Shown here piece by piece: positions 1-64,000 of a stretch of 64,000 nucleotides of DNA (position 1 is its first letter; every line of letters begins with the position of its first letter). The position numbers and the translations under genes are program-made. The stretch lies in NCBI GenBank assembly GCA_030803735.1, contig JAURUC010000001.1, positions 4,216,001-4,280,000 on the forward strand, given 5' to 3'. Source of the stretch: Actinopolyspora lacussalsi (GTDB lineage Bacteria > Actinomycetota > Actinomycetes > Mycobacteriales > Pseudonocardiaceae). Below the pieces are notes generated by a model. The model was not told the origin of the DNA. It saw nothing but the letters and a program-made list of their open reading frames with translations, and did no database searches.

Positions 1-287
1 ACACCGGTGAGGTGCCGCGCGTACAGCTCCTGTCCGTTGTGCAGGGTGCAGACCAGCTCGTGCGGCAGCGGGGCGCCGGCGGTACGCGAACGCAGCCCGC
101 TGGTCAGCACCGAGACGTGCCCGCCGTGCGGCGGATCGCAGTACACTAGGTGGTATCCCCGCTCCCGTGAGCCCGCCTCCGGGCTGTCCGCTCCGCGGAT
201 CCTGCCGAGGTAGTGCTCGACATGCGCGGGGAATTCACTGAACCGGCTCAAGATCCACCTCGGCTGTAGTTCGTTCCGCCACGTCAA
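1..287 (-). CDS. SUFU-like (suppressor of fused domain) protein, 3' end outside window
   Basis: An open minus-strand frame runs from about 287 off the left edge (about 95 codons seen) with G/C-rich third positions. Its translation contains GYHLVYCDPPHGGHVSVL followed by a PHELVCTLHNGQE segment. The same pattern (GYGLVFFH.., then .ELACTVYREQAEAARYL) occurs in the SUFU-like protein at 22037-22633, so I read the two as paralogs. Bacterial SUFU-domain proteins are mostly small cytoplasmic proteins of unknown role, some of them toxin-immunity proteins. No ATG or GTG is in frame nearby. The likeliest start is the TTG at 285-287, preceded at about 5 nt by a G6 run. The start and the family call both remain tentative. 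Confidence 0.5.
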   Translation of the reverse strand, partial: MTWRNELQPRWILSRFSEFPAHVEHYLGRIRGADSPEAGSRERGYHLVYCDPPHGGHVSVLTSGLRSRTAGAPLPHELVCTLHNGQELYARHLTG

Positions 288-460
288 GTATGCCCCCCGC
301 TGATCCGTGGCGGTTCCTCCTTCGCGATTCCGCTCGCGGATCACGACCTCCGCTCGGCATATCGTGCTCGCCCGGACGGTGTTTCACCGGCGAGTACGTG
401 TTCCGGGAAGTGGGCACGCACCGGAATCGTATGGACACCGAAAGTCCTAGAATCAGTGGG

Positions 461-1333
461 ATGAACTCTCCGGAGGACGTTTCGGCGGCGCTGCGCGGTA
501 CCGGCTACCTGCCCGACGAGGGCATAGCCACTGCCGCCTTTCTCGCGGGCAGGATGCACCGGCCGCTGTTGTGCGAGGGCGAACCGGGTACCGGTAAGAC
601 GGCGCTGGCCCACGCGCTCTCGGCCGCTCACGGGGTCGAGCTGATCCGATTGCAGTGTCACGAGGGGATCGACGCTTCCCAGGCACTGTACGAATGGGAC
701 TTTCCCAGGCAGCTGTTGCACCTGCGCACGCTGGAGGCAGCCGCCGATGGCGGCCTCGACGCGGAGGCGGCCGAGGCGTCGCTTTACACCTCGCGGTTCC
801 TGCTGGCCCGTCCGCTGTTGCGAGCACTGCGCGAGACCCCCTGCGTGCTGCTGGTGGACGAGATAGATCGTGCCGACGACGAGTTCGAGGCGTTCCTGCT
901 GGAGATCCTTTCGGACTACACGGTGACCATCCCCGAGTTCGGTGTGGTGGCCGCGGCGGAGCCGCCGCTGGTGGTGTTGACCTCCAACCGAACCCGCGAG
1001 ATCCACGACGCCCTGAAGCGGCGCTGCCTCTACCACTGGTTGGAGCACCCCGATCCGGATCGCGAGGTGAGCATTCTGCGCAGCAGGGTCCCCGAACTGG
1101 ACCGGCGGCTGGCCGAACAGGTGGCCGGTGCGGTGCGCCGGATGCGTTCGCTCGAACTGCTCAAGCCGCCGGGCGTGGCGGAGTCCATCGACTGGGCGAG
1201 TGCGCTGCTCGCGCTCGGCAGGACCGAGCTGGACACCGAGACGGCCGCCCGGACACTCGGCGCGGTGCTGAAGTACCGCGAGGACGCCCAACGCGTGCAC
1301 GCCGCGGGTGGGCTGCTCGACTTCGACTCCTGA
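461..1333 (+). CDS. MoxR-family AAA+ ATPase (CoxD-like)
   Basis: This 290-residue cytoplasmic ATPase is of the MoxR/AAA_5 type. Walker A is GEPGTGKT (about residues 40-47), Walker B is CVLLVDEIDRAD (about 128-139), and a sensor-like VLTSNRTREIHDALKRRC segment follows. MoxR ATPases work with VWA-domain proteins to mature or remodel metalloenzymes. CoxD does this for the Mo-Cu site of CO dehydrogenase. A VWA partner (7486-8652) and the Mo hydroxylase genes (12291-17249) lie downstream but are not adjacent, so the Cox link is inferred. I chose the ATG at 461. An in-frame ATG at 431 would add ten residues, and neither has a strong ribosome binding site. Confidence 0.85.
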   Translation: MNSPEDVSAALRGTGYLPDEGIATAAFLAGRMHRPLLCEGEPGTGKTALAHALSAAHGVELIRLQCHEGIDASQALYEWDFPRQLLHLRTLEAAADGGLDAEAAEASLYTSRFLLARPLLRALRETPCVLLVDEIDRADDEFEAFLLEILSDYTVTIPEFGVVAAAEPPLVVLTSNRTREIHDALKRRCLYHWLEHPDPDREVSILRSRVPELDRRLAEQVAGAVRRMRSLELLKPPGVAESIDWASALLALGRTELDTETAARTLGAVLKYREDAQRVHAAGGLLDFDS

Positions 1334-1351
1334 CGCTCTGACCAGCGGTTC

Positions 1352-1376
1352 GGCGATTTCGTGGGAAGTTGATGCC
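1352..1376 (+). repeat. Dispersed intergenic palindrome, degenerate copy (a)
   Basis: GGCGATTTCGTGGGAAGTT followed by GATGCC is a diverged copy of the palindrome with core GATTTCGCGAGAAATC found at seven other intergenic sites in this window. It lies between the MoxR gene and the cold-shock promoter. Confidence 0.6.
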
Positions 1377-1381
1377 TGGCC

Positions 1382-1411
1382 TAGGCAGCACCGGCCGGGT
1401 GTGTGTATACT
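1382..1411 (+). promoter_or_regulatory. Possible promoter of the cold-shock gene
   Basis: TATACT at 1406-1411 is a good -10 hexamer. TAGGCA at 1382-1387, 18 bp upstream, is a weak -35. It would give a leader of about 165 nt before the ATG at 1584, as is usual for cspA-type genes, whose leaders fold in a temperature-sensitive way. The leader (1415-1583) is T/G-rich and contains no gene. Confidence 0.45.
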
Positions 1412-1583
1412 GTCCCTTGGTCGTCGTATTTCTGGGTCCGTGTTTGTGCACGCTCGCAGGATGTTGATGCGGGCGAGCTGCTGTCTTTGGTTGTAGCTGG
1501 AGTAGTTGCCGTCTGAGATCTTCCGGCCCGGGTGTTCGCGAGGTGCGTTCACCCGTCATACCAGCTCCCGTAAGGAGACAGAC

Positions 1584-1787
1584 ATGGCACAGGGAACCGT
1601 GAAGTGGTTCAACTCGGAAAAGGGCTTCGGCTTCATCGCCCCCGACGAGGGCGGGCCGGACATCTTCGTGCACTACTCGGCGATTGACGCCTCGGGTTTC
1701 CGTACCCTGGAGGAGAACCAGCAGGTGGACTACGAGGCCAGCCAGGGCAGCAAGGGCCCGCAGGCCGACGTGGTTCGCGTGCTCTGA
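1584..1787 (+). CDS. Cold-shock protein (CspA family)
   Basis: This is a 67-residue single-domain cold-shock protein, the family's normal length. It is a cytoplasmic single-strand nucleic-acid binder and RNA chaperone. RNP1 (KGFGFI) and RNP2 (DIFVHY) are intact after the N-terminal GTVKWFN motif. The start is fixed by AAGGAG at 1572-1577, seven bases before the ATG. The gene is monocistronic, with a long leader and a strong terminator at 1808-1850. A second cold-shock gene with a C-terminal extension lies at 57563-57958. Confidence 0.97.
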
Positions 1788-1807
1788 GTCTTTTCGCAGA
1801 GCTTTTT

Positions 1808-1850
1808 CCGGTGGCTCCTCATCCGCTCGGATGGGGAGCCACCGGCTTTT
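1808..1850 (+). terminator. Rho-independent terminator of the cold-shock gene
   Basis: The arm CCGGTGGCTCC pairs with GGAGCCACCGG (about 11 bp) around a 15-nt loop and is followed by CTTTTC. It lies 20 nt after the csp stop codon. Confidence 0.85.
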
Positions 1851-1930
1851 CGGGTGATCGACTGCACCCGCCACCTCTCGCAGGCCACCCGGTCGTTCGG
1901 TACTTCGTCCGAGTGGTTCCAAGGAGCACT

Positions 1931-2173
1931 ATCAGTACTACGAAACCCTCGCGTCACGCTCGGCCCCAGAGCCATGGCAAGACGGGCAACCATCCGGTGC
2001 CGTCGTCCCGCGGACGCGTCCCCATTCCCGAGACCGTCAGCACGGTCCAGTTCATCGAACCGGCGCACACCCGGGAGCTGCCCGAGCAGTACTCCCCGGT
2101 CGCCGATCACAGCGACGCCGCCATGCGCGGACTGCGCACTCCGTTCGACACCGATCCCTTCCGGGAACCCTGA
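1931..2173 (+). CDS. Possible small protein with a non-canonical start
   Basis: An open frame of about 80 codons ends at TGA 2171-2173 and has a strong G/C bias at third positions. A perfect AAGGAG at 1921-1926 is followed four bases later by ATC AGT ACT ACG AAA, where an ATG would be expected. An in-frame GTG at 1913 has no ribosome binding site and places the AAGGAG inside the gene. The C-terminal part is acidic and polar (TVQFIEPAHTRELPEQYSP; then FDTDPFREP at the end). I recognise no family. Either translation starts at ATC or GTG, or this is a broken start codon, or it is not a gene. Confidence 0.35.
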   Translation: MSTTKPSRHARPQSHGKTGNHPVPSSRGRVPIPETVSTVQFIEPAHTRELPEQYSPVADHSDAAMRGLRTPFDTDPFREP

Positions 2174-2467
2174 ACGGCACGATGCCTCCCCGGGCTCGTG
2201 GGGCGGATTCCGACACCGTTGCCGATATCGCCAGTGGTGCGTGAAGCGAGTTCTTTTCCGAGATCGGCGGTCCTCCCACTGCACGTCGAGCTCGACCGTT
2301 CATGCGGGTTACCTGTCGCACAGTTCCCGCATCGTGCGTTTTCAAGCCCCGGAAGTGGTTGGTTCCGGCTGTGCCGGATTTCGGGGCTGGCGCCCATTAC
2401 TGCAGAGGTATCCCGGGTGGAGTCGCACCGTCCACTTGACGGAGGCGATGGCGGTGCTCGATCCGGC

Positions 2468-2488
2468 GATTTCGCGAGAAATTGACGC
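2468..2488 (+). repeat. Dispersed intergenic palindrome, copy (b)
   Basis: GATTTCGCGAGAAATT followed by GACGC, preceded by CCGGC. It matches the family core except for the last base of the right arm. Confidence 0.8.
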
Positions 2489-2584
2489 GCGGCCGGTGGC
2501 GAAAACGAGATCTGTGCTCGCAGTGGTCCACGTTCACCGATGCGGTGAGTCCGACCTGGTTCGACTGATCGCACAGCGCGGCAC

Positions 2585-2612
2585 AGCGCCTTCGGACGCG
2601 TCCGAAGGCGCT
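2585..2612 (-). terminator. Hairpin terminator after the small membrane protein gene
   Basis: A perfect 13-bp inverted repeat (arm AGCGCCTTCGGAC, 2-nt loop) lies 12 nt beyond the stop of the minus-strand gene at 2625-2810. There is no T-run. Confidence 0.65.
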
Positions 2613-2624
2613 GCTCATGTGCGC

Positions 2625-2810
2625 TCACCGTTGTCGTGAGCGAGGGAGCAATCCCTTCGCGTCGAACACGGTGGTCACCGTGGCCAGCAGCAGCATGCTC
2701 AAGGCCACCCACGCCACTCGCTCGATCACGCCGACCAGCTGCAGTACGCCCAGTGTGACCACCAGGCAGCATGCCCCGAGCACGATCGCCAGCGCCCGCG
2801 TCGGTGTCAT
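2625..2810 (-). CDS. Small two-helix membrane protein
   Basis: This 61-residue protein is mostly two hydrophobic segments (about residues 6-25 and 30-48) joined by a short polar turn with ER, and it ends in a basic tail (PRSRQR). It is probably an integral membrane protein with both ends in the cytoplasm. The start is the ATG at 2808-2810, preceded at 7 nt by GGGAG. An upstream in-frame start at 2846 would add an unlikely polar 12-residue leader. A strong hairpin follows, so it is probably transcribed alone. No family is recognised. Confidence 0.65.
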   Translation of the reverse strand: MTPTRALAIVLGACCLVVTLGVLQLVGVIERVAWVALSMLLLATVTTVFDAKGLLPRSRQR

Positions 2811-3177
2811 GTGTGGCTCCCGCGCCGACCGCGGTAACCATCCCACCAGCCGTTACCAGACCACCGGTGACCCTGTTGCCCGGGTAGGAGTGAGGTCGAC
2901 TCTCCCCGCGCGGTTGTTGGCAACGGTTTCCCCCTGTCGTTCGGAAGCCGCGGTCGACATCGGTGTTCCCCAGCGGCTACGGGCAAGATCGAAGTCGAAC
3001 GTGCCAGAGCGCTTCGGCGCTGTGGGGGACGGCGAGTAACTCAGCCACTTTCGTGTGACGCGTGTAGGCGTGCGGAGACAGCGGTGAGGGTGTCGATTTC
3101 TCGTGAAATCGACGCCGTCCCGCTGCCCTGCCGCATCCCGTCGACCCACTACGCCCGTCGCGTGGGAGGGCTGTCAC
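2811..3177. other. Intergenic region
   Basis: About 370 bp contain the promoter region of the small membrane protein and palindrome copy (c) at 3092-3114. No supported gene. Confidence 0.55.
3092..3114 (+). repeat. Dispersed intergenic palindrome, copy (c)
   Basis: GTCGATTTC-TCGT-GAAATCGAC is a perfect palindrome with 9-bp arms, followed by GCC. It is the most symmetrical member of the family. Confidence 0.85.
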
Positions 3178-3891
3178 TCACAGCCGGGGCTGGTCGCGCA
3201 GGTCGAACATCCGCAGACAGAACGGGTCGGGAGTCAGCTCGTGCGGGCTCCACGCGTCGGGCACGCCGCGATCCAGGCGGTCCATGAGGTCGGGCACGGA
3301 ATCGGAGCCGTGCGCGACATCGACGTCGACACCGAGTGTTCCGGCCTCGGTGGGGGAGTCGAGGTAGAGTCTCGCCCACTGCGTCTCGTCGTCGAGCAGC
3401 CACGCGAACCCGGCAAGCCGGGTCGTACCGTCGGGCGGCAGCGGTGCCGGGCCTCGGAACGCGGCGGTGAGCAGGGTGCCGCGCAGCGCGTCCTGGAACA
3501 TGTCCAGTGGAGGGTCGTCGAGGAACTCGCCGCTGTCGTGCACGGCCATTCCGTGCAGTTCCCCCACGGTGTCGAGTCGGTCGAACCTCCCCCTGTCATG
3601 CCTGCGCAGCGATTCCGAGCGCCGCAGCACCAGCAGCACGTCCTCGAAACCGCGCGGACGACCGTCCGATCGCGACAGTGGTATCCGCAGTGCGTACTGC
3701 TCGATCAGCTGGTTCCACGGCGCCACCCCCACCCAGAGCGCGTCCGGCTCGGGGCGCACGACCGCTCGAACAGTGGCGCTGGACCCCGGCGAGATCCCCA
3801 TGGCGAGAGCGGCGAGGTCGCGGACCAGCGCCGCGTATGCGTGGTCGGCTTCCGAGCCGGTGGGGTTCGTGTCCGTCGTCGAAGGCGTCAT
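3178..3891 (-). CDS. Hypothetical protein (237 aa)
   Basis: This is a soluble acidic protein with no signal peptide or membrane segment and no family I can name. The middle carries GVAPWNQLIEQYALRIPL and DVLLVLRRSESLRRHDRGR segments. The second half is rich in Asp, Trp and Phe. It starts at ATG 3889-3891, which overlaps the stop of the upstream gene (3888-4088) as ATGA, so the two are almost certainly co-transcribed and translationally coupled. The function is unknown. Its pairing with a tiny membrane protein may mean that it acts at the membrane. Confidence 0.75.
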   Translation of the reverse strand: MTPSTTDTNPTGSEADHAYAALVRDLAALAMGISPGSSATVRAVVRPEPDALWVGVAPWNQLIEQYALRIPLSRSDGRPRGFEDVLLVLRRSESLRRHDRGRFDRLDTVGELHGMAVHDSGEFLDDPPLDMFQDALRGTLLTAAFRGPAPLPPDGTTRLAGFAWLLDDETQWARLYLDSPTEAGTLGVDVDVAHGSDSVPDLMDRLDRGVPDAWSPHELTPDPFCLRMFDLRDQPRL

Positions 3892-4088
3892 CGGCTCTTC
3901 TGGACGCTCAACCAGAGCGTCAGGAAACAGAAACCGAACACCAGGAACGGGCCTATGACGGTCGCGTAATTTCGCGGAGTGAGAATGTGCAGAATTACCA
4001 TCGCGATCGCCACGCCGAAAAAGAGGAAAGCCGCCGCGCTGGACCAGATCCTGGTTGACTTCTCGGAATTTCCCGTCGGGTCGGCCAC
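3888..4088 (-). CDS. Small two-helix membrane protein
   Basis: This 66-residue protein has two predicted transmembrane helices (about residues 16-36 and 41-61) with a short loop containing TPRNY and a basic end (VQKSR). The start is GTG 4086-4088, with no clear ribosome binding site. The stop overlaps the start of the hypothetical gene downstream. No family is recognised. A short polar N-terminus (GNSEKSTR) would lie in the cytoplasm. Confidence 0.7.
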   Translation of the reverse strand: MADPTGNSEKSTRIWSSAAAFLFFGVAIAMVILHILTPRNYATVIGPFLVFGFCFLTLWLSVQKSR

Positions 4089-4293
4089 GGTGGGTCAGTG
4101 TAGCAGCGAGATCGCCGTGGAACACCGCGTGCCGTGCCGGAGGTGAATTGATTCGGTCCTCGGCAGCGGGACGCGGTTCCCATCGCTTTTCCGGAGGCCG
4201 GCACAACGAATTCATAACGCGGTGGAAACCGCGACGGTGCCGGGCGGCGATCCCGGCGAGACCGCCGTGTTTCGGGCGTGTTCTTCGGTCCGG

Positions 4294-4548
4294 CTATTCC
4301 GCTGTGGTCCCTTCCGGATCGAGCACGGTTTTCCAGGACGCCTCCTGCGGCTCGGTCATTCCCCCGATCACGAACTCGCCGTCCTCGTTGAAGATCGGTC
4401 CTCCCGCCTGGGCGGTAGCCGCGGCCTGCGCGAGCGTGGCGTGCGCCTGGGCATAGGCCACGTAGGTACGTTCCTTCTCCTGGTCGTGCTGCTCCGGTGC
4501 TTCGGCCAGCAGGCGTTGCGCGGTCTTGAAGTGTTCGGGCCCAGTCAT
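4294..4548 (-). CDS. Conserved actinobacterial small protein (84 aa)
   Basis: It begins MTGPEHFKTAQRLLAEA and continues with an alanine-rich helix (YAQAHATLAQAAATAQ). This pattern is common in short proteins of actinomycetes and their phages, whose role is unknown. The C-terminal half is acidic (NEDGEFVIGG, then WKTVLDPEGTTAE). The ATG at 4548 begins this recognisable motif, whereas the longer open frame to 4680 has an unlikely Arg/Pro-rich leader. No phage genes surround it. Confidence 0.75.
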   Translation of the reverse strand: MTGPEHFKTAQRLLAEAPEQHDQEKERTYVAYAQAHATLAQAAATAQAGGPIFNEDGEFVIGGMTEPQEASWKTVLDPEGTTAE

Positions 4549-4757
4549 ACCGGCAACCCTGCCAGACCGGGATCCGGCCTCATGCGGGTGTGTAAAACGT
4601 GCTCCGGAAGCCCCTGGGGCTTCGTCGTCGACGAGCTGCCGTTGCCCGGGCGGGCTCGGCGATGCCCGACGGCGCGCCACCGGACGGGGCCGTACGGCAG
4701 CGAGCGTCGGTTCCGACGGGCGAGCCCACCCGACGGCCGAGTGCGGCGGAACGTCGG

Positions 4758-6044
4758 TCAGTACAGTTCCCGTATTTCGACGGCCCGGGCCATCGCCGCC
4801 AGTCCGGCGTCGTTCGGATGCACGTGGTCACCCGTGTCGTAGCGAGGTGCCAACCTGCTCGGATGCCCCGGATCCCGCACCGCGGCGTCGAAGTCCACCA
4901 CGGCGTCGAACGCTCCGGATTCGCGGATCCACTCGTTGACGGCCCGCCGGTCGGACTCGCCCGCGGCGTTGTAGCGCGGTGCGCCCTCGAAGGGTGTGAT
5001 CGTCCCGCCCACGACGCGGATACCGGCCTCGTGCGCCCGGGCGATCAGTTGTTCGTAGACACCGATGAGTTCGTGCGACTCCACGGACCCGGCGCTGTGG
5101 TGGATGTCGTTGATGCCCTCCAGCAGCACAACGGTTCGCACCCCGGTCTGGGACAGGATGTCGCGTTCGAACCGTGCGATCGCCGGTTCACCGCCGAGAC
5201 CGGCGTCGGTCAGCAACCGGTTCGCGCTCAGCCCCGCGTTGAGCACCCCGAGTTCGCGCGGTTCCGGTCGTTTCAGCAGCCGATCCGCGACCACGTCCGG
5301 GTAGCGGTGGTTGGCGTCGAGCGTCGAGCTCACGCCGTCGGTGATCGAGTCGCCGAAGAACACCACAGAACCGGCCGAATCGGTGCGGACGTCGACGCCG
5401 TCCAGGAAGTATCGTGCCGTGCCGATTGACTCGTAGTTCTCCCCTGAGCCGCTCGTGGCGTCGCCCGGCGCGAGGAAGGTGGTCGACCTGCCCTCGTAGT
5501 GCACCGAGGCCCGCCCGGTGGATTCGGGAAGGTGCACGCTGATGACGAGATCGCTGTTGTCGGCCACGTCCAGTTCGACCGGGTCCGAGATCCACTCCGC
5601 ACCCGCCGGAACCGTGGTCGAGGACCGGCCGTCGAACGTCATCGGCACCGCGGTCGTGGGGTCGATGTTCGGGGTTCCCCGTCCGCCCCGGCGCGGGGTC
5701 ACCGTCACCGCTCCCACGGGCAGCGGTTTCGTGCCGTGGACGTTCGTCAGGCGCAGCCGGAACCGGTCACCGCCCACCGACAGGTGCACGACCTGGCGCA
5801 GCGTCTGATCGTGGAAGTGCTGGGTCTCCGGGCGGTTGTCCGGCGGAGTCACGGCCGCTGCCCAGGATCCCACCCATTCCGAGTCGCCCGCGTGCGGCGG
5901 ATGTCGGTGATCGGAGGCCGAGGAGGGCGTGACCAGCAGCAGGGTGGTGGCCGCTACCGCGAGGAGATACCAGAATCCCCTGCGGGGCGTCGTTCTTCCG
6001 GAACCGGTGTTGTGCGACACGACCGACCTCGGCAGCTTCGTCAT
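4758..6044 (-). CDS. Secreted SGNH/GDSL-family esterase or lipase
   Basis: This 428-residue exported hydrolase has a basic N-terminus, a hydrophobic helix (about 24-38) and a likely signal peptidase site near SSA-SD. An N-terminal beta-rich region (about 55-215) is typical of actinomycete SGNH hydrolases. The catalytic domain shows block I FFGDSITDG with nucleophile Ser233, block II near NAGLSAN, block III GIND (310-313), and the Asp406/His409 pair in GDHVHPND. It probably hydrolyses esters of lipids or polysaccharides outside the cell, substrate unknown. The gene stands alone. A LacI-type operator lies six bases before its start codon. Confidence 0.92.
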   Translation of the reverse strand: MTKLPRSVVSHNTGSGRTTPRRGFWYLLAVAATTLLLVTPSSASDHRHPPHAGDSEWVGSWAAAVTPPDNRPETQHFHDQTLRQVVHLSVGGDRFRLRLTNVHGTKPLPVGAVTVTPRRGGRGTPNIDPTTAVPMTFDGRSSTTVPAGAEWISDPVELDVADNSDLVISVHLPESTGRASVHYEGRSTTFLAPGDATSGSGENYESIGTARYFLDGVDVRTDSAGSVVFFGDSITDGVSSTLDANHRYPDVVADRLLKRPEPRELGVLNAGLSANRLLTDAGLGGEPAIARFERDILSQTGVRTVVLLEGINDIHHSAGSVESHELIGVYEQLIARAHEAGIRVVGGTITPFEGAPRYNAAGESDRRAVNEWIRESGAFDAVVDFDAAVRDPGHPSRLAPRYDTGDHVHPNDAGLAAMARAVEIRELY

Positions 6045-6049
6045 GGGTT

Positions 6050-6063
6050 TTGAATCGTTTCAA
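6050..6063 (-). promoter_or_regulatory. LacI-type operator before the SGNH hydrolase gene
   Basis: TTGAATCGTTTCAA is an imperfect palindrome with the central CG of LacI-family operators (model TTGAAACGTTTCAA). It overlaps a second near-palindrome, GTTTCAATCGAAAC, at 6057-6070. Both lie immediately upstream of the hydrolase start at 6044, where a repressor would block initiation. No LacI-family gene is in the window. Confidence 0.5.
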
Positions 6064-6480
6064 TCGAAACCTACTCCCCCGCTGCCCGAGCGGCAATACT
6101 CCGGGTGGCGGTAGCGGGGCCCGCACGTGACGCCAGTGCCCGGCGACCTCCCGCTCGAAGCGCGGCCGGGCTTCGCGCGGGGGATGCGTCAGCGCTTGAG
6201 AAACAGTCACGCTCGAGAGCCGGTTCTCCCGCTCGCGCGAGGCGGGTCGCCGCGCTGTACCGCACGAACCCCGCGATCGACACGAGCGCGAGCGTCATCG
6301 GGAAGTACGGGCTCTCCGCGGACCGCTCCGATCTCCCGCTGCCGAGCCGGGGCGGTTCCGGCACAATCCGGCACGGAAACCACCGCGCGTCCCGCCACGG
6401 CGGGTTCCAGGAGCGCGGACCGGATTGAGCTCGTGACCATATCGGACCGGACACCGAGTTCCGGCGGAGGGAAAGCCCAC
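6064..6480. other. Divergent intergenic region between the hydrolase and purU
   Basis: About 415 bp between two divergent genes. No open frame with codon bias and a ribosome binding site is visible. It must hold both promoters, but I cannot place them. Confidence 0.5.
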
Positions 6481-7401
6481 TTGACGACCGAACCGGCGGC
6501 TTCGCGGACCGCTACGCCCGCCTCGCCCCAGAACCACGCACTGTCGGAGAACCACGCCTCGCTGATCGTGCAGGGCGAGGACCGCACCGGCATCGTCGCC
6601 GCGGTCAGCGCGGTGTTGAGCGGGCACGGCGCGAACATCGTCTCGTTGGACCAGTACTCCGACGACCCGCAGGGTGGTGCGTTCTATCAGCGCACGGTGT
6701 TCAGTCTCGCCAACCTCAAGGCCGTGCTTCCCACGATCGAGCGGGATCTGGAAACCGAGCTGGCCGAGGGCTTCGACCTCGGTTTCACGCTGCGCGACAT
6801 GTCGGTACCCAAACGCGTCGCCGTCTTCGCATCCAGGGAGGACCACTGTCTGCTCGACCTGCTGTGGCGACACCGGCGGGGCCAGTTGCCGGTGACCATC
6901 TCGATGGTCGTCTCCAACCACACCGACACCGCCGACGAAGTGCGCGCCTTCGGCATCCCGTTCGTGCACGTGCCCACGGGGGAAATGGGAAAAGCCGCCG
7001 CCGAGGCCGAACACCTGCGGCTGCTGCGGGGCAACGTGGACTTCGTCGTGCTGGCCCGGTACATGCGGATCCTGTCCGGCGACTTCATCGCGAGCCTGGG
7101 GGTGCCGATCATCAACATCCACCACTCGTTCCTGCCCGCCTTCATCGGTGCGGCCCCTTACGCCAAGGCCAAGGAACGCGGGGTCAAACTCGTCGGAGCG
7201 ACCGCCCACTACGTAACCGAGGACCTCGACGAGGGACCCATCATCGAGCAGGACGTGGTGCGGGTGACCCACGCCGACACCGTCGTCGACATCCGGCGTC
7301 GTGGTGCCGACGTCGAGCGCACCGTGCTTTCCCGTGCGGTGCGGTGGCACAGCGAGGACCGCGTGATCCGCACCGACAACAGCACCATCGTCTTCGCCTG
7401 A
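6481..7401 (+). CDS. purU: Formyltetrahydrofolate deformylase PurU
   Basis: This 306-residue enzyme hydrolyses 10-formyl-THF to formate and THF, balancing one-carbon pools and supplying formate for purine synthesis. An N-terminal ACT domain begins at ASLIVQGEDRTGIVAAVS. The formyltransferase domain contains the RYMRILS segment and the catalytic block NIHHSFLPAF, followed by GATAHYVTEDLDEGPII. I chose TTG 6481 because GGAGGG lies nine bases upstream and the protein length then suits the family. An in-frame GTG at 6433 is possible. The enzyme is cytoplasmic and the gene is transcribed alone. Confidence 0.95.
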   Translation: MTTEPAASRTATPASPQNHALSENHASLIVQGEDRTGIVAAVSAVLSGHGANIVSLDQYSDDPQGGAFYQRTVFSLANLKAVLPTIERDLETELAEGFDLGFTLRDMSVPKRVAVFASREDHCLLDLLWRHRRGQLPVTISMVVSNHTDTADEVRAFGIPFVHVPTGEMGKAAAEAEHLRLLRGNVDFVVLARYMRILSGDFIASLGVPIINIHHSFLPAFIGAAPYAKAKERGVKLVGATAHYVTEDLDEGPIIEQDVVRVTHADTVVDIRRRGADVERTVLSRAVRWHSEDRVIRTDNSTIVFA

Positions 7402-7485
7402 TCGAGGAGCCGGAACGGCTGAGCCGGTGCCCGAACCGGCGTCGGAACCGGGCCGTGATCGCCGCGTGAGGTGCACAATGTGGAT

Positions 7486-8652
7486 ATGCGCGAGGCGGAG
7501 CACACCCTCGAAGGGCTCGTCGGGTTCGCTCGCGCGCTGCGCCATTCCGGGATGCGGTGTGGCCCAGCGCGGGTGCGTTCCTTCCTGGACGCCACCGAGC
7601 ACGTCGACTTCGCCGATCGTGATCAGCTGTACTGGGCGGGCAGGCTGACGCTGTGCTCGGACCCCGACGACCTGCCCCGCTTCGACGCGGCGTTCCACGC
7701 CTGGTTCGGCAGGCTGGTGGAGACGACCGAACTCCGGCAGGAACAGCGCAGACAGGTGCGTTCCCGTGCGCTGCCACTGGGCGGTGACGAGCCGGAGCCG
7801 GCCGAGTCGACCGAGGTCGAACAGCTCGCGGCCGCAGGTGACGTGGAAGTGCTGCACCGCCGTGACCTGGCCGAACTCGGCGAGGAGGAGCGCGCCCACC
7901 TGCGGCGGATGATCTCCTGGCTGGATCCGCGTCCGCCGCGCCGTCCCGCACTGCGTTGGCGCCGGGCGCGCGACGGGCGACTCGACCCCGGCGCGACCAT
8001 GCGGGCCATGATCCGAACCGGTGGGGAACCGGTGCGCCTGGTGCGGCGGACACGCGGTGATCGGCCGCGCAAGGTCGTGCTGCTGATCGATGTCTCGGGC
8101 TCGATGAGTCCTTACGCCGACGCGTTGCTGCGTTTCGCGCACGTGGTGGTGCGGGCAGCACCGGCCAGCACGGAGGTTTTCACCCTCGGTACCAGGCTCA
8201 CCCGGGTGACCAGGCAACTGCGGCAACGCGACCCGGAGTTCGCGCTGACCGCGGCCGGGCGGGCGGTACCGGACTTCTCCGGTGGTACGCGGCTGGGAAG
8301 CACGCTGCGCGCGTTCCTGGACCGGTGGGGGCAGCGCGGGGCCGCTCGGCAGGCGGTGGTGGTGCTGTTCTCGGACGGCTGGGAGCGCGGGGACACCGCC
8401 GAGCTCGCCGAGCAGATGATCAGACTGCGTAGGCTGGCACACGCGGTGCTGTGGGCCAACCCGCACGCTGGTCACGAGGGCTACGCCCCGGTGCAGTCCG
8501 GCATAGCGGCGGCGCTGCCGCATGTGGACGGGCTCGTCGCCGGGCACAGCCTCGCCGCGCTGCGTGAGCTGTGGCAACGGGTGCGAAGTTGTTCGGAGTC
8601 GGCCGCCACAGGCCGTCCCGCAGGCGATTCCGTGGAGGTGAGTGGTGCGTGA
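7486..8652 (+). CDS. VWA-domain protein, CoxE family
   Basis: This protein of about 388 residues has a complete MIDAS motif, DVSGSMSPY, at about residues 202-210 in a C-terminal VWA domain, with a later FSDGWERGD segment. The N-terminal half is helical and charged. CoxE-type proteins pair with a MoxR/CoxD ATPase to finish metal-cofactor assembly of Mo hydroxylases. The gene overlaps xdhC by a few bases and lies upstream of coxSLM, while its likely ATPase partner is 6 kb away at 461-1333. The start is uncertain: GTG 7471, GTG 7480 and ATG 7486 are all in frame with only a weak GTGAGG upstream. I chose ATG 7486. Confidence 0.88.
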   Translation: MREAEHTLEGLVGFARALRHSGMRCGPARVRSFLDATEHVDFADRDQLYWAGRLTLCSDPDDLPRFDAAFHAWFGRLVETTELRQEQRRQVRSRALPLGGDEPEPAESTEVEQLAAAGDVEVLHRRDLAELGEEERAHLRRMISWLDPRPPRRPALRWRRARDGRLDPGATMRAMIRTGGEPVRLVRRTRGDRPRKVVLLIDVSGSMSPYADALLRFAHVVVRAAPASTEVFTLGTRLTRVTRQLRQRDPEFALTAAGRAVPDFSGGTRLGSTLRAFLDRWGQRGAARQAVVVLFSDGWERGDTAELAEQMIRLRRLAHAVLWANPHAGHEGYAPVQSGIAAALPHVDGLVAGHSLAALRELWQRVRSCSESAATGRPAGDSVEVSGA

Positions 8653-9796
8653 CGTACTCGGTGCGCTCCGGCGGCACTGGGAGTCCGGCAGCCCCGTAGG
8701 GGTGGGCACCGTGGTGGCGACCTTTTCCTCGGCGCCGCGCGCGCCCGGCGCCGCCATGCTGGTCGACGGGGACGGCGAGGTCGCGGGCAGCGTTTCCGGA
8801 GGTTGCGTGGAAGGCGCGGTCTACGAAACGGCCGGTTCGGTGCTGGCCGGTGACCCGCCGACGCTGTCCCGCTACGGTGTCAGCGACGACGACGCGTTCG
8901 CGGTGGGACTGACCTGCGGCGGAATCATCGACGTCTTCGTGGAGCGCGTGGATCGCGAGTCCTTCCCCCGCTTCGACGAACTCGTCGACTCGGTGACGGC
9001 GGGTGAGCCGGTCGCCGTGGCGACCGTGATCGAGGCACCGGACGAGTTCCGGGTGGGCAGACGGGTCCTGGTGTGGCACGACCGTAGCGAGGGCGAGCTG
9101 GGGTCGGACCGGCTCGATGACGCGGTGGTGGACGACGCCAGGGGGATGCTGGCCACGGGCAGAACCGGGGTGTTGGAGTACGGTCCGGACGGGCAGCGGC
9201 GCGGCGAGGGGCTGCGGGTGTTCGTCAACTCCTTCGAGCCGCCACCCCGGATGCTGGTGTTCGGTGCCATCGATTTCGCGGCCGCCATGACCAGGGTGGG
9301 AGCCTTCCTGGGGTATCGGGTGACCGTGTGCGACGCCCGCCCGGTGTTCGCCACCTCCAGCAGGTTCCCGGACGCGCACGAGGTCGTGGTGGACTGGCCG
9401 CACCGCTACCTGGAGGCCGAGGCCCGGGCGGGGAGGTTGGATTCCCGCACCGCGGTGCTGGTGCTCACCCACGATCCGAAGTTCGACGTGCCGGTGCTGC
9501 GTGTCGCGCTGCGGCAGCCGTTGGCCTACGTCGGGGCCATGGGCTCGCGACGTACCCACCGCGACCGGCTCGAAAGGCTGCGTGCCGAAGGGGTGACGGA
9601 CTCCGAACTGGCCGCGCTGTCCTCGCCGCTGGGGCTCGACCTGGGGGCGCGCACCCCGGAGGAGACAGCCGTGTCCATCTCGGCCGAGCTGATCGCTTCC
9701 CGGTGGGGCGGAACCGGTCAGCGACTCTCCCGGCTGGAGGGGGCCATCCACCACGAGCCGGAGATGCCCGAACGTTCCCGGTCCGCCGAGCAGTAG
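8645..9796 (+). CDS. XdhC/CoxF-family Mo-cofactor maturation protein
   Basis: This 383-residue XdhC/CoxI family protein has the N-terminal XdhC domain (SSAPRAPGAAMLV, then GSVSGGCVEGAVYE, then LTCGGIIDVFVE) and a C-terminal Rossmann-like XdhC_C domain (AYVGAMGSRRTHRDR, then LGARTPEETAVSISAEL). XdhC proteins bind molybdenum cofactor and promote its sulfuration and insertion into xanthine dehydrogenase-family enzymes. That fits the coxSLM genes downstream. GGAGG at 8634-8638 lies six bases before GTG 8645. GTG 8642 is the alternative. It overlaps the VWA gene, indicating coupled expression. Confidence 0.93.
   Translation: MRDVLGALRRHWESGSPVGVGTVVATFSSAPRAPGAAMLVDGDGEVAGSVSGGCVEGAVYETAGSVLAGDPPTLSRYGVSDDDAFAVGLTCGGIIDVFVERVDRESFPRFDELVDSVTAGEPVAVATVIEAPDEFRVGRRVLVWHDRSEGELGSDRLDDAVVDDARGMLATGRTGVLEYGPDGQRRGEGLRVFVNSFEPPPRMLVFGAIDFAAAMTRVGAFLGYRVTVCDARPVFATSSRFPDAHEVVVDWPHRYLEAEARAGRLDSRTAVLVLTHDPKFDVPVLRVALRQPLAYVGAMGSRRTHRDRLERLRAEGVTDSELAALSSPLGLDLGARTPEETAVSISAELIASRWGGTGQRLSRLEGAIHHEPEMPERSRSAEQ
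8653..8690. other. Overlap region between coxE-like and xdhC genes
   Basis: The two reading frames share 8645-8652, and the VWA gene's ribosome-binding region for xdhC (GGAGG at 8634-8638) lies within its own last codons. This is a normal coupled junction, with no extra gene. Confidence 0.4.
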
Positions 9797-9821
9797 GAGT
9801 CGGCAGAACCTGTCGGACTCC
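9796..9821. terminator. Weak hairpin between convergent xdhC and lexA
   Basis: An imperfect inverted repeat (GGAGTCGGCAG against CTGTCGGACTCC) starts at the last base of the xdhC stop codon. It could terminate either gene. No T-run is present. Confidence 0.3.
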
Positions 9822-9882
9822 AGTGGGCCTGCCGGGCTCGTGCGGTCCGGTCGAGTCTCACCGGGCGGCCTAGCCGCTCGGC

Positions 9883-10536
9883 TCAGACGCTGCGCAGCAC
9901 CGATACCACGATGCCGAGGACCGCGGCGTCGTCGCCGTCGATCACTTCGTGGGCCGGGTTGCGCGGTTCGAGCAGCACGTGGCCGCCGCGGCGGCGGTAG
10001 ACCTTGACCGTGGCCTCCTCGTCGAGCATCGCCGCGACGATCTGACCCGAGTGCGCCTCGGGCTGCTGGCGCACCACGACCACGTCGTCGTGATTGATCC
10101 CGGCCTCGATCATCGAGTCGCCCCTGACCCGCAGGGCGAACACGGTGCCGCGTGCGGCGAACTCCCGTGGCAGCGTGAGTACGTCGTCGACGTGCTCCTC
10201 GGCGGTGATCGGGGTGCCCGCGGCGATATCGCCGACCACCGGGACGCTCACCCGGTCGCCGCTCGGCTCCCTCGTCGGGGAGTCACCCAGGAACATGCGC
10301 ACGTCGATCGGTCGCGAGACCGTGGTTCCGCGCCGCAGGAAGCCCTTCCACTCCAGGCTCGCCAGGTGCTTCGAGACCGAGGACGAGGACCGCAGCCCCA
10401 CGGCGTCACCGATCTCGCGCGTGCTCGGTGAGTACCCGTGTTCCACCACCCAGTCCCGGATCGCGGCCAGGATGCGCCGCTGGCGTGGTGGCAGGGTGGA
10501 GGTGTCCGGGTGGTCGAGATCGTCGTAGGTGGTCAC
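9883..10536 (-). CDS. lexA: SOS repressor LexA
   Basis: This 217-residue LexA has an N-terminal winged helix-turn-helix (about residues 15-70; YSPSTREIGDAVGLRS recognition region) and a C-terminal S24 autoprotease. The scissile bond is Ala106-Gly107 in GDIAAGTP. The catalytic residues are Ser141 (RGDSM) and Lys178 (ATVKVY). It represses DNA-repair genes until RecA filaments trigger self-cleavage. The start is GTG 10534-10536. I find no GAAC-N4-GTTC SOS box between its start and the divergent toxin-antitoxin operon, although lexA is normally self-regulated. The first copy of the 109-bp repeat lies 27 bp upstream. Confidence 0.97.
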   Translation of the reverse strand: MTTYDDLDHPDTSTLPPRQRRILAAIRDWVVEHGYSPSTREIGDAVGLRSSSSVSKHLASLEWKGFLRRGTTVSRPIDVRMFLGDSPTREPSGDRVSVPVVGDIAAGTPITAEEHVDDVLTLPREFAARGTVFALRVRGDSMIEAGINHDDVVVVRQQPEAHSGQIVAAMLDEEATVKVYRRRGGHVLLEPRNPAHEVIDGDDAAVLGIVVSVLRSV

Positions 10537-10562
10537 GGGCGTAGATGGTAGACGCGGGCCCG

Positions 10563-10671
10563 GCCGATTCGATCACCGGTGTGCCGGGGCGGCCGTCGGG
10601 CGGAGCATCGTCACCCTGCCGTGTAAAGGGGGTTCGGGTGGGGGCGGCGTCGATTTCTCGCGAAATCGCCG
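10563..10671 (+). repeat. 109-bp direct repeat, left copy, containing palindrome (d)
   Basis: This block is repeated at 11780-11888 with one mismatch (TAA versus TGA near its middle). It begins GCCGATTCGATCACCGGTGT and ends with the family palindrome GTCGATTTCTCGCGAAATCG (10649-10668). The two copies bracket the antitoxin-toxin genes exactly. Confidence 0.95.
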
Positions 10672-10754
10672 GTGTTGGGGGAAGTGCCATTGCGTTTGTT
10701 TCGTTTGTTGCGGATAATGCGATTGTATCGACTCGCAGGAAGGGTGTGATCGTG

Positions 10755-11207
10755 ATGTCGCAGTCGATGCTCGACTCCGTGCAGCCGAGTGAGCCGGACC
10801 GCGAAACGGCGGTGGCGGCGTTACCGCGGGTACGGCACTACCTGAACACGCACGATCACTCCACGGTGCGGTTGACGGTCGACGACTTCGAACGGGAAGA
10901 ACTGGTCGTACCGCGTTCAGCGGTGAGGCTCTTCGAACGGATCCTCGCCTACATGGCAGCGGGCGCCGGCACTTCGATCGTTCCGACGAACGAGGAGCTC
11001 ACCACTCAGGAGGCCGCGAATCTGCTCAACGTGTCCAGGCCGCATCTGATCGGGTTGCTGGAAGCCGAGAAGATCTACTACCGCATGGTCGGTACCCATC
11101 GTCGGGTGAACGTCGAGTCGTTGTTGGAGTACATGCGCCGTGATGACCACGACCGGCGTTCGGCGGCCGATGAGCTCACCCGGCTGAGTCAGGACATGGG
11201 AGTGTGA
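10755..11207 (+). CDS. Excisionase-like HTH antitoxin of a PIN toxin-antitoxin pair
   Basis: This 150-residue DNA-binding protein has a MerR/excisionase-type helix-turn-helix near the middle (about residues 78-120), with TTQEAANLLNVSRPHLIG followed by YYRMVGTHRRVNVESLLEY. The N-terminal part is variable. Such proteins are antitoxins for PIN-domain ribonucleases. They bind the toxin and repress their own promoter. ATG 10755 was chosen because the family-like MSQSML start follows an A/T-rich promoter region and AGGAAGGG at 10738-10745. The toxin gene follows without a gap. Confidence 0.88.
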   Translation: MSQSMLDSVQPSEPDRETAVAALPRVRHYLNTHDHSTVRLTVDDFEREELVVPRSAVRLFERILAYMAAGAGTSIVPTNEELTTQEAANLLNVSRPHLIGLLEAEKIYYRMVGTHRRVNVESLLEYMRRDDHDRRSAADELTRLSQDMGV

Positions 11208-11759
11208 GTGTCCTTCGTCGTTGTCTACGACGCGAACGTTCTCTACGGCAGCATTCCGCGGGATCTGCTGATTCGAGTCGCGCAAGCCGGGTTGGTTCAG
11301 GCCAAATGGACGCATACGATCCTCGACGAGGTGTTCGACAACCTCGTGATCAATCGGCCCGAGTTGGATCGCGAGAGACTTTCGCGAACCAGGCAGCTGA
11401 TGCTCGAGTCGGTTCGTGACTGCCTGATCGAGGATTACGAACCTCTGGTCGAGGTCGTCGAATTGCCCGACAAGAACGATCGGCATGTACTGGCCGCGGC
11501 CATCAAAGCTCGCGCCCAGGTGATCGTGACGAACAACCTCGGTGATTTCCCCTCGGATGTACTGGCGAGGTGGGATATCGAGCCCAAGACGGCCGACGCT
11601 TTCCTGGCCGATCAGGTCCATCTCGACAAGTCCAAGGTTTTCGGAGCGATCCAGCGTATGGCCGATGCCTATCGGAATCCGCCCATGACCACCGATGATC
11701 TGATTCGCAGGCTCGACGAGCAGGGGCTGGTGGAAACGGTGGCGGCACTGCGGATCTGA
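11208..11759 (+). CDS. PIN-domain ribonuclease toxin
   Basis: This 183-residue PIN-domain protein is the predicted toxin, a metal-dependent endoribonuclease. The acidic residues expected at the active site are Asp8 (VYDANVLY), Glu41 (LDEVFDN), Asp91 (KNDRHVLAAAI) and Asp113 (NNLGDFP). The C-terminal 65 residues form an extra helical region ending LRRLDEQGLVETVAALRI-like. GTG 11208 directly follows the antitoxin TGA, so the pair is translationally coupled. The cassette lies between lexA and the cox genes and is bounded by 109-bp direct repeats, which suggests insertion or exchange by recombination. Confidence 0.9.
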   Translation: MSFVVVYDANVLYGSIPRDLLIRVAQAGLVQAKWTHTILDEVFDNLVINRPELDRERLSRTRQLMLESVRDCLIEDYEPLVEVVELPDKNDRHVLAAAIKARAQVIVTNNLGDFPSDVLARWDIEPKTADAFLADQVHLDKSKVFGAIQRMADAYRNPPMTTDDLIRRLDEQGLVETVAALRI

Positions 11760-11779
11760 ACTCACCCGGGGCCGGTGAA

Positions 11780-11888
11780 GCCGATTCGATCACCGGTGTG
11801 CCGGGGCGGCCGTCGGGCGGAGCATCGTCACCCTGCCGTGTGAAGGGGGTTCGGGTGGGGGCGGCGTCGATTTCTCGCGAAATCGCCG
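11780..11888 (+). repeat. 109-bp direct repeat, right copy, containing palindrome (e)
   Basis: It is 108/109 identical to 10563-10671 and starts 20 bp after the toxin stop codon. Palindrome copy (e) occupies 11866-11888. About 65 bp further right, ATTGTGTCGAGTCGCAA (11954-11970) resembles ATTGTATCGACTCGCAG (10722-10738) in the antitoxin promoter, so weaker homology may extend past the repeat. Confidence 0.95.
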
Positions 11889-12290
11889 CTCACCTGATCG
11901 TGTCGCTCAAACCGTGTGTCGCTACCCGGGTGCGGTGCGTGCTCTTCGGGATCATTGTGTCGAGTCGCAAGGGGCTTGCCTCGCCGCCCTGGGCGTAGCA
12001 GCCTCGAAAGTGTGACAGCAGTCACTGCCGAGAGGTGCTTTCGCGATGGTTCGGTTGCTCGGGCCGCTCGGCCGAAGCGGGCCGGGCGCTACCTCGTGCT
12101 CGTGGGCGTGCTCGTGCGCTCGGGAGTGCTCGCGAGCGGTCGCCGCCGCGCCGCGCCGCGGTTCGCCGTCCGCCGGTTCCCACGTGGCGAAGCGTTCCCG
12201 TGATTACGTGCCGAACCTTCCGAAGGAACCCCGAGGCGTCGTCCCCACGCGTGTCCGCACCATGCGGGCAGGCTCCGTGAAGGAGGCCCG
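11889..12290. other. Intergenic region upstream of the cox genes
   Basis: About 400 bp hold a CRP-type site (12011-12026) and probably the coxSLMG promoter. A short plus-strand open frame (12046-12303) is Arg/Ser/Ala-rich without codon bias and is not called. Confidence 0.55.
12011..12026 (+). promoter_or_regulatory. CRP/GlxR-type binding site upstream of coxS
   Basis: TGTGACAGCAGTCACT matches the CRP-family consensus TGTGA-N6-TCACA at nine of ten defined bases. It is 265 bp upstream of coxS. CRP/GlxR proteins control carbon and energy genes in actinobacteria. Confidence 0.55.
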
Positions 12291-12854
12291 ATGCCGCGCA
12301 TAACCGTCGAGGTCGACGGAACCACCTATACCGACGAGGTACAGGCCAGAACGCTGCTCGTGCAGTACCTGCGTGATCAGCTCGGCAAGGTCGGCACCGT
12401 CGTCGGTTGCGACACCAGCAACTGTGGTGCCTGCACGGTCCATATGGACGGGAGCAGCGTGAAGTCCTGCTCGGTACTGGCCGTGCAGGCCGACGGGCAC
12501 GAGGTCACCACCGTCGAGTCTCTCTCCCGCGACGGGCAACTGCACCCGATGCAGCGGGCGTTCCACGACAACCACGCCCTGCAGTGCGGATTCTGCACGC
12601 CGGGAATGATCATGCAGGCGTTGGACCTGCTCGCCGAGAACCCCGACCCCGACGACGAGCAGATCCGCGAGGGGCTGGAGGGCAACCTCTGCCGGTGCAC
12701 CGGCTACCAGAACATCGTGCGTGCCGTGCGTGATGCCTCCCAGCGGATGCGGGCAGGCGCGGGGCCCGCGATGGAACACTCCGGAGAGACTCCGGCCCCG
12801 CGCACCTCGACCGAACAGACCACCCAACAGCGGGTAGCCGGAGGACAGTCATGA
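12291..12854 (+). CDS. coxS: Mo hydroxylase [2Fe-2S] small subunit (CoxS family)
   Basis: This 187-residue iron-sulfur subunit belongs to a xanthine dehydrogenase/CO dehydrogenase-type enzyme. It carries electrons from the Mo site to FAD. The N-terminal ferredoxin-like domain has [12 protein letters not shown] plus a further Cys (KSCS). The C-terminal helical domain has CGFCTPGM and LCRCTGYQN. The length is slightly above the usual 155-165 owing to a Pro/Thr-rich tail after about residue 150. GGAGG lies just before the ATG. The gene overlaps coxL by four bases (ATGA). The complex is cytoplasmic or peripheral to the membrane. Confidence 0.95.
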
Positions 12855-15319
12855 CCGCCACACCGGTGAGTCCCACCGAGTCGGAACTCGGTCGTTCCCG
12901 CAAGCGCAAGGAAGACGCACGCCTGGTCACCGGCAGAACGCGCTGGACGGACAACATGACCGTCCCCGGGATGCTGCACATGGCGGTGCTGCGCAGCCCG
13001 GTCGCGCACGCCCGCATCACCTCCGTCGACACCTCCGAGGCACGGCGCATGCCCGGGGTGCAGGCCGTGGTCACCGGTTCCGACATCGCCCAACGGCAGG
13101 GCAGCCTGCCGTGCGCCTGGCCGGTCACCGAGGACATGAAGGCCCCGCCCGCACCCGCCATGGCGGTGGACACCGTCAACTTCGCGGGCGAGGCGGTGGC
13201 CATGGTCGCCGCCCGCAGCGCCGCCGAGGCACGCGACGCGCTCGACGCCATCGACATCGACTACGAGGACCTCGACGTGGTGCTCGACATCGAGTCGGCC
13301 GCCCGGGACGACTCGCCGCTGGTGCACGAGGACCTCGGCACCAACCGCAACGCCACGTGGACCTTCGACTCGGCCGAGGCCGGGACCGGCGGTGACGTGG
13401 ACGCGGCGCTGCGCGAGGCCGACATCCGGCTGGATCGCACCTTCCGGCAGCAGCGGCTGATCCCGGCCTTCATGGAACCCCGTTCGGTACTGGCCGATCC
13501 GACCGGCGAGCAGTACACGATGTACTCGGCCACGCAGGTTCCGCACATCCTGCGCACCATGCTCGCCATGACGCTGGGAACCCCCGAGCAGAAGATCCGG
13601 GTGATCGCCCCCGACGTCGGCGGTGGATTCGGTGGCAAACTCCAGGTCACGCCCGAAGAGATCCTGACCTTCCTGCTCGCCGAGCAACTCGGACGGCCGG
13701 TCAAGTGGACCGAGTCCCGCTCGGAGACCATGGTGGCGGGGCACCACGGACGTGACCAGGTGCAGCGACTCTCGCTGGCGGCGCGCTCGGACGGCACCGT
13801 CACCGGTCTCGACGTGAAGCTGCTCGCCGACATGGGTGCCTATCTGCGGTTGGTCACTCCCGGGGTGCCGATACTCGGCGCGCTGATGTTCAACGCGATC
13901 TACAAGTTCCCGGCCTACCGGTTCAGCTGCACCAACGTGTTCACCAACAAGACGCCGACCGACGCCTACCGCGGCGCGGGACGTCCGGAGGCGACCTTCG
14001 CCATCGAGCGCATGATGGACGAACTCGCGGCGGAGCTCGACATGGACCCGCTGGAGGTCCGCCGCAGGAACTGGATCGGCCACGACGAGTTCCCGTACAC
14101 CACCGTCGCCGGGCTGACCTACGACTCGGGCAACTACGAGGTCGCCACCGACCGCGCGATGGAGATGTTCGGTTACCAGCAGCTGCGCGACGAGCAGCTG
14201 CGACGCAGGCAGTCCGACGACACCGTCCAGCTGGGTATCGGGATCTCCACCTTCACCGAGATGTGCGGGTTGGCTCCCTCCAGGGTGCTGGGGTCGTTGT
14301 CCTACGGGGCGGGCGGCTGGGAGAACTCCCAGGTGCGCGTGCTGCCCACCGGCAAGGTCGAGGTGGTCACGGGAACCTCGCCACACGGCCAGAGTCACGT
14401 GACCTCGTGGAGCCAGATCGTCGCCGACCGGCTGGGAGTGCCGTTCGACGACGTGGAGGTGCTGCACGGGGACACCCAGAGCTCACCGCGCGGACTGGAC
14501 ACCTACGGGTCGCGCTCGCTCACCGTCGGCGGCATCGCCGCCGTGCACGCCGCCGACAAGGTGATCGACAAGGCCAGGCGGATCGCGGCGCACATGCTGG
14601 AGTGCTCCGAGGACGACCTCGACTTCGCCGGCGGCAGGTTCGCCGTGCGGGGGACCGACAAGGGCATGGCGATCACCGACGTGGCGCTGGCCGCGTTCAC
14701 CGCGCACGACCTTCCCGAGGGCGTGGAGCCCAATCTGGACGCTGAGGCGAACTTCGACCCGGAGAACTTCTCGTTCCCGCACGGCACGCACCTCTGCGCC
14801 GCGGAGGTGGACACCGGGACCGGGGCGGTGCGGATCAGGTCGTACGTGTGCGTGGACGACGTGGGCAGCGTGGTCAACCCGATGATCGTGGAGGGGCAGG
14901 TGCACGGCGGCCTCGCGCAGGGCATCGCCCAGGCCCTGTACGAGGAGGCCGTCTACGACGACGACGGCACGCTGACCACGGCCACCTTCGCCGACTACCT
15001 GGTGCCTTCGGCGGTGGATCTGCCGGAGTTCCACACCGGCCGCACCGAGACCGACGCCACCTCGAACCCGCTGGGTGTGAAGGGGGTCGGTGAGGCGGGC
15101 ACCATCGCGTCGACCCCGGCGGTGGTCAACGCCGTGGTCGACGCACTCCGCCATTACGGAGTGAACGACGTGCGGATGCCGTGCTCACCGCAGCGGGTCT
15201 GGCGCGCGCTGACCGGTGCCCGAGCCGGTTCCTCGACCGGGGCGGAGTCCGGCGGCGGACTCGGATCGATCGACAGCGGTGGCGGTTTCGCCACCGGAGC
15301 GAGCGGAGGTGCGCGGTGA
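12851..15319 (+). CDS. coxL: Mo hydroxylase large (catalytic) subunit, form II CoxL type
   Basis: This 822-residue molybdopterin-binding subunit has an intact aldehyde oxidase/xanthine dehydrogenase a/b-hammerhead domain (about 20-140) and the Mo-binding domains, with GGGFGGK (about 257-263), AYRGAGR (about 372-378) and a GVGEAG block with the catalytic Glu near the end. The motif AYRGAGR marks form II. True form I CO dehydrogenase has AYXCSFR with the Cu-binding Cys. The substrate is therefore uncertain: an aldehyde, purine or other aromatic is as likely as CO. The C-terminal 40 residues are Gly/Ser-rich. It overlaps coxM by a GTGA junction. Confidence 0.95.
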
Positions 15320-16170
15320 TTCCAGCCGAGTTCGAGTACGTGGCACCGTCCACGGTGGAGGAAGCGGTACGGACGCTGGACGGGGCCGGCGACGACGCCA
15401 AGGTGCTGGCGGGCGGCCAGAGCCTGTTGCCGGTGCTGCGGATGCGGATGGCCGACCCCGGTCTTGTCGTCGACCTCGGCGGGATTCCCGAGACGAAGGG
15501 GGTCCGCGAGGACGGTGACGCGCTGGTGATCGGGGCGATGACCAGCCATCACGAGGTGATGCGTTCCGACCTGGTGCGACAGCACGCCGAACTGGTGGCG
15601 CTGGCCACCCGTACCGTGGCCGATCCCCAGGTGCGCCATCGCGGCACCTTCGGCGGTTCGCTGGCCCACGCGGATCCGGCGGGTGATCTGCCCGCTCCCG
15701 TGCTGGCCATGGACGCGGAGATGGTGATCGCCGGGCCGGGCGGCAGGCGGACCGTGCCCGCGGCCGAGTTCTTCGTGGACTACTTCACCACCGCGCTGGA
15801 GGCCAACGAAGTGCTGGTCGAGGTGCGGCTACCCAAGTACACGGGTTGGCGGGCGCACTACGAGAAGTTCAACCGTGTCGCCCAGGCGTGGTCGGTCGTG
15901 GGAGTGGCGGCCACCCTCCTGGTACGGGACGGAACCGTGGCACAGGCACGGGTGGGGTTGACGAACATGGGCGCCACGCCGGTGCGGGTACGCGGGGTGG
16001 AGCAGGCCCTGCTCGGCTCACCGCCCAGCGGGGAGGCCATCCGGCAGGCGGCCGCGCACGCCACGGAAGGCACCCAGGCCGGCAGCGACGCCAGCGCGGA
16101 GGCCGACTACCGCGAACACCTCGCCGAGGTACTGACCGGCAGGGCGCTGACCACGGCGGCCGGTGGGTAG
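15316..16170 (+). CDS. coxM: Mo hydroxylase FAD-binding medium subunit (CoxM family)
   Basis: This 284-residue FAD subunit has the FAD-binding PCMH-type loops AGGQSLLPVLRMR (about 32-44) and TFGGSLAHADPAGDLPA, then a C-terminal CO dehydrogenase flavoprotein domain. It passes electrons from the [2Fe-2S] centres to an acceptor such as quinone. It starts at GTG 15316 in a GTGA overlap with coxL, which fixes the start and indicates translational coupling. The order S-L-M differs from the M-S-L order of classical CO dehydrogenase operons. Confidence 0.95.
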   Translation: MIPAEFEYVAPSTVEEAVRTLDGAGDDAKVLAGGQSLLPVLRMRMADPGLVVDLGGIPETKGVREDGDALVIGAMTSHHEVMRSDLVRQHAELVALATRTVADPQVRHRGTFGGSLAHADPAGDLPAPVLAMDAEMVIAGPGGRRTVPAAEFFVDYFTTALEANEVLVEVRLPKYTGWRAHYEKFNRVAQAWSVVGVAATLLVRDGTVAQARVGLTNMGATPVRVRGVEQALLGSPPSGEAIRQAAAHATEGTQAGSDASAEADYREHLAEVLTGRALTTAAGG

Positions 16171-16292
16171 ACGCGGCTGTTCGGTTCGACGTGGGGGCTC
16201 CGGATCGCGGGACCCGAGCCCCCACTGTTCGGCACCTTCCCGGCGCGCGGCCCAACGGTTCGTAACCGGAAGTGATACGAGTAGGAGGAGCA

Positions 16293-17249
16293 GTGCGGCT
16301 CGAACACGAATTCACCGTCCCGGTTCCGGCCGATGTCGCGTGGCCGGAGTTGCTCGATCCCGAACGGGTGGCCCCCTGCATGCCGGGAGCCACCCTGAAA
16401 AGCGCCGAGGGTGAGGAGTTCTCCGGCTCGGTGAAGGTGAAGCTGGGACCGGTGTCGCTGATGTACAAGGGCAACGGCAGTTTCACCGAGGTCGATCACG
16501 AGGAGCGCCGCGCCGTCATCGAGGCGAGCGGCAAGGACTCGCGTGGCAACGGTACGGCCTCGGCGACCGTCACGGCCCGGCTCGCTTCGGAGGGAACGAG
16601 CACGAGAGTCCGTGTGGACACCGATCTGAAGGTCACCGGCAAACCCGCACAGCTGGGCCGCGGACTGATCTCCGACGTCGCGCAGAAGCTCATCGACCAG
16701 TTCGCGGAGTGCCTGGCGGGCAGACTCACCGGGAGCGGATCGGAGACAGCCACGGGGCAGGAGACAGCCGCGGGGGAGAGCACCGAGGGGTCGAGCACCG
16801 CGGCGAGCTCTTCGGAGTCCTCGCAACAGCGGTCCGCGGCGCAGCCGGGTGCTTCCACTCCGGTCGGCCCCGCCGGAAACGGTTCCGGTTCCACCTCGTC
16901 GAACGACGGCGACCGGACCACCGCGAGTCCCGCTTCCGGTTCCGCCACCGGGGAAACGAGCGGTGGTGCATCGACACCGGCCGGAACCGGCCCCGGCTGG
17001 AAGGTCACCGAGGCGGAGAGCGGGGAGAGCTCCCGCTCGACCGCCCGGTTATCGGCGGTGCGCTCGGGCGATACGGGAGATACGGGAGATACGGGAGCGG
17101 CGGCCACGAGCGACTCGAACGATGTCGTGGATCTGCTGGGCACGGCTGGTATGCCGGTGCTGAAGCGGGTCGCTCCGGTGGTCGCCGGGCTGGCGGCGTT
17201 GACCGTGTTGTTCGTGCTGCTCCGCAGGAGAGCCCGTCGCGCCGGGTGA
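16293..17249 (+). CDS. coxG: CoxG-like SRPBCC protein with C-terminal membrane anchor
   Basis: The 318-residue protein has an N-terminal SRPBCC/CoxG domain (about 1-145; ERVAPCMPGATL and SVKVKLGPVSLMYKG motifs), a long Ser/Thr/Gly/Glu-rich disordered linker (about 146-285) and a C-terminal transmembrane helix with the basic end RRRARRAG. CoxG proteins link Mo-containing CO dehydrogenase to the membrane quinone pool. GGAGGA at 16283-16288 fits the GTG at 16293 best, although an in-frame GTG at 16272 exists. Near 17070 a short tandem run encodes repeated GDT. It is probably the last gene of the cox operon. Confidence 0.9.
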   Translation: MRLEHEFTVPVPADVAWPELLDPERVAPCMPGATLKSAEGEEFSGSVKVKLGPVSLMYKGNGSFTEVDHEERRAVIEASGKDSRGNGTASATVTARLASEGTSTRVRVDTDLKVTGKPAQLGRGLISDVAQKLIDQFAECLAGRLTGSGSETATGQETAAGESTEGSSTAASSSESSQQRSAAQPGASTPVGPAGNGSGSTSSNDGDRTTASPASGSATGETSGGASTPAGTGPGWKVTEAESGESSRSTARLSAVRSGDTGDTGDTGAAATSDSNDVVDLLGTAGMPVLKRVAPVVAGLAALTVLFVLLRRRARRAG

Positions 17250-17430
17250 ACCGGGAGCGTGGCCGTCGAGCTGTCGTTCCGAGTGCTGGCTCGAAGGTCG
17301 GGACCGTTCCGGTCGCGGCCGTCCCGCGGGACGTTCCCCGGCTTTCGCGGCGGGCCGAGTTCGGCCGGGCCACCCGGGAGATCCGGACGCGCCCGACCGA
17401 ACCGGCGGTTTCCCGCTGGTTCCCGAGGTC

Positions 17431-18792
17431 CTACTGGTTGCCGGAGCCGTCCTCACCGAGCAGTGAGTCCGCGATGCCGTTGGCGTTGCCGAGCGCACGC
17501 ATCGCCTCGTCCGCATAGGCCTCGCCCCGACCGCTCTCGGAGCCCGCGCCCTGATGGGAGTGGCCGGCCGTGAACGCCTCCGAAGTCAGCTTCGGCAGCA
17601 GCTGCGACAGCAGCAGGGTGGACAGTCCCGACTGCTCACCCCCACCACCACGCACGACCACGGGACGCGGTGCCCGTTCGGCGAGCCTGGCACCCACCTC
17701 CAGCCTGCGGCGAGCCAGTTCGTAGTGCAGCACCGCCCGGTTGTCGCGGTAGGACTGGCCCAGCCGCTGCCTGGACTTCGCCTCGTTCTGCGCCTCGGTC
17801 AGCGTCGCCCTGCCGCGCGCCTCGATCTCCCACTGCGCCCGCTGCGCCTCGGTCTCCTGCTCCTCCAGCTGCCTGGCGACATCGCGCCGAGCCTGGTTGC
17901 GGGACGCTTTCACCTCGACGAGTTTGGCGTCGCGGGTCTTCTTGGCGCGCTCGATCTCCATCAGCAGGTTGTCGATCCGACGCTTGCGGGTCAGCTCCCA
18001 CTCCCGCTCGTAGGCGCTGAGTTCCTTGGCGACCCGTTCCCGGGTGGCGAGGTGCTGCTGGTACTGGTCCGGTAGCTGCACGTCCGGGATGTTGGCGCCG
18101 AGGATGCTCACCCCGTACTTGTTGAGCTGCCGGTTCAGCGTCGCCTGCATGTCCTCGACGTCGCTGCCGCGCAGTTCGTAGGCCTCCTCGGTGTGCACCT
18201 GCCTGCCGCGCTGCCGGATCGCGTCCTGCACCGCGCTGGACAGCACCACGTCGAAATTGCCCGCCCCGATGGTGCGCACGAAGTCGATCGGATTGTCGAT
18301 GCGGAACTTCAGGAAGAACTCGATCGCCTTCAACGGCACGTCCTCGGAGGTGGGGCAGGCCGCGACGGGAGCGTTGTACGGGATCTCGGTGGTGGTGTCG
18401 ACGACGAACTCCACCTTGTCCCAGGGCCACCACAGGTAGTGCCGACCGGGGGAGAGGGTGCCGGTGAACGCGCCGTAGCGACTGCGGATGCCGGTGGTGC
18501 CCTGCTCGATCTCCACGATCGAAGCACGCCACAGCGCGATCGCGGCGAGCACCAGCGCCAGGGCAGCGGCGATCCCCGTGGACACGGCGACCACGCCGCC
18601 GCTGAACGCCGCCGTACCCGCGAGGTAGAGCGCCACGAACAGCAGCGCGACCCAGCCGACGCTCCGGCCGTCCTTCGGGATCACCACGGGGACGAGCCTG
18701 CCCTCGTCGCCGCCACGAATGAGCTCGCGGACCTTCGACCACGGCGCGACCACATCGGTGATCTTGGAAAAACCGCGTTGTTGGGTGGACAT
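17431..18792 (-). CDS. SPFH/band 7 domain membrane protein (downstream partner)
   Basis: This 453-residue protein has two adjacent N-terminal transmembrane helices (about 45-90), an SPFH domain (about 95-250; GIRSRYGAFTGTLSPGRHY), a long charged coiled coil (about 250-365; many ERAKKTRDAKLVE-type heptads) and a Gly/Ser-rich tail. SPFH proteins form membrane-attached rings or scaffolds. It begins at ATG 18792, where the upstream SPFH gene ends (TGATG), so both are one operon and may build a hetero-oligomer. It runs convergent to coxG. The specific role is unknown. Confidence 0.88.
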   Translation of the reverse strand: MSTQQRGFSKITDVVAPWSKVRELIRGGDEGRLVPVVIPKDGRSVGWVALLFVALYLAGTAAFSGGVVAVSTGIAAALALVLAAIALWRASIVEIEQGTTGIRSRYGAFTGTLSPGRHYLWWPWDKVEFVVDTTTEIPYNAPVAACPTSEDVPLKAIEFFLKFRIDNPIDFVRTIGAGNFDVVLSSAVQDAIRQRGRQVHTEEAYELRGSDVEDMQATLNRQLNKYGVSILGANIPDVQLPDQYQQHLATRERVAKELSAYEREWELTRKRRIDNLLMEIERAKKTRDAKLVEVKASRNQARRDVARQLEEQETEAQRAQWEIEARGRATLTEAQNEAKSRQRLGQSYRDNRAVLHYELARRRLEVGARLAERAPRPVVVRGGGGEQSGLSTLLLSQLLPKLTSEAFTAGHSHQGAGSESGRGEAYADEAMRALGNANGIADSLLGEDGSGNQ

Positions 18793-20468
18793 CACAGCTC
18801 ACCTGCCTGCTGTTGTTCGCCGTCCCGAGTCTCGCCGTCCCGAGCCTCACCGTCCCGAATCTCGTCGGTGGGGGTCCCGGCGGTGCCGTCCGGGTCCGGT
18901 CCGGTCGTGGGCGGTGTCGGAGCGTCCGCCACGCCGGTGAATTCCGCTGCCGTCTCCGCTTCGGGCGATTCGGTGTGTCCACCCGCCGCCAGCAGTTGCT
19001 CGATCTCGGCCTCACGGCCGCTGATGCGTTCCCGGATCGCTTCGGCGCGTTCCCGGATCGCGGCCACATCCGATTCGGACAGTCCCGCCGCGCCCTCGTG
19101 AATGCCCAGCATCCGGCGTGCCGCGGCCGGGTAGTCGATGTCGTCCTGGTCGCCGAGCGAGACGAGCACCGGCAGGTGCTCCGCCAGACTCTCCAGCTTG
19201 TCCAGCACGTCCTTCTCGTAGTGGTATTCCAGGATCTCCGGATTGTTCGCGGCGCTCACCGCACGGATGTCCAGCGCCTGCGCCTCCAGTAGCGCGGAGT
19301 TGGCGTTGGCGGTGCTCTCGGCTTCCACGAAGCGCTGCCGCGCCTGCGCCTTGGCGCGGTTGGTCTCCCGCTCCAGCGCGGTGTCCATCTGCGCCTGGTA
19401 ACTGGCGATCTCGGCCCTGATCCCGGACAGGCTCTCGTTCATCGAGGCCAGTTCCTTGTTCAGATCACCCTCGTCCTGCTCCTTGCGCAGGCTGAGCTCG
19501 TACTCGTAGGTGTAGGCGTCCTTGGCCATCCGCACCATCTCCGGTGCGGCGAGGTCGGCCCGGTACTGCTGGCTCGACGGTTCGGCGTGGGTGATGTTGG
19601 CGCTGGTCAGCCGTACGGCGGGCAGGAACTGCTCGTTCAGGCTGTCCAGCAGTTCCTGGGTGCTCTCCCCGACGAGGTCGTAGATGTCCTCCGCGCGCTG
19701 TTGGTAGATCAGGCTCCGGGTGACCTCGCTGACCGCGTTGGACAGCTTGTCGGAGAAACCGGAGACGGCACCGAGCGCGAACATGAACTGTGTCGGGTCC
19801 TCGATGCGGAACTGCAGGAACAGATCGACCGAGGCCTTGATGCCACCTCGAGTGGGTGCCTCGCTGATGGGGGCGTTGAACGGGTACTCCCGCGTCGTGT
19901 TCAGCACGTAGCTGACCTTCTTGCGTGGGTCGAGCAGCACCGTGCGCCCCGGTCCGACGGTGCGGTCGAGCTTGCTGAACTTGGTGATCATCGCCTGGCA
20001 ACCCTCCGGCACCATGACGACGCTGCGCCGTGCCCAGAGCAGTCCGGCCAGAATCACCAGCAGCGTCCAGATCTGCGGGCCGAACCAGGCCGTCCCCACG
20101 CCGGTCAACCGGGTCGCCACCAGACCGATCACCGCCAGGACAGCCAACCCCAGCACCGGGATCGCGAGGGCGGTGATCGCGTTGCGCTTGGGGATCACGA
20201 CAGGGCAGATGACATTGACCCACTCCCCGTCGCCGCCCCGTTCCAGAGTGGTGTTGCTGACGATCGCACCGATCTCCTCCATCGGTGCGTTCCGCTGCTC
20301 TATCCGGGTACCCGCCGAGCTGCCCTGTTCCCGCGCGGAGAGGAAGTCACCTGGGTCGATCGCGAACCCGTCGTCGCCGCGCTCGGCGGCCTCACCGACC
20401 GTTTCGGACAGATCCTGTCCCTCGCTCACCGCGGACGTGGCTCGACGCCCGGCCGCTGCGATGGTCAT
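18792..20468 (-). CDS. SPFH/band 7 domain membrane protein (upstream partner)
   Basis: This 558-residue protein has an acidic N-terminus (1-95), two transmembrane helices (about 100-150), an SPFH domain (about 155-320; VVMVPEGCQAMITKFSKLDR), coiled coil (about 330-440), and a disordered acidic C-terminus with a tandem repeat of ARDGE/TRDGE. It is homologous to the gene immediately downstream, as in paired SPFH systems. The operon is first expressed from the 20469-20799 region. It is probably a membrane-organising scaffold. No partner NfeD-type protease is present. Confidence 0.88.
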   Translation of the reverse strand: MTIAAAGRRATSAVSEGQDLSETVGEAAERGDDGFAIDPGDFLSAREQGSSAGTRIEQRNAPMEEIGAIVSNTTLERGGDGEWVNVICPVVIPKRNAITALAIPVLGLAVLAVIGLVATRLTGVGTAWFGPQIWTLLVILAGLLWARRSVVMVPEGCQAMITKFSKLDRTVGPGRTVLLDPRKKVSYVLNTTREYPFNAPISEAPTRGGIKASVDLFLQFRIEDPTQFMFALGAVSGFSDKLSNAVSEVTRSLIYQQRAEDIYDLVGESTQELLDSLNEQFLPAVRLTSANITHAEPSSQQYRADLAAPEMVRMAKDAYTYEYELSLRKEQDEGDLNKELASMNESLSGIRAEIASYQAQMDTALERETNRAKAQARQRFVEAESTANANSALLEAQALDIRAVSAANNPEILEYHYEKDVLDKLESLAEHLPVLVSLGDQDDIDYPAAARRMLGIHEGAAGLSESDVAAIRERAEAIRERISGREAEIEQLLAAGGHTESPEAETAAEFTGVADAPTPPTTGPDPDGTAGTPTDEIRDGEARDGETRDGEQQQAGEL

Positions 20469-20799
20469 GCGCCTCGCTCCTTTTAGAGCTCATCGTCGAA
20501 AAACCGGTTCGAACGATCGCCGACCACCGCGGGCCGGGCCGCTCGACCGAGTCCACGAACCGTTCCGAACGGATCGTTCGTGGTCACGGAACCGCCCGCA
20601 CTCGTAACTCGCGACAGCGATGTTCGGGGAACCGCTGAAATCCCGGTGCCGCCGTCGTGCGGTTGCCAGAGGTTATCGCACACGGCGGGAAACACGCTGC
20701 GATTTCGTCGTATCCGAACCGGGAATTCGATCCTTCCCGCCGTTTTCGCGTGTTTCGTCTCTTCCACGGAGGACTGTTTTTCCGTCGCCGCGAACTCGA
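20469..20799. other. Intergenic region upstream of the SPFH operon
   Basis: About 330 bp separate the SPFH operon from menC, both on the minus strand. The region must contain the SPFH promoter and the menC 3' end, and includes the inverted repeat at 20553-20583. No gene is supported. Confidence 0.5.
20553..20583 (-). promoter_or_regulatory. Nested inverted repeat, possible operator of the SPFH operon
   Basis: Outer arms CCACGAAC and GTTCGTGG enclose an inner CCGTT-N3-AACGG. It lies 85-115 bp upstream of the first SPFH gene. It may be a regulator site or a hairpin. The protein that binds it is unknown. Confidence 0.35.
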
Positions 20800-21813
20800 T
20801 TATTCCGGTTCTTCGGCCTCGCGGCGCGGCATGACGTCGTGCACCCGTCGCAACCGGTCCAGCCAGCGGTGTTGCGTCTCCGCCGGAGGTGTGGCCGCGG
20901 CGACCAGCGCGGGGGAGGGAGTGGGGGCACGTCGCGGTACCGGCAGCCATCCGTTCACCGGCAGCAGGGAGTCGCTGACCATGTCGCCGTCCAGCAGGGC
21001 AACCGTGCCGAGGCCACAGGCGAAGGGCAGGTCCGGCAGCGCCCCGGCGAGGGCCAGCTGCGCGGCCAACCCCACACTGCTCTCCACCGCGGAAGAGACC
21101 ACGCAGGGAAGTCCGCAGGAGTCGGCCACCCGCAGCGCGCGTCGTACTCCGCCCAGCGGGGTCGCCTTGATCACCGCCACGTCGGCCGCCTCCGCTACCG
21201 CCACCCGCAGCGGGTCGACCGCCCGCCGAATCGATTCATCAGCCGCTATGCGCACGTTCACACGCCGCCGCACGGCGGCCAGCTCCGGCACCGTGGGGCA
21301 GGGCTGTTCGACGTACTCCAGGCCGGAAGCGGCGCGGTCGAGCTCGCGTATCCGCCGCACCGCCGTGTCGGTGTCCCAGGCGGCGTTGGCGTCCACCCGC
21401 ACGGCCCCGGATCCGCCCAGCGCGGCCCGCACCGCCACCAACCGTTCGATGTCGGCCGACTTCGGCTGGCCCGCTTCGGCCACCTTGACCTTCGCGGTGC
21501 GACAACCGGAGTCCGCCACGATCCGGTGGGCCAGCTCCGGATCCACCGCCGGAACGGTGCAGTTGACCGGCACGGCGTCACGTACCGGCTCGGGCCAGCT
21601 CTCGAAACAACTCTCCAGTGCGGTGCGCAGCCACGGGGCCGAATCCGCGTCCGAGTAGTCCTCGAACGGGCAGAACTCCCCCCAACCCGCGGGGCCACTG
21701 AGCAGCACGCCCTGTCTGGTGGTGACTCCACGGAATCTCGTACGCATCGGCAGACTGTAGACGCGCACCGCGTCGAGTTCGGCCAGGTCGAGTTCGCGAT
21801 CGGTGGAGCACAT
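20800..21813 (-). CDS. menC: o-Succinylbenzoate synthase MenC
   Basis: This 337-residue enolase-superfamily enzyme makes o-succinylbenzoate from SHCHC in menaquinone biosynthesis. The barrel shows the second Lys of the catalytic KVK (RTAKVKVAEAG), the metal-binding Asp in VRVDANAAWD, Glu in YVEQPCP, Asp in IAADESIR and a Lys in VIKATPLGGV. Start ATG 21813 gives a normal actinobacterial length. The longer frame to 21888 adds a leader of 25 residues without support. Menaquinone is the likely electron acceptor for the cox enzyme upstream. Confidence 0.93.
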   Translation of the reverse strand: MCSTDRELDLAELDAVRVYSLPMRTRFRGVTTRQGVLLSGPAGWGEFCPFEDYSDADSAPWLRTALESCFESWPEPVRDAVPVNCTVPAVDPELAHRIVADSGCRTAKVKVAEAGQPKSADIERLVAVRAALGGSGAVRVDANAAWDTDTAVRRIRELDRAASGLEYVEQPCPTVPELAAVRRRVNVRIAADESIRRAVDPLRVAVAEAADVAVIKATPLGGVRRALRVADSCGLPCVVSSAVESSVGLAAQLALAGALPDLPFACGLGTVALLDGDMVSDSLLPVNGWLPVPRRAPTPSPALVAAATPPAETQHRWLDRLRRVHDVMPRREAEEPE

Positions 21814-21941
21814 GACTTCGATCCTGGCACGTGCGTACCAACTCGGGCACGGGTTTGGAGCCAACACCACACCGTCGGCGGTGGTCACCGCCGAGCGGTG
21901 GTAATGCGTTGTTGGGTCGGGGTGTTTCCGTCGAGGTACCT

Positions 21942-22015
21942 ACTCGATGTCGGGCCTCGCCGGAGCGAGAGCCCGCGAGAGGTTCCGCCACCCGAGCACG
22001 GCGAAAATCGAGCCG
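21942..22015 (-). repeat. Dispersed repeat B, copy 1
   Basis: Read on the minus strand it contains GTGGCGGAACCTCTCGCGG, then GCTCTCGCTCCGGCGAGG, then CCCGACATCGAGTAGG. The same blocks, in the same order and with few changes, occur at 42061-42139 on the plus strand. It lies between menC and the SUFU-like gene and is non-coding. Confidence 0.7.
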
Positions 22016-22036
22016 ACGAAGTCCCGAGCGGTGTGG

Positions 22037-22633
22037 TCAGGCCACGCTTGGCCTGCCGATGTCGAAGACGTCGACCTCGAAGCGTGCCCACTGCTGCCGC
22101 AGCGCCGCGACGCCCCGGTCGAGCGCGAAGTTCAGCTCACCCAGGGTGACCGGCAGCAGCGTGAACACCTGCAGCTGTTCCACCCCCTGCGCGTCGGTGA
22201 ACCGGGTGAACTCGGGCGGGAACAGCGGGTGCCCACCCGCCAGCAGCGCGTGGAACTCGGTACCGGCCAGCAGCGGTTTGTCGTTCGGCACGAGCTGATC
22301 CGGCACCAGGTGGGTCCCGTTCCGCACCAGCAGTTCCGCCGAGATGTCCACCAGGTACCGGGCCGCCTCGGCCTGTTCCCGGTAGACCGTGCACGCCAGC
22401 TCCTGTGCCGGCTCCGCACCGATCGGTTGAAAACGCAGCCCCGAGCTGATCACCGAGCTGAGGTGGTATTCGTCCAGGTGGAAGAACACCAGACCGTAGC
22501 CGCGGTCGGGACCGTGCACGTTCGGTGGTTCCGCCTCGGACGGTGTGCCCGCGTACCGCTCCAGATTCTCTGCCAACCCGACGAAGCGGTGAGCCCCGCC
22601 TATCGTGGGTGTCGCGTCGTTCCCGGTGCTCAT
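22037..22633 (-). CDS. SUFU (suppressor of fused) domain protein
   Basis: This 198-residue soluble protein matches the bacterial SUFU domain. It has a GYGLVFFHLDEYH core strand, an ELACTVYREQAEAARYLVD helix, the LVPNDKPLLAGTEFHALL segment, and the diagnostic end LPVTLGELNFALDRG ... VDVFDIGRPSVA. The animal homologue binds Gli transcription factors. Bacterial members are poorly understood, and some act as immunity or binding partners. ATG 22633 has GGAGGG seven bases upstream. No toxin gene is adjacent. A probable paralog begins at the left edge of the window. Confidence 0.82.
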   Translation of the reverse strand: MSTGNDATPTIGGAHRFVGLAENLERYAGTPSEAEPPNVHGPDRGYGLVFFHLDEYHLSSVISSGLRFQPIGAEPAQELACTVYREQAEAARYLVDISAELLVRNGTHLVPDQLVPNDKPLLAGTEFHALLAGGHPLFPPEFTRFTDAQGVEQLQVFTLLPVTLGELNFALDRGVAALRQQWARFEVDVFDIGRPSVA

Positions 22634-22744
22634 CCTGGCCCTCCAGCATCCTCCGCCTGCGGTGGTGTCCAACTACGGGCGCCGAAGCGGGATCGGCCCA
22701 CCACGAGCCGTGCCCCGCGCTCCCAGGAGCGGGGCAATCGCCTC

Positions 22745-24409
22745 TCACCCGTCCACATCGGGAACGGCAGGCCCCAGCAGGTCCTCGGAATCCATTATCC
22801 GGTAGGCGTAGCCCTGTTCGGTGAGGAAGCGTTGCCGGTGTGCAGCGTAGTCGGTGTCCAGGGTGTCCCTGGCAACCACCGAGTAGAAGTGCGCCTGGCC
22901 GCCTTCCGACTTCGGCCGCAGCAGCCTGCCCAGCCGTTGGGCCTCCTCCTGCCGCGAACCGAACGTACCGGACACCTGCACGGCCACCGAGGCCTCCGGG
23001 AGGTCGATGGAGAAGTTGGCGACCTTGGAGACCACCAGCCGGTTGATCTCACCACGCCGGAAGGAGTCGTAGAGGGCCTCGCGCTCCTTGTTCCTGGTCG
23101 AGCCCTCGATGATCGGAGCGTCCAGCTCCTGACCCAGTTCGTGCAGTTGTTCCAGGTAGGCACCGATCACGAGCGCGGGCTCGTCGGGATGCTGGTCCAG
23201 GATCGCCCGTACCACCGACGCCTTGGTCCGTGCGGTGGCACACACCTTGTAGCGCTCCTCGGCTTCGGCGGTGGCGTACTCGATCCGTTCGTTCTCGGTC
23301 AGCGTCACGCGCACCTCGGCGCAGTCGGCGGGCGCGATCCAGCCCTGCGCCTCGATCTCCTTCCACGGTGCGTCGAACCGCTTGGGGCCGATCAGCGAGA
23401 ACACGTCGCTCTCCCGACCGTCCTCCCGCACGAGGGTGGCGGTCAGACCGAGGCGACGCCTGGACTGGAGATCGGCGGTCATCCGGAACACCGGTGCGGG
23501 AAGCAGGTGCACCTCGTCGTAGACGATCAGCCCCCAGTCCCGGGACTCGAACAGGTCGAGGTGCTGGTACTCACCCTTGGACTTGCGGGTTATCACCTGG
23601 TAGGTGGCGATGGTGACCGGCCGGATCTCCTTCTGCTCGCCGGAGTACTCGCCGATCTCGTCCTCGGTCAGCGAGGTTCGTTCCACCAGCTCTCGCTTCC
23701 ACTGTCGCCCGGCGACCGTGTTGGTGACCAGGATCAGCGTGGTGGCGCCCGCTTCGGCCATGGCCGCCGCGCCGACCAGCGTCTTACCGGCGCCGCAGGG
23801 CAGCACGACCACTCCCGAGCCTCCCGCCCAGAAGGAGTCCACGGCCTGCCGCTGGTAGTCACGCAGCTGCCAACCGTGCTGTCGCAGCGAGATCGCATGG
23901 GCCTCGCCGTCCACGTAGCCCGCCAGGTCCTCGGCGGGCCACCCCAGTTTGAGCAGGGTCTGCTTGAGCCTCCCGCGCTCGCTTGGATGCACCACCACGG
24001 TGTCGTCGTCCAGCCGCGCCCCCACCATGGGTTTGACTTTCTTGCTGCGCAGCACCTCTTCGAGCACGGCACGGTCCCGCGCCGTCAGCACCAGGCCGTG
24101 CGCCGGGTCGTTGGACAGTTCCAGCCTGCCGTACCGCCCCATCGTCTCGACGATGTCGACGAGCAGCGGCTGCGGAACCGGGTACCTGGAGTTGTTGACC
24201 AGCGCGTCGACCACCTGCTCGGGGTCGTGCCCAGCGGCCCGTGCGTTCCAGAGCGCGAGCGGGGTCACCCGGTAGGTGTGGACGTGTTCCGGTGCTCGCT
24301 CCAACTCGGCGAACGGTGCGATCGCGATTCGGGCCTGTTCGGCCCCGGGATGATCGACCTCCAGTAGGACGGTCTTGTCCGATTGGACGATCAGCGGTCC
24401 GTCAGTCAC
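22745..24409 (-). CDS. XPB/Ssl2-type DNA repair helicase
   Basis: This 554-residue superfamily 2 helicase is of the bacterial XPB type (Rv0861c/ercc3 in M. tuberculosis). It has an N-terminal damage-recognition-like region (1-175), Walker A CGAGKT (about 205-210), DEVH (about 298-301), the XPB RED motif (about 328-330 in TLVREDGRESD) and helicase C motifs QRLGRLLRPK. It unwinds DNA 3'-5', probably in repair. Its usual partner, the helicase-associated protein, is encoded 11 kb away at 35915-38215. Confidence 0.95.
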   Translation of the reverse strand: MTDGPLIVQSDKTVLLEVDHPGAEQARIAIAPFAELERAPEHVHTYRVTPLALWNARAAGHDPEQVVDALVNNSRYPVPQPLLVDIVETMGRYGRLELSNDPAHGLVLTARDRAVLEEVLRSKKVKPMVGARLDDDTVVVHPSERGRLKQTLLKLGWPAEDLAGYVDGEAHAISLRQHGWQLRDYQRQAVDSFWAGGSGVVVLPCGAGKTLVGAAAMAEAGATTLILVTNTVAGRQWKRELVERTSLTEDEIGEYSGEQKEIRPVTIATYQVITRKSKGEYQHLDLFESRDWGLIVYDEVHLLPAPVFRMTADLQSRRRLGLTATLVREDGRESDVFSLIGPKRFDAPWKEIEAQGWIAPADCAEVRVTLTENERIEYATAEAEERYKVCATARTKASVVRAILDQHPDEPALVIGAYLEQLHELGQELDAPIIEGSTRNKEREALYDSFRRGEINRLVVSKVANFSIDLPEASVAVQVSGTFGSRQEEAQRLGRLLRPKSEGGQAHFYSVVARDTLDTDYAAHRQRFLTEQGYAYRIMDSEDLLGPAVPDVDG

Positions 24410-24787
24410 GTGCTGGCTCCTGGCTGAACTGGATCGGTGCTGGTGCGCGCGGCGCGGTCACCACCGGCGCAACGGGTTCCCGGCCGTCGAGTATTCCACC
24501 GCCGACGGAGCGTGCCACAGTGTCGCGCACCAGGGTACCCGTCGAGGCGACCGGCGGGATGGATGTCGATCTCGCGCGAGATCGGTGCCCACTCGCGCGG
24601 ATGTGCGCTTCGCCACGGTCTGGCGAACGGGCTCCGCGTCCGGCGGCGCGGAGGACAAAACTCCTGTTGCGGTGAGATTCCATTGCGACAACACTTGTCC
24701 GGTTCGTCGGAAAACGAGCTCCCGGCATGTCGTCCGCCTCCAGTATTTTCTTCGTCCGAAAGAGTGAAAGCTATCGAAGAGGACGGC
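24410..24787. other. Divergent intergenic region with palindrome (f)
   Basis: About 380 bp between the divergent XPB and LppU-like genes. It contains palindrome copy (f) at 24565-24589 and both promoters. No coding sequence is supported. Confidence 0.5.
24565..24589 (-). repeat. Dispersed intergenic palindrome, copy (f)
   Basis: GTCGATCTCGCGCGAGATCG followed by GTGCC. The 16-bp core GATCTCGCGCGAGATC is itself a perfect palindrome. It is a compensated variant: both arms changed T to C/G symmetrically. Confidence 0.75.
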
Positions 24788-25438
24788 GTGAGTACTCCAT
24801 CGCAACCACCCGACCCGGCGGAACAGCCCGAACAGCAGCGGGCAGCGGAAGAACCCGCCCTCGGAGCCGAAGAAGAACAGCCCACCTCCGAAGCGGGAGA
24901 GGGCAAGTCTCGTAAACCGCTGGTGATCACACTCACCACGCTCGGCGTGGCGGTGCTGCTCGGAGTCCTCGGGACGTTCGCCCTCGGGCCGCTGCGGTCG
25001 AACATCACCGAAGCGATCTCGGGTTTCACGGGGCCGAACATCGAGAAGGGTGACTGCCTCGACATGATCGAGGCAGGGCTGGAGGACTTCGAACAGGAAA
25101 AGGTCGAGTGCGGCTCCGACGCCTCGGACTACAAGATCGTCAAACATCAGACGGGTAGTACGAGCTGCACCGACAAGGAGGACTACTACCAAGTCCTGAC
25201 CTTCGACAATGACGTCTACTGCATGGTTCTGGACGTCACTCCGGAGGACTGTCTGTGGGTGCAGGGCGATCAGTACCTGGATACCAAGGTCGGCTGTGAG
25301 TCGGACAGGGCTTCGTTGAACGTGACCAAGGTCGCCGACAAGAGCGACAAGAACGTCTGCGCCCCCGGCTCCTACTACGCGACCTACCCCGAGCTCGCCC
25401 GCACGGTGTGCATGCAGGAAATCGGTGGTAAGGGCTGA
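24788..25438 (+). CDS. Membrane-anchored LppU/SCO3897-like protein
   Basis: This 216-residue protein has an acidic Pro/Glu-rich cytoplasmic N-terminus (1-42), one transmembrane helix (about 45-66) and an extracytoplasmic domain of the LppU type. Conserved cysteines lie in IEKGDCLDM, KVECGSDAS, TSCTDKED, DVYCMVLDV, EDCLWVQGD, VGCESDRA, NVCAPGSY and TVCMQ, which implies several disulfides. GTG 24788 follows GAGG at five bases. The function is unknown. A repeated LppU-like arrangement is common in actinomycete cell envelopes. Confidence 0.75.
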   Translation: MSTPSQPPDPAEQPEQQRAAEEPALGAEEEQPTSEAGEGKSRKPLVITLTTLGVAVLLGVLGTFALGPLRSNITEAISGFTGPNIEKGDCLDMIEAGLEDFEQEKVECGSDASDYKIVKHQTGSTSCTDKEDYYQVLTFDNDVYCMVLDVTPEDCLWVQGDQYLDTKVGCESDRASLNVTKVADKSDKNVCAPGSYYATYPELARTVCMQEIGGKG

Positions 25439-25646
25439 AGCGCTGGGATGATCGTCCCCGTGAACGGACTCGCCGAGTGTTCGTTCGATACCGGCGGTAC
25501 CGACCCGCGATCCCGCGGGCGGCACCGTCGTGGTTCTCCCGCGGCGCGTTCTCCCGTGGACAACGTTCGTGCGCCGTAGCCGGTCACGCGATGTCGGACG
25601 TGATGTCGCACCGGTAGCGATGAAACCCACCCGCGCTCGGGTGACC

Positions 25647-25682
25647 GGAGCCGCCCGCCCCCGGACGGTGGCGGGCGGCTCC
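25647..25682. terminator. Strong hairpin between convergent LppU-like and ABC genes
   Basis: GGAGCCGCCCGC pairs perfectly with GCGGGCGGCTCC around a 12-nt loop. It lies 33 nt beyond the end of the minus-strand ABC operon and about 210 nt after the plus-strand gene, and could serve both. Confidence 0.7.
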
Positions 25683-25714
25683 TCGCGTCACGGGTGAATC
25701 GTGCCGTGCGCGGG

Positions 25715-26965
25715 TCACCTCGAGTCGCGGGTCGCCGCGTGCTCCGTAGTGGATTCGGCGGATTCAGCCGTGCCGGCGGTCTCCGTTTCGGAGTTCGTCC
25801 CGTCGGCTTCGGAACCAACCGCTGTTTCGGCCACCGCATCGTCTTCGGAGTCCGCTTCGCGGGACGCGCCCGATTCCGCGTGGGAATCCGGGTCTTCCTC
25901 GTGAGCGGCTTCTTCCGCCCTGGAGCGGTCCTCGCCGGACTCCGGCTCGGTCTCGGAATCCGGCTTCGCGTCGTCGGCCGATTCCGTTGTCGCGGTCGAT
26001 TCCGTGTCGTCCTCCGGAACCGTGTCCTCGGTACGCTCGGTCGCGTCTTCCGGAGTCTCCTCGGATGCGCGTTCGTCCGCGACCTCCGCGGTATCCGCGG
26101 GCTCGGTGCTCGGCTCAACAGCGCTTTCCGCAGTGGCCTGCTGCTCACGGCTTCGCAACAACCGGGCTATCTCGCCACGCAGCTGAACGAAGGTCTCCGA
26201 CTCGCGCGTACTGATCTGGTCGCGGTCCTCACCGAGTTCGACCGGCAGATCGGCCACTATGGAGGCGGGGGACTTCGACAGCACCAGCACTCGGTCGCTG
26301 AGGTACACGCTCTCGTCGATGTCGTGGGTGACCAGCAGAATCGTGGTGTCCTGCTCCTTGCGCACCTGCAGCAGCAGGTCCTCCAGCTCGAACCTGGTCT
26401 GCGCGTCCACCGAGGCGAAGGGTTCGTCCATCAGCAGCAGCGCGGGACGGCAAGCCAGCGCCCGGGCGATGGCCACGCGCTGCTGCATGCCGCCGGAGAG
26501 CTGCCAGGGGTACTTGCGTTCCGAACCGGACAGTCCCACCCACCGGAGGGTCTGCTCCGCCCGTTCGCGGCGCTCGGACTTGCCGATGCCGCGGGAGCGC
26601 AGCGGGAACTCGATGTTGCCGCGCACGCTCATCCACGGAAACAGCGAACGGCTGTAGTCCTGGAAGACGACAGCCAGGTCCTCCGGAACACCTCGCACCA
26701 GGTCGCCGTGCATCCGCACTTCGCCGCGACTCGGCGCGATCAGGGAGGCCAGGCAACGCAGCAGCGTCGACTTGCCGCACCCCGAAGGGCCGACGATGCA
26801 GGCCAGCTGGCCCGATTCCACGTCGAACGACACGTCGCCGATCGCGGTGTGCTGTTGACTGCCCGCGTAGGTGTGGCCCAACCCCGTGACTTCCAGCATC
26901 TTCGGCACGGTGTCGCTCCTGTCGGTTATCGGTTCGGATTGCTCCACTGTCAGGGTGTTGGTCAT
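25715..26965 (-). CDS. ABC importer ATPase with long acidic C-terminal tail
   Basis: This 416-residue protein has a SsuB/TauB-type ATPase core (1 to about 268) with Walker A GPSGCGKST (59-67), Q-loop FQDYSRSLFP, signature LSGGMQQR (156-163) and Walker B LLLMDEP (177-183). About 147 extra C-terminal residues consist almost only of Glu, Asp, Ala, Ser and Thr and look disordered. It energises import through the two permeases upstream. The ATG at 26965 overlaps the permease gene by four bases. The acidic tail is unusual for this family and could be a salt adaptation or an interaction surface. Confidence 0.93.
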   Translation of the reverse strand: MTNTLTVEQSEPITDRSDTVPKMLEVTGLGHTYAGSQQHTAIGDVSFDVESGQLACIVGPSGCGKSTLLRCLASLIAPSRGEVRMHGDLVRGVPEDLAVVFQDYSRSLFPWMSVRGNIEFPLRSRGIGKSERRERAEQTLRWVGLSGSERKYPWQLSGGMQQRVAIARALACRPALLLMDEPFASVDAQTRFELEDLLLQVRKEQDTTILLVTHDIDESVYLSDRVLVLSKSPASIVADLPVELGEDRDQISTRESETFVQLRGEIARLLRSREQQATAESAVEPSTEPADTAEVADERASEETPEDATERTEDTVPEDDTESTATTESADDAKPDSETEPESGEDRSRAEEAAHEEDPDSHAESGASREADSEDDAVAETAVGSEADGTNSETETAGTAESAESTTEHAATRDSR

Positions 26966-27768
26966 TGCGGCACCGCCTTGAGGACACGGTTCTCGACAGC
27001 CGAGAGGATCGCGTTCAGCCCGTAGCCGAGAACGCCGATGAGTACGATTCCGCCCCAGAGCTGTTCGTAGTCGAGCTGGTCGCGTGCCAGCACCATCGCG
27101 TGGCCCAGGCCGTCGCTGGCCCCGACCAGCTCCGAGATCACCATCATGATCAGCGCCAGCGAGAGACTGATCCGCAGCCCCGCGAAGATCTTCGGCACGG
27201 CGCTGGGAAGTACCACCGAGCCGAACCAGAGCGGACGGGATATCCGGAAGGCACGGGCGGTCTCGGTCTTGGTGACGTCCACCGAACGCGCGCCGTCGGC
27301 GCTGTTGAGCAGGATCGGCCACACGCAACCGAAGACGATCGTGGCCAGCTGCAGTTTGAACCCGATGCTGAACAGCACCATGAACACCGGCAGCAGCGCC
27401 GGGGGCGGAATGGAACGCGCGAACGACAACAGCGGCCCGATGTAGGCGAGCGCGTTGCGCGAACGGCCCAGTGCCAGCCCGAGGGCCACTCCGGCGACTC
27501 CGGCCACCAGCCATCCCAGCAGCAGCCTGCCGATGCTGGGCAGTACATCGTCGAACGCGGCTTCGGTGAGGAACAGCGTGCCGATCCCACCGCTGAACCA
27601 CAGCTCCCAGGTCCTGGTGACGATCTGGAGCGGGGTGGGGAAGAACGTGCTGTCACCGCCGACGGTGATCAACTGCCAGAGCAGCGCGCACACGACCAGC
27701 ACCGTGAGCTGCAGCGTCACTCCGGTCAGCCGGCCACGAGTGCGTACCCCGGTTCCTTCGGTACTCAT
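26962..27768 (-). CDS. ABC importer permease (second)
   Basis: This 268-residue integral membrane protein of the SsuC/TauC type has about six transmembrane helices and the cytoplasmic EAA-like loop (TKTETARAFRISRPLWF ... VLPSAVPKIFAGLR) that docks on the ATPase. Start ATG 27768 overlaps the stop of the first permease as ATGA. With the other permease it presumably forms a heterodimeric channel, whereas SsuC-type importers usually use a homodimer. Confidence 0.93.
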   Translation of the reverse strand: MSTEGTGVRTRGRLTGVTLQLTVLVVCALLWQLITVGGDSTFFPTPLQIVTRTWELWFSGGIGTLFLTEAAFDDVLPSIGRLLLGWLVAGVAGVALGLALGRSRNALAYIGPLLSFARSIPPPALLPVFMVLFSIGFKLQLATIVFGCVWPILLNSADGARSVDVTKTETARAFRISRPLWFGSVVLPSAVPKIFAGLRISLSLALIMMVISELVGASDGLGHAMVLARDQLDYEQLWGGIVLIGVLGYGLNAILSAVENRVLKAVPQ

Positions 27769-28529
27769 GACGTCCCTCCCGCGGGTGCCCAAGTGATCCA
27801 CTTCCGCTGTGCGCCGGCCATACCCGCGTTGATCAGATAGCCGAACACGCCCGCGACCAGGGTTCCCGCCAGTACCTGATCCATCCGGCCCGCGCCACTG
27901 CTGGCCAGGTAGATGTAGTGGCCGATCCCACCGTTGCTGCCCATGAGCATCTCGGCACTGATCAGCACGATCAGCGCGGTGCTCGCGGAAAGCCGCAGAC
28001 CGGTGAACACGAACGGGATCACGTTGGGCAGCTTCACTCGCAGCAACACCTGCGTTCGCGAGATCCGGAACGCCCTGGCGGACTCGAGCAACTGGTCGTC
28101 GATCTCACCTATGGCGTAGATCGTGTTGAACAGCAGTGGCCACAGACCCGCGTAGACGGCCAGAAAGATCTTTCCCGCCGGGCTGCCCGCAGCCACGACC
28201 ACGACCAGCGGGATCAGTGCGACCGAGGGGACGGGGCGGAGGAATTCGATCAGCGCCGTCACCGCGGTGCGCAGCAACGGCACGCTGCCGAGCAGCAGTC
28301 CGGCCGGTACGGCGATCACCGCGCAGAAAAACAGCGCGATCAGCCATGCCAGCACGGTGGCGACCACGTCGCGCAGGAAGTCCTGCTCGCCGAGCATCCG
28401 CACGAGCTCTTGTAGCACTGTGGACGGAGGTGGGAGGTACTGCTGTGGCGCGAGACCGGAACGGCCGACGATCTCGCAAATCACGAGAAAGACGGCGACC
28501 CCGATCAGCGCGCGTAAGGTGTTACGCAT
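27765..28529 (-). CDS. ABC importer permease (first)
   Basis: This 254-residue permease is homologous to its downstream neighbour. It has about six helices, and the EAA-like loop ESARAFRISRTQVLLRVKLPNV is followed by IPFVFTGLRLSAS. It begins at ATG 28529, about 190 bp after the solute-binding protein gene, with a terminator-like hairpin in between. It imports an anionic or aromatic small molecule (nitrate/sulfonate/taurine/thiamine-precursor class). The substrate cannot be told from sequence. Confidence 0.93.
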   Translation of the reverse strand: MRNTLRALIGVAVFLVICEIVGRSGLAPQQYLPPPSTVLQELVRMLGEQDFLRDVVATVLAWLIALFFCAVIAVPAGLLLGSVPLLRTAVTALIEFLRPVPSVALIPLVVVVAAGSPAGKIFLAVYAGLWPLLFNTIYAIGEIDDQLLESARAFRISRTQVLLRVKLPNVIPFVFTGLRLSASTALIVLISAEMLMGSNGGIGHYIYLASSGAGRMDQVLAGTLVAGVFGYLINAGMAGAQRKWITWAPAGGTS

Positions 28530-28673
28530 GGTTTCCTGACTGGTTCCGATGGTTTGGCCGGGATCCGTCGATCCGGGACACTGTTACGAGTTCGTCCCGC
28601 CGGGAGCTTCGGCCCGGCGAGCGCCTCGCATTCCCGGGCGGAAAACCTCGATCAGTCGAGCGGCAAAGCAAAC

Positions 28674-28698
28674 GCCGGGCCGCGTTCGGCGGCCCGGC
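28674..28698 (-). terminator. Attenuating terminator between binding-protein and permease genes
   Basis: GCCGGGCCGC pairs with GCGGCCCGGC around a short loop. On the minus strand it is followed by GTTTGCTTTG. It lies 21 nt after the binding-protein stop codon. Confidence 0.65.
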
Positions 28699-28718
28699 TG
28701 GTGTTGCTCGTCCTCAGG

Positions 28719-29741
28719 TCACTCGCTGCTTTCGGGCGCCTGGTAGAGCATCGTCTTGATCTCGAACTGGTTCGCCGGGAGCTCACCGTTGTTCTCCATC
28801 AGGCTCACGACGCTCTTGAGCCTGCTGGCTTCGAGCGTCGAGGGGTAGGTGCCGATCGTGACCAGCGAAGCCGTCTTCGGCTCGATCTTGGTGTAGTCCG
28901 GCAGCAGTTCCTCGACCGCGTTGCGGTCACCGTTGGCCTCGGCCTGGGCCTTCGACATCACGCGCTGGAACTTGGCAGCGGCCTCGGTGTTCTGCTCGAC
29001 CCAGTCGCTGGTGGCGGCGTAGCCGGCGATCGGCATGTTCGCGGTCGGGCCGGAGGCCTGATCGAGCAGGGTCTCCGCGCCGAGCTGGTTGGCACGGGAG
29101 ATGAAGGGCTCGATCACCGAGGCAGCCGCGACATCGCCCCGCTCCAGTGCGGCGGGCATGTCCGGGAAGTCCATCGTGACGAACTCGATCTTGCTGGTGT
29201 CGACACCTCGGGTCTGCAACGCGCTCACCGCGGTGAGTTCGTTGAGGTTGGCCCGCGTGTTCACGGCCACCTTCTTGCCCTCGAGTTCGGCGGGCTCCTG
29301 GACCGTTCCGTCCGGCATGTGCATCAGCAGGAACGTGCCCTTGGTGGCCTGGTAGGCGTCCGAGATGGCCTTGACGTCCACCTTGTCCTGCTGCTTGGCC
29401 CGGATGAACGAGACCCAGTTGCCGAAGGTGACGTCCAGCTCGCCGCTGGCGATCTTCGGGATTCCCTGCGCACCACCGGCGATGGTGCTTGTGTTGACCT
29501 TCAGGCCCTCTTCGGCGAAGTAACCCTTGTCCTTGGCCAGGTGCAGTGGTGCCACGTCAACCGCGGGCATGGTGCCCAGGTTGATGGTGGTCATCCCGGA
29601 GTTCGATTCCTCGTTGCCTTCCGAGCCGCTCAGCAGGCCGCAGCCGGAGGTCAGGAAAAGACCGATTCCGGCAGCGAGCGCCAGCGCTCTCCGGGACAGT
29701 GAGCGGCCGCTGGGGCCGCCGCGCGTAACAGGTCGAACCAT
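28719..29741 (-). CDS. ABC importer solute-binding lipoprotein (SsuA/NMT1 family)
   Basis: This 340-residue lipoprotein has a twin-Arg-containing basic leader (SLSRRALAL), a hydrophobic segment and the lipobox LTSGC with Cys34 as the lipidated residue. The mature part shows the NMT1/SsuA fold: APLHLAKDKGYFAEEGL, GIPKIASGELDVTFG, LNELTAVSALQTRGVD. It captures the ligand outside the membrane and delivers it to the two permeases. ATG 29741 was preferred over TTG 29750. It is the first gene of the operon, and the terminator after it would give more binding protein than permease. Confidence 0.93.
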   Translation of the reverse strand: MVRPVTRGGPSGRSLSRRALALAAGIGLFLTSGCGLLSGSEGNEESNSGMTTINLGTMPAVDVAPLHLAKDKGYFAEEGLKVNTSTIAGGAQGIPKIASGELDVTFGNWVSFIRAKQQDKVDVKAISDAYQATKGTFLLMHMPDGTVQEPAELEGKKVAVNTRANLNELTAVSALQTRGVDTSKIEFVTMDFPDMPAALERGDVAAASVIEPFISRANQLGAETLLDQASGPTANMPIAGYAATSDWVEQNTEAAAKFQRVMSKAQAEANGDRNAVEELLPDYTKIEPKTASLVTIGTYPSTLEASRLKSVVSLMENNGELPANQFEIKTMLYQAPESSE

Positions 29742-30222
29742 GGTCAGCAATGCTCTTTCGGGTGATCTGAACGGGACGGCGAACAGGTCATTACTTTCAC
29801 GGTTCCGGTACTAAGAGTCAACAGCTCAATAGTTACACCACCACAAGAGTGATGCACAATGAGCTATTTGGACACACAGTGCGAACAATGAATCTCTTTC
29901 GGATAACGAGTGCGATTGATCTCAGGCGCCCGCACCTCGTTGGGTGTTTTATCTCACAGCTCCCCGTGGGGGTAGCTCGCTGTGCCGATCTACCCGGGTG
30001 ATTACCCTCTAAAGGTCTAATCCTGGCAATAGTGTGAATAACGGTACGTATAGCGACCCACTTTCCCGATCGCGGTGTGCGCCAGTACGCTGAGGCCGCC
30101 CGCAGGAGTCGCGCAGCCCCGGCTCCATGGGTGGTGCGTTCGGGATGTCAGGGTGAAGACCATCCCCTGAGCTGCACTTTCCGTGTTTTCGGTGTCGATT
30201 GTCCGCACTGCGGAGACGACAC
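29742..30222. other. A/T-rich divergent promoter region
   Basis: About 480 bp between the ABC operon and the conservon, and visibly richer in A/T than the rest of the window (29800-30060). It must hold both promoters. A possible CRP half-site TATCTCACAG lies at 29951-29960. No gene is supported. Confidence 0.55.
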
Positions 30223-33200
30223 GTGCCCGTAACTGTCGGAATGAGGAAGCCACGAGTGGCCGGAGGAAACAAAGGCCCCGATCGGTCGACCGGGACGGGG
30301 TCAGCGGGTTCACACCCATTGATGACGGGTGCGGAAACCGCGACCGCGAGTGAAACGGGTGCGCCGGGGGAGGCACCCGCTGCGAACGGCAGCAGCGGTC
30401 CGGTCGATGATCACTCCGAGGAGCGCCCCTCGGGTGGGCTGCGGATGCGCAACTGGCGCCTGCGAACCAAGCTGCTGGTGGTCCTGCTCGTCCCGGCGCT
30501 GGCAGCGCTGGTCTTCGGTGCCCTGCAGGTCGTCTCCGACTACAACCAGACACAGCAACTGCTCCGGATGCGGGAGCAGGTCACTCTGGACACCAGATCC
30601 GCTGAGGTCGTGCACCAGTTACAGCGCGAGCGCGACCTCACAGTGGCCTACATCGCGGCCGGACGCGGCGGTGAACGTTCCCAGCTCACCGAGCAGCGCG
30701 ACGCCGTGGACGCCGCGATCGAGCGGTTCCGCTCGGCGATCGACGAGGCGAAACAGCAGGGCAACACCACTGTCGCCACACCTTACGAGCAAGCGATCAA
30801 CCGGTTGGACCGGCTGCAAGCACTGCGCTCGGTCACCGACGAGACCGCTTATCCGGCCAAGGCCGCGCTACGTGCCTACAGCGCCTCGGTGGACAACCTG
30901 ATCGCGCTCGGTGAGCGTGCCGTCACCAGGATCAACAACGAGAGCGTGGTTCGGCTCTACCGGGCGACCAACGCGCTGTCCCGGGTCAAGGAGCAGGAAT
31001 CGGTCAAACGCGCCAGGCTGCTCTCGGCGTTGGAAAGCGGCGAGTTCGGCATCGGTGGCCAGCGACAACTGCTCGCCACCGACGCGAGCATGGAAGCCGC
31101 TCTGGAGGACTTCCGCAAGCGTGCCACCAACGCCCAGATCCAGCGCTACAACGACACCGTCTCCGGTCTCGCGGTCGGACAGGCTCGTGACCTGCAAGAA
31201 ACCGCCATCGTGCAGACCCAGCAGGGTGAGGGGCTGGGCGATATAAACGCGCAGGAGTGGATGCGCACCGCGACGCAGACGGTGAACCTCACCTACCAGG
31301 TGGAGTCGGAACTCCGGCAACAGTTGCAGAACCAGGCGGATCAGCTCGCCGGTGCCGCTCGCACCCAGACCTACGTCGTGGTGGTGCTGGTACTCCTCGT
31401 GTTGGTCGTGGCGTTCGCCATCGCGCTCCTCGTTGCGCGTTCACTGCTGCTGCCGCTGCGCACGCTGCGGCGTTCCGCGCTGAACGTGGCCGACAACCGG
31501 CTCCCGGAGGCGGTCGAGTCCATCCTCGAGGACGACAATCCGGACCTGGGCGAACGCAGCCGTATCGACCCGATCCCGGTGCACACCACCGAGGAGATCG
31601 GCAGGGTGGCGCGTTCCTTCGACGCGGTGCACGCGCAGGCGCTGCGCCTGGCCTCCGAACAGGCCCTGCTGCGCAACAACGTCAACGACCTGTTCGTCAA
31701 CCTGGCACGCCGCAGTCAGACGCTGGTGCAGCGTCAGCTGTCGCTGATCGACCGGCTGGAACAGGACGAACAGGACCCCGACCAGCTCAGCCAGCTGTTC
31801 GAACTGGACCACCTCGCCACCCGGATGCGCCGCAACAACGAGAACCTGCTCATTCTCGGTGGCACCGATCTGACCCGTCGGACGGTGCGTCCGGTTCCGC
31901 TCAGCGAGGTCATCGGCGCTTCCGTCTCCGAGGTGGAGCAGTACGCGCGGGTGGTCATCGGCGAGACGCCCGAACTGGCGATGCAGGGGCGCGTGGTCAA
32001 CGACATCGTGCACCTCATCGCGGAGCTGTTGGAGAACGCCACCGTTTACTCCAACCCGGACACCGAGGTCACCGTGCGTACCGCCTATCGCAGGCAGGAG
32101 CTCGTGCTGGAGATCCGTGACCGCGGTGTGGGCGTCGACGCGGAGCAGCTCGACGAGATCAACGACCGGCTGGTTCGCCCGCCGGACATCGACGTGGCGG
32201 TCTCGCGCCGAATGGGCCTCTACGTCGTCGGCCAGCTCGCACGCAGGCACCACGTCACGGTCGAACTGCAGAACAACGGTGACCTCGAGGGTGGCGCCAC
32301 CGCCACCGTCCGGTTGCCGGGCGAGCTGATCGTGCAGCTCACCCCGAACGGCCCCATGCCGATGCCCGACATGCCGCGCGAGCAGTCGCGGGACGGCATG
32401 GGCGAGACCGGCTCCAACTCGGGGCTCGCCGCCGCGTTCGGCGGCGCCGACCGCTCGGCCCAGTTGGAGCAACCGCAGGCCAACAACGGCTACCACCAGC
32501 AGTTCCCCTCGAACTCCCCGGAACTCGACGAACGGGACGCCGTCCCGGACAGTCCGGCGGCATTGGAGGCGGAACCGACCACGCGAGCCCCGTGGCCGGA
32601 GGAACAACCGGAACCCTGGTCACCGGATTCGGAGTCGCCGGAGACCCCCAGCTATTCGGTGCGGTTGTCCTCGGGGGACACCTACGGAGTCACCGAGGTT
32701 CCGCGATGGGAGAACGATTCCGAATCGCGGGATTCCCCGGGCGAACCGGAACGCCGGCGCGACGAGCGGCCCACGATGGACTGGCCGGGCCCGGCGGATT
32801 CGCCCCGCGCGGCCGAATCGGGCTTCCCGGGTGAATCGGACCTCTCGGACGAATACGAGGGGCGCTGCGCCGCACCTCCGGGGCTGGAGGACTCTCCGGA
32901 CCTGTTCCACAGTCCGTTCGAGTCGGAGAAGACCGAACAACACATGTCCTGGCCCGGCCCCGCGCCGGAGGACGAACCCGCCGGGGCAGCACCGCCCGTT
33001 GCCGCGGGTGACACCGGCATCACCGAGCAGGTGCCCGCTGTCGGATTCGGTTCCGACTCGGGTGGGCCGGAGATGGACGACACCCCGACCGAGCGACTGC
33101 CGATATACGAAGCGGTGCTCTCGCAGTGGTTCCGCGAGGACGACGGGGAACCCGCCGCTTCGGGGCGTTCGGCCCTGGAGCGCAACTCCGAGTTGCCCTC

Positions 33201-33921
33201 CGACTCCGAGCTGGTCGACGACGCGATCGGTTGGCCGGGGCGCTCGACGTTCACCGGCGATCATGGCGGTGACTCGCGACGTAATGGTATGAACCACACG
33301 GTATCGTCTGGTGACGATCTCGATGTTGGTGTTACCGGAGGCGAGTCTCGGAATGGTTCCCAACCGAGCGCTCGTGATTCGGCCGTGCAGCGCGAGCCTG
33401 CTTCGTGGCCCGCCGAGCCCGAGGGCCACGAACGGCGAGTGCCGCACGAGGATCCCGGCGGGGCCGTCCCCGCGCCGGAGGCCGGATCCGCGACCGACAG
33501 CGGTGGTTCCAACAGCTCGGAAACCGCCATGCGTGCCTTCTCCGGCCGCAGGGCGGCCAACCGTGAGGAGCGCAACCGGGTGGCCGACGCGCGTCAGTCC
33601 GGTGAGGACCCGGGCTGGGGCGCCGGCGACGCCGGTTGGGAGGCCGCCGAAGCACTCGTACAGCAGACCGAGCAGGAACAGGAACAAACCGCGGCAGGGT
33701 TGCCCAAGCGCAGACCGAAGTCGAATCTTGTTCCGGGCTCGGCGACAGAACACCAGTCGCCGCCGCCCAGCAAACCGGCAGTGCCCCGGTCGGCCTCGGC
33801 CGTCCGTGGCAGAATGTCCAACTTCCAGCAAGGCGTCCGGCGTGGTAGGCACGCAAAGGTCGAACCAGAATCGACCGAACAGTCCCGCTCGATTCCGAGC
33901 CGTCCCGAGGAGCAGGAGTGA
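30223..33921 (+). CDS. CvnA-type sensor histidine kinase with nitrate/nitrite-sensing domain and long acidic tail
   Basis: The 1232-residue membrane sensor has TM1 at about 83-104, an extracytoplasmic NIT-type helical domain (about 105-380), TM2 at about 383-408, HAMP, a dimerisation region (LARRSQTLVQRQLSLIDRL) and a HATPase_c domain with the N-box ELLENATVYSN (about 598) and G1 DRGVGVD. After about residue 710 there are some 520 residues of Pro/Ser/Glu-rich disordered sequence with repeated WPGP-like motifs. Such kinases head the conservons (cvn) of actinomycetes and signal through a Ras-like GTPase. GTG 30223 follows GGAG. ATG 30241 is an alternative. Confidence 0.92.
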   Translation: MPVTVGMRKPRVAGGNKGPDRSTGTGSAGSHPLMTGAETATASETGAPGEAPAANGSSGPVDDHSEERPSGGLRMRNWRLRTKLLVVLLVPALAALVFGALQVVSDYNQTQQLLRMREQVTLDTRSAEVVHQLQRERDLTVAYIAAGRGGERSQLTEQRDAVDAAIERFRSAIDEAKQQGNTTVATPYEQAINRLDRLQALRSVTDETAYPAKAALRAYSASVDNLIALGERAVTRINNESVVRLYRATNALSRVKEQESVKRARLLSALESGEFGIGGQRQLLATDASMEAALEDFRKRATNAQIQRYNDTVSGLAVGQARDLQETAIVQTQQGEGLGDINAQEWMRTATQTVNLTYQVESELRQQLQNQADQLAGAARTQTYVVVVLVLLVLVVAFAIALLVARSLLLPLRTLRRSALNVADNRLPEAVESILEDDNPDLGERSRIDPIPVHTTEEIGRVARSFDAVHAQALRLASEQALLRNNVNDLFVNLARRSQTLVQRQLSLIDRLEQDEQDPDQLSQLFELDHLATRMRRNNENLLILGGTDLTRRTVRPVPLSEVIGASVSEVEQYARVVIGETPELAMQGRVVNDIVHLIAELLENATVYSNPDTEVTVRTAYRRQELVLEIRDRGVGVDAEQLDEINDRLVRPPDIDVAVSRRMGLYVVGQLARRHHVTVELQNNGDLEGGATATVRLPGELIVQLTPNGPMPMPDMPREQSRDGMGETGSNSGLAAAFGGADRSAQLEQPQANNGYHQQFPSNSPELDERDAVPDSPAALEAEPTTRAPWPEEQPEPWSPDSESPETPSYSVRLSSGDTYGVTEVPRWENDSESRDSPGEPERRRDERPTMDWPGPADSPRAAESGFPGESDLSDEYEGRCAAPPGLEDSPDLFHSPFESEKTEQHMSWPGPAPEDEPAGAAPPVAAGDTGITEQVPAVGFGSDSGGPEMDDTPTERLPIYEAVLSQWFREDDGEPAASGRSALERNSELPSDSELVDDAIGWPGRSTFTGDHGGDSRRNGMNHTVSSGDDLDVGVTGGESRNGSQPSARDSAVQREPASWPAEPEGHERRVPHEDPGGAVPAPEAGSATDSGGSNSSETAMRAFSGRRAANREERNRVADARQSGEDPGWGAGDAGWEAAEALVQQTEQEQEQTAAGLPKRRPKSNLVPGSATEHQSPPPSKPAVPRSASAVRGRMSNFQQGVRRGRHAKVEPESTEQSRSIPSRPEEQE

Positions 33922-34346
33922 CCGGGTCCGTCCAACAACCCATGAGCAGCAACAGCTTCAGTTGGCTGATCACCGACTTCGTGCGTCGGGTACCCGGCGT
34001 GGCGCACTCTGTCGTGGTCTCCGCGGACGGTCTGTTGCTCGCAGGATCGCAGGGTCTGCCCCGAGACCGTGCGGAGCAGCTGTCCGCCGTCGCGTCAGGG
34101 CTGGTCAGCCTTACCCAAGGCGCCGCGCGTTGTTTCGAGGCAGGTGACGTCACCCAGACGGTCGTCGAGATGGAACAGGGCTACCTGTTCCTGATGTCGA
34201 TCAGTGACGGCTCCTGCCTGGCGGTGTTGGCCGCGCCCAATGCCGACATCGGGCTGGTGGCTTACGAGATGACCCTGTTGGTGGAGCGTGTCGGGCGACA
34301 GCTCACCCCCGAGCTGCGCGCTCAGTTGCAGGGTATGGGTCGATGA
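33918..34346 (+). CDS. Roadblock/LC7-domain protein, CvnB type
   Basis: This 142-residue Roadblock/LC7 protein is full length for CvnB. It has the LITDFVRRVPGVAHSVVVSADG start and an EQGYLFLMSISDGSCLAVLA core. Roadblock proteins act as GTPase-activating or scaffold partners of MglA/CvnD-type small GTPases. It overlaps the kinase gene by four bases (GTGA), so the start is fixed. A 31-bp gap separates it from the CvnC gene. It is cytoplasmic and likely membrane-recruited through the kinase. Confidence 0.95.
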   Translation: MTGSVQQPMSSNSFSWLITDFVRRVPGVAHSVVVSADGLLLAGSQGLPRDRAEQLSAVASGLVSLTQGAARCFEAGDVTQTVVEMEQGYLFLMSISDGSCLAVLAAPNADIGLVAYEMTLLVERVGRQLTPELRAQLQGMGR

Positions 34347-34377
34347 GATCAGCCGAGGCTGACGTTGGGAGCTCATG

Positions 34378-35124
34378 ATGAGCGAGGGGGCCAACCCGAA
34401 CTGGGACGGTGACCTGTTCCGGCTCTACAGCCAACGGATGGGTGACGACTGGCAGCAGGACTTCCTCGGTGAAGCTCCGGACGGCGGTGCCGGAGGGCAA
34501 CGCACGCCGCGCGGCGGCGAAGCCGCCAGTACCGAGGAGTACCAGCGCGGACTCTTCGGCGGACCGGGGGCGGATCTCTACGGATCCGACTACCGCTCGG
34601 AGTACGGCGAAGCCGCCTCCGGCCAGGAGCCGCGTGGCGGTGAGGACGGCTCGGGCGGCGGTCCGATGTCCATGCCGTCCATCTCGCAGCCGATGTCCCC
34701 GCTGTCGCAGTCCATGCCGTCGATTTCCTCCTCGATGCCTTCCATCCCGGGACAGGACGGCACGTCGGGTGACGACACTGAGGAAGAAGGCTCGCTGATG
34801 CGGCCGTACGCCCGGACGCGCGGGCGTACCCGGAGCGACTACGAACTCGCGATCGAGACCCTGGTCTCGACCAGTGAGCGAGGTCGCACGCAGAGTGCCC
34901 AGGCCACACCGGAACACCGGTCGATCTGTGGCCTGTGCACGGATGCCCGTTCGATCGCCGAGATCTCGGCGCACCTGCGGCTTCCGCTGGGAGTGGTGCG
35001 AGTGCTGATCGGCGATATGGCCAGTCTCGGCCTGGTCGAGATTCACGATAGCGGAATGGTCGTGGGCGACCGGCCGTCCATGGAGTTCTTGGAAAGGGTG
35101 CTCAGTGGGCTTCGCAGGCTCTGA
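34378..35124 (+). CDS. DUF742 protein, CvnC type
   Basis: This 248-residue protein is longer than the usual 120-130 of CvnC. The conserved DUF742 domain is the C-terminal half (from about 140: MRPYARTRGRTRSDYELAIE, then a winged-helix-like LGVVRVLIGDMASLGLVEIH). The N-terminal 140 residues are low-complexity, with Gly, Ser, Met-Pro-Ser repeats. CvnC proteins contact CvnB and the GTPase. ATG 34378 is six bases after GGGAG. ATG 34375 is adjacent. It overlaps the GTPase gene by about 20 bp. Confidence 0.9.
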   Translation: MSEGANPNWDGDLFRLYSQRMGDDWQQDFLGEAPDGGAGGQRTPRGGEAASTEEYQRGLFGGPGADLYGSDYRSEYGEAASGQEPRGGEDGSGGGPMSMPSISQPMSPLSQSMPSISSSMPSIPGQDGTSGDDTEEEGSLMRPYARTRGRTRSDYELAIETLVSTSERGRTQSAQATPEHRSICGLCTDARSIAEISAHLRLPLGVVRVLIGDMASLGLVEIHDSGMVVGDRPSMEFLERVLSGLRRL

Positions 35125-35713
35125 TCCCCACGCGATGAACGGTGGAGACGGTGGTGGAAAGACCTCGACGAAGATCGTGGTCGCCGGTGGTTTCGGGGTA
35201 GGCAAGACGACCCTGGTCGGATCGGTCTCCGAGATCCTCCCGTTGACCACCGAAGCGGTCATGACCGAGGCCAGCGTCGGGGTCGACGACCTCACGGCCA
35301 CGCCGGGCAAGGTGACCACCACGGTCGCCATGGACTTCGGCAGGGTCTCGTTGGACTCCGAGCTGATCCTGTATCTGTTCGGAACCCCCGGCCAGCACCG
35401 CTTCTGGTTCATGTGGGACGACTTGGTCCGGGGCGCCATCGGCGCGGTGGTGCTCGTGGACACCCGCCGTCTCGCCGATGCCTTCGCCTCGATCGATTTC
35501 TTCGACGATCGTCAGCTGCCCTACGTGGTGGCGGTCAACACCTTCGACGGGGTGATGCACCACCGTATCGAGGATGTGCGGGAGGCGCTGACCATCGACG
35601 AATCCGTGCCGATTCTGGGGTGCGACGCCAGGGACAAGGAGTCCACCAAGAACACCCTGATCACACTCGTGCAGCACGCGATGCGGCAGCGGATGGCGAC
35701 CTCGCAGAGCTGA
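35105..35713 (+). CDS. Ras-like GTPase, CvnD type
   Basis: This 202-residue small GTPase has P-loop GGFGVGKTTL (about 28-37), a G3-like region FGTPGQHRFWFMW and G4-like VAVNTFD. It cycles between GDP and GTP forms to pass on the kinase signal. It ends the conservon. The start GTG 35105 lies inside the CvnC gene, and a second in-frame ATG at 35135 gives a product closer to the usual 190-200 residues. The tetracistronic order kinase-Roadblock-DUF742-GTPase is complete. Confidence 0.95.
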   Translation: MGFAGSDPHAMNGGDGGGKTSTKIVVAGGFGVGKTTLVGSVSEILPLTTEAVMTEASVGVDDLTATPGKVTTTVAMDFGRVSLDSELILYLFGTPGQHRFWFMWDDLVRGAIGAVVLVDTRRLADAFASIDFFDDRQLPYVVAVNTFDGVMHHRIEDVREALTIDESVPILGCDARDKESTKNTLITLVQHAMRQRMATSQS

Positions 35714-35725
35714 GCGGTTCGCCGT

Positions 35726-35740
35726 CCCCGGTGACCGGGG
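35726..35740 (+). terminator. Short hairpin after the conservon
   Basis: CCCCGGT-G-ACCGGGG lies 13 bp after the last conservon stop codon and is followed by TTCGG. A weak terminator at best. Confidence 0.35.
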
Positions 35741-35847
35741 TTCGGCCCGCCCGGCCGAGCCTCCCGGTGCGTGAGTCGTGTCACTCCCGAAGTGGGGCGA
35801 TCCGCCCCGCGGGGGTGCTCGACCGAGGGAATCACGACGCTCCGGAG

Positions 35848-35868
35848 GCACCGGCCGAGTGCCGGTGC
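35848..35868 (-). terminator. Hairpin after the helicase-associated gene
   Basis: GCACCGGC-CGAGT-GCCGGTGC is a perfect 8-bp stem about 45 nt downstream of the minus-strand gene at 35915-38215. Confidence 0.45.
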
Positions 35869-35914
35869 GTGCCCGGTCAGGCTGATTCCGTCGCGGGACT
35901 TCCGGGCGTGCCGC

Positions 35915-38215
35915 TCACTGGTCGACCACCGCCACCGAGGTGATCCGGTGCAGCGGGAAGTCACCCAGCTCGCCTCGGGCGGAGTCGAACCCCTGCAACA
36001 CGCCGCCGCCGACACTGACCGGCCGCACGATCCGCTGCGTCGCTCCACCCTGGGCGTCCACGAACCCCAGCCACACGCTGTGGCTCTGGCGCGCCGCCTC
36101 CCGCAGCAGTTCCAGCGTCGCGTTCGCGCTGGGCCTGCCGCGTTCGGGCGCGATGGTGTTGCCCCGCGTGGCGGCGGCCTGATCTCCCGCCCGCAGGGTT
36201 CGCACCCGCTCGGTGAGCTGCTGCTCGTCCGGGCGAGCGGAGTTGCCCGGTTCGCCGCGTGCTCCGCCGTACCTGCCCCGGCCCTTGATCCGCTGCGGTC
36301 CCCGGCTCAGATCCAGCACACCACCGTCGCTGCTCTCCGCGACCGGCGCGTAACCGTTGCCGCGCAACTCGTCGACGAGCTGCTCCAACGGCAGTGGGCT
36401 GATCAGCACGGTCGGGGCGATCCGGCGCAGCCCCAGGTGGGCCAGCTGCTGCTTGCCGAGGACCTCGGTGAGCACCACGGGGTCCTCGCAGCGCAGAAAC
36501 GACGAAGCCGTTCCCGCGCGTAGTTTGCCGTGTCTGCGGGCCGTGTCGTCGATGAGATAGGTCAGTCCCTGCGGCACCGGGGTGCGGGAACGCTGCTCGA
36601 ACAGTTCCCGCAGCTGTTCGCTGCTGCGTCCGGCGTCGAGCGCTCGTCGCACGCTCGACTCGCTCACGCGATAGACCGTGGCGCTGCCCGCCGACTCCAC
36701 GTCGGCGGCCAGGTTCAGCTCGGCGGCCAGCTCCGGCTCCAACCTGCCAGGGGCCACCACGGTCAGATCGGCCTGCACCAGCACGTGGTCGACCGGTTCC
36801 GGGATCGCCGAGGCCATCACCCCGGCGGCAGCACTCTCGTCACCGGTCAGCAACGCGCGCCCGGCCGAGGAGAGCCCCCCGAGCGCGACGATCCCCAACG
36901 CCCTCGCCTCCCGGAGCGTCCAGGTCACCAGTTCGTCGCGCATCGAACCGCCGCGTCGCGGAGCGCGCCAGGCGAGCACGGCGGCCACGCCGTCGTCCCG
37001 CCGGAAACCCCATCCGCCGGGCTGCTCGTCCAGCAACTCCAACACGCGCCGCCGATCGCGAGGCGCCGAGGAACGTCGCAGTCCCTCGGACAGCGTGCCC
37101 AGCAACCGGTCCCGCGCGTCCCGCGAACCGATCAGCCCGGGCAACCGGGGCAGCTCCAGCCAGGACCCGGCCAGCAGTGCCCAGCGGTGTTCCGGAGAGG
37201 CGGCCAACCACACATCGGCCTGCACCGTCGGAACCCACTGCGGATCCTCCTCGGGGCTGGTGTCGACCAGCCCCGTCCCCGCCGCCAGCTCCACGACCAG
37301 CGCGGCGCGCGTCTCGTCGCTGCCCAGCTTCCTGGCCAGTTCACGGACGTCACGCACCCCCACGCCGCCGGAACGCAGCACGTCCGGAGGTTCCTGTCCC
37401 CAGCTCTCCAGCAACAGCTCGACGTGGCGGTTCAGCTCCAGCGCCTCACCGGCTGCCGTGCCGTCGATGCGCTGCTGGCCGTGCTCGTCGAGTTCCGGCA
37501 CCGGTTCCGCCGTCGCCACGGTCCCCATCGGGCGGTCGCCTCGCGCGGCGAGCCCGAGCTCACGGGGCAGCTCGACGGTGTTCTCGTCCCGCCGGAGCAG
37601 CAGACCGCGGAGCAGCAGCCGACCGATCGGGGTGTCCGAACGCTCCGCGCCGGGTTTTGCCTGCCCCGTGCGCCCGATCGGGGAAGCACCCGCGAGCTTG
37701 GTCACGACGCCGAGTTCCTCGTCGTCCAGCTCCGCCAGGACCTCCCGGGCGCGCTGTTCGGACAGTCCCCCGAGTTCGGCCCCCAGCCCCGCGGGGTGGG
37801 CGCCGATGGTTTCCCGCACCGTGACCGCGGTGCGCAGCGCCTCGTCCGGTCCCCACACCAGGGCGCGCTCCCGCAGCGGATCGATTCGTGCCCGCAGCTG
37901 CTCCCGGGTGGCCTCGCCGCCGAAGAAGCCGGTGAGCCGCTCCAGTGACACGGTTCGCTCGTCGGCGTCCAGCAGCACCAGGGCCTCCAGCACGTTCAGG
38001 CTGAACGAGTCCAGGTCCTCGCAGGCGCGCGTGACCGAGGAACGCACCGTCGCGCGTGCCGCGAGCACCGCGGAGTCCGTCGGAGGCGGTGTCGCCAGAT
38101 CGGGTCGCGAACGCAGCAGCGCGAGCAGCTGCCGGTCGTCGCCGGAACGCAGTAGTTCGGTCAGCGAGTCGACGCTTTCGGGGGGCGGTTCGTTCGCGGC
38201 TGGGTCGGCGGGCAT
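35915..38215 (-). CDS. XPB helicase-associated domain protein (Rv0862c-like)
   Basis: This 766-residue cytoplasmic protein is long, Leu/Arg/Glu-rich, with several winged-helix-like segments and a C-terminal Helicase_C_3/WYL-like region (RIVRPVSVGGGVLQGFD ... FPLHRITSVAVVDQ). In mycobacteria the homologue is adjacent to the XPB helicase gene and is thought to assist it. Here the two are 11 kb apart with a conservon and an ABC operon between them. ATG 38215 was chosen, and ATG 38227 is four codons upstream. No helicase motifs are present, so it is not an ATPase itself. Confidence 0.88.
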   Translation of the reverse strand: MPADPAANEPPPESVDSLTELLRSGDDRQLLALLRSRPDLATPPPTDSAVLAARATVRSSVTRACEDLDSFSLNVLEALVLLDADERTVSLERLTGFFGGEATREQLRARIDPLRERALVWGPDEALRTAVTVRETIGAHPAGLGAELGGLSEQRAREVLAELDDEELGVVTKLAGASPIGRTGQAKPGAERSDTPIGRLLLRGLLLRRDENTVELPRELGLAARGDRPMGTVATAEPVPELDEHGQQRIDGTAAGEALELNRHVELLLESWGQEPPDVLRSGGVGVRDVRELARKLGSDETRAALVVELAAGTGLVDTSPEEDPQWVPTVQADVWLAASPEHRWALLAGSWLELPRLPGLIGSRDARDRLLGTLSEGLRRSSAPRDRRRVLELLDEQPGGWGFRRDDGVAAVLAWRAPRRGGSMRDELVTWTLREARALGIVALGGLSSAGRALLTGDESAAAGVMASAIPEPVDHVLVQADLTVVAPGRLEPELAAELNLAADVESAGSATVYRVSESSVRRALDAGRSSEQLRELFEQRSRTPVPQGLTYLIDDTARRHGKLRAGTASSFLRCEDPVVLTEVLGKQQLAHLGLRRIAPTVLISPLPLEQLVDELRGNGYAPVAESSDGGVLDLSRGPQRIKGRGRYGGARGEPGNSARPDEQQLTERVRTLRAGDQAAATRGNTIAPERGRPSANATLELLREAARQSHSVWLGFVDAQGGATQRIVRPVSVGGGVLQGFDSARGELGDFPLHRITSVAVVDQ

Positions 38216-38409
38216 CCGTTCCAACATACCCGTGCGGGTGGCTACCCGGTGGTGTGTGGTAGACGGCACTCGGCGTTCGGGGGTGGTGGGGGCAACACCT
38301 CGGATCAGGCAGACTGTGCTTCCAGTAGGTAAGTTCGAAACCCTCTCGCGGCTCGGTTCCGGCCGGGACCACCGGGCGTACGCGGCGGGAATCCCCGAAG
38401 GAGGTTGGC
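38216..38409. other. Divergent intergenic region
   Basis: Roughly 190 bp between the helicase-associated gene and the 64-residue protein gene, holding their promoters. Nothing else is recognised. Confidence 0.4.
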
Positions 38410-38604
38410 GTGGCCGACGCGAACAAGTCCAAACGTGAGCGCATCGACCCGGAATGGCCGCACGACGAGGACGGGCACCCGGTGACCGAGTTCCTGGCCG
38501 ATCGCCAGGGCGCCATGTCCCCCTTCGGGGAGGTCACCTTCCCGCTGCCGGAGGGCTCCGTGCCTTACCACCACCCCGAGACCAGGATCAACAAGAGCTC
38601 GTAG
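38410..38604 (+). CDS. Conserved small acidic protein (64 aa)
   Basis: This 64-residue hydrophilic protein (MADANKSKRERIDPEWPHDE start, PYHHPETRINKSS end) is of a type found at this position in related actinobacteria, next to the helicase-associated and moa genes. It has no signal peptide, membrane segment or known domain. GGAGG lies seven bases before GTG 38410. The function is unknown. Synteny and a clean ribosome binding site make it a real gene. Confidence 0.8.
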   Translation: MADANKSKRERIDPEWPHDEDGHPVTEFLADRQGAMSPFGEVTFPLPEGSVPYHHPETRINKSS

Positions 38605-38879
38605 CGGTACTCGCTCACGTGAACGGTCGCCGCCCCGCTCGCCCCGGCGTACCACCGGTGCTCCCCGGTGTCGGATCGACCACACGCGGCCGGGGACCGC
38701 GAGAGGTTCCGGCGGGCGGGGCACGGCGAGGAGCGGGTTGGCCGGGTCCTGCCAGGGGCGTTGGCCGGTAGGGGACGAACACCCGTTGGGACGGGGTCGC
38801 CGTGGTGCCGCGATGGTGAGTTCTAGTCTCGGAACTGCCACAGGGTTTCGCGAGAGCTCATCACTGACAGAGGTGCTAC
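38605..38879. other. Intergenic region before the malic enzyme gene
   Basis: About 275 bp, very G/C-rich. Contains a GCGAGAGGTTCCGGCGGG segment resembling part of repeat B, and presumably the malic enzyme promoter. No gene. Confidence 0.4.
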
Positions 38880-40367
38880 ATGCCGGTTCCAGGTCCGGGC
38901 TATTCGATCACCGTTCGTGTCGAGGCGCCGCCCTCGGCCAACGCCGCCGGTGATCTCACCACCGCGGTCGGTCGTACCGGTGCGGTCATCACCGCGTTCG
39001 ACGTGGTGGAGTCGCACTCCGACCGCATCGTCGTGGACATCACCTGCAACTCGTTGTCCGCCGATCACGCCGAGGACATCACCGAGGTTCTCGAGGCGTT
39101 GCCGGGCATGCACGTTCGCAAGGTCTCCGATCGGACCTTCCTGGTGCACCTCGGCGGCAAGATCGAGGTCAACTCGAAGGTCGCGCTGGCCAATCGTGAC
39201 GATCTCTCCCGCGCCTACACCCCCGGTGTGGCACGGGTGTGCACCGCCATCGCGAAGAATCCCGACGACGCGCGCCGACTGACCGTCAAACGCAGTTCCG
39301 TCGCGGTACTCACCGACGGCTCGGCCGTTCTCGGGCTCGGCAACATCGGTCCCGAGGCGGCGTTGCCCGTGATGGAGGGCAAGGCGGCGCTGTTCAAGAA
39401 GTTCGCCGGGGTCAACGCCTGGCCGGTGTGCCTGGACACCCAGGACACCGAGGAGATCATCCGAGCCGCGGAGCTGCTCGCTCCCGTCTACGGTGGTATC
39501 AACCTCGAGGACATCGCGGCGCCGCGTTGTTTCGAGATCGAGGCCAGGCTCCGGGAGAAGCTCAACATCCCCGTCTTCCACGACGACCAGCACGGCACCG
39601 CCATCGTCGTGCTCGGGGCGCTGCGCAACGCGCTGCGAGTGGTTGACAAGGATCTCTCGGGCTGTCGGGTGGTGGTCTGCGGCGTGGGCGCCGCGGGCTC
39701 CGCGATCATCCGGCTGCTGCGCAAGAAGGATCCGGCCGACATCATCGCGGTGGACGTCGACGGCATCGTGCACAGCGAGCGGCAGGACGCCGACGAGCAC
39801 CTGCGCTCCATCGCGGAGCAGACCAACGCCGAGGAACGCACCGGGACGCTGAGCGACGCGGTGCGGGGTGCCGACGTGTTCATCGGGGTGTCCGCGCCGA
39901 ACCTGCTCAGCGAGGAAGACGTGGCCGCCATGAACGACGACGCGATCGTGTTCGCGCTGGCCAATCCCGACCCCGAGGTGGATCCGCTGGTCGCGCAGCG
40001 ACACGCCACCGTGGTCGCCACCGGCCGCAGCGACTACCCGAACCAGATCAACAACGTGCTGGCCTTCCCCGGGTTCTTTCGAGGACTGCTGGACGCGCAC
40101 GCGCACGACATCACCGACGACATGATGCTGGCCGCTTCCAACGCCATCGCCGACGTGGTGGACGGCAATGACCGGGTGAACGCCTCGTTCATCGTGCCCA
40201 GCGTGTTCGACACCACGGTCGCGCCCGCCGTGGCGGACGCGGTCCGCAGGGTCGCGGTCTCCGGCGAGTCGGTCACCCCGGCGGCACATGGCGGTGCCGC
40301 GGGCGGCACCGTGGTGGGTGCCGTGGCGCCGGGCTTCGCGGAACTCGACGAGGACGCCGATATCTGA
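38880..40367 (+). CDS. NAD(P)-dependent malic enzyme with N-terminal ACT domain
   Basis: This 495-residue enzyme converts malate to pyruvate and CO2, linking the TCA cycle to pyruvate and supplying reducing power. An ACT-like regulatory domain (about 1-85) precedes the malic domain (AYTPGVARVC, then the catalytic Lys in NSKVALANRDDLSR and metal-binding FHDDQHGTA) and the NAD-binding Rossmann domain (VVVCGVGAAGSAI). It ends with a Gly/Ala-rich tail. GAGGTG precedes ATG 38880. The ACT domain suggests allosteric control by a small molecule. Confidence 0.94.
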   Translation: MPVPGPGYSITVRVEAPPSANAAGDLTTAVGRTGAVITAFDVVESHSDRIVVDITCNSLSADHAEDITEVLEALPGMHVRKVSDRTFLVHLGGKIEVNSKVALANRDDLSRAYTPGVARVCTAIAKNPDDARRLTVKRSSVAVLTDGSAVLGLGNIGPEAALPVMEGKAALFKKFAGVNAWPVCLDTQDTEEIIRAAELLAPVYGGINLEDIAAPRCFEIEARLREKLNIPVFHDDQHGTAIVVLGALRNALRVVDKDLSGCRVVVCGVGAAGSAIIRLLRKKDPADIIAVDVDGIVHSERQDADEHLRSIAEQTNAEERTGTLSDAVRGADVFIGVSAPNLLSEEDVAAMNDDAIVFALANPDPEVDPLVAQRHATVVATGRSDYPNQINNVLAFPGFFRGLLDAHAHDITDDMMLAASNAIADVVDGNDRVNASFIVPSVFDTTVAPAVADAVRRVAVSGESVTPAAHGGAAGGTVVGAVAPGFAELDEDADI

Positions 40368-40461
40368 CGAAGCACCACCGGTTCACAGTGCGGCCGTCGT
40401 CGGACCTCCACGGCGGCCGCACGCCTGTGTCGCTCCGGTGCCGATCGTCTAGGCTCGCCGC

Positions 40462-40953
40462 ATGGCGACACAGCACGAATTCAGCCACGTGGACGAGTCC
40501 GGTGCCGCGCGGATGGTCGACGTCGCCGACAAGGACAGCAGCGCCCGCAGCGCGGTGGCCTCCGGGGTGGTGCGTACGACGGCGGCCGTGATCGAACAGC
40601 TGCGCCGGGACGATCTCCCGAAGGGGGACGCGCTCGCCACAGCCCGTATCGCGGGCATCATGGCCGCCAAACGAACCCCGGATCTCGTTCCGCTGTGCCA
40701 TCCCATCGCGCTCGCCGGAGTGCGGGTGGAACTCGAAACCGCGGAGCGGGAGGTGCGGATAACCGCCACGGTCCGTACCACCGACCGGACCGGGGTCGAG
40801 ATGGAAGCCCTCACCGCCGTCACCGGCGCCGGACTGGCGCTGCACGACATGATCAAGGCGGTGGACCCGGCCGCCGTGCTCGACGAGGTGCGCGTCGAGC
40901 GCAAGGAGGGCGGTAAAACCGGGGTGTGGACCCGGCCGGAAGACTCGGAATGA
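40462..40953 (+). CDS. moaC: Cyclic pyranopterin monophosphate synthase MoaC
   Basis: This 163-residue MoaC carries out the second step of molybdopterin synthesis, turning the MoaA product into cPMP. The diagnostic segments are MVDVADKDSSARSAVASG, AGIMAAKRTPDLVPLCHPI, TVRTTDRTGVEMEALTAV and HDMIKAVD. It works with MoaA (45182-46240). The MoaB-MoaE fusion gene follows after about 100 bp that contain a 17-nt tandem repeat. Confidence 0.97.
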   Translation: MATQHEFSHVDESGAARMVDVADKDSSARSAVASGVVRTTAAVIEQLRRDDLPKGDALATARIAGIMAAKRTPDLVPLCHPIALAGVRVELETAEREVRITATVRTTDRTGVEMEALTAVTGAGLALHDMIKAVDPAAVLDEVRVERKEGGKTGVWTRPEDSE

Positions 40954-40970
40954 GCACCGCGTGGAAATGG

Positions 40971-41021
40971 GCACCGGGTCGGAATGAGCGCCGGGTCGGA
41001 GTGAGCGCCGGGCCGAATACT
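40971..41021 (+). repeat. 17-nt tandem repeat between moaC and moaB-moaE
   Basis: Three imperfect units: GCACCGGGTCGGAATGA, GCGCCGGGTCGGAGTGA, GCGCCGGGCCGAATACT. The repeat begins just after the moaC stop codon and contains in-frame TGA triplets. Confidence 0.75.
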
Positions 41022-41052
41022 CGGCAGAGTGGCAGGCAGCAGGGAGACAACC

Positions 41053-42039
41053 ATGACCCAACGAAGTGCCCGGGTGATCGCCGCCTCCAACCGCGCGGCG
41101 CGGGGAGTCTACGAGGACCGCACCGGCCCCGTGATCGTGGACTGGCTGCGACAGCGCGGTTTCCGGGTGCCCGACGCCGAGGTCGTCGGCGACGGCGAGC
41201 CGGTGGGGGAAGCGCTGCGGTCTGCCGTCTCCGAGGGGGTGGAGGTCGTGCTGACCACCGGCGGTACCGGCATCAGCCCCACCGACCGGACTCCCGAGAT
41301 GACCGCGCGGGTGCTGGACTTCCCCGTGCCGGGGTTGGCGGACGCCCTGCGCGAGGCCGGGTTGCCCGAGGTTCCCACCGCGATCCTCTCGCGCGGGCTG
41401 GCCGGTGTCGCGGGCAGCACGCTCGTCGTCAACCTGCCCGGATCGCGTGGGGGCGTGCGGGACGGTCTCGAGGTGCTGGACGGCGTGCTGGAGCACGCGC
41501 TGGAGCAGTTGCGCGGTGGTGATCACTCCCTCGGCTCGGAGCCGTCTCCTGTCGCGAACCCCGGCAGCGGCACGGCCGAACCCGCGCCGGTGAACTCGGT
41601 CGCCAGCGTCGGGGAGGACGGAGTCGTGATCGCGGGAATGACCGAGGAGAGCATCGACGTGTCCCGTCTCGCCGAGCGAGTGGAGCATCGCGCGGCGGGT
41701 GCGGTGGTCACGTTCGCGGGTGCCGTCCGCGACCACGACGGTGGGCGCGGGGTCCAGGAGTTGGAGTACACCGGCCATCCCTCGGCCGAGGAGGTGATCT
41801 CGGAGGTGGCGGCCGATGTGCTCTCGCGGTCGGACGGGGTGCGCGCTCTCGCGGTGCAGCACCGCACCGGGATGCTGGGGATCGGTGACGTGGCGCTGGG
41901 CTGCGCGGTCTCGGCCGAACACCGCAAGCAGGGTTTCGACGCCTGTGCGGAGCTGGTGGACGAGGTGAAGCGGCGGCTTCCGGTGTGGAAGCGCCAGGTC
42001 TTCGACGACGGGCAGGAAGAGTGGGTCAACTGCCCTTAG
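41053..42039 (+). CDS. MoaB/Mog-MoaE fusion protein
   Basis: This 328-residue two-domain enzyme has an N-terminal MoaB/Mog (about 1-160: VIAASNRAARGVYEDRTG, TTGGTGISPTDRTPE, LPGSRGGVRDGLEVL), which activates molybdopterin by adenylylation, joined by a linker (about 160-190) to a C-terminal MoaE (MoaE large subunit of molybdopterin synthase: GAVVTFAGAVRDHDGG, the VKRRLPVWKRQVF Lys-rich active site). M. tuberculosis encodes mog (Rv0865) and moaE2 (Rv0866) separately at the same spot. AGGGAG lies six bases before ATG 41053. It acts with MoaD (44718-45059). Confidence 0.95.
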   Translation: MTQRSARVIAASNRAARGVYEDRTGPVIVDWLRQRGFRVPDAEVVGDGEPVGEALRSAVSEGVEVVLTTGGTGISPTDRTPEMTARVLDFPVPGLADALREAGLPEVPTAILSRGLAGVAGSTLVVNLPGSRGGVRDGLEVLDGVLEHALEQLRGGDHSLGSEPSPVANPGSGTAEPAPVNSVASVGEDGVVIAGMTEESIDVSRLAERVEHRAAGAVVTFAGAVRDHDGGRGVQELEYTGHPSAEEVISEVAADVLSRSDGVRALAVQHRTGMLGIGDVALGCAVSAEHRKQGFDACAELVDEVKRRLPVWKRQVFDDGQEEWVNCP

Positions 42040-42060
42040 TGTTACCGCGTCGGCTCTGTC

Positions 42061-42139
42061 TGCGTGGCAGTGCGGTTGGCGGAACCTCGCGCACGGCTCT
42101 CGCTGCGGGGAGGCCCGACATCGGGTAGCGACCTACACA
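42061..42139 (+). repeat. Dispersed repeat B, copy 2
   Basis: GTTGGCGGAACCTCGCGCAC, then GGCTCTCGCTGCGGGGAGG, then CCCGACATCGGGTAGCGACC. It aligns along its length with 21942-22015 on the other strand. It starts 22 bp after the MoaB-MoaE stop codon and forms the left half of the hairpin at 42088-42171. Confidence 0.7.
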
Positions 42140-42171
42140 ACGTCGGGCCTTCCTCGCGAGAGCCGCACGCG
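42088..42171 (+). terminator. Large hairpin after the MoaB-MoaE gene
   Basis: CGCGCACGGCTCTCGC pairs with GCGAGAGCCGCACGCG, and GAGGCCCGAC pairs with GTCGGGCC further in. The stem exceeds 20 bp. It probably ends transcription, although it could also be a repeat-borne structure. GTAGCGACCTAC occurs in its loop and again at 42247-42258. Confidence 0.6.
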
Positions 42172-42362
42172 AGAACCCGCGGCGGTGTGGGCTGCGTGCG
42201 TGGTGGTTCGGCGTTGCCACGCCGAAAGGACATCAGTCGGTTGGTGAGTAGCGACCTACGCGGCGAGCGGCCCGGCCTTGCAATGCATCCGACTCACGCA
42301 CCGGGGACACGCGTGCTGCTCACGCCGTACGGCCGCGTCTCCACGGCGGTCTCCGGGGTGGA

Positions 42363-42384
42363 GATTTCGCGAGAAATCGACGCC
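42363..42384 (+). repeat. Dispersed intergenic palindrome, copy (g)
   Basis: GATTTCGCGAGAAATC followed by GACGCC, an exact match to the family core and right flank. It sits 28 bp beyond the end of the VanZ-like gene, on its 3' side. Confidence 0.85.
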
Positions 42385-42411
42385 AAGGTGGTGCCGCGAC
42401 ACCGGCGAGAC

Positions 42412-42984
42412 TCATCGTCGTTGTTCGATACTCGAACCGTCGCGGTGTCGTGCACCGGTGAACACGACCGTGATCCCTCGCACGAGCAGCACCAGCGCCA
42501 GTCCCAGCAGTCCGCCGCTGACGTTGTCGAGCCAGTCCTGCGTGCTGCAGTGCCGAACGAACAGCGTGAATCCCTGACTGGCCTCCACCAGGGCGGGCAA
42601 CAGCAGTATCACCGCCACGACAGCGGCCGTTTGCAGCCAATTCCGCACGGCCAGCCCGGCACAAATCCCGAACGGCAGCAGCACCAGCGAGTTCAACGAG
42701 CTCTGGGTCGGCGTGGGCAGATCCAACAGTCCCGAGCTGTCGGGCCAACCGAGTGGGCAGGCGAATATCCGGCGCGCGGACAGGCCGAACTCCGGTCCGC
42801 GCGGCGGCGTGAGTGTCACCGCCGTTCCGGCGGCCAGTGCCGTCGTCGCGGCCAGGGTCGGGGTCTTTCGCGTTCCGGCGGCTCGTGCCAGCCTGCCGTG
42901 CAGCGCGGCCCCCAGCAGCGCCAGTACCACGAACACCGCCACAGAAGCGGGAGTCACCACGGCTCGGATCACGGCTTCGAGCAC
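42412..42984 (-). CDS. VanZ-like membrane protein
   Basis: This 190-residue integral membrane protein has about four or five transmembrane helices and the VanZ pattern: PFGICAGLAVRNW, a loop ending in EASQGF, then TQDWLDNVSGGLLGLAL. VanZ proteins are associated with cell-wall and antibiotic phenotypes, but most have unknown roles. GTG 42984 has GGAGGG six bases upstream, which supports it over the longer frame to 43050. It lies downstream of rpf, with a terminator between. Confidence 0.85.
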   Translation of the reverse strand: MLEAVIRAVVTPASVAVFVVLALLGAALHGRLARAAGTRKTPTLAATTALAAGTAVTLTPPRGPEFGLSARRIFACPLGWPDSSGLLDLPTPTQSSLNSLVLLPFGICAGLAVRNWLQTAAVVAVILLLPALVEASQGFTLFVRHCSTQDWLDNVSGGLLGLALVLLVRGITVVFTGARHRDGSSIEQRR

Positions 42985-43102
42985 CGCGCTCCCTCCGGTC
43001 GGGGGCGAAAACCATGATCCATTCTGGTGCCGTGGCCGGATGGTGTCCAACCGTGTCCGAAAGGTCCTCCGGGCCCTCGAGGAGCCGTGTGGTGAACAAG
43101 AA

Positions 43103-43139
43103 CGGGGCCCCGCCGCTGGGGGAAGGCGGCGAGGCCCCG
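43103..43139 (-). terminator. Strong hairpin downstream of rpf
   Basis: CGGGGCCCCGCCGC against GCGGCGAGGCCCCG forms a long G/C stem around an 8-10 nt loop. On the minus strand it is followed by TTCTTGTTC. It separates rpf from the VanZ-like gene. Confidence 0.75.
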
Positions 43140-43273
43140 AGCTCGGTGTGCCCGGATCCCGCGTCCCCGGCTAGGCGCCGGGCCGGTGCTCGCTCCCTCG
43201 ATCCCGAGAACCGGTTCGCGTCCGGGCGCCGGGCTCCGCGGTGGAGCTCGGCCGTGTTTCGGTTATCGCGTCA

Positions 43274-43957
43274 TCAGCGGATGTCGAGCTGCTGACCCGG
43301 GAAGATCAGGTCGGCGCTCTCCAGGACGTCGCTGTTGCGCTCGTAGATGTCCTGGTAGTTCACGCCGAACCGCTGACCGATCTCGCTCAGCGTGTCGCCG
43401 GAGCGGACGGTGTAGTCGGCGCCGTTCGAGCGCACCGTGGACTGCTGGGACTGCTGCCCGGAGTCCGACTCGGTCTCGGCGGGCTGCTCCTGTTTCGGGG
43501 CGGATTCCTGTTTCGGGGCGGATTTCTGCGGCGCGGCTGCCTGCTCCTGGGCGGCGGAGTCCTCGGAGACGGTGCCCTCGTTCCCGGTGCTGCCGCTGAC
43601 CCAGTTGGTCTTGGCGGTGCAGCCCGGCCAGGCACCGGGACCCTGCTGGGCCAGTACCTTCTTGGCGATGGCGATCTGCTCGGCACGGCTGGCCTGGTGG
43701 GCGTTCGGGGCGTACTGGTCACCGCCGAAGGCCGACCACGTCGAAGGGGTGAACTGCAGGCCGCCGTAGAAACCGTTGCCGGTGTTGATGTGCCAGTCAC
43801 CGCTGGACTCGCACTGGGCGAGCTCGTCCCAGTCCGCGGCACTGGCCGGAGCGGCGACCGCGAGCGGCGTGGCCACCACAGCACCCGCGACGGCCACCCT
43901 GGCGGCGTTGCGAGTGAAATTCGACGACTTACGGTGCTTGCCCTTGTAACGAGCCAT
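43274..43957 (-). CDS. rpf: Resuscitation-promoting factor (Rpf) with LysM domain
   Basis: This 227-residue secreted muralytic enzyme has signal peptide 1-40 (basic start, hydrophobic core, AxA cut before ADWDEL), an Rpf lysozyme-like domain (about 41-115; WDELAQCESSGDWHINTGN with catalytic Glu50, TPSTWSAFGG, and a disulfide-forming Cys in WPGC), a Gln/Ser/Glu-rich linker and a C-terminal LysM domain (about 178-227) for peptidoglycan binding. Rpfs cleave peptidoglycan and promote growth or resuscitation. GGAGAGAG lies eight bases before ATG 43957. Its leader looks like a c-di-AMP riboswitch with a CRP-type site upstream. Confidence 0.97.
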   Translation of the reverse strand: MARYKGKHRKSSNFTRNAARVAVAGAVVATPLAVAAPASAADWDELAQCESSGDWHINTGNGFYGGLQFTPSTWSAFGGDQYAPNAHQASRAEQIAIAKKVLAQQGPGAWPGCTAKTNWVSGSTGNEGTVSEDSAAQEQAAAPQKSAPKQESAPKQEQPAETESDSGQQSQQSTVRSNGADYTVRSGDTLSEIGQRFGVNYQDIYERNSDVLESADLIFPGQQLDIR

Positions 43958-43965
43958 GTCCCTCT

Positions 43966-44112
43966 CTCCTGCCGCGCCTGCGGGAGTTCCGACGGCTCCG
44001 AAGGGAACCCGGATTCCGTGGAGTTTCGGGGGACTCCAACGGTTTCCCGTCCCTGCCCGGTTTCGTTTCGTTCGGGGGTAGGAAGCCCGCCGGGCAGAGC
44101 TCGGCGCTGCGG
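43966..44112 (-). ncRNA. Probable ydaO/yuaA c-di-AMP riboswitch in the rpf leader
   Basis: On the minus strand the leader contains CAGCGCCGAGCTCTGCCCGG, GGGACGGGAAACCGTT and CCGTCGGAACTCCCGCAGGC, in the order and spacing of conserved parts of the ydaO aptamer (5' CGCCGA element, GGGAACCG, and CCGTCAGCTAAC-CGTAGGC). This riboswitch class is known to precede rpf and other cell-wall hydrolase genes in actinobacteria and lowers expression when c-di-AMP is high. I judged it by eye and did not fold it. Confidence 0.6.
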
Positions 44113-44201
44113 ACTTCCCGGTTTCTCGTTGTTCCGGTCGGTTCGGGGCCGACCGATGGGAACAGTACGTAATCGCGCAAGCGAACGGAAACTTAATGGA
44201 A

Positions 44202-44217
44202 TGTGACGCTAGTCACA
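44202..44217 (-). promoter_or_regulatory. CRP/GlxR-type site in the rpf promoter
   Basis: TGTGACGCTAGTCACA is a perfect match to TGTGA-N6-TCACA. On the minus strand a possible -10, TACTGT (44162-44167), places the site at about -55, a position used for activation. Mycobacterial rpfA and corynebacterial rpf genes are known CRP/GlxR targets. Confidence 0.8.
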
Positions 44218-44717
44218 GTAACATGACTTCGGGGTCACTCGATCAGGGGTATTTGTGCAGCGCACAGCGTTGTTATCAAGCCGTTTCCGAGTCGATATCG
44301 ATCACTCGCGGTGAGGTCTGAGTCACCTTTGCGGACCCGGCTTCGACCGCACAGATCCAGTGTGGTAGTTCCATCCTGTCATTTTTCGCCGCCGTGTGGA
44401 AGGAAGTTGCGCGACGGACGGTTTCGCCACTCTTAGCTATTCGGTGGTCGCGAAGCGCGATCGAAAACGGTTCATCGGGTGATCCGTCACCCGGTTGTGG
44501 AATGCGGAAGATGTGGCGCCGGAAAGGCTGCTGTGAGATCCCGGTAAAATCACACAAAAGAGTTAGGCAGACACGCCGAGACATAGCCTCCGGCGTGTCG
44601 GTTCCTCGCCGCTGTTGTGCCCAGCCCGGGGTTCCCGGCCGGTGGTTCCCGGCCGGCGGTCGACAGCAACTGGTGGAGAGCCGAGGTGTCGGTCGGATCA
44701 TCGGGACGCGGACCCGC
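44218..44717. other. Intergenic region between rpf and moaD
   Basis: About 500 bp with mixed base composition. Open frames here lack ribosome binding sites and codon bias. It may contain additional upstream control of rpf. No feature recognised beyond the CRP site at its edge. Confidence 0.5.
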
Positions 44718-45059
44718 TCAGCCGCCCGCGAACGGTGGCAACACGTCGAACTCGGCCCCGTCCGGAACCGACACGGTCTCGTCCCGCACGGCCACCCCGT
44801 CGAGCAGGAAACCGCACGCTCCGACGACCCGGGCCAACGGTTCCTCGTGCGTTGCCAGCACGGCTCGGACCACGTCGGCCGCGGACACCGGCACGTCAAC
44901 GGCGCTCGGGCTCACCCGCAGCGTCTCCTCCGCGACCCCGGCCGCCGCACGGGCACCCGCGAAGTACCGCACCCGCACCGCGACCGTCGTCGCCGCGGCG
45001 GAGCCCGTCGGCGGGGGATCCGGTGGGACGAGCTGTGTTTCCTGCCGGTCGTCCATCAT
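44718..45059 (-). CDS. moaD: Molybdopterin synthase small subunit MoaD
   Basis: This 113-residue ubiquitin-fold sulfur carrier forms molybdopterin synthase with the MoaE domain encoded at 41053-42039. The C-terminus ends ...DVLPPFAGG, with the Gly-Gly that becomes a thiocarboxylate. The first 28 residues (Pro/Thr-rich, MMDDRQETQLVPPDPP) are an extension beyond the usual 80-85 residue domain. Two tandem ATGs at 45059 and 45056 follow AAGGA. The moaA gene is upstream on the same strand with a gap of 122 bp. Confidence 0.92.
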   Translation of the reverse strand: MMDDRQETQLVPPDPPPTGSAAATTVAVRVRYFAGARAAAGVAEETLRVSPSAVDVPVSAADVVRAVLATHEEPLARVVGACGFLLDGVAVRDETVSVPDGAEFDVLPPFAGG

Positions 45060-45181
45060 CGGCCGAGGAGTCCTTTCGGGATGCCGTGTCGGCTCGTGGA
45101 GATGCCGTGTCGGCTCGGAGGTCCGGACACGCGCCGGTCGGCGCCTGCCGAACCACCGAGCGAGTAACGCGTCGAGAGGTT

Positions 45182-46240
45182 CTAACCGCCGATCGAGCTC
45201 ATCGGGCGGGAAGGCTGCGCGAAGCCCTCCTCGTCCATGCCGTGCCCCGCGGCCTTGGCCCACATGGTCTCTCGCCACAGTCGGGCGAGTTCCTCGTTGT
45301 CGGCGCCCTCCCGCATCGGTTCGCGCAGGTTGGTCTCGGTCTGCGAGAACAGGCAGGAGCGCAGCTGCCCGTCGGCCGTCAGCCTGGTGCGGTCGCACGT
45401 GGCGCAGAACGGCCTGGTGACCGAGCCGATCACTCCGACCGTCGCGGGGCCGCCGTCGACGAGCCAGCGTTCGGCCGGAGCCGAACCGCGTTCGGCGCTG
45501 TACGGGGTGAGGGTGAACTCCTCACCCAGCATCCGCAGGATCTCGTCCGCGGTGATCATCTCCTCGCGGTCCCAGCCGTGTTGCGGATCCAGCGGCATCT
45601 GTTCGATGAACCGCAGCTGGTAGTCCCGTTCCAGGCAGAACCGCAGCAGATCGCAGGCCTCGTGATCGTTGGTGTTCCGCAGCAGTACGGCGTTGACCTT
45701 CACCGGTTCCAGTCCGGACTCCTTGGCCGCACGCAGTCCGTCCAGCACGTCGTCGAACCGGTCCCGGCGCGTCAGCCGGTGGAACGTCTCCCGGTCCAGG
45801 GTGTCCAGCGAGATGTTCACTCGGTCGAGCCCCGCCGTGGCCAGCTGGTCGGCGAACCTGCCCAGGTTGATGCCGTTGGTGGTCAGCGAGGTCTTGGGAG
45901 CCCGCGGCAACTCGCTGGTGGCGGTGATGATGTCCACCAGGTCCTGCCGCAGCAGCGGTTCACCACCGGTGAAGCGCACGTTGGTCACCCCGAGTTCGCG
46001 TACCGCGAGCTCGATGAGCCGGATCATCTCCCCGGTGTCGAGCATCTCGGAGCGCTTCATCCACGGCAAGCCCTCGGCGGGCATGCAGTAGGTGCAGCGC
46101 AGATTGCACTTGTCTATCAGGGACACCCGCAGGTCGGTCGCGATCCGTCCGAAGCGGTCGACCAGGTACGGCGTATCCGGACGCGCCGACGTGTCGATCG
46201 TCCGGCGGGCGACCGGGATGCCCAGGTCCACGGAAGTCAC
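45182..46240 (-). CDS. moaA: GTP 3',8-cyclase MoaA
   Basis: This 352-residue radical SAM enzyme converts GTP to the first pterin intermediate of molybdopterin. The N-terminal cluster motif is CNLRCTYC (Cys45, Cys49, Cys52). The C-terminal cluster is supplied by the CATC and SCLF cysteines in FCATCDRTRLTADGQLRSC. The essential Gly-Gly at the C-terminus is present (SSIGG). GTG 46240 gives the usual actinobacterial start (TSVDLGIPV). TTG 46261 is possible. No ribosome binding site is visible at either. It is divergent from the HTH-TOBE regulator gene. Confidence 0.96.
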   Translation of the reverse strand: MTSVDLGIPVARRTIDTSARPDTPYLVDRFGRIATDLRVSLIDKCNLRCTYCMPAEGLPWMKRSEMLDTGEMIRLIELAVRELGVTNVRFTGGEPLLRQDLVDIITATSELPRAPKTSLTTNGINLGRFADQLATAGLDRVNISLDTLDRETFHRLTRRDRFDDVLDGLRAAKESGLEPVKVNAVLLRNTNDHEACDLLRFCLERDYQLRFIEQMPLDPQHGWDREEMITADEILRMLGEEFTLTPYSAERGSAPAERWLVDGGPATVGVIGSVTRPFCATCDRTRLTADGQLRSCLFSQTETNLREPMREGADNEELARLWRETMWAKAAGHGMDEEGFAQPSRPMSSIGG

Positions 46241-46341
46241 ACCGTTCAGCGTAACCGCCAAGTCGGGGCGAATTCGATCGCGCGAAACGGTTTTGTGCCG
46301 GTGCGCTCAATCGGTAAGGCCGCGACCGCGTGTGGTTCGGA

Positions 46342-46425
46342 GAAAAACACGAAAACTTCTTTATTCCGTGAAAGCGGAACAAAACCCCTGGATCGAACCG
46401 CATTCGCGAGTTTAACGTGTTTTTC
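46342..46425. promoter_or_regulatory. Inverted repeat overlapping the start of the HTH-TOBE gene
   Basis: Perfect 10-bp arms GAAAAACACG (46342-46351) and CGTGTTTTTC (46416-46425) lie 64 bp apart. The second covers the GTG start codon of the HTH-TOBE gene. The A/T-rich intergenic region (46262-46416) also serves moaA. The spacing would suit two half-sites bound by a dimeric or looping regulator, possibly the HTH-TOBE protein itself. Confidence 0.4.
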
Positions 46426-46830
46426 GTGCCGCAATATCGTGTTTCCGAGGTAGCGGAACTGCTCGGCGTCAGCGACGACACCGTTCGACGCTGGGTGGAC
46501 GCGCAGCAACTGCCCGCCGAGTCGGACGGTTCCGGTCGCCTGGTGGTCGAGGGCTCGGCGCTGGCCGGGTTCGCCCGCGCCAGAGCCAGAGCCGCCCGTG
46601 ACCCCTCCGGGATCGAGCGCTCCGCGCGCAACCGCTTCGTCGGGCTGGTCACCGAGGTCACCTCGGACACCGTCATGTCGCAGGTCGAGCTCCAGTGCGG
46701 GTCCCAGCGGGTGGTTTCGCTGTTGAGCACCGAAGCGGTGACCGACCTCGGGCTCCGCCCGGGGGTGCTGGCGGTGGCCGTGGTCAAGTCCACCGCCGTG
46801 GTAATCGAGACCCCCGGAGGTGGGCAATGA
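46417..46830 (+). CDS. HTH-TOBE molybdate-responsive regulator or molbindin
   Basis: This 137-residue protein has an N-terminal MerR/excisionase-like helix-turn-helix (about 5-55: RVSEVAELLGVSDDTVRRWV) and a C-terminal TOBE/Mop domain (about 70-135: SARNRFVGLVTEVTSDTVMSQVEL) that binds molybdate. It is the likely functional counterpart of ModE, controlling modABC and perhaps moaA. The order of domains fits a small actinobacterial family next to mod genes. GTG 46417 has no ribosome binding site, and the transcript may be leaderless. Its stop overlaps modA (ATGA). Confidence 0.9.
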   Translation: MFFVPQYRVSEVAELLGVSDDTVRRWVDAQQLPAESDGSGRLVVEGSALAGFARARARAARDPSGIERSARNRFVGLVTEVTSDTVMSQVELQCGSQRVVSLLSTEAVTDLGLRPGVLAVAVVKSTAVVIETPGGGQ

Positions 46831-47591
46831 ACCGCACGCCTCGCGGCGCGGCTCCGACGGCGGTGCTGGTGGTCCTGCTGTCCCTGCTCAGTGGCTGCGG
46901 TGCCGCGTCGGGCGATCGGAACACCCTGACGGTACTGGCCGCGGCCTCACTGACCGAACCCTTCCGCGAGATCGGCGACGAGTTCTCGAAGCGCGCCCCC
47001 GAAGTCGACATCCGGTTCAACTTCCAGGGCTCCTCGCTGCTGGCGGAGCAGATCAGGCAGGGCAGCGGCGGTGACGTGTTCGCCTCCGCGAACACCGACA
47101 TGATGGCCAGGGTCCGCGGGGCCGACGCGCTCGCGGGTGAACCCCACACCTTCGCCACCAACCAACTGGCCATAGTGGTCCCGCCGGGCAATCCGGCGGG
47201 AGTCGAGTCGCTCGCCGACCTCACCGACTCCGACACCTCGCTCGTCGTCTGCGCCCCGCGGGTGCCGTGCGGTTCGGCCACCGAACAGGTCGAGTCCGCC
47301 TCCGGCGTGCGGCTCGACCCGGTCAGTGAGGAGAGCGACGTCAAGAACGTGCTGCACAAGGTCGTCGCGGGTGAGGCCGACGCCGGACTCGTCTACGTCA
47401 CCGACGCCGGTTCCGCTGGTGACGAGGTCGAGGCGATCGACTTCCCGACCTCCGACGAGGTGACCAACGAGTACCCGATCGCCCGCCTGGCCGCGGCGGA
47501 GCACCCGGAACTCGCCGGCCGGTTCGTCGAATTCGTGCGCGGTGAACGGGGACAGCGGATCCTCGGCGAGTACGGCTTCGGTGCGCCGTGA
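46827..47591 (+). CDS. modA: Molybdate-binding lipoprotein ModA
   Basis: This 254-residue lipoprotein has signal peptide and lipobox LLSGC (Cys24). The mature part has the ModA pattern: TVLAAASLTEPFREIGDEF, FNFQGSSLLAEQI, GDVFASANTDMM and FATNQLAIVVPPGNP. It captures molybdate or tungstate outside the membrane and passes it to ModB. GGAGG precedes ATG 46827. The gene overlaps both the regulator gene and modB by four bases, placing them in one operon. Confidence 0.96.
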   Translation: MNRTPRGAAPTAVLVVLLSLLSGCGAASGDRNTLTVLAAASLTEPFREIGDEFSKRAPEVDIRFNFQGSSLLAEQIRQGSGGDVFASANTDMMARVRGADALAGEPHTFATNQLAIVVPPGNPAGVESLADLTDSDTSLVVCAPRVPCGSATEQVESASGVRLDPVSEESDVKNVLHKVVAGEADAGLVYVTDAGSAGDEVEAIDFPTSDEVTNEYPIARLAAAEHPELAGRFVEFVRGERGQRILGEYGFGAP

Positions 47592-48433
47592 GCGAATCGG
47601 GGCCACGACGCATCCGTCTCCCCGCTCGGCGCGCACGTGGCGGGGAGCGGCCGGTGGGGGTCCCCCTGCCGCTGCGGCTTCCCGCCCTGCTGGCGCTGGC
47701 GCTGATCGTGCTGCCGGTGCTCGGGCTGTTCGCCCGTATCGACCCCGGACGGTTGCCCGCGCTGCTCACCAGCTCGACCGCGCTGACCGCGCTGGAGCTG
47801 TCGGTGCGGACCGCGCTGACGGCGACCGTGCTGGCACTGCTGCTCGGCGGACCGCTGGCCGTGGTGCTGGCGCGTTCCCGCTTTCCCGGGCTGCGATTCG
47901 TGCGCGGGTGCGTGCTGCTGCCGCTGGTGCTGCCCCCGGTGGTCGGCGGGCTGGCACTGCTCTACCTGCTGGGCCGCACCGGCTCCCTCGGCGGACCGCT
48001 GCGCGACTGGTTCGGACTGACCCTGCCGTACACCACCACCGCCGTGGTGCTGGCGCAGACCTTCGTCGCCATGCCGTTCCTGGTGGTGAGCCTGGAAGGA
48101 GCGCTGCGCGCGGCGGGAACCGAGTACGAGCGGGTCTCGGCCACCCTGGGGGCCGGGCCGTGGCTGACCTTCCGGCGCGTCACACTGCCCATGCTGCTTC
48201 CCCCGCTGGGGTCCGGCCTGGTACTGACCTTCGCACGCGCGCTCGGCGAGTTCGGGGCCACCATCACCTTCGCGGGGAGCCTGCGCGGCACCACACGGAC
48301 GCTGCCGCTGGCCATCTACACCGAAGCGCAGGCCGACGTGGATGCCGCCGTGGCGATGTCGTTGCTGCTGGTGGCCATCGCCCTGTTGGTCATCCTCGTC
48401 GCCCGACCGAAGGCGGTGGAAGGACGTGCCTGA
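47588..48433 (+). CDS. modB: Molybdate ABC permease ModB
   Basis: This 281-residue membrane permease has about six transmembrane helices after a basic N-terminus (RRIRLPARRARGGERP). The EAA-type cytoplasmic loop is AAGTEYERVSATLGAGPWLTFRRVTLPM, and ALGEFGATITFAG marks the molybdate class. GTG 47588 overlaps modA (GTGA). It forms the homodimeric channel energised by ModC. Confidence 0.96.
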   Translation: MSESGPRRIRLPARRARGGERPVGVPLPLRLPALLALALIVLPVLGLFARIDPGRLPALLTSSTALTALELSVRTALTATVLALLLGGPLAVVLARSRFPGLRFVRGCVLLPLVLPPVVGGLALLYLLGRTGSLGGPLRDWFGLTLPYTTTAVVLAQTFVAMPFLVVSLEGALRAAGTEYERVSATLGAGPWLTFRRVTLPMLLPPLGSGLVLTFARALGEFGATITFAGSLRGTTRTLPLAIYTEAQADVDAAVAMSLLLVAIALLVILVARPKAVEGRA

Positions 48434-49643
48434 CCTTAACGACGGCCCTGATCGTACCGACGGGTCCGGCCCTACCGACGGTTCCGAGCTCACGGGGGAC
48501 GCCACCGTGCCCTCCCCGGCGAACCCGCCCGGCGGGGGAGAGGCCCCCGAGGGGAGCGGGCTGGTCGCCGAGGTTCGCCTGCGGCACGGCGATTTCACGC
48601 TCGAACTGGCCTGCCGAGTGCCCCCCGGTGAAGTGCTGGCCGTGCTCGGCCCGAACGGGGCGGGCAAGTCCACGCTGCTGACCGCGCTGACCGGCTCCGT
48701 TCGCCCGGAACAAGGCAGGATCCGGCTCGCGGACCACACCTGGCTGGACACCCGACGTCGGATCGACGTCCCCACCCACCGCCGCGGCGTCGGACTGCTC
48801 GCCCAGCGGGCGATGCTGTTCCCGCACCTCACAGCGCTGGACAACGTGGCATTCGGGATACGCGCCTCGGGCTCCCGGAGGAAACCGGCACGGCGCGCCG
48901 CGCTGGAGTGGCTGCGGCGAACCGAGGCCGGCGATCTCGGTGACCGCGAACCGTCCGAGCTTTCCGGCGGACAGGCGCAGCGGGTCGCACTGGCACGGGC
49001 GCTGGCTGCCGAGCCCGAACTGTTGCTGCTCGACGAGCCACTGTCCGCGTTGGACGTGGCTGCGGCTCCCGCGATGCGGGGGCTGCTGCACCGGGTGCTG
49101 GGGCAGCAGCGACGGCCCTGCGTGCTCGTGACGCACGACGTGCTCGACGCGGTGGTGCTCGCTGACCGGGTTCTGGTGCTCGACCGGGGTGCCGTGGTCG
49201 AGCAGGGCAGCACCCACCGGGTGCTGTCCCGCCCCAGGACCGCGTTCACCGCGCGGATCGCCGGTCTCAACCTGATCACCGGCACCGCCACCGGCGAGAC
49301 CGTACGGACACCGCGGGGCAGGGCGCTCCACGGCAGCGCGGCCGAACCGACCACTCCCGGAGAACCCGCCGCCGCCGTGTTCCCACCGACGGCGGTGGCG
49401 GTGCATCCCCACGCGCCCGAGGGGAGTCCGCGCAACGCGATCCCGGTACGGGTGGTCGGTATGGAACCCCGTGGCGACGCGATCAGGCTTCGCGGCGAGA
49501 CCGACCCGCACGACTCGGAGGCCGCACTGGCCGCCGACATCACCCCCGCCGCCGTCGCCGAACTGGGGCTGCGGATCGGAGACGAGGTTTTTTTCGCGGT
49601 CAAGGCCACTGAAGTAGCCATACACCCGGTTTCCGGTGGATGA
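48426..49643 (+). CDS. modC: Molybdate ABC ATPase ModC
   Basis: This 405-residue ATPase has a disordered acidic leader (1-45), Walker A GPNGAGKST (75-83), signature LSGGQAQR, Walker B LLLLDEPLSALD, and a C-terminal TOBE/Mop region (RVVGMEPRGDAIRLRGE, then DITPAAVAELGLRIGD) that senses molybdate and can inhibit the transporter. GTG 48426 overlaps the end of modB by eight bases. The leader makes it longer than typical ModC (about 360). Confidence 0.95.
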   Translation: MPDLNDGPDRTDGSGPTDGSELTGDATVPSPANPPGGGEAPEGSGLVAEVRLRHGDFTLELACRVPPGEVLAVLGPNGAGKSTLLTALTGSVRPEQGRIRLADHTWLDTRRRIDVPTHRRGVGLLAQRAMLFPHLTALDNVAFGIRASGSRRKPARRAALEWLRRTEAGDLGDREPSELSGGQAQRVALARALAAEPELLLLDEPLSALDVAAAPAMRGLLHRVLGQQRRPCVLVTHDVLDAVVLADRVLVLDRGAVVEQGSTHRVLSRPRTAFTARIAGLNLITGTATGETVRTPRGRALHGSAAEPTTPGEPAAAVFPPTAVAVHPHAPEGSPRNAIPVRVVGMEPRGDAIRLRGETDPHDSEAALAADITPAAVAELGLRIGDEVFFAVKATEVAIHPVSGG

Positions 49644-49650
49644 TCGAGGG

Positions 49651-50442
49651 GTGACTGAGATATCCCCCTGGACCTACCTGATGGACATGGACGGCGTGCT
49701 GGTGCACGAGGAACACATGGTTCCCGGTGCGAACGAGTTCCTCGCCGACCTGCACGAACACGGGCTCCCCTTCATGGTGTTCACCAACAACTCCGTCTAC
49801 ACCAGGCGAGACCTGCGGGCGCGGCTGCAACGCAGCGGGTTGGACGTGCCGGAGTCGTCGATCTGGACCTCCGCGCTGGCCACCGCGCAGTTCCTGGACC
49901 AGCAGCGCCCCGGTGGCTCCGCCTACGTGGTGGGCGAGTCCGGACTGACCACGGCGCTGCACGACATCGGCTACGTGCTCACCGACCGCGACCCCGACTA
50001 CGTGGTGCTCGGCGAGACCCGCACCTACAGCTTCGAGGCGATCACCAAGGCCATCCGGCTCGTCGAGGGCGGTGCCCGGTTCATCGCGACCAACCCGGAC
50101 GAGAAGGGACCCAGCCGGGAGGGAACGCTGCCCGCCACGGGAGCGGTCGCCGCGCTCATCGAGCGGGTGACCGGGCGCGAGCCCTACTACATCGGCAAAC
50201 CGAACCCGCTGATGATGCGTTCGGCGCTGCGGGAGCTCAAGGCCCACTCGGAGAACACCCTGATGATCGGTGACCGGATGGACACCGATGTCCGCTCCGG
50301 ACTGGAGTCGGGGTTGCAGACCATCCTGGTGCTGTCCGGAATCTCGGACCGCGACACCGCCGAGCACTTCCCGTACCGCCCCACCAAGGTCATCGACTCC
50401 GTGGCGGACCTGGCCGGGCGGGTGGCCAACCCCTTCGACTGA
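49651..50442 (+). CDS. HAD-superfamily phosphatase, NagD/HAD-IIA type
   Basis: This 263-residue cytoplasmic phosphatase has motif I MDMDGVLVHE (nucleophile Asp12, acid Asp14), motif II TNNS, and motif IV GDRMDTDVRSGLESGL. A C2 cap domain lies between. NagD-type enzymes dephosphorylate nucleoside monophosphates and sugar phosphates, though the physiological substrate is often unknown. The start GTG 49651 lies just after modC. GTG 49636 is an alternative that overlaps modC. It may be read through from the mod operon. Confidence 0.93.
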   Translation: MTEISPWTYLMDMDGVLVHEEHMVPGANEFLADLHEHGLPFMVFTNNSVYTRRDLRARLQRSGLDVPESSIWTSALATAQFLDQQRPGGSAYVVGESGLTTALHDIGYVLTDRDPDYVVLGETRTYSFEAITKAIRLVEGGARFIATNPDEKGPSREGTLPATGAVAALIERVTGREPYYIGKPNPLMMRSALRELKAHSENTLMIGDRMDTDVRSGLESGLQTILVLSGISDRDTAEHFPYRPTKVIDSVADLAGRVANPFD

Positions 50443-50717
50443 TCGTGATCGGTTCGTCCTCGATCTGGCGCGCCGGACCGGGGTACTCCGCCCGGGCGGT
50501 CGTACGCGGCACGAGCCCGAGCGGGCACCCGTTCGTCACGTCGGAGCCCGCACGACAGCGCCCGAGGGGAGGCCGCGGCGGTGCCGAACACCAGGGGCGG
50601 GTGTCGGCGCTGCCGCGCCGATCGTGCTCGTTCGACGTTCCCGGGCTGTCGGAACCGCGAAGCGACTGGCTGCTCGCGGCGGCTCGACCGGGAGCCGAGC
50701 GCGCGCCGCACCGACCG

Positions 50718-51119
50718 TCACCGACGCGGCACCAGCGCGTGGGCGTCGTCGGTGTCCACGATCCGCTTGCCGAACGGCACCAGCGAGACGGGGACGAGCT
50801 TGAAGCTGGCGACACCCAGCGGGATCCCGATGATCGTCAGGCACATCGCCACTCCCGTGGTGATGTGTCCCAGCGCCAGCCACCAGCCTGCCAGGATGAT
50901 CCACAGCACGTTGCCGATCGCCGAGAACGCCCCCGAGCCGTGTTCGTCGACCAGTCGCCGACCGAAGGGCCACAGCGCGAAGTTCGCCATCCGGAACGAG
51001 GCGATGCCGAACGGGATGCCGATGATCGTCACGCACAGCAGTATCCCGGCGAAGACGTAGCCGAGCGCCATCCAGAGGCCGCTGAGCACCAGCCAGACGA
51101 TGTTGAGAAGCAGTCGCAT
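50718..51119 (-). CDS. YccF-domain inner membrane protein
   Basis: This 133-residue membrane protein has a duplicated YccF unit: NIVWLVLSGLWMALGYVFAG, then the CVTIIGIPFGIASFRMA block, and again NVLWIILAGWWLALGHITTG with CLTIIGIPLGVASFKL. About four helices are predicted, with cytoplasmic WPFGRR and PFGKRI loops. The function is unknown. The M. tuberculosis counterpart (Rv0870c) is also near moaA and the cold-shock gene. A 275-bp gap before it (50443-50717) holds nothing recognisable. Confidence 0.93.
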   Translation of the reverse strand: MRLLLNIVWLVLSGLWMALGYVFAGILLCVTIIGIPFGIASFRMANFALWPFGRRLVDEHGSGAFSAIGNVLWIILAGWWLALGHITTGVAMCLTIIGIPLGVASFKLVPVSLVPFGKRIVDTDDAHALVPRR

Positions 51120-51245
51120 GACACCACGGTGCCAGCTCCCGGCGCGGGCCGGTTCGGGGAAGTCCCCCAGTTTTCCGGAGAACTTCCGGTTTCGCGGTCG
51201 GCTCGCACCGCCATCGGGCCTTCCGCCGCGCCGTTCGACGTGCCG

Positions 51246-52028
51246 TCACGCCGCGAGGGTTCCATCCAGCACGGTCACCGCACGGCCTCCCAGCGTTACC
51301 CGCCGACCTTCCAGCCGGGCCCGCACCGTTCCGCCGCGTGCCGATGCCTGCTCACCCACCAACTCCGTGCGTCCCAGCCGCTCCGCCCACCAGGGCGCCA
51401 GCGAACAGTGGGCCGAGCCCGTCACGTGATCCTCGGGCGCTCCCACGGCGGGAGCGAAGAACCTGCTGACGAAATCCACCTCCGGCCGGTCGCTCGCGGC
51501 GGTGACGATCACCCCGCGCTCGGCGATCCGCAGTACTTCCGAGAGGTCGGGGCGCAGCTCGCGCACCAGTCCCGCGTCGTCGAGGTGAACCAGCAGATCG
51601 GTGTCGCTGCGGGCCACGGCGATCACCCGCTCGGGGGCGACATCGCCGAGCGCGGCCACGACGGGGACGTCCTCGACGGGTTCGTTCGGTCGCAGCGGAA
51701 AGTCCATCTCCACCGTGCCGTCAGCGGCCACTTCGCAGCGCAGCTCACCGCCGCGGGTGTCGAACCGCTGCGAACCACCGAGCACGTGGGCGGTGGCGAG
51801 CGTGGCGTGCCCGCAGAGGTCCACTTCGGTGGTGGGGCTGAACCAGCGCAGTGGTTTCGCGGAGTGCTCGTCGACCCCGGTGACCACGAACGCGGTCTCG
51901 GCCTGGTTGAACTCGGACGCCACCGCTTGCATCCAGGCCGGATCGGCGGGTTCGTCGAGCAGCACGACCGCCGCCGGATTGCCGCTGAAGGGGGTGTCGG
52001 TGAAGGAGTCGACGAGGTAGCTCCGCAT
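51246..52028 (-). CDS. PhzF-family isomerase
   Basis: This 260-residue enzyme has the diaminopimelate-epimerase-like fold of PhzF. Both halves of the fold are visible: the GNPAAVVLLDEPADPAWMQ start, catalytic Glu in FNQAETAFV, CGHATLATAHVLG, and GAPEDHVTGSAHCSLAPWW near the C-terminus. Most members isomerise small carboxylic acids with unknown physiological substrates. No phenazine genes are nearby. ATG 52028 precedes VDSFTDTPFSGNP. It is transcribed divergently from the acyl-CoA synthetase gene. Confidence 0.93.
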   Translation of the reverse strand: MRSYLVDSFTDTPFSGNPAAVVLLDEPADPAWMQAVASEFNQAETAFVVTGVDEHSAKPLRWFSPTTEVDLCGHATLATAHVLGGSQRFDTRGGELRCEVAADGTVEMDFPLRPNEPVEDVPVVAALGDVAPERVIAVARSDTDLLVHLDDAGLVRELRPDLSEVLRIAERGVIVTAASDRPEVDFVSRFFAPAVGAPEDHVTGSAHCSLAPWWAERLGRTELVGEQASARGGTVRARLEGRRVTLGGRAVTVLDGTLAA

Positions 52029-52167
52029 GATCGTCACTCTATAGGGCTTCGTCCACTGGATTTTTCGACGTGCTCGGCACCCGAGTCCTCGCGTGACCCC
52101 TCGACTCCGGCGCGACAGTGCGCAATCATGCGGTTCCACTGCCCTGAACGGCGTAACGGAGGTAGTC

Positions 52168-53820
52168 GTGTCGCACACCGACCGCGCGGAGCCCGCTGTT
52201 CCGACCACCAGCCCCAGCTATTCCTCGGGGACCTCCGACGTCCCGCTCATCGGCGAGACCATCGGTGCCAACCTGTTGCACACCGCGGAGCGGTTCCCGG
52301 AGCGGGACGCGATGGTCGAGTTCGCCACCGGACGCCGCTGGACCTACCGCGAGTTCGTCGCCGAGGTGGACGCGCTCGCCATCGGTCTGCTGGAGACCGG
52401 GCTGGTCAAGGGGGACCGGGTCGGCATCTGGGCGCCGAACCGTGCCGAGTGGACACTGGTGCAGTACGCCACCGCGCGGATCGGCGCGATCCTGGTCAAC
52501 ATCAACCCGTCCTACCGGGTGCACGAGCTGGAGTACGTGCTCGGCCAGGCCGGGGTTCGCACGCTGATCTCGGCGGAACGGTTCAAGACTTCCGACTACG
52601 TGGACATGGTCGGACGGGTTCGCCCGAGCTGCCCCGAGCTGGAACGGGTCGTCTTCCTCGGAAGCCCGGAATGGGACGAGCTGTTCCGGTATCCGCTCGA
52701 CCCCGTGCGGCTGCGTCGTGCCGAGGAGGAGCTGTCCGCCGACGACCCGATCAACATCCAGTACACCTCCGGAACGACCGGTTTCCCCAAGGGCGCGACG
52801 CTGTCGCACCACAACATCCTCAACAACGGTTTCTTCGTCGGTGAGCTGTGCGGCTACACCGAGCGGGACCGGGTGGCGATCGTCCCGCCCTTCTACCACT
52901 GCTTCGGGATGGTGATGGGCAATCTGGCCTGCACCAGCCACGGTGCCGCCATGATCATCCCTTCCGAGGGGTTCGACGCGGCCTCGGCGCTCGGTGCTGT
53001 GCAGGCCGAGCGCTGCACCTCGTTGTACGGCGTGCCGACGATGTTCATCGCCGAGCTGGATCTGCCCGACTTCGCGGAGTACGACCTGTCCTCGCTGCGT
53101 ACCGGCATCATGGCGGGCTCGCCCTGTCCGGTGGAGGTGATGAAGCAGGTCATCGAGCGGATGGGGATGGTCGAGGTCGCCATCTGCTACGGGATGACGG
53201 AGACCTCACCGGTGTCGGTGCAGACCAGGGCCGACGACTCGTTGCGACGGCGGGTGTCGACCGTGGGCAGAGTGGGGCCGCACCTGGAGGTAAAGATCGT
53301 CGATCCGGACACCGGACTGACCGTGCCGTGCGGCGAGTCGGGGGAGCTGTGCACGCGCGGGTACTCGGTGATGCTCGGCTACTGGAACGAGCCGGCCAAG
53401 ACCGCCGAGGTGATCGACTCCGCACGCTGGATGCACACCGGCGATCTGGCCGTGATGGACGAGTACGGCTACGTCAGCGTCACCGGCCGCATCAAGGACA
53501 TGATCATCCGGGGTGGCGAGAACATCTATCCCCGCGAGGTGGAGGAGTTCCTGTACACGCATCCGGACATCCTGGACGCCCAGGTGATCGGAGTGCCGGA
53601 CGAGCTCTACGGCGAGGAGCTGATGGCCTGGGTCCGGTTGCGGGAGGGAGCCGAGGAACTCACCCCCGAGGCGCTGCGGGAGTTCTGCCACGGCGAGCTG
53701 GCGCACTACAAGATTCCGCGCTACGTGCGGGTGGTCGACGAGTTCCCGATGACGGTGACCGGCAAGGTGCGCAAGGTGGAGATGCGGGAGCGGGCGAAGG
53801 AGATGCTCGGGATCGGGTGA
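52168..53820 (+). CDS. Acyl-CoA synthetase (AMP-forming, FadD family)
   Basis: This 550-residue AMP-dependent ligase activates a carboxylic acid to its CoA thioester via an acyl-AMP. The P-loop-like motif [16 protein letters not shown] is at about 198-213, with [11 protein letters not shown], the ATP-binding [15 protein letters not shown], and the hinge [16 protein letters not shown] plus catalytic Lys in [11 protein letters not shown]. The chain-length specificity cannot be read from sequence, but the sequence fits medium- or long-chain FadD. GGAGG lies six bases before GTG 52168. Confidence 0.94.
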
Positions 53821-54022
53821 ACCGATGAGAGGGGTGGCCCGGGTGGTGTGGGCAACGTGCCGGTGCGCCGCGGCACCCCGCCAGGATGCGGCGCACCCAC
53901 CGGGTGCGGGTCTCGCGCCGGTACGCCGCGACCCCTCGAATCCGCCGAGCCGGGATGGGCTCTTCTCCGGTTTCCGGGAACCGCTCCACCGCTTGCTCGG
54001 ATGTCTTGTGCTCGCAGCACGT

Positions 54023-54241
54023 TCACCTGCAGGACAGCGTCACTGCGGATGAACGTGATAAGTATCTTCCCCTGTCAGCGGTCGTCGTCCACTGATCCGT
54101 CTCCCCGTTGTACCGGCTGATCGACTTCGGATCGCTCGTCAACGTCGCGTTGACGTGATCTACCTTCTTTTTCCGGGATGCGGGCAGCCTGCTGTAAGCG
54201 TCATCAGCTACTTCCGACCAGATGACTCGGTACTTCGCCAT
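54023..54241 (-). pseudogene. RelE/ParE-type toxin, probably frameshifted
   Basis: The frame begins MAKYRVIWSEVADDAYSRLP and continues as a RelE-like protein to WTTTADRG at about residue 57, then ends in the atypical RYLSRSSAVTLSCR. In the next frame the DNA encodes KILITFIRSDAVLQVNVLRA, the expected last strand of a RelE toxin (usually HVITYVVSDAVLTVTVLRL-like). One missing G in the run CAGGGGAAG (C4 at 54069-54072 on the plus strand) explains the switch. The restored frame has no early stop, so the end may be decayed. It overlaps the DUF6247 gene (TGATG) as a toxin-antitoxin operon. Confidence 0.7.
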
Positions 54242-54624
54242 CAGCCGTCCACCCGCAGTCCCGAATCGGTTTCCCGGTGAACGCCGTGCTCGCCCCTGCG
54301 CCAGAGAACGCCGTTCTCGTATCGTTGCCACGACGTGCCGTCCGTGTCGTGCTGCCAGACCTTGGAGAAGTCGCCACGTTCGGCGCGTTCGATGGCGTCC
54401 CGCTCTTCGTCGGTGATCGGTTGGGCCGCGTTCACGGCGTTTCCCCACCAGCGAAGGAGGACTTCGTCGATGTGGGAGGTGTCGAAGTCCTGGGCGACTT
54501 CCCACAGTGCGCCCCGGAATTCCCGTTCGAACGCTGTGCGGTCCTCGTCTTCGAGGGCTTCCCGGAATACCTTGGCATCGCGGTGCACGTTGCCCCGGAT
54601 CTTCCAATCGCCGCTGTCGACCAC
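54241..54624 (-). CDS. DUF6247-family protein, likely antitoxin
   Basis: This 127-residue protein is acidic and helical. ALEDEDRTAFEREFRGAL followed by WEVAQDFDTSHIDEVLLRWW is characteristic of DUF6247, a family found before RelE-type toxins in actinomycetes. The C-terminal 50 residues (QRYENGVLWRRGEHGVHRE) are less conserved. It would bind and neutralise the toxin encoded immediately downstream, which appears to be frameshifted. ATG 54624 has no strong ribosome binding site nearby. Confidence 0.75.
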   Translation of the reverse strand: MVDSGDWKIRGNVHRDAKVFREALEDEDRTAFEREFRGALWEVAQDFDTSHIDEVLLRWWGNAVNAAQPITDEERDAIERAERGDFSKVWQHDTDGTSWQRYENGVLWRRGEHGVHRETDSGLRVDG

Positions 54625-54865
54625 GCTTTCTCCCTAGCCGGAAACCGCCCAGCATGTACTCCGCTCGCGACGGGAGGACGAGTGGGCGGCAACGCTGCTG
54701 TGCCGGCAACCAGAGTGCCGTGGCGTCGAGCCGTGGTCCACGATCCGCGCGTGCTGTCAAGCGAACGAGCTACGAGATCCGGCGAAGTCACGCATCCCGA
54801 GTGGCGAGCACCGCACACTTCGGACGGTTGATCGAGGCAACCGTGGCTCCCCGGAGCGGTTGCCC

Positions 54866-54898
54866 CGGGTGTCCTTCGACCGGTCGAGGGACACCCGA
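54866..54898 (-). terminator. Hairpin terminator of the MmpS-like gene
   Basis: CGGGTGTCC pairs with GGACACCCG, and TCGAC with GTCGA inside, giving a nearly continuous stem of 14 bp. It lies about 52 nt downstream of the stop codon at 54951. The rest of the 54625-54950 gap shows no gene. Confidence 0.7.
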
Positions 54899-54950
54899 GG
54901 TGCGGGATCGACTTCTCCCGCGGGCGGTCAGCGCGATCCGATGGCTTCGC

Positions 54951-55631
54951 TCAGAATCCGGTGTTGCCGTTGCAGGTGACCACCGCGTACTGACCGTTGC
55001 TGGTGTTCTCGGCCAGGACCTCGCCGTCGACGGTGATCTTGCAGGTGATGTCGCCGCCGCTCTGCCCGTTCTGCGCGGACAGCGAGTAGAACTGCACGCT
55101 GTCGGCTTCCCCGGTCTCCTTGCTCCAGGGCAGTTCGGCGTTGGTCTGCTGGCTCGTCTGGGTGCCCTTGCCGTAGGTGATCGAGCTCGCGCCTCCCGAG
55201 CCCGTGACCTCGTAGATCACCTTGCCCGAGCCGGCGGCGTCCTGACCGTCGCCGGAGGATTGCCCCTGCTCGTCAGAGCTCGTGCTCGATGCGGGTGTCG
55301 GCTGCTCCTGAAGGCTCTGTTCCGGGCCGCTGTTCATCTCGTTGATTTGGTTGTCGACCGCGATGGTGAGGCTCACGAAGACGACGATCGAAACGATGAA
55401 CGCGACCACTCCCAGTGCCAGCCCGATGTAGCTCATCACCAGGTTGGTGGCCGTGCCCTTGTGACCGCGCACCACGCCGATGATCCCGAAGATGATCGCC
55501 AGTGCCCCCAGGATGAAACCGAAGAAACCGATAACCGGGATCCACGCCAGCAGGATTCCGACTATCGCCAGCACCAGGGCGGTGATCCCCATGCCGTTCT
55601 TCGGGGCAGCCTGTCCCGGCTGCTGATACAT
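54951..55631 (-). CDS. DUF4190/MmpS-like membrane protein
   Basis: This 226-residue protein has a short polar N-terminus, two transmembrane helices (about 18-45 and 58-90; the DUF4190 pattern GMGITALVLAIVGI), a Ser/Gln/Asp-rich linker (about 100-135) and an extracytoplasmic C-terminal domain of the MmpS type (VIYEVTGSGGASSITYGKG ... ITCKITVDGEVLAE). MmpS proteins support MmpL exporters, but no MmpL gene is in the window. GAGAGG lies seven bases before ATG 55631. A terminator follows. Confidence 0.8.
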   Translation of the reverse strand: MYQQPGQAAPKNGMGITALVLAIVGILLAWIPVIGFFGFILGALAIIFGIIGVVRGHKGTATNLVMSYIGLALGVVAFIVSIVVFVSLTIAVDNQINEMNSGPEQSLQEQPTPASSTSSDEQGQSSGDGQDAAGSGKVIYEVTGSGGASSITYGKGTQTSQQTNAELPWSKETGEADSVQFYSLSAQNGQSGGDITCKITVDGEVLAENTSNGQYAVVTCNGNTGF

Positions 55632-55760
55632 CTGTGCAACCTCTCTGTCGATTACGGACAGCGTGCCGCGCACGCTGTCCGCGACATCGCGATCGGGAGC
55701 GAAATCGTTTCGGGAGCGGCGGTAACGAAACGGCCACGACCGGTTCCGGCCGTCGGACCG

Positions 55761-55784
55761 GCGATTTCGCGGGAAATCCACGCC
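55761..55784 (+). repeat. Dispersed intergenic palindrome, copy (h)
   Basis: GGCGATTTCGCGGGAAATC followed by CACGCC. Its core ATTTCGCGGGAAAT differs by one base from the B. subtilis Noc-site core ATTTCCCGGGAAAT. Confidence 0.8.
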
Positions 55785-55814
55785 CCGGCGGCCCGGCTCG
55801 GGTTCGGGCTGGGA

Positions 55815-56807
55815 TCACGAGCCGTTCGTCTCACCCCGGTCGATCCGCTCCAGCTCCGCGGCGTCCTCCTCGCCGAACCGCTCCTCCAGCCGTTCCGGGG
55901 CGGCGTCCACGTCGATGCTCGCCACGTCGGCACCCCGCGCCGCCGAGATCGCGCCCAGTCGCCTGCCCGCCCGGTCGGAGGCGTACGCGGAGAGCTCGTC
56001 GAGGTCGAGGCCGAACGGTTCCTGGTCGCCGGCCCAGTCGGGCCGCCACTGGATCTGCTCGACCGCGTGGGGCAGCAGCTCGTCCATCCGCTGTTGCACG
56101 AGTTCCCAGTTGCGCTCGTCGGCGGCCACGTGTCGGCGACAGGTGAACGTCCCCCAGGCCATGTGGCGTCGCTCGTCGTCGCCGATCCGGCGGATCAGCT
56201 CCCGCATGCCGGGCAGGATGTCGCGCTCCCGGCAGATCTTGTTCCACGCGTAGTAGCCGGTCAGCGCCAGCGTCCCCTCCACGATGTGGTTGTAGGTCAC
56301 CGATGCGCGCACCTGGTTGGCCGGGCTCGGATCCCGATGCAGCGAGTTCAGCGACTCGGGCAGCGCCTCGTAGAAGATCGCGCGGTAACCCGGGTTCTCC
56401 GCCACGTACGGGTGCAGGTCCTCGGTCAGGCCGACGGCGTCCAGCCAGAGCCTGAACCCCTGGGTGTGCTTGCTCTCCTCGAAGGCGAACTGCGTGAGGT
56501 AGATCTCGTCGGCGAACCGCCCCTCGGTGCCCATCGCCGAGATGAACGGCTGCAGATCCTCGGTGACCGCCTCCTCGCCGGCGATGAACTGGGCGCAGAG
56601 CAGCGCGACCCCCTGCTGCTCCTGCTCGGTGAGCTCCCGGAAGTCGGCGGCGTCGCGACTGAAGTCGATCTCGGCCGGGTTCCAGAACTTCGCGTTGCCC
56701 TTGTCGAACAGCCGCAGCGGTAACGCGTCCCAGTTGACGCCGCCCGCGCGCAGCGAGTGGAAGTCGGTGCGCTGTGCCGGGCTTCGGTCCGGTGCGGTGC
56801 TGCTCAT
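55815..56807 (-). CDS. R2-like ligand-binding oxidase (R2lox)
   Basis: This 330-residue ferritin-fold oxidase resembles the small subunit of ribonucleotide reductase but belongs to the R2lox group (Rv0233 in M. tuberculosis), which binds a Mn/Fe cofactor and a fatty-acid-like ligand and forms a Tyr-Val cross-link. Metal ligands are visible as Glu in [31 protein letters not shown] and [10 protein letters not shown]. No large ribonucleotide reductase gene is nearby. The physiological reaction is unknown. A disordered acidic C-terminus follows about residue 300. Confidence 0.93.
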
Positions 56808-56861
56808 GGTTTCACCTTCACGAGTTGTGACGAGGGCAACACCGAGTATTTTCGATACGCG

Positions 56862-57080
56862 TCAGTTTCGCGTCAAGGATCTCCGTGCACCCCGCACCAA
56901 CAGCGAGACCAGCGCGATCCCCAGGCCCAGCGGACACAGCATCGCGCACGCGTTGAGCCACCAGGGCAGGTCGCCGTAGCCTGCGGTCCAGAGCCCGAAG
57001 ATCACCAGGATGACGACCAGTCCGGCACAGAACATCCCCACTGCCACCGGTATCACGACGCCGCGTGCGGGTGCTGTCAT
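56862..57080 (-). CDS. Small membrane protein (72 aa)
   Basis: This 72-residue protein has two transmembrane helices (about 8-30 and 42-62) and a basic C-terminus (RGARRSLTRN). No family is recognised. It starts at ATG 57080, 54 bp beyond the R2lox start, and runs toward the R2lox gene on the same strand, so the two may be co-transcribed with this gene first. A short W-rich loop (GDLPWWLN) links the helices. Confidence 0.7.
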   Translation of the reverse strand: MTAPARGVVIPVAVGMFCAGLVVILVIFGLWTAGYGDLPWWLNACAMLCPLGLGIALVSLLVRGARRSLTRN

Positions 57081-57562
57081 GTGACCAGCCTATTGAAGCT
57101 CCTCGCTCGCCCTCGCCGGGTCCCTGTCCGCCGGATCCCCGAGCGCCGAACGGCCGCGAGCGACGGGGCTGACTCGTCCGAGGGCTGACTCGTCCGAGGG
57201 CTGACTCGTCCGAGGGATGGTGCGGTGAGGGGACTGCCCACCGGTTTCGGTCACGCGGAGTGTCGGGGAACATCACGGGACGGGGTCTCCGATCGGACGC
57301 AACGCAGCCTGTGGCGTTGTTGTGCGCCCAGGGCCAGGTACGCTTGAAACCGACGCGTCCTGGAACGCAATCGCCGCAACAGGCTCGCAGTGGCCGTGAG
57401 GAGGTGGCGTGTCCGGGGCGCGTTCGTCGTGCCGGAGCAGTTTCCGATCGGCGCCGACGCTTAGTGGCAACAATCGAATGTAGGTAGCAACGTTTCCCGG
57501 AACCGCGCGGTACCAGTGCCGCATGGCCGGGAACACGTATCTGACAGGGAACGGTGAGGACT
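57081..57562. other. Divergent intergenic region with tandem repeat
   Basis: About 480 bp between the small membrane protein and the second cold-shock gene. It contains the 16-nt repeats at 57166-57213 and must hold both promoters. No gene is supported. Confidence 0.5.
57166..57213 (+). repeat. Three perfect 16-nt tandem repeats
   Basis: GGGCTGACTCGTCCGA occurs three times without change and is followed by a partial GGG. It is non-coding and lies about 90 bp upstream of the small membrane protein's start. Confidence 0.95.
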
Positions 57563-57958
57563 GTGCCGACCGGCAGGGTCAAGTGGTACGACGCGAACAA
57601 GGGCTTCGGCTTCGTGACCCAGGACGGTGGGGAGGACGTGTACGTGCGGGCCTCCGCGCTGCCGTCCGGGGTAGAGGCGCTCAAGACGGGGCAACGGGTC
57701 GACTTCGACCTGGCCCAGGGCCGCCGCGGTCCCCAGGCGCTCCGGGTGCAACTGCTCGATCCGCCCCCATCGGTGGTGGAAGCCCGTCGACGCCCTGCCG
57801 ACGAGTTGCACGGCATGGTCGACGACATGATCAAGCTTCTCGAAGCCAGTGTGCTGCCCGAGCTCGACAAGGGGCGTTACCCGGACAAAAAGGTGGCCAA
57901 GCGGGTCGGTGGGGTCGTGCGTGCCGTGGCCCGCGAACTCGATCCGGGCGGCTCCTGA
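57563..57958 (+). CDS. Cold-shock domain protein with C-terminal extension
   Basis: This 131-residue protein has an N-terminal cold-shock domain (1-68: [18 protein letters not shown] with RNP1, [10 protein letters not shown] as RNP2) and a C-terminal helical extension (69-131) rich in Arg/Lys and Leu ([24 protein letters not shown]). This two-part form is the M. tuberculosis Rv0871-like class and sits in the same neighbourhood. It probably binds RNA. GTG 57563 gives the family's PTGRVKW start. GTG 57554 would add three residues. Confidence 0.93.
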
Positions 57959-58033
57959 AGCTCACGCCGCCCCGCGTCCGAACGGTGTCCGATGCGAGAC
58001 GGTCACGGTGAGGCGACGGGCCCGGCCTCATGC

Positions 58034-58528
58034 TCAGCTCGTCACCGGTTCCTGCTCTCGTGAGTTACCCACCAACCAGGTTCCGCCGATGACGAACTGC
58101 AGCTGACCGGTCTGGTTGACACTCACCGTGCCGTACCGCTGCACCTCCACCTGGTCCAGCCGTGCCCCGTCCTCGGGCAGCCGGAGGGTGTACGCGTGTT
58201 GCTCGTCCTCGCCGCTCATCACGCCGCTGCGGCCTTGCAGCCGCTCACCGGAGTCACTCAGGTAGGTGAACACCACCTGCCACGGCGCGGACGCGACCTC
58301 GTCGGGAACCGAGATCTGCAGCGGATAGCCGGCGGGCATCGGCAGTTCACCGGCGGCTTCCGGGTCCGGCTCGCCGCACTGCCTGGCGAGTCGTTCGCAG
58401 TACTGCACCGGCGGGACGCGTACGGACTCGCCGTGCGAGTAGAACGTCACGCCCGGTTCGTCCGGTACGGAACAGCCCGCCAGTAACAGGGGGGCCAGCA
58501 TGAGCAGTGCTGTCAGTCCTCGGCGCAC
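58034..58528 (-). CDS. Lipoprotein of the DUF2771 type
   Basis: This 164-residue exported lipoprotein has a basic start (VRRGLTALLMLAPLLLAGC) with the lipobox LLAGC. The mature part carries two Cys pairs (YCERLARQCGE), a PVQYCERL motif and a beta-rich domain typical of actinobacterial DUF2771 proteins. Function unknown. GTG 58528 follows AAGG at about nine bases. The glutamine cyclotransferase-like gene lies upstream on the same strand with a gap of about 100 bp, and the two may form an operon. Confidence 0.82.
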   Translation of the reverse strand: MRRGLTALLMLAPLLLAGCSVPDEPGVTFYSHGESVRVPPVQYCERLARQCGEPDPEAAGELPMPAGYPLQISVPDEVASAPWQVVFTYLSDSGERLQGRSGVMSGEDEQHAYTLRLPEDGARLDQVEVQRYGTVSVNQTGQLQFVIGGTWLVGNSREQEPVTS

Positions 58529-58632
58529 GCCGCTGACCTTACGACCCCGTGGTGCGGCCCGCCCGGCCCGGTCCCGCCGCGCACCGCGATCCGCCGTCCT
58601 CCGCCGCCGGGCCGAGGACTCGACGCACGCGA

Positions 58633-59559
58633 TCACTCCACCGGCACGAAGCGCACCCGGAACATCTTCGGCCAGTTCTTCCCGGTGAGCAGGAACCTCC
58701 GCGGCTCCTCCGTGGCGGCTATCCCGTTGAGCACCCCGGCCCCTTCGGCCTGCTCGGAGTTGAGCAGGCCGCTCGCGTCCACCACAGCGGTCACCCGGCC
58801 GGTGTTCGGGTCGATGCGCACTATCGTGTCCGTGCGCCAGACGTTGGCCCACACCGAGCCGTCCACGCACTCCAGTTCGTTCAGCTCCGTCACCGGCTCG
58901 TCGCCCAGCCGCACCGACACACTGCCGCGTTCGGCGAACGATTCCGGATCACGGAAGGTCAGCTCGTCCGTGCCGTCGCTCATCACCAGTCTGTCCGCGA
59001 AGGAGCACAGGCCCCATCCCTCTCCTCGGTAATCGACGCGACGGATCTCACGGAGGTCGTCAATGTCGCGCAGTATCGCCGTTCCGGACTTCCAGGTCAG
59101 CTGCCAAACGCGGTCATCCGTCAGGGTGATGCCCTCGCCGAAGAACCGATCCGGGAGCCGGACCCGGGCCGACTCGCGCCCGGTTGTCAAGCTTTTCGCG
59201 CGCAGAACCGATTCACCACGTTTACCGGTGCTTTCGTAGAGTGTTCCCGAGTCAATTTCCAGACCCTGGGTGAACAAGGACGGATCATGTGGCAGAACGT
59301 GGATCACATCGGCACGCAGGTGTGGCACGCTGCCTTCGTGCCACAAGCCCTGTTCGCTCTCATCGCGGCCCTGGTAGCCGTGCTGTTCTGGTTGGTGCGG
59401 CGTTCCGCATCGAGAGATCATCAGGATCACCAGCGGAACGAGGCATACCAGCAGCAGCCTGCCGGTTCGACTCCGGCGTCCTCCGGTACGGATTCCCCTC
59501 CCGCGGAGGGGGAGCCGTCGGTGAGGTCCGATTCGAGTCCGCCCGCTCCGAATTCGCAC
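58633..59559 (-). CDS. Glutaminyl-peptide cyclotransferase (bacterial glutamine cyclotransferase family)
   Basis: This secreted or lipid-anchored beta-propeller of about 308 residues has the motifs VIHVLPHDPSLFTQGLEI, YESTGKRGESVLRA, FGEGITLTDDRVWQLTWKSG, DPETGR-like IDPNTGRVTAVVD and ELNELECVDGSVWANVW. It cyclises N-terminal Gln to pyroglutamate in exported proteins. An Arg-rich leader and hydrophobic helix (GRRSRTGRLLLVCLVPLVIL) give a signal peptide. The start is unsure. GTG 59559 is the best in-frame candidate that does not run into the divergent DUF3027 gene. The distal Cys in ISRCGTP may be a lipobox cysteine. Confidence 0.85.
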   Translation of the reverse strand: MRIRSGRTRIGPHRRLPLRGRGIRTGGRRSRTGRLLLVCLVPLVILMISRCGTPHQPEQHGYQGRDESEQGLWHEGSVPHLRADVIHVLPHDPSLFTQGLEIDSGTLYESTGKRGESVLRAKSLTTGRESARVRLPDRFFGEGITLTDDRVWQLTWKSGTAILRDIDDLREIRRVDYRGEGWGLCSFADRLVMSDGTDELTFRDPESFAERGSVSVRLGDEPVTELNELECVDGSVWANVWRTDTIVRIDPNTGRVTAVVDASGLLNSEQAEGAGVLNGIAATEEPRRFLLTGKNWPKMFRVRFVPVE

Positions 59560-59616
59560 CCCGAAAGCGTGGCACGCCCGGATACACCGCAAAACACGTG
59601 CGGCACAATCGGAAGT

Positions 59617-60477
59617 GTGACGCCTATGCCTGCTCCGATCAGCGACGTCGAGACGGCGTCCGCGCCAAGCACCGCTGCCGGGGGCGAGCGGCGACCCGAT
59701 CCGAAACTCGCCGGGGCGGTGGAGACCGCGCGTTCCGCCGCCGAGGAGGAGGCCGTAATCGGCACCGACCCCACCGGCTCGCCGGTCCTCGTCATGGAGA
59801 CGAACGGCGAAGCCGTCGGGGAGCACGTCGGTGTCGAGTACGAGTCCGAGCACGCTGCCACTCACTACTTCGAGACGACGTATCGGGGCTACGTCGGTTG
59901 GCGCTGGGCGGTGACCGTGGCCACCTCCGGCCCCGACGACCCGGTGACGGTCAGCGAGGTGGTGTTACTGCCCGGGCCGGAGGCACTGGTGGCCCCGGAG
60001 TGGCTGCCGTGGAGCGAACGGGTCCGCCCCGGAGACCTGGGGGCGGGGGATCTGCTGCCCAGCGGGCAGGACGATCCCAGGCTCGCGGAGGGCACGTTGC
60101 CGGGGGACGACGATCCGGTGACGGAACTCGCCTACGAGGTGGGTGGCGGCAGGCAACGGGTGCTCAGCAGAGAGGGGCGACTCGAAGCGGCCGAACGCTG
60201 GGAGTCCGGTGAGTTCGGCCCCGACAGCGAGACCGCCCGGCTGGCACCCGGACCTTGCGGTAGTTGCGGCTTCCTCCTACCACTGGCCGGATCCATGCGA
60301 GCGGCTTTCGGGGTGTGTGCGAACTCGGTCTCGCCCGCCGACGGGCGTGTCGTACACGTCGAGTTCGGCTGCGGAGCTCATTCCGAGGGCGAAGTGGACA
60401 CTTCCTCCACCATTCCGGTCGCGGAGGTCGTCTACGACGACACGTCCCTCGACTTCGAGTCCCGGGACGCGAAGTGA
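59617..60477 (+). CDS. DUF3027 protein (Rv0883c-like)
   Basis: This 286-residue soluble protein has the DUF3027 domain from about residue 25 to 220: PKLAGAVETARSAAEEEAV, GYVGWRWAVTVATSGPDDPV, VVLLPGPEALVAPEWLPWSERVRPGDLG and GAGDLLPSGQDDPRL. The C-terminal part has a small CGSCGFLLPLAGSM zinc-like pair and a CANSVSPADGRVV motif that resembles those of Zn-ribbon proteins. The function is unknown, and the family is restricted to actinobacteria. ATG 59626 is an alternative start with GGAAG nine bases upstream. Confidence 0.9.
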   Translation: MTPMPAPISDVETASAPSTAAGGERRPDPKLAGAVETARSAAEEEAVIGTDPTGSPVLVMETNGEAVGEHVGVEYESEHAATHYFETTYRGYVGWRWAVTVATSGPDDPVTVSEVVLLPGPEALVAPEWLPWSERVRPGDLGAGDLLPSGQDDPRLAEGTLPGDDDPVTELAYEVGGGRQRVLSREGRLEAAERWESGEFGPDSETARLAPGPCGSCGFLLPLAGSMRAAFGVCANSVSPADGRVVHVEFGCGAHSEGEVDTSSTIPVAEVVYDDTSLDFESRDAK

Positions 60478-60573
60478 GAGCCGATCCGGCGGATCGTTAC
60501 CGGGAGTGAATCGCTCGGGCGCCGCTGGGTGCCCGTCGCGGGCTCGGCCGCCGAACGGCTTCGGAACGCACCA

Positions 60574-60616
60574 GAACGGCGCGCCGTCCCGGTTTCCGGG
60601 GCGGCGCGCTCGTTCC
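60574..60616. terminator. Bidirectional hairpin between DUF3027 and cupin genes
   Basis: GAACGGCGCGCCG pairs with CGGCGCGCTCGTTC (one bulge) around a 15-nt loop. It lies between the convergent genes ending at 60477 and 60658. Confidence 0.65.
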
Positions 60617-60657
60617 ACCGGTGGCGACCTCCGGTGGCTTCCGAGGGCTTCGGCGGC

Positions 60658-61038
60658 TCAGTGCGCCGCTCGCAGCGCCGCCGTATCCACGGCGTAGGTG
60701 GCGACATCGGCGAAGTCCAGGATCGTGACGGTGTCCTCGCCCACGGTCCAGGCGTCGTGACCCGGTTCGATGTGGACCACCTCGCCCGCCTTGACCACGC
60801 CGTAGGAACCGTCGTTCATGGCCACGTGCAGGTTTCCGGTGAGCAGGTAGGCCACATGGCGTTGCTGACAGGTCTCGGTGCCAACCAGTGGTGCCACGTC
60901 CCGCGACCAGTGCCAGCCGGGTTCGAGTACGAACCTCCCGACGGCGGAACCGTGCAGGTCGAACAGTTCCAGCCTGCCGTGCGGGAACTCGCGGATCTCG
61001 GTGGGATCCGCGAACGACATCGATACCAGTGATTGCAT
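60658..61038 (-). CDS. Cupin-domain protein
   Basis: This 126-residue single-domain cupin has the RFVLEPGWHWSRDV and HVAYLLTGNLHVAMNDGSY motifs with metal-binding His residues, followed by KAGEVVHIEPGHDAWTVG. The partner metal and substrate cannot be told. Cupins of this size are often isomerases or dioxygenases. GGGGGAAG lies seven bases before ATG 61038. Confidence 0.85.
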   Translation of the reverse strand: MQSLVSMSFADPTEIREFPHGRLELFDLHGSAVGRFVLEPGWHWSRDVAPLVGTETCQQRHVAYLLTGNLHVAMNDGSYGVVKAGEVVHIEPGHDAWTVGEDTVTILDFADVATYAVDTAALRAAH

Positions 61039-61460
61039 GATCTTCCCCCTGACTGATGTTCTCCGGTCGGATCGACGTCCGGATGACGTCTCTGCACCGG
61101 GTGCCGAACCGCGCTTCCGCCCTGGCCGCTTCTCCCGTGCGTGCTGTCGCAGTGACTCCCCGCCTCGACGTGGGCCGCCCGGAATCGTCCGAGCGGCATC
61201 GGCTCGCGGTGGTTCCGTCCGGTGAGCGCCTCGGCGAGGTCGTGCGGAAGCCGTCGCGGCCGTCCCGAACCGCCGTGCGGACCGGTCACTCCGCTCGTGC
61301 CGGTTCGATCGCGGCGCTCGTCGAACGTGCTTCTGCGGAGCCGCTCGTCGCGGTGGCCCCGTCCGAGCCCCTGATCGCCGTCCGGTGAGCGGGTGTCCTC
61401 GCAGGATACAGTGACACCCCGGGAAAAGCCCGGTAAAGCGGCCTGTTCAAGAGGACGAAG
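61039..61460. other. Intergenic region before the Hsp90-like gene
   Basis: About 420 bp of divergent promoter space. Short open frames are Ala/Arg-rich without ribosome binding sites. Nothing is called. Confidence 0.5.
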
Positions 61461-64000
61461 TTGAGCGATTCAGCGGACAACGTGGCCACGGACGACTCGT
61501 CCGATCCGTTCGGCACGGCGGCGTTGCGCGCCGCCGTGCTGGATGCCTGGCGCGGCTCGCCCACCCGGTTCCGGGAGGACGCCAACGCGGAGGAGGACCT
61601 CCGGCTGGGCGGCTACCGGGACCGGCTGCTGGTCGAACTCGCCCAGAACGCCTCGGACGCGGCACGCGCGGCCGGGACGACCGGACGGTTGTCGGTCCGG
61701 CTCGTCGACGGCGAGCTCCGGGTGGCCAACACCGGGAAGCCGCTCGACGGAACGGGCGTCTCGGGACTGACGGCGTTGCGCGCCTCGCCCAAACGTGCCG
61801 AACCGTCCGTCGGCAGGTTCGGTGTGGGGTTCGCGGCGGTCCTGGCTGTCACCGACGCCCCCAGGCTGGCCACGGCCGCGGGTGGTGTGGAGTTCTCGGC
61901 CGCCCGGACCCGTGACGAGGTGGCGGCGCTGGCCGAGTCGAGTTCGGAGACGCCCGCCGCCGTGACGGAACTGGCCTCCCGCGGCGGTCAGGTGCCGGTC
62001 CTGCGGCTCGGTTGGCCGACCGGCGAGCGGCCCCCCGAAGGGTTCGACACCGAAGTCGTGCTGCCGTTGCGCTCCGACATCGATGGCGAGAAACTGCTGG
62101 ACGACATGGCGGAGCAGGTGGTGGACCTGCTGCTGGCGCTGCCCGCCCTGCACCACGTCGACATCGGTGACCGGCACTGGTCCCGCACGGATTCCACCGA
62201 CGACGGAGTAGTGGTGCACACCCCCGAAACCACCCGGAACTGGCTGGTCGAACGCGCGACCGGGGAGTGGCCGGAGTCCACGCTCAGCGGCATAGGGGTG
62301 GAGCAGCGCGAGCACTCGCGTTGGTGGATCTGCTGGGCGGTGGAGCTGGCCGGTGACGGTACCGTGCTGCCGTCGCGCGGCGACGTGCTGCACGCACCCA
62401 CCCCAACCGAGGAACGGCTCTCGCTGCCCGCCCGGTTGTTGGCGGGCGTACCCGTGGAGCCGGACCGCAGGCGGGTATCGGAGTCACCCGCCACAAGGGT
62501 GGTGCTGGAACGGGCCGCCGCCGCTTACCCGCTGCTGCTCTCGCGGTTGGAACCGCTCGAACGGTCCGCGCTGGTCCCGGAACCCGGATTTCCGCTGTCG
62601 GACACCGACGAACGGTTGCGCCGCGACGTCGTCGAGCGGCTGACCGAGGCCGACTGGTTGCCCGCCGCCGACGGTTCGATGATCGCGCCACACCGCGCGA
62701 CCGTGTTGGACCCGTTCGCCCCCGAACTGGTCGAACTGCTCGCCGAAGTGGTGCCGGGCCTGCTCAGGGCGGACCTTTCGGAGTCCCCGCACGCCACCGC
62801 GTTGCGTTCCCTGGGAGTGCACCGCATGGGAGCGGCCGAGGTCGTCGAAGCCGTGACCGGGCTCGACAGGTCCGCGGCATGGTGGCGGCGGTTGTACGAG
62901 GCGTTGCTGCCGATCGAGCGTGCCGACCGCACGGCCCGCGAGGAGCTCACCGCGCTGCCGGTTCCGTTGGCCGACGGTCGAACCGTGACCGGAGTGCGGG
63001 ACCTGCTGCTGCCCGGCGACGGTGCGGAGGAAGCCGTGGCGGCACTGGCCGAACTGGACGTCACCGGGCTGCGGATCGCGGCGGCCGAGGCGGTGCATCC
63101 GCTGCTGGAACGTCTCGGCGCGCACCACGCGGGGGCTTCCGAACTACTGGACGCGCCCGCCCTGGTCGAGGCGGTGCACAACAGCGTGGCCGACGCACGG
63201 GCCGGAGCCGATCCCATGCGGCTGGCCGAGCCGGTGCTTCGGCTGGTGGGGGAGACGGGCCACCGCGACTGGCTGGGTGCGTTGGCGTTGCAGGACTCCG
63301 ACGGTGAGGTACGCCGGGCCGACGAGCTGCTGTTGCCGGACGCGGCGCTGCTGGAAGTGCTCGATCCGCACGCCGTCGGCCCTGACGCGCCGTTGCAGAC
63401 CGTCGCGGGGCACGTGGTCGAGCGGTGCTCGGCCGAGCGGCTCCGTTCCGTCGGGGTGCTGGACTCGTTCGCCGTGCTGGTCGAGGAGGAACCCACCTCA
63501 CCCCACGAGGGAGTGGCCGACGCCGAGGTCTGGTGGCGAGAGTTGGAGCGCCTGCGCGGCGACGAGTGGCCGCCCCACCGGTTCGTCGGAGTGCGGGACC
63601 TGGATCTGGTCGCCGAGGACTCCTGGCCCGCGGCGCTGCGGCTGCTCACCGCCGACCCCGAAACCGCCCGCGCCCTGCGCGAGCCCGACGGCTACACCCC
63701 CTGGTGGATAGCCCGGTTCGCCGTGCTGGGTGGGCGTTCCCCCAGGCAATGGCGGCTCGCGGACGCCGAACAGCTCGCGGGGCTCTACGACCCGGTGCCC
63801 GATGTCGGTGTGGACGAACGAACCCTGCGGCTCGTGGGGGTACGTGCCGAACTGACGGTGCACGACACGGCGGATGCCGCCGAGCTGGTGGCTCGGCTCG
63901 CGGATCCGGAACGCGGGGTGCGCGCGGGACTGACGCTGGGTGCCCACCGCGCGTTGGCGGAGGCGGTGGCCTGCGACCGGATCGATCCGGGCGATGTCGA
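61461..64000 (+). CDS. Large Hsp90/sacsin-like ATP-binding protein, 3' end outside window
   Basis: An open frame of at least 846 codons runs off the right edge. The N-terminal 180 residues form a GHKL ATPase of the Hsp90/sacsin type: N-box ELAQNASDAA, then VRLVDGELRVANTGKPL with the conserved Asp-Gly, and GRFGVGFAAVLAV as the glycine-rich lid motif. The rest is Leu/Glu/Arg-rich with repeated LDSFAVLVEEE-like and EVVEAVTGLDRSAA segments. In actinobacteria such proteins sit next to DUF3027 genes. The function is unproven, perhaps a chaperone. TTG 61461 follows GAGG. Confidence 0.85.
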   Translation, partial: MSDSADNVATDDSSDPFGTAALRAAVLDAWRGSPTRFREDANAEEDLRLGGYRDRLLVELAQNASDAARAAGTTGRLSVRLVDGELRVANTGKPLDGTGVSGLTALRASPKRAEPSVGRFGVGFAAVLAVTDAPRLATAAGGVEFSAARTRDEVAALAESSSETPAAVTELASRGGQVPVLRLGWPTGERPPEGFDTEVVLPLRSDIDGEKLLDDMAEQVVDLLLALPALHHVDIGDRHWSRTDSTDDGVVVHTPETTRNWLVERATGEWPESTLSGIGVEQREHSRWWICWAVELAGDGTVLPSRGDVLHAPTPTEERLSLPARLLAGVPVEPDRRRVSESPATRVVLERAAAAYPLLLSRLEPLERSALVPEPGFPLSDTDERLRRDVVERLTEADWLPAADGSMIAPHRATVLDPFAPELVELLAEVVPGLLRADLSESPHATALRSLGVHRMGAAEVVEAVTGLDRSAAWWRRLYEALLPIERADRTAREELTALPVPLADGRTVTGVRDLLLPGDGAEEAVAALAELDVTGLRIAAAEAVHPLLERLGAHHAGASELLDAPALVEAVHNSVADARAGADPMRLAEPVLRLVGETGHRDWLGALALQDSDGEVRRADELLLPDAALLEVLDPHAVGPDAPLQTVAGHVVERCSAERLRSVGVLDSFAVLVEEEPTSPHEGVADAEVWWRELERLRGDEWPPHRFVGVRDLDLVAEDSWPAALRLLTADPETARALREPDGYTPWWIARFAVLGGRSPRQWRLADAEQLAGLYDPVPDVGVDERTLRLVGVRAELTVHDTADAAELVARLADPERGVRAGLTLGAHRALAEAVACDRIDPGDV

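Follow-up and report, generated by a model that had tools for sequence, protein, structure and literature searches.

A REP-like family of intergenic palindromes in Actinopolyspora with a conserved, parS/NBS-like core

Short palindromes lying between the genes of Actinopolyspora constitute a REP/BIME-class family of intergenic repeats, which is expanded in one clade of the genus and has a sister form in a second genus, g26. REP sequences are usually regarded as hairpins or mobile debris; unlike this usual view, the bases conserved here resemble a palindrome read in duplex DNA. The explanation we favour, and hold to be narrowly probable, is a clade-expanded family of this class whose core is read by a dimeric protein at gene ends. 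The starting point was an initial annotation of a 64-kb stretch of Actinopolyspora lacussalsi DNA (the window), which described eight palindromes with a ParB/Noc-like core and considered a nucleoid-associated or ParB-family protein, an intergenic repeat or a regulator site. Its observation is partly confirmed and its interpretation partly supported, the REP-type repeat being the best supported of the three options.

The window genome (G000, 5.03 Mb) contains 164 exact GATTTCNCGNGAAATC sites, with 0 in the control, and eight palindromes in the 64-kb window exceed this genome mean for exact sites. With up to three mismatches allowed and both strands counted, core matches in the window number 15, versus a shuffled mean of 0.32; one of the 15, at 38844, is unrelated. 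In an 864-kb sample, GATTTC-N4-GAAATC occurs 38 times, versus a mean of 0.008 for 119 permuted stems. The family consensus is asymmetric, GGCGTC-GATTTC-TCGC-GAAATC-GCCGSGCC, and the uneven flanks noted at the outset are real, with GGCGTC at one end and GCCGSGCC at the opposite end. It comprises a tag whose columns -4 to -1, counted one by one, are mostly C or T, G, T and C, a GATTTC/GAAATC stem of 6 bp (7 bp with the next C-G pair), a loop of four bases (TCGC and variants) and a GCC tail. Scoring used a 34-column weight matrix, in which most copies were entered on both strands and which returned nothing of at least 6 bits on five random 64-kb sequences. Six of the eight palindromes (at 2468, 3095, 10652, 11869, 42363 and 55763) are firm copies of 36-49 bits; of the other two, one is degenerate and one a different palindrome (Table 1). 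The coordinates first given were correct to within a few bases.

Table 1. Repeats located in the window, with weight-matrix scores.
Feature	Position	Strand	Score (bits)	Remarks
Degenerate copy	1352..1374	-	18.5	core at 1355; AACTTCCCACGAAATC on minus strand; upstream of cold-shock gene; similar sequence in G003/G008
Copy, AATTTCTCGCGAAATC + CGTC tag	2465..2487	-	41.8	orthologous copy in A. alba
Copy, GATTTCTCGTGAAATC + TGTC tag	3091..3113	+	36.1	orthologous copy in A. alba
Copy, CGTC tag + GCC tail	10648..10670	+	44.5	between lexA and HTH_17 gene; also in A. righensis, A. alba and A. mzabensis
Copy, CGTC tag + GCC tail	11865..11887	+	49.4	behind PIN_3 gene
Separate perfect palindrome GATCTCGCGCGAGATC, not a family member	24565..24587		6.7	core at 24568; between divergent predicted genes; conserved in A. 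righensis and A. alba
Second-family repeat module, 70-bp hairpin	42095..42164			family often adjoins palindromes
Copy, inside longer repeat mosaic	42360..42382	-	44.5	between convergent genes
Copy, GATTTCCCGCGAAATC	55760..55782	-	38.7	

Copies form mosaics with other repeats and occur as direct tandem doublets. Among 18 neighbouring pairs in the G000 sample, 16 are in direct orientation and 13 are spaced by 52-56 bp; at the loci of relatives, 39 of 51 pairs are direct. The number of units differs between related genomes, with changes among singlets, doublets and triplets, and the 109 bp ending at the 11865 copy match the 109 bp ending at the 10648 copy at 108 positions.

The location of copies relative to genes was assessed in the same 864-kb sample, with genes from our own simple codon-based caller and copies counted from at least 20 bits. 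None of 74 copies falls within a predicted gene, which extends to the sample what had been reported for the window and departs from a random frequency inside genes. Convergent gaps hold 36 copies, tandem gaps 30 and divergent gaps 5, with 3 at stretch edges, while the intergenic DNA of these types amounts to 27, 99 and 45 kb, respectively: convergent gaps are favoured and divergent ones avoided (chi-square p 2e-15). Copies prefer gene 3' ends, at a median distance of 86 bp from the nearest stop codon (n=66).

Between related genomes, ATTTC-n-CG-n-GAAAT is nearly frozen, with 1 change in 708 compared bases versus 5-16% in the flanks. The comparison covers 59 ortholog pairs, which derive from 38 sites and are not independent, three pairs with gapped cores having been set aside. 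Changes number 0/295 at positions 1-5, 0/118 at positions 7-8, 1/295 at positions 10-14 and 0/59 at position 15; variation is found at positions 0 (6/59), 6 (7/59) and 9 (4/59), and in the tag (33/235). Within the inner 14 bases, only about four changes count as separate, of which one is at position 6, two are at position 9 and one is at position 12. Across the family, A is kept at position 1, position 6 is mostly T or G but also C and A, and 30 of 249 copies have A at position 8, so that the loop centre is not fixed. Differences between copies had been said to preserve the palindrome. This is not supported in Actinopolyspora, where the stem pairs of 249 distinct copies are Watson-Crick as often as expected under independence and 74 copies have a non-Watson-Crick outermost pair; a covarying hairpin is rejected for this genus on the absence of covariation. 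In G188, a g26 genome, some copies do have the outer pair changed on both sides (2/44, GGTTTC/GAAACC), and 8/44 are changed on one side; two-sided changes are the pattern expected of a structural palindrome. The frozen ATTTC-n-CG-n-GAAAT, without covariation, suggests that the core is read as sequence by a dimeric protein, with a ParB-like layout.

The family is unevenly distributed among genomes. Four Actinopolyspora genomes carry 138-169 copies, two carry 26-27 and four carry 0-1; as G061 is listed under the species of the window genome, the four copy-rich genomes represent three species. Conservation of the core in relatives extends to near ones, the repeat being absent or nearly so in four congeners. 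Up to 121 copies are found in g26, which is probably Saccharopolyspora, since the repeat also occurs in records named as Saccharopolyspora. No clean insertion with target duplication and no clean empty site was seen in the related-genome alignments examined, and Rfam gave no window match at gathering score. Carriage by phages or plasmids was rejected, as viral contigs contain 0 exact 22-mers and plasmids no match at E 0.01. With Y1_Tnp as the class looked for, no mobilising enzyme was found: Y1_Tnp has 0 matches both in G008, which carries 27 copies, and in G188, which carries 34; 10 of 12 fetched Y1 loci have no copy and the other 2 a single copy about 1 kb away. The three Y1 loci read (2/4 in G000, 1/1 in G004) have, by eye, an IS605 and TnpB look, and the GTAG tag is absent from the consensus. 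RAYT/IS200 mobilisation was rejected on the grounds that Y1_Tnp does not track copy number and that these three loci appear IS605-like by eye. Copies may owe their dispersal to an enzyme that has since disappeared or escaped recognition, and their local increase to recombination between repeats.

A close parallel is with the CGTC-tagged REPs (Di Nocera et al. 2013, PMC3733652). Both are short palindromes with CGTC or TGTC at one end and a 4-base loop (4-5 bases in the latter, where unpaired CGTC, TGTC or CCTC end tags occur), both have high, uneven copy numbers, dimers and no transposase found (here, Y1_Tnp was looked for), and both lie mostly between convergent or same-direction genes. The stem is 6-7 bp here versus 8-9 bp with A-T in the first two pairs, and the tail GCC versus CCA; dimers are direct here, whereas HH dimers predominate and HT are negligible in the CGTC-tagged REPs. 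Our family, unlike theirs, has no copies in the predicted genes of the sample, and it avoids the terminus in two of three genomes, whereas most families in that paper are described as genome-wide. The host here belongs to Actinobacteria, a word absent from the main text of PMC3733652. E. coli BIME/REP elements likewise form mosaic intergenic arrays, a likeness of arrangement, and unlike them no RAYT was found here; for E. coli, PMC6379681 reports that gyrase cleaves in BIME-2 and that its sites follow an ori-ter gradient. In the open-licence literature searched, the one match for REP sequences in Actinopolyspora concerns saltern isolates and nothing combines REP sequences, RAYT and Actinobacteria; titles and opening lines of abstracts reveal no family of intergenic palindromic repeats in Saccharopolyspora, and for dRS3/CGTC palindromes in Actinobacteria, only PMC3733652 is relevant by title among the matches listed. 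Even on an ordinary reading, the palindromes represent a CGTC-tagged REP-like family from Actinobacteria whose constraint, gene context and origin bias have been measured.

Chromosomal position was analysed after merging neighbours within 200 bp into clusters (from 77 positions in G000, 26 in G003 and 44/45 in G188, where a parS-like match was left out and genome length rounded to 8.3 Mb). The third farthest from the origin holds 6 of 71 clusters in G000 and 2 of 38 in G188, but 7 of 25 in G003: the terminus is avoided in the first two genomes and not in the third. Copies are centred on the origin, their mean lying 3 kb from parS in G188 and 71 kb from dnaA in G000. A lower amount of noncoding DNA was rejected as the source of the gap (864-kb sample), as was loss of accessory DNA for three terminus stretches (L177, L196, L197), which are copy-free although 54-89% of their length is present in A. 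alba and A. mzabensis at 91-96% identity. Of the 28 loci of the second repeat module, 0 lie more than 2 Mb from dnaA; 17 are within 400 bp of a palindrome and 11 are not. Away from palindromes, the share of noncoding DNA taken up by repeated 14-mers drops from 1.2% to 0.17%. Being common to an unrelated repeat and missing in G003, the origin bias need not reflect the palindrome's reader.

The family can be explained in several ways. Under the explanation we favour, a dimeric, sequence-specific protein would recognise ATTTC-n-CG-n-GAAAT in duplex DNA where genes end. It would act mainly within the two thirds of the chromosome on the origin side, most likely to organise the chromosome or to relieve supercoiling where genes converge. 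Unlikely, if the least so of the alternatives, is a hairpin of RNA or DNA that is purely structural and acts at transcript ends as terminator or mRNA stabiliser, without its sequence being read. It agrees with the gene 3' placement and convergent bias, with consensus folds of -14.5 and -15.3 kcal/mol (z -1.7 and -1.9) and with the paired changes in some g26 copies, but the 249 Actinopolyspora copies do not covary, and in 118 ortholog comparisons loop bases 7 and 8 never differ, unlike bases 6 and 9. Intrinsic terminators combine a GC-rich hairpin with a T run behind it; the repeat has no T-run, and a scan of window 1-20000 gave no terminator-like call at any of its five copies. A selfish or neutral repeat without host function, the terminus gap reflecting history or a general purge of repeats there, ranks third among the alternatives and appears doubtful: patchy presence between species, the second module and the declining 14-mers fit it, yet neutrality does not give core substitutions at least 30-fold below those of the flanks in orthologous copies, and a tag and tail evolving at flank rate speak against simple homogenisation.

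Between these two in rank, and itself of low probability, is the view that the single chromosomal ParB is the reader, the copies being weak, REP-borne secondary parS sites of the origin-side two thirds that carry A for G at position 1 and a variable position 6. TTTCnCGnGAAA is common to the core, parS and NBS, and the family departs from parS GTTTCACGTGAAAC at positions 1 and 6, precisely those separating parS from NBS (PMC7383237). The NBS site TATTTCCC-GGGAAATA is not matched either, A1 being kept and position 6 variable. With numbering placed by eye via the conserved N178, G201 and R204 of PMC7383237, residue 184 of ParB is R in 10/10 Actinopolyspora genomes and K in G188, and the same source reports that Caulobacter variants with R173 and K184 are promiscuous; the origin-centred copies of G188 and G000 also favour this view. 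However, the parS-type contacts R173 and G201 are kept in 10/10 genomes while A at position 1 is, in that source, read by Q173 in Noc; the same R184 ParB occurs in non-carriers, and M179 is confined to the four copy-rich genomes, which form one clade. The A at position 8 in some copies also speaks against this view, which leaves the placement at gene ends unexplained.

A Noc-type nucleoid occlusion system with a dedicated ParB paralogue is very improbable. Resemblance to NBS and avoidance of the terminus, which PMC7383237 reports for NBS, recommend it, but a single ParB_N match per genome in 10/10 Actinopolyspora genomes contradicts a ParB_N-type paralogue, the Noc paralogue being rejected on this ground; G003 does not avoid its terminus third, and four congeners have few or no copies. 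Among the options first left open, a ParB/Noc-paralogue system is not supported, given also the parS-type residues and the ordinary parS sites, of which there are 3-5 per Actinopolyspora genome. No reader protein emerged; the ParB_N search gave one ParB per genome only. The family shares NBS-like A at position 1 and, in 2/3 genomes tested, terminus-poor copies, but differs from parS and NBS in its variable position 6, asymmetric flanks, intergenic location, tandem doublets, patchy presence and lack of a Noc paralogue. With a constrained ATTTC-n-CG-n-GAAAT and terminus avoidance in one genome each of two genera, the likeness to parS/NBS is nevertheless more than superficial and remains a live lead for some other reader or ParB itself.

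More speculatively, and with a small probability, a permissive (K/R184) ParB or a like-reading dimeric protein might use some 150 parS-like sites, borne by the REP and placed where genes end, as a dispersed, terminus-poor network organising the origin-side chromosome or blocking division over it, akin to nucleoid occlusion without a Noc paralogue. If a protein does read the copies, a repeat would have turned into chromosome-wide wiring, in the phylum of C. glutamicum, a species whose treatment in PMC3566199 refers to bacteria without recognisable Min and nucleoid occlusion. In the window genome, five canonical parS lie at parB, separate from the palindromes, which are not clustered there.

The window spans 4.216-4.280 Mb of a genome assembled as one contig. 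Searching it with the core on both strands, at up to 3 mismatches, returned 15 matches where 0.32 were expected, and the 5.03-Mb genome holds 164 exact GATTTCNCGNGAAATC sites and none of the reversed control. The alignment of 136 rows, chance matches from unrelated genera among them, gives the consensus GGCGTC-GATTTC-TCGC-GAAATC-GCCGSGCC, a clearly asymmetric unit of about 30 bp. The weight matrix firmly supports six of the eight copies listed in the initial annotation, with a degenerate copy at 1352; what lies at 24565 is another palindrome, which looks like an operator (Table).

Table. Coordinates of repeats and other features.
Feature	Position	Description
Cold-shock gene (CSD)	window 1403-1787	leader and coding region match elsewhere at ~80% identity (ten Actinopolyspora genomes searched)
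Direct repeats	window 10563-11888	109 bp, 108 identical; palindrome copy at the end of each; enclose the gene pair below
HTH_17 + PIN_3 gene pair	window 10746-11759	toxin-antitoxin-like; adjoins lexA
Perfect palindrome GATCTCGCGCGAGATC	window 24565-24587	divergent gap; kept in near relatives
Imperfect hairpin	window 42095-42164	70 bp; second repeat family, 28 loci in the 864-kb sample (module match)
Palindrome doublet and degenerate-looking hairpin-module stretch	window genome 3594827-3595110 (L248-L249)	just behind dnaA, ahead of the DnaA-box cluster

Gene context was surveyed in 864 kb of this genome, namely the window and 40 evenly placed stretches, with a cut-off of at least 20 bits. None of the 74 copies lies inside a predicted gene although predicted coding sequence makes up 78% of the sample. 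Convergent gaps hold 36 copies, tandem gaps 30 and divergent gaps 5, with 3 at stretch edges; up to 2 Mb from dnaA, a copy occurs in 25/83 convergent versus 3/88 divergent gaps. In tandem gaps, copy orientation opposes that of the genes in 22 of 30 cases (18/24 with clusters merged, p 0.02). This placement differs from that of promoter operators and is the usual one for REPs, which sit mostly at such convergent or tandem gaps (PMC3733652). The repeat is a REP/BIME-class family. It is alike overall to the CGTC-tagged REPs, yet departs from their stem, tail and dimer definitions (PMC3733652), and is therefore classed as a new variant.

For assessing constraint on the core, 38 single copies gave 59 ortholog pairs, 3 further pairs with gapped cores being excluded. 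Numbering the stem 0-5 and 10-15 and the loop 6-9, changes are absent at positions 1-5 (0/295), 7-8 (0/118) and 15 (0/59), and number 1/295 at 10-14; positions 0, 6 and 9 vary (6/59, 7/59 and 4/59), as do the preceding tag (33/235) and the flanks (5-16% by segment). Pairs share sites, and the separate changes amount to two at position 9 and one each at 6 and 12; an earlier, partly overlapping set of 30 pairs is concordant. If the hairpin were all that mattered, the two sides of a stem pair could change together. Among 249 distinct copies, no stem pair covaries above the independence expectation; C7 is present in 248, and G8 is replaced by A in 30. We infer, on few events, that the core may be read as duplex sequence by a putative dimeric protein, because paired stem bases do not change together and orthologs share the same loop centre. 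Stem changes in G188, a genome of genus g26 (probably Saccharopolyspora), would be compatible with a hairpin or a dimer site alike, one pair being altered on both sides in 2/44 copies and on one side in 8/44. The repeat thus described probably acts at gene ends via a putative sequence-reading protein.

ParB is the boldest candidate for that reader. According to PMC7383237, parS (TGTTTCAC-GTGAAACA) and NBS (TATTTCCC-GGGAAATA) differ at positions 1 and 6, which Noc contacts through Q173 and R201, a K at 179 or 184 being permissive. The repeat core retains the bases common to both sites, with A at position 1 and a variable position 6. A search of 10 Actinopolyspora genomes gave a single ParB_N match in each, carrying R173 and G201, and therefore no Noc-type paralogue was found in them. 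All ten also carry R184. The G188 ParB has T179 and K184, hence the RTKG combination that is promiscuous in Caulobacter ParB (PMC7383237). At residue 179 (Caulobacter numbering), M occurs in the four copy-rich genomes only (loci L216, L217, L218, L221) and T in the other six (L213-L215, L219, L220, L222); this match with high copy number is perhaps due to chance, because the copy-rich genomes form one clade. ParB is a possible reader of the repeat.

Exact sites number 164, 161, 169 and 138 in the copy-rich genomes, and 27, 26, 1, 0, 0 and 0 in the remaining Actinopolyspora. Family-wide, 22 of 297 genomes have any exact site: 7 Actinopolyspora, ten g26 genomes (16-121 sites each), three of g68 (14, 3 and 1) and two from other genera (one genome each, 2 sites). 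In named Saccharopolyspora records the repeat takes the form G[AG]TTTCGCGCGAAA[TC]C or variants of it, and units follow one another in direct orientation every 41-42 bp, once as a run of six. Neighbouring pairs are likewise direct in 16/18 cases in the window-genome sample and 39/51 in relatives' loci, most commonly 52-53 bp apart. Between copy-rich genomes, orthologous intergenic regions mostly retain their copies, unit number shifting among one, two and three, and no clean empty site was seen in those aligned. At one locus A. mzabensis is without the copy, its spacer having diverged yet being similar in length; at another A. alba has ~160 bp extra, copy included. Across genomes, copy number does not track Y1 transposases.

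The copies are concentrated towards dnaA, at 3.594 Mb in the window genome. The exact 22-mer forms 71 clusters, 6 of them in the terminus-side third versus 23.7 expected (p 9e-7; Rayleigh p 4e-6); in the 864-kb sample, density is 13.8 copies/100 kb close to dnaA and drops to 0 past 2 Mb, and occupied convergent gaps go from 7/22 to 0/23. Three terminus stretches lack copies, though A. alba and A. mzabensis conserve them over 54-89% of the length, and terminus-zone-matching contigs of four relatives (400 kb) hold none of at least 20 bits; near the window, the three copy-rich relatives have 27 copies in 200 kb, versus 0 in 73 kb of another Actinopolyspora, G003. In G188, whose origin was placed by ParB and four parS, the mean cluster position lies 3 kb from parS, with 2/38 clusters in the far third. 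In G003 the far third holds 7/25 and the bias is not significant, which counts against a general origin-bias rule. Of the 28 loci of the 70-bp hairpin module, 17 have a palindrome no more than 400 bp away and none lies beyond 2 Mb from dnaA, and repeated 14-mers apart from palindromes likewise drop away from dnaA; these gradients count against a palindrome-specific cause of terminus avoidance. By analogy with E. coli, where gyrase sites follow an ori-ter gradient and are enriched in BIME-2 (PMC6379681), gyrase might be their common cause.

Around dnaA itself, the aligned spacer of G061 (same species as the window genome) is without the core, and no copy was seen in fetched stretches of G001, G002 and G006 showing the DnaA-box cluster; that of G005 has no copy, but no such cluster was recognised either. 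G003 has one copy near its contig start. The window genome has a copy or doublet there (Table), and A. alba, A. mzabensis and, weakly, G008 have copies ahead of the cluster at a similar distance.

The lexA-side regions aligned from A. mzabensis, G003 and G008 each contain two repeats, alike within each genome, suggesting that the 109-bp pairs may undergo concerted evolution.
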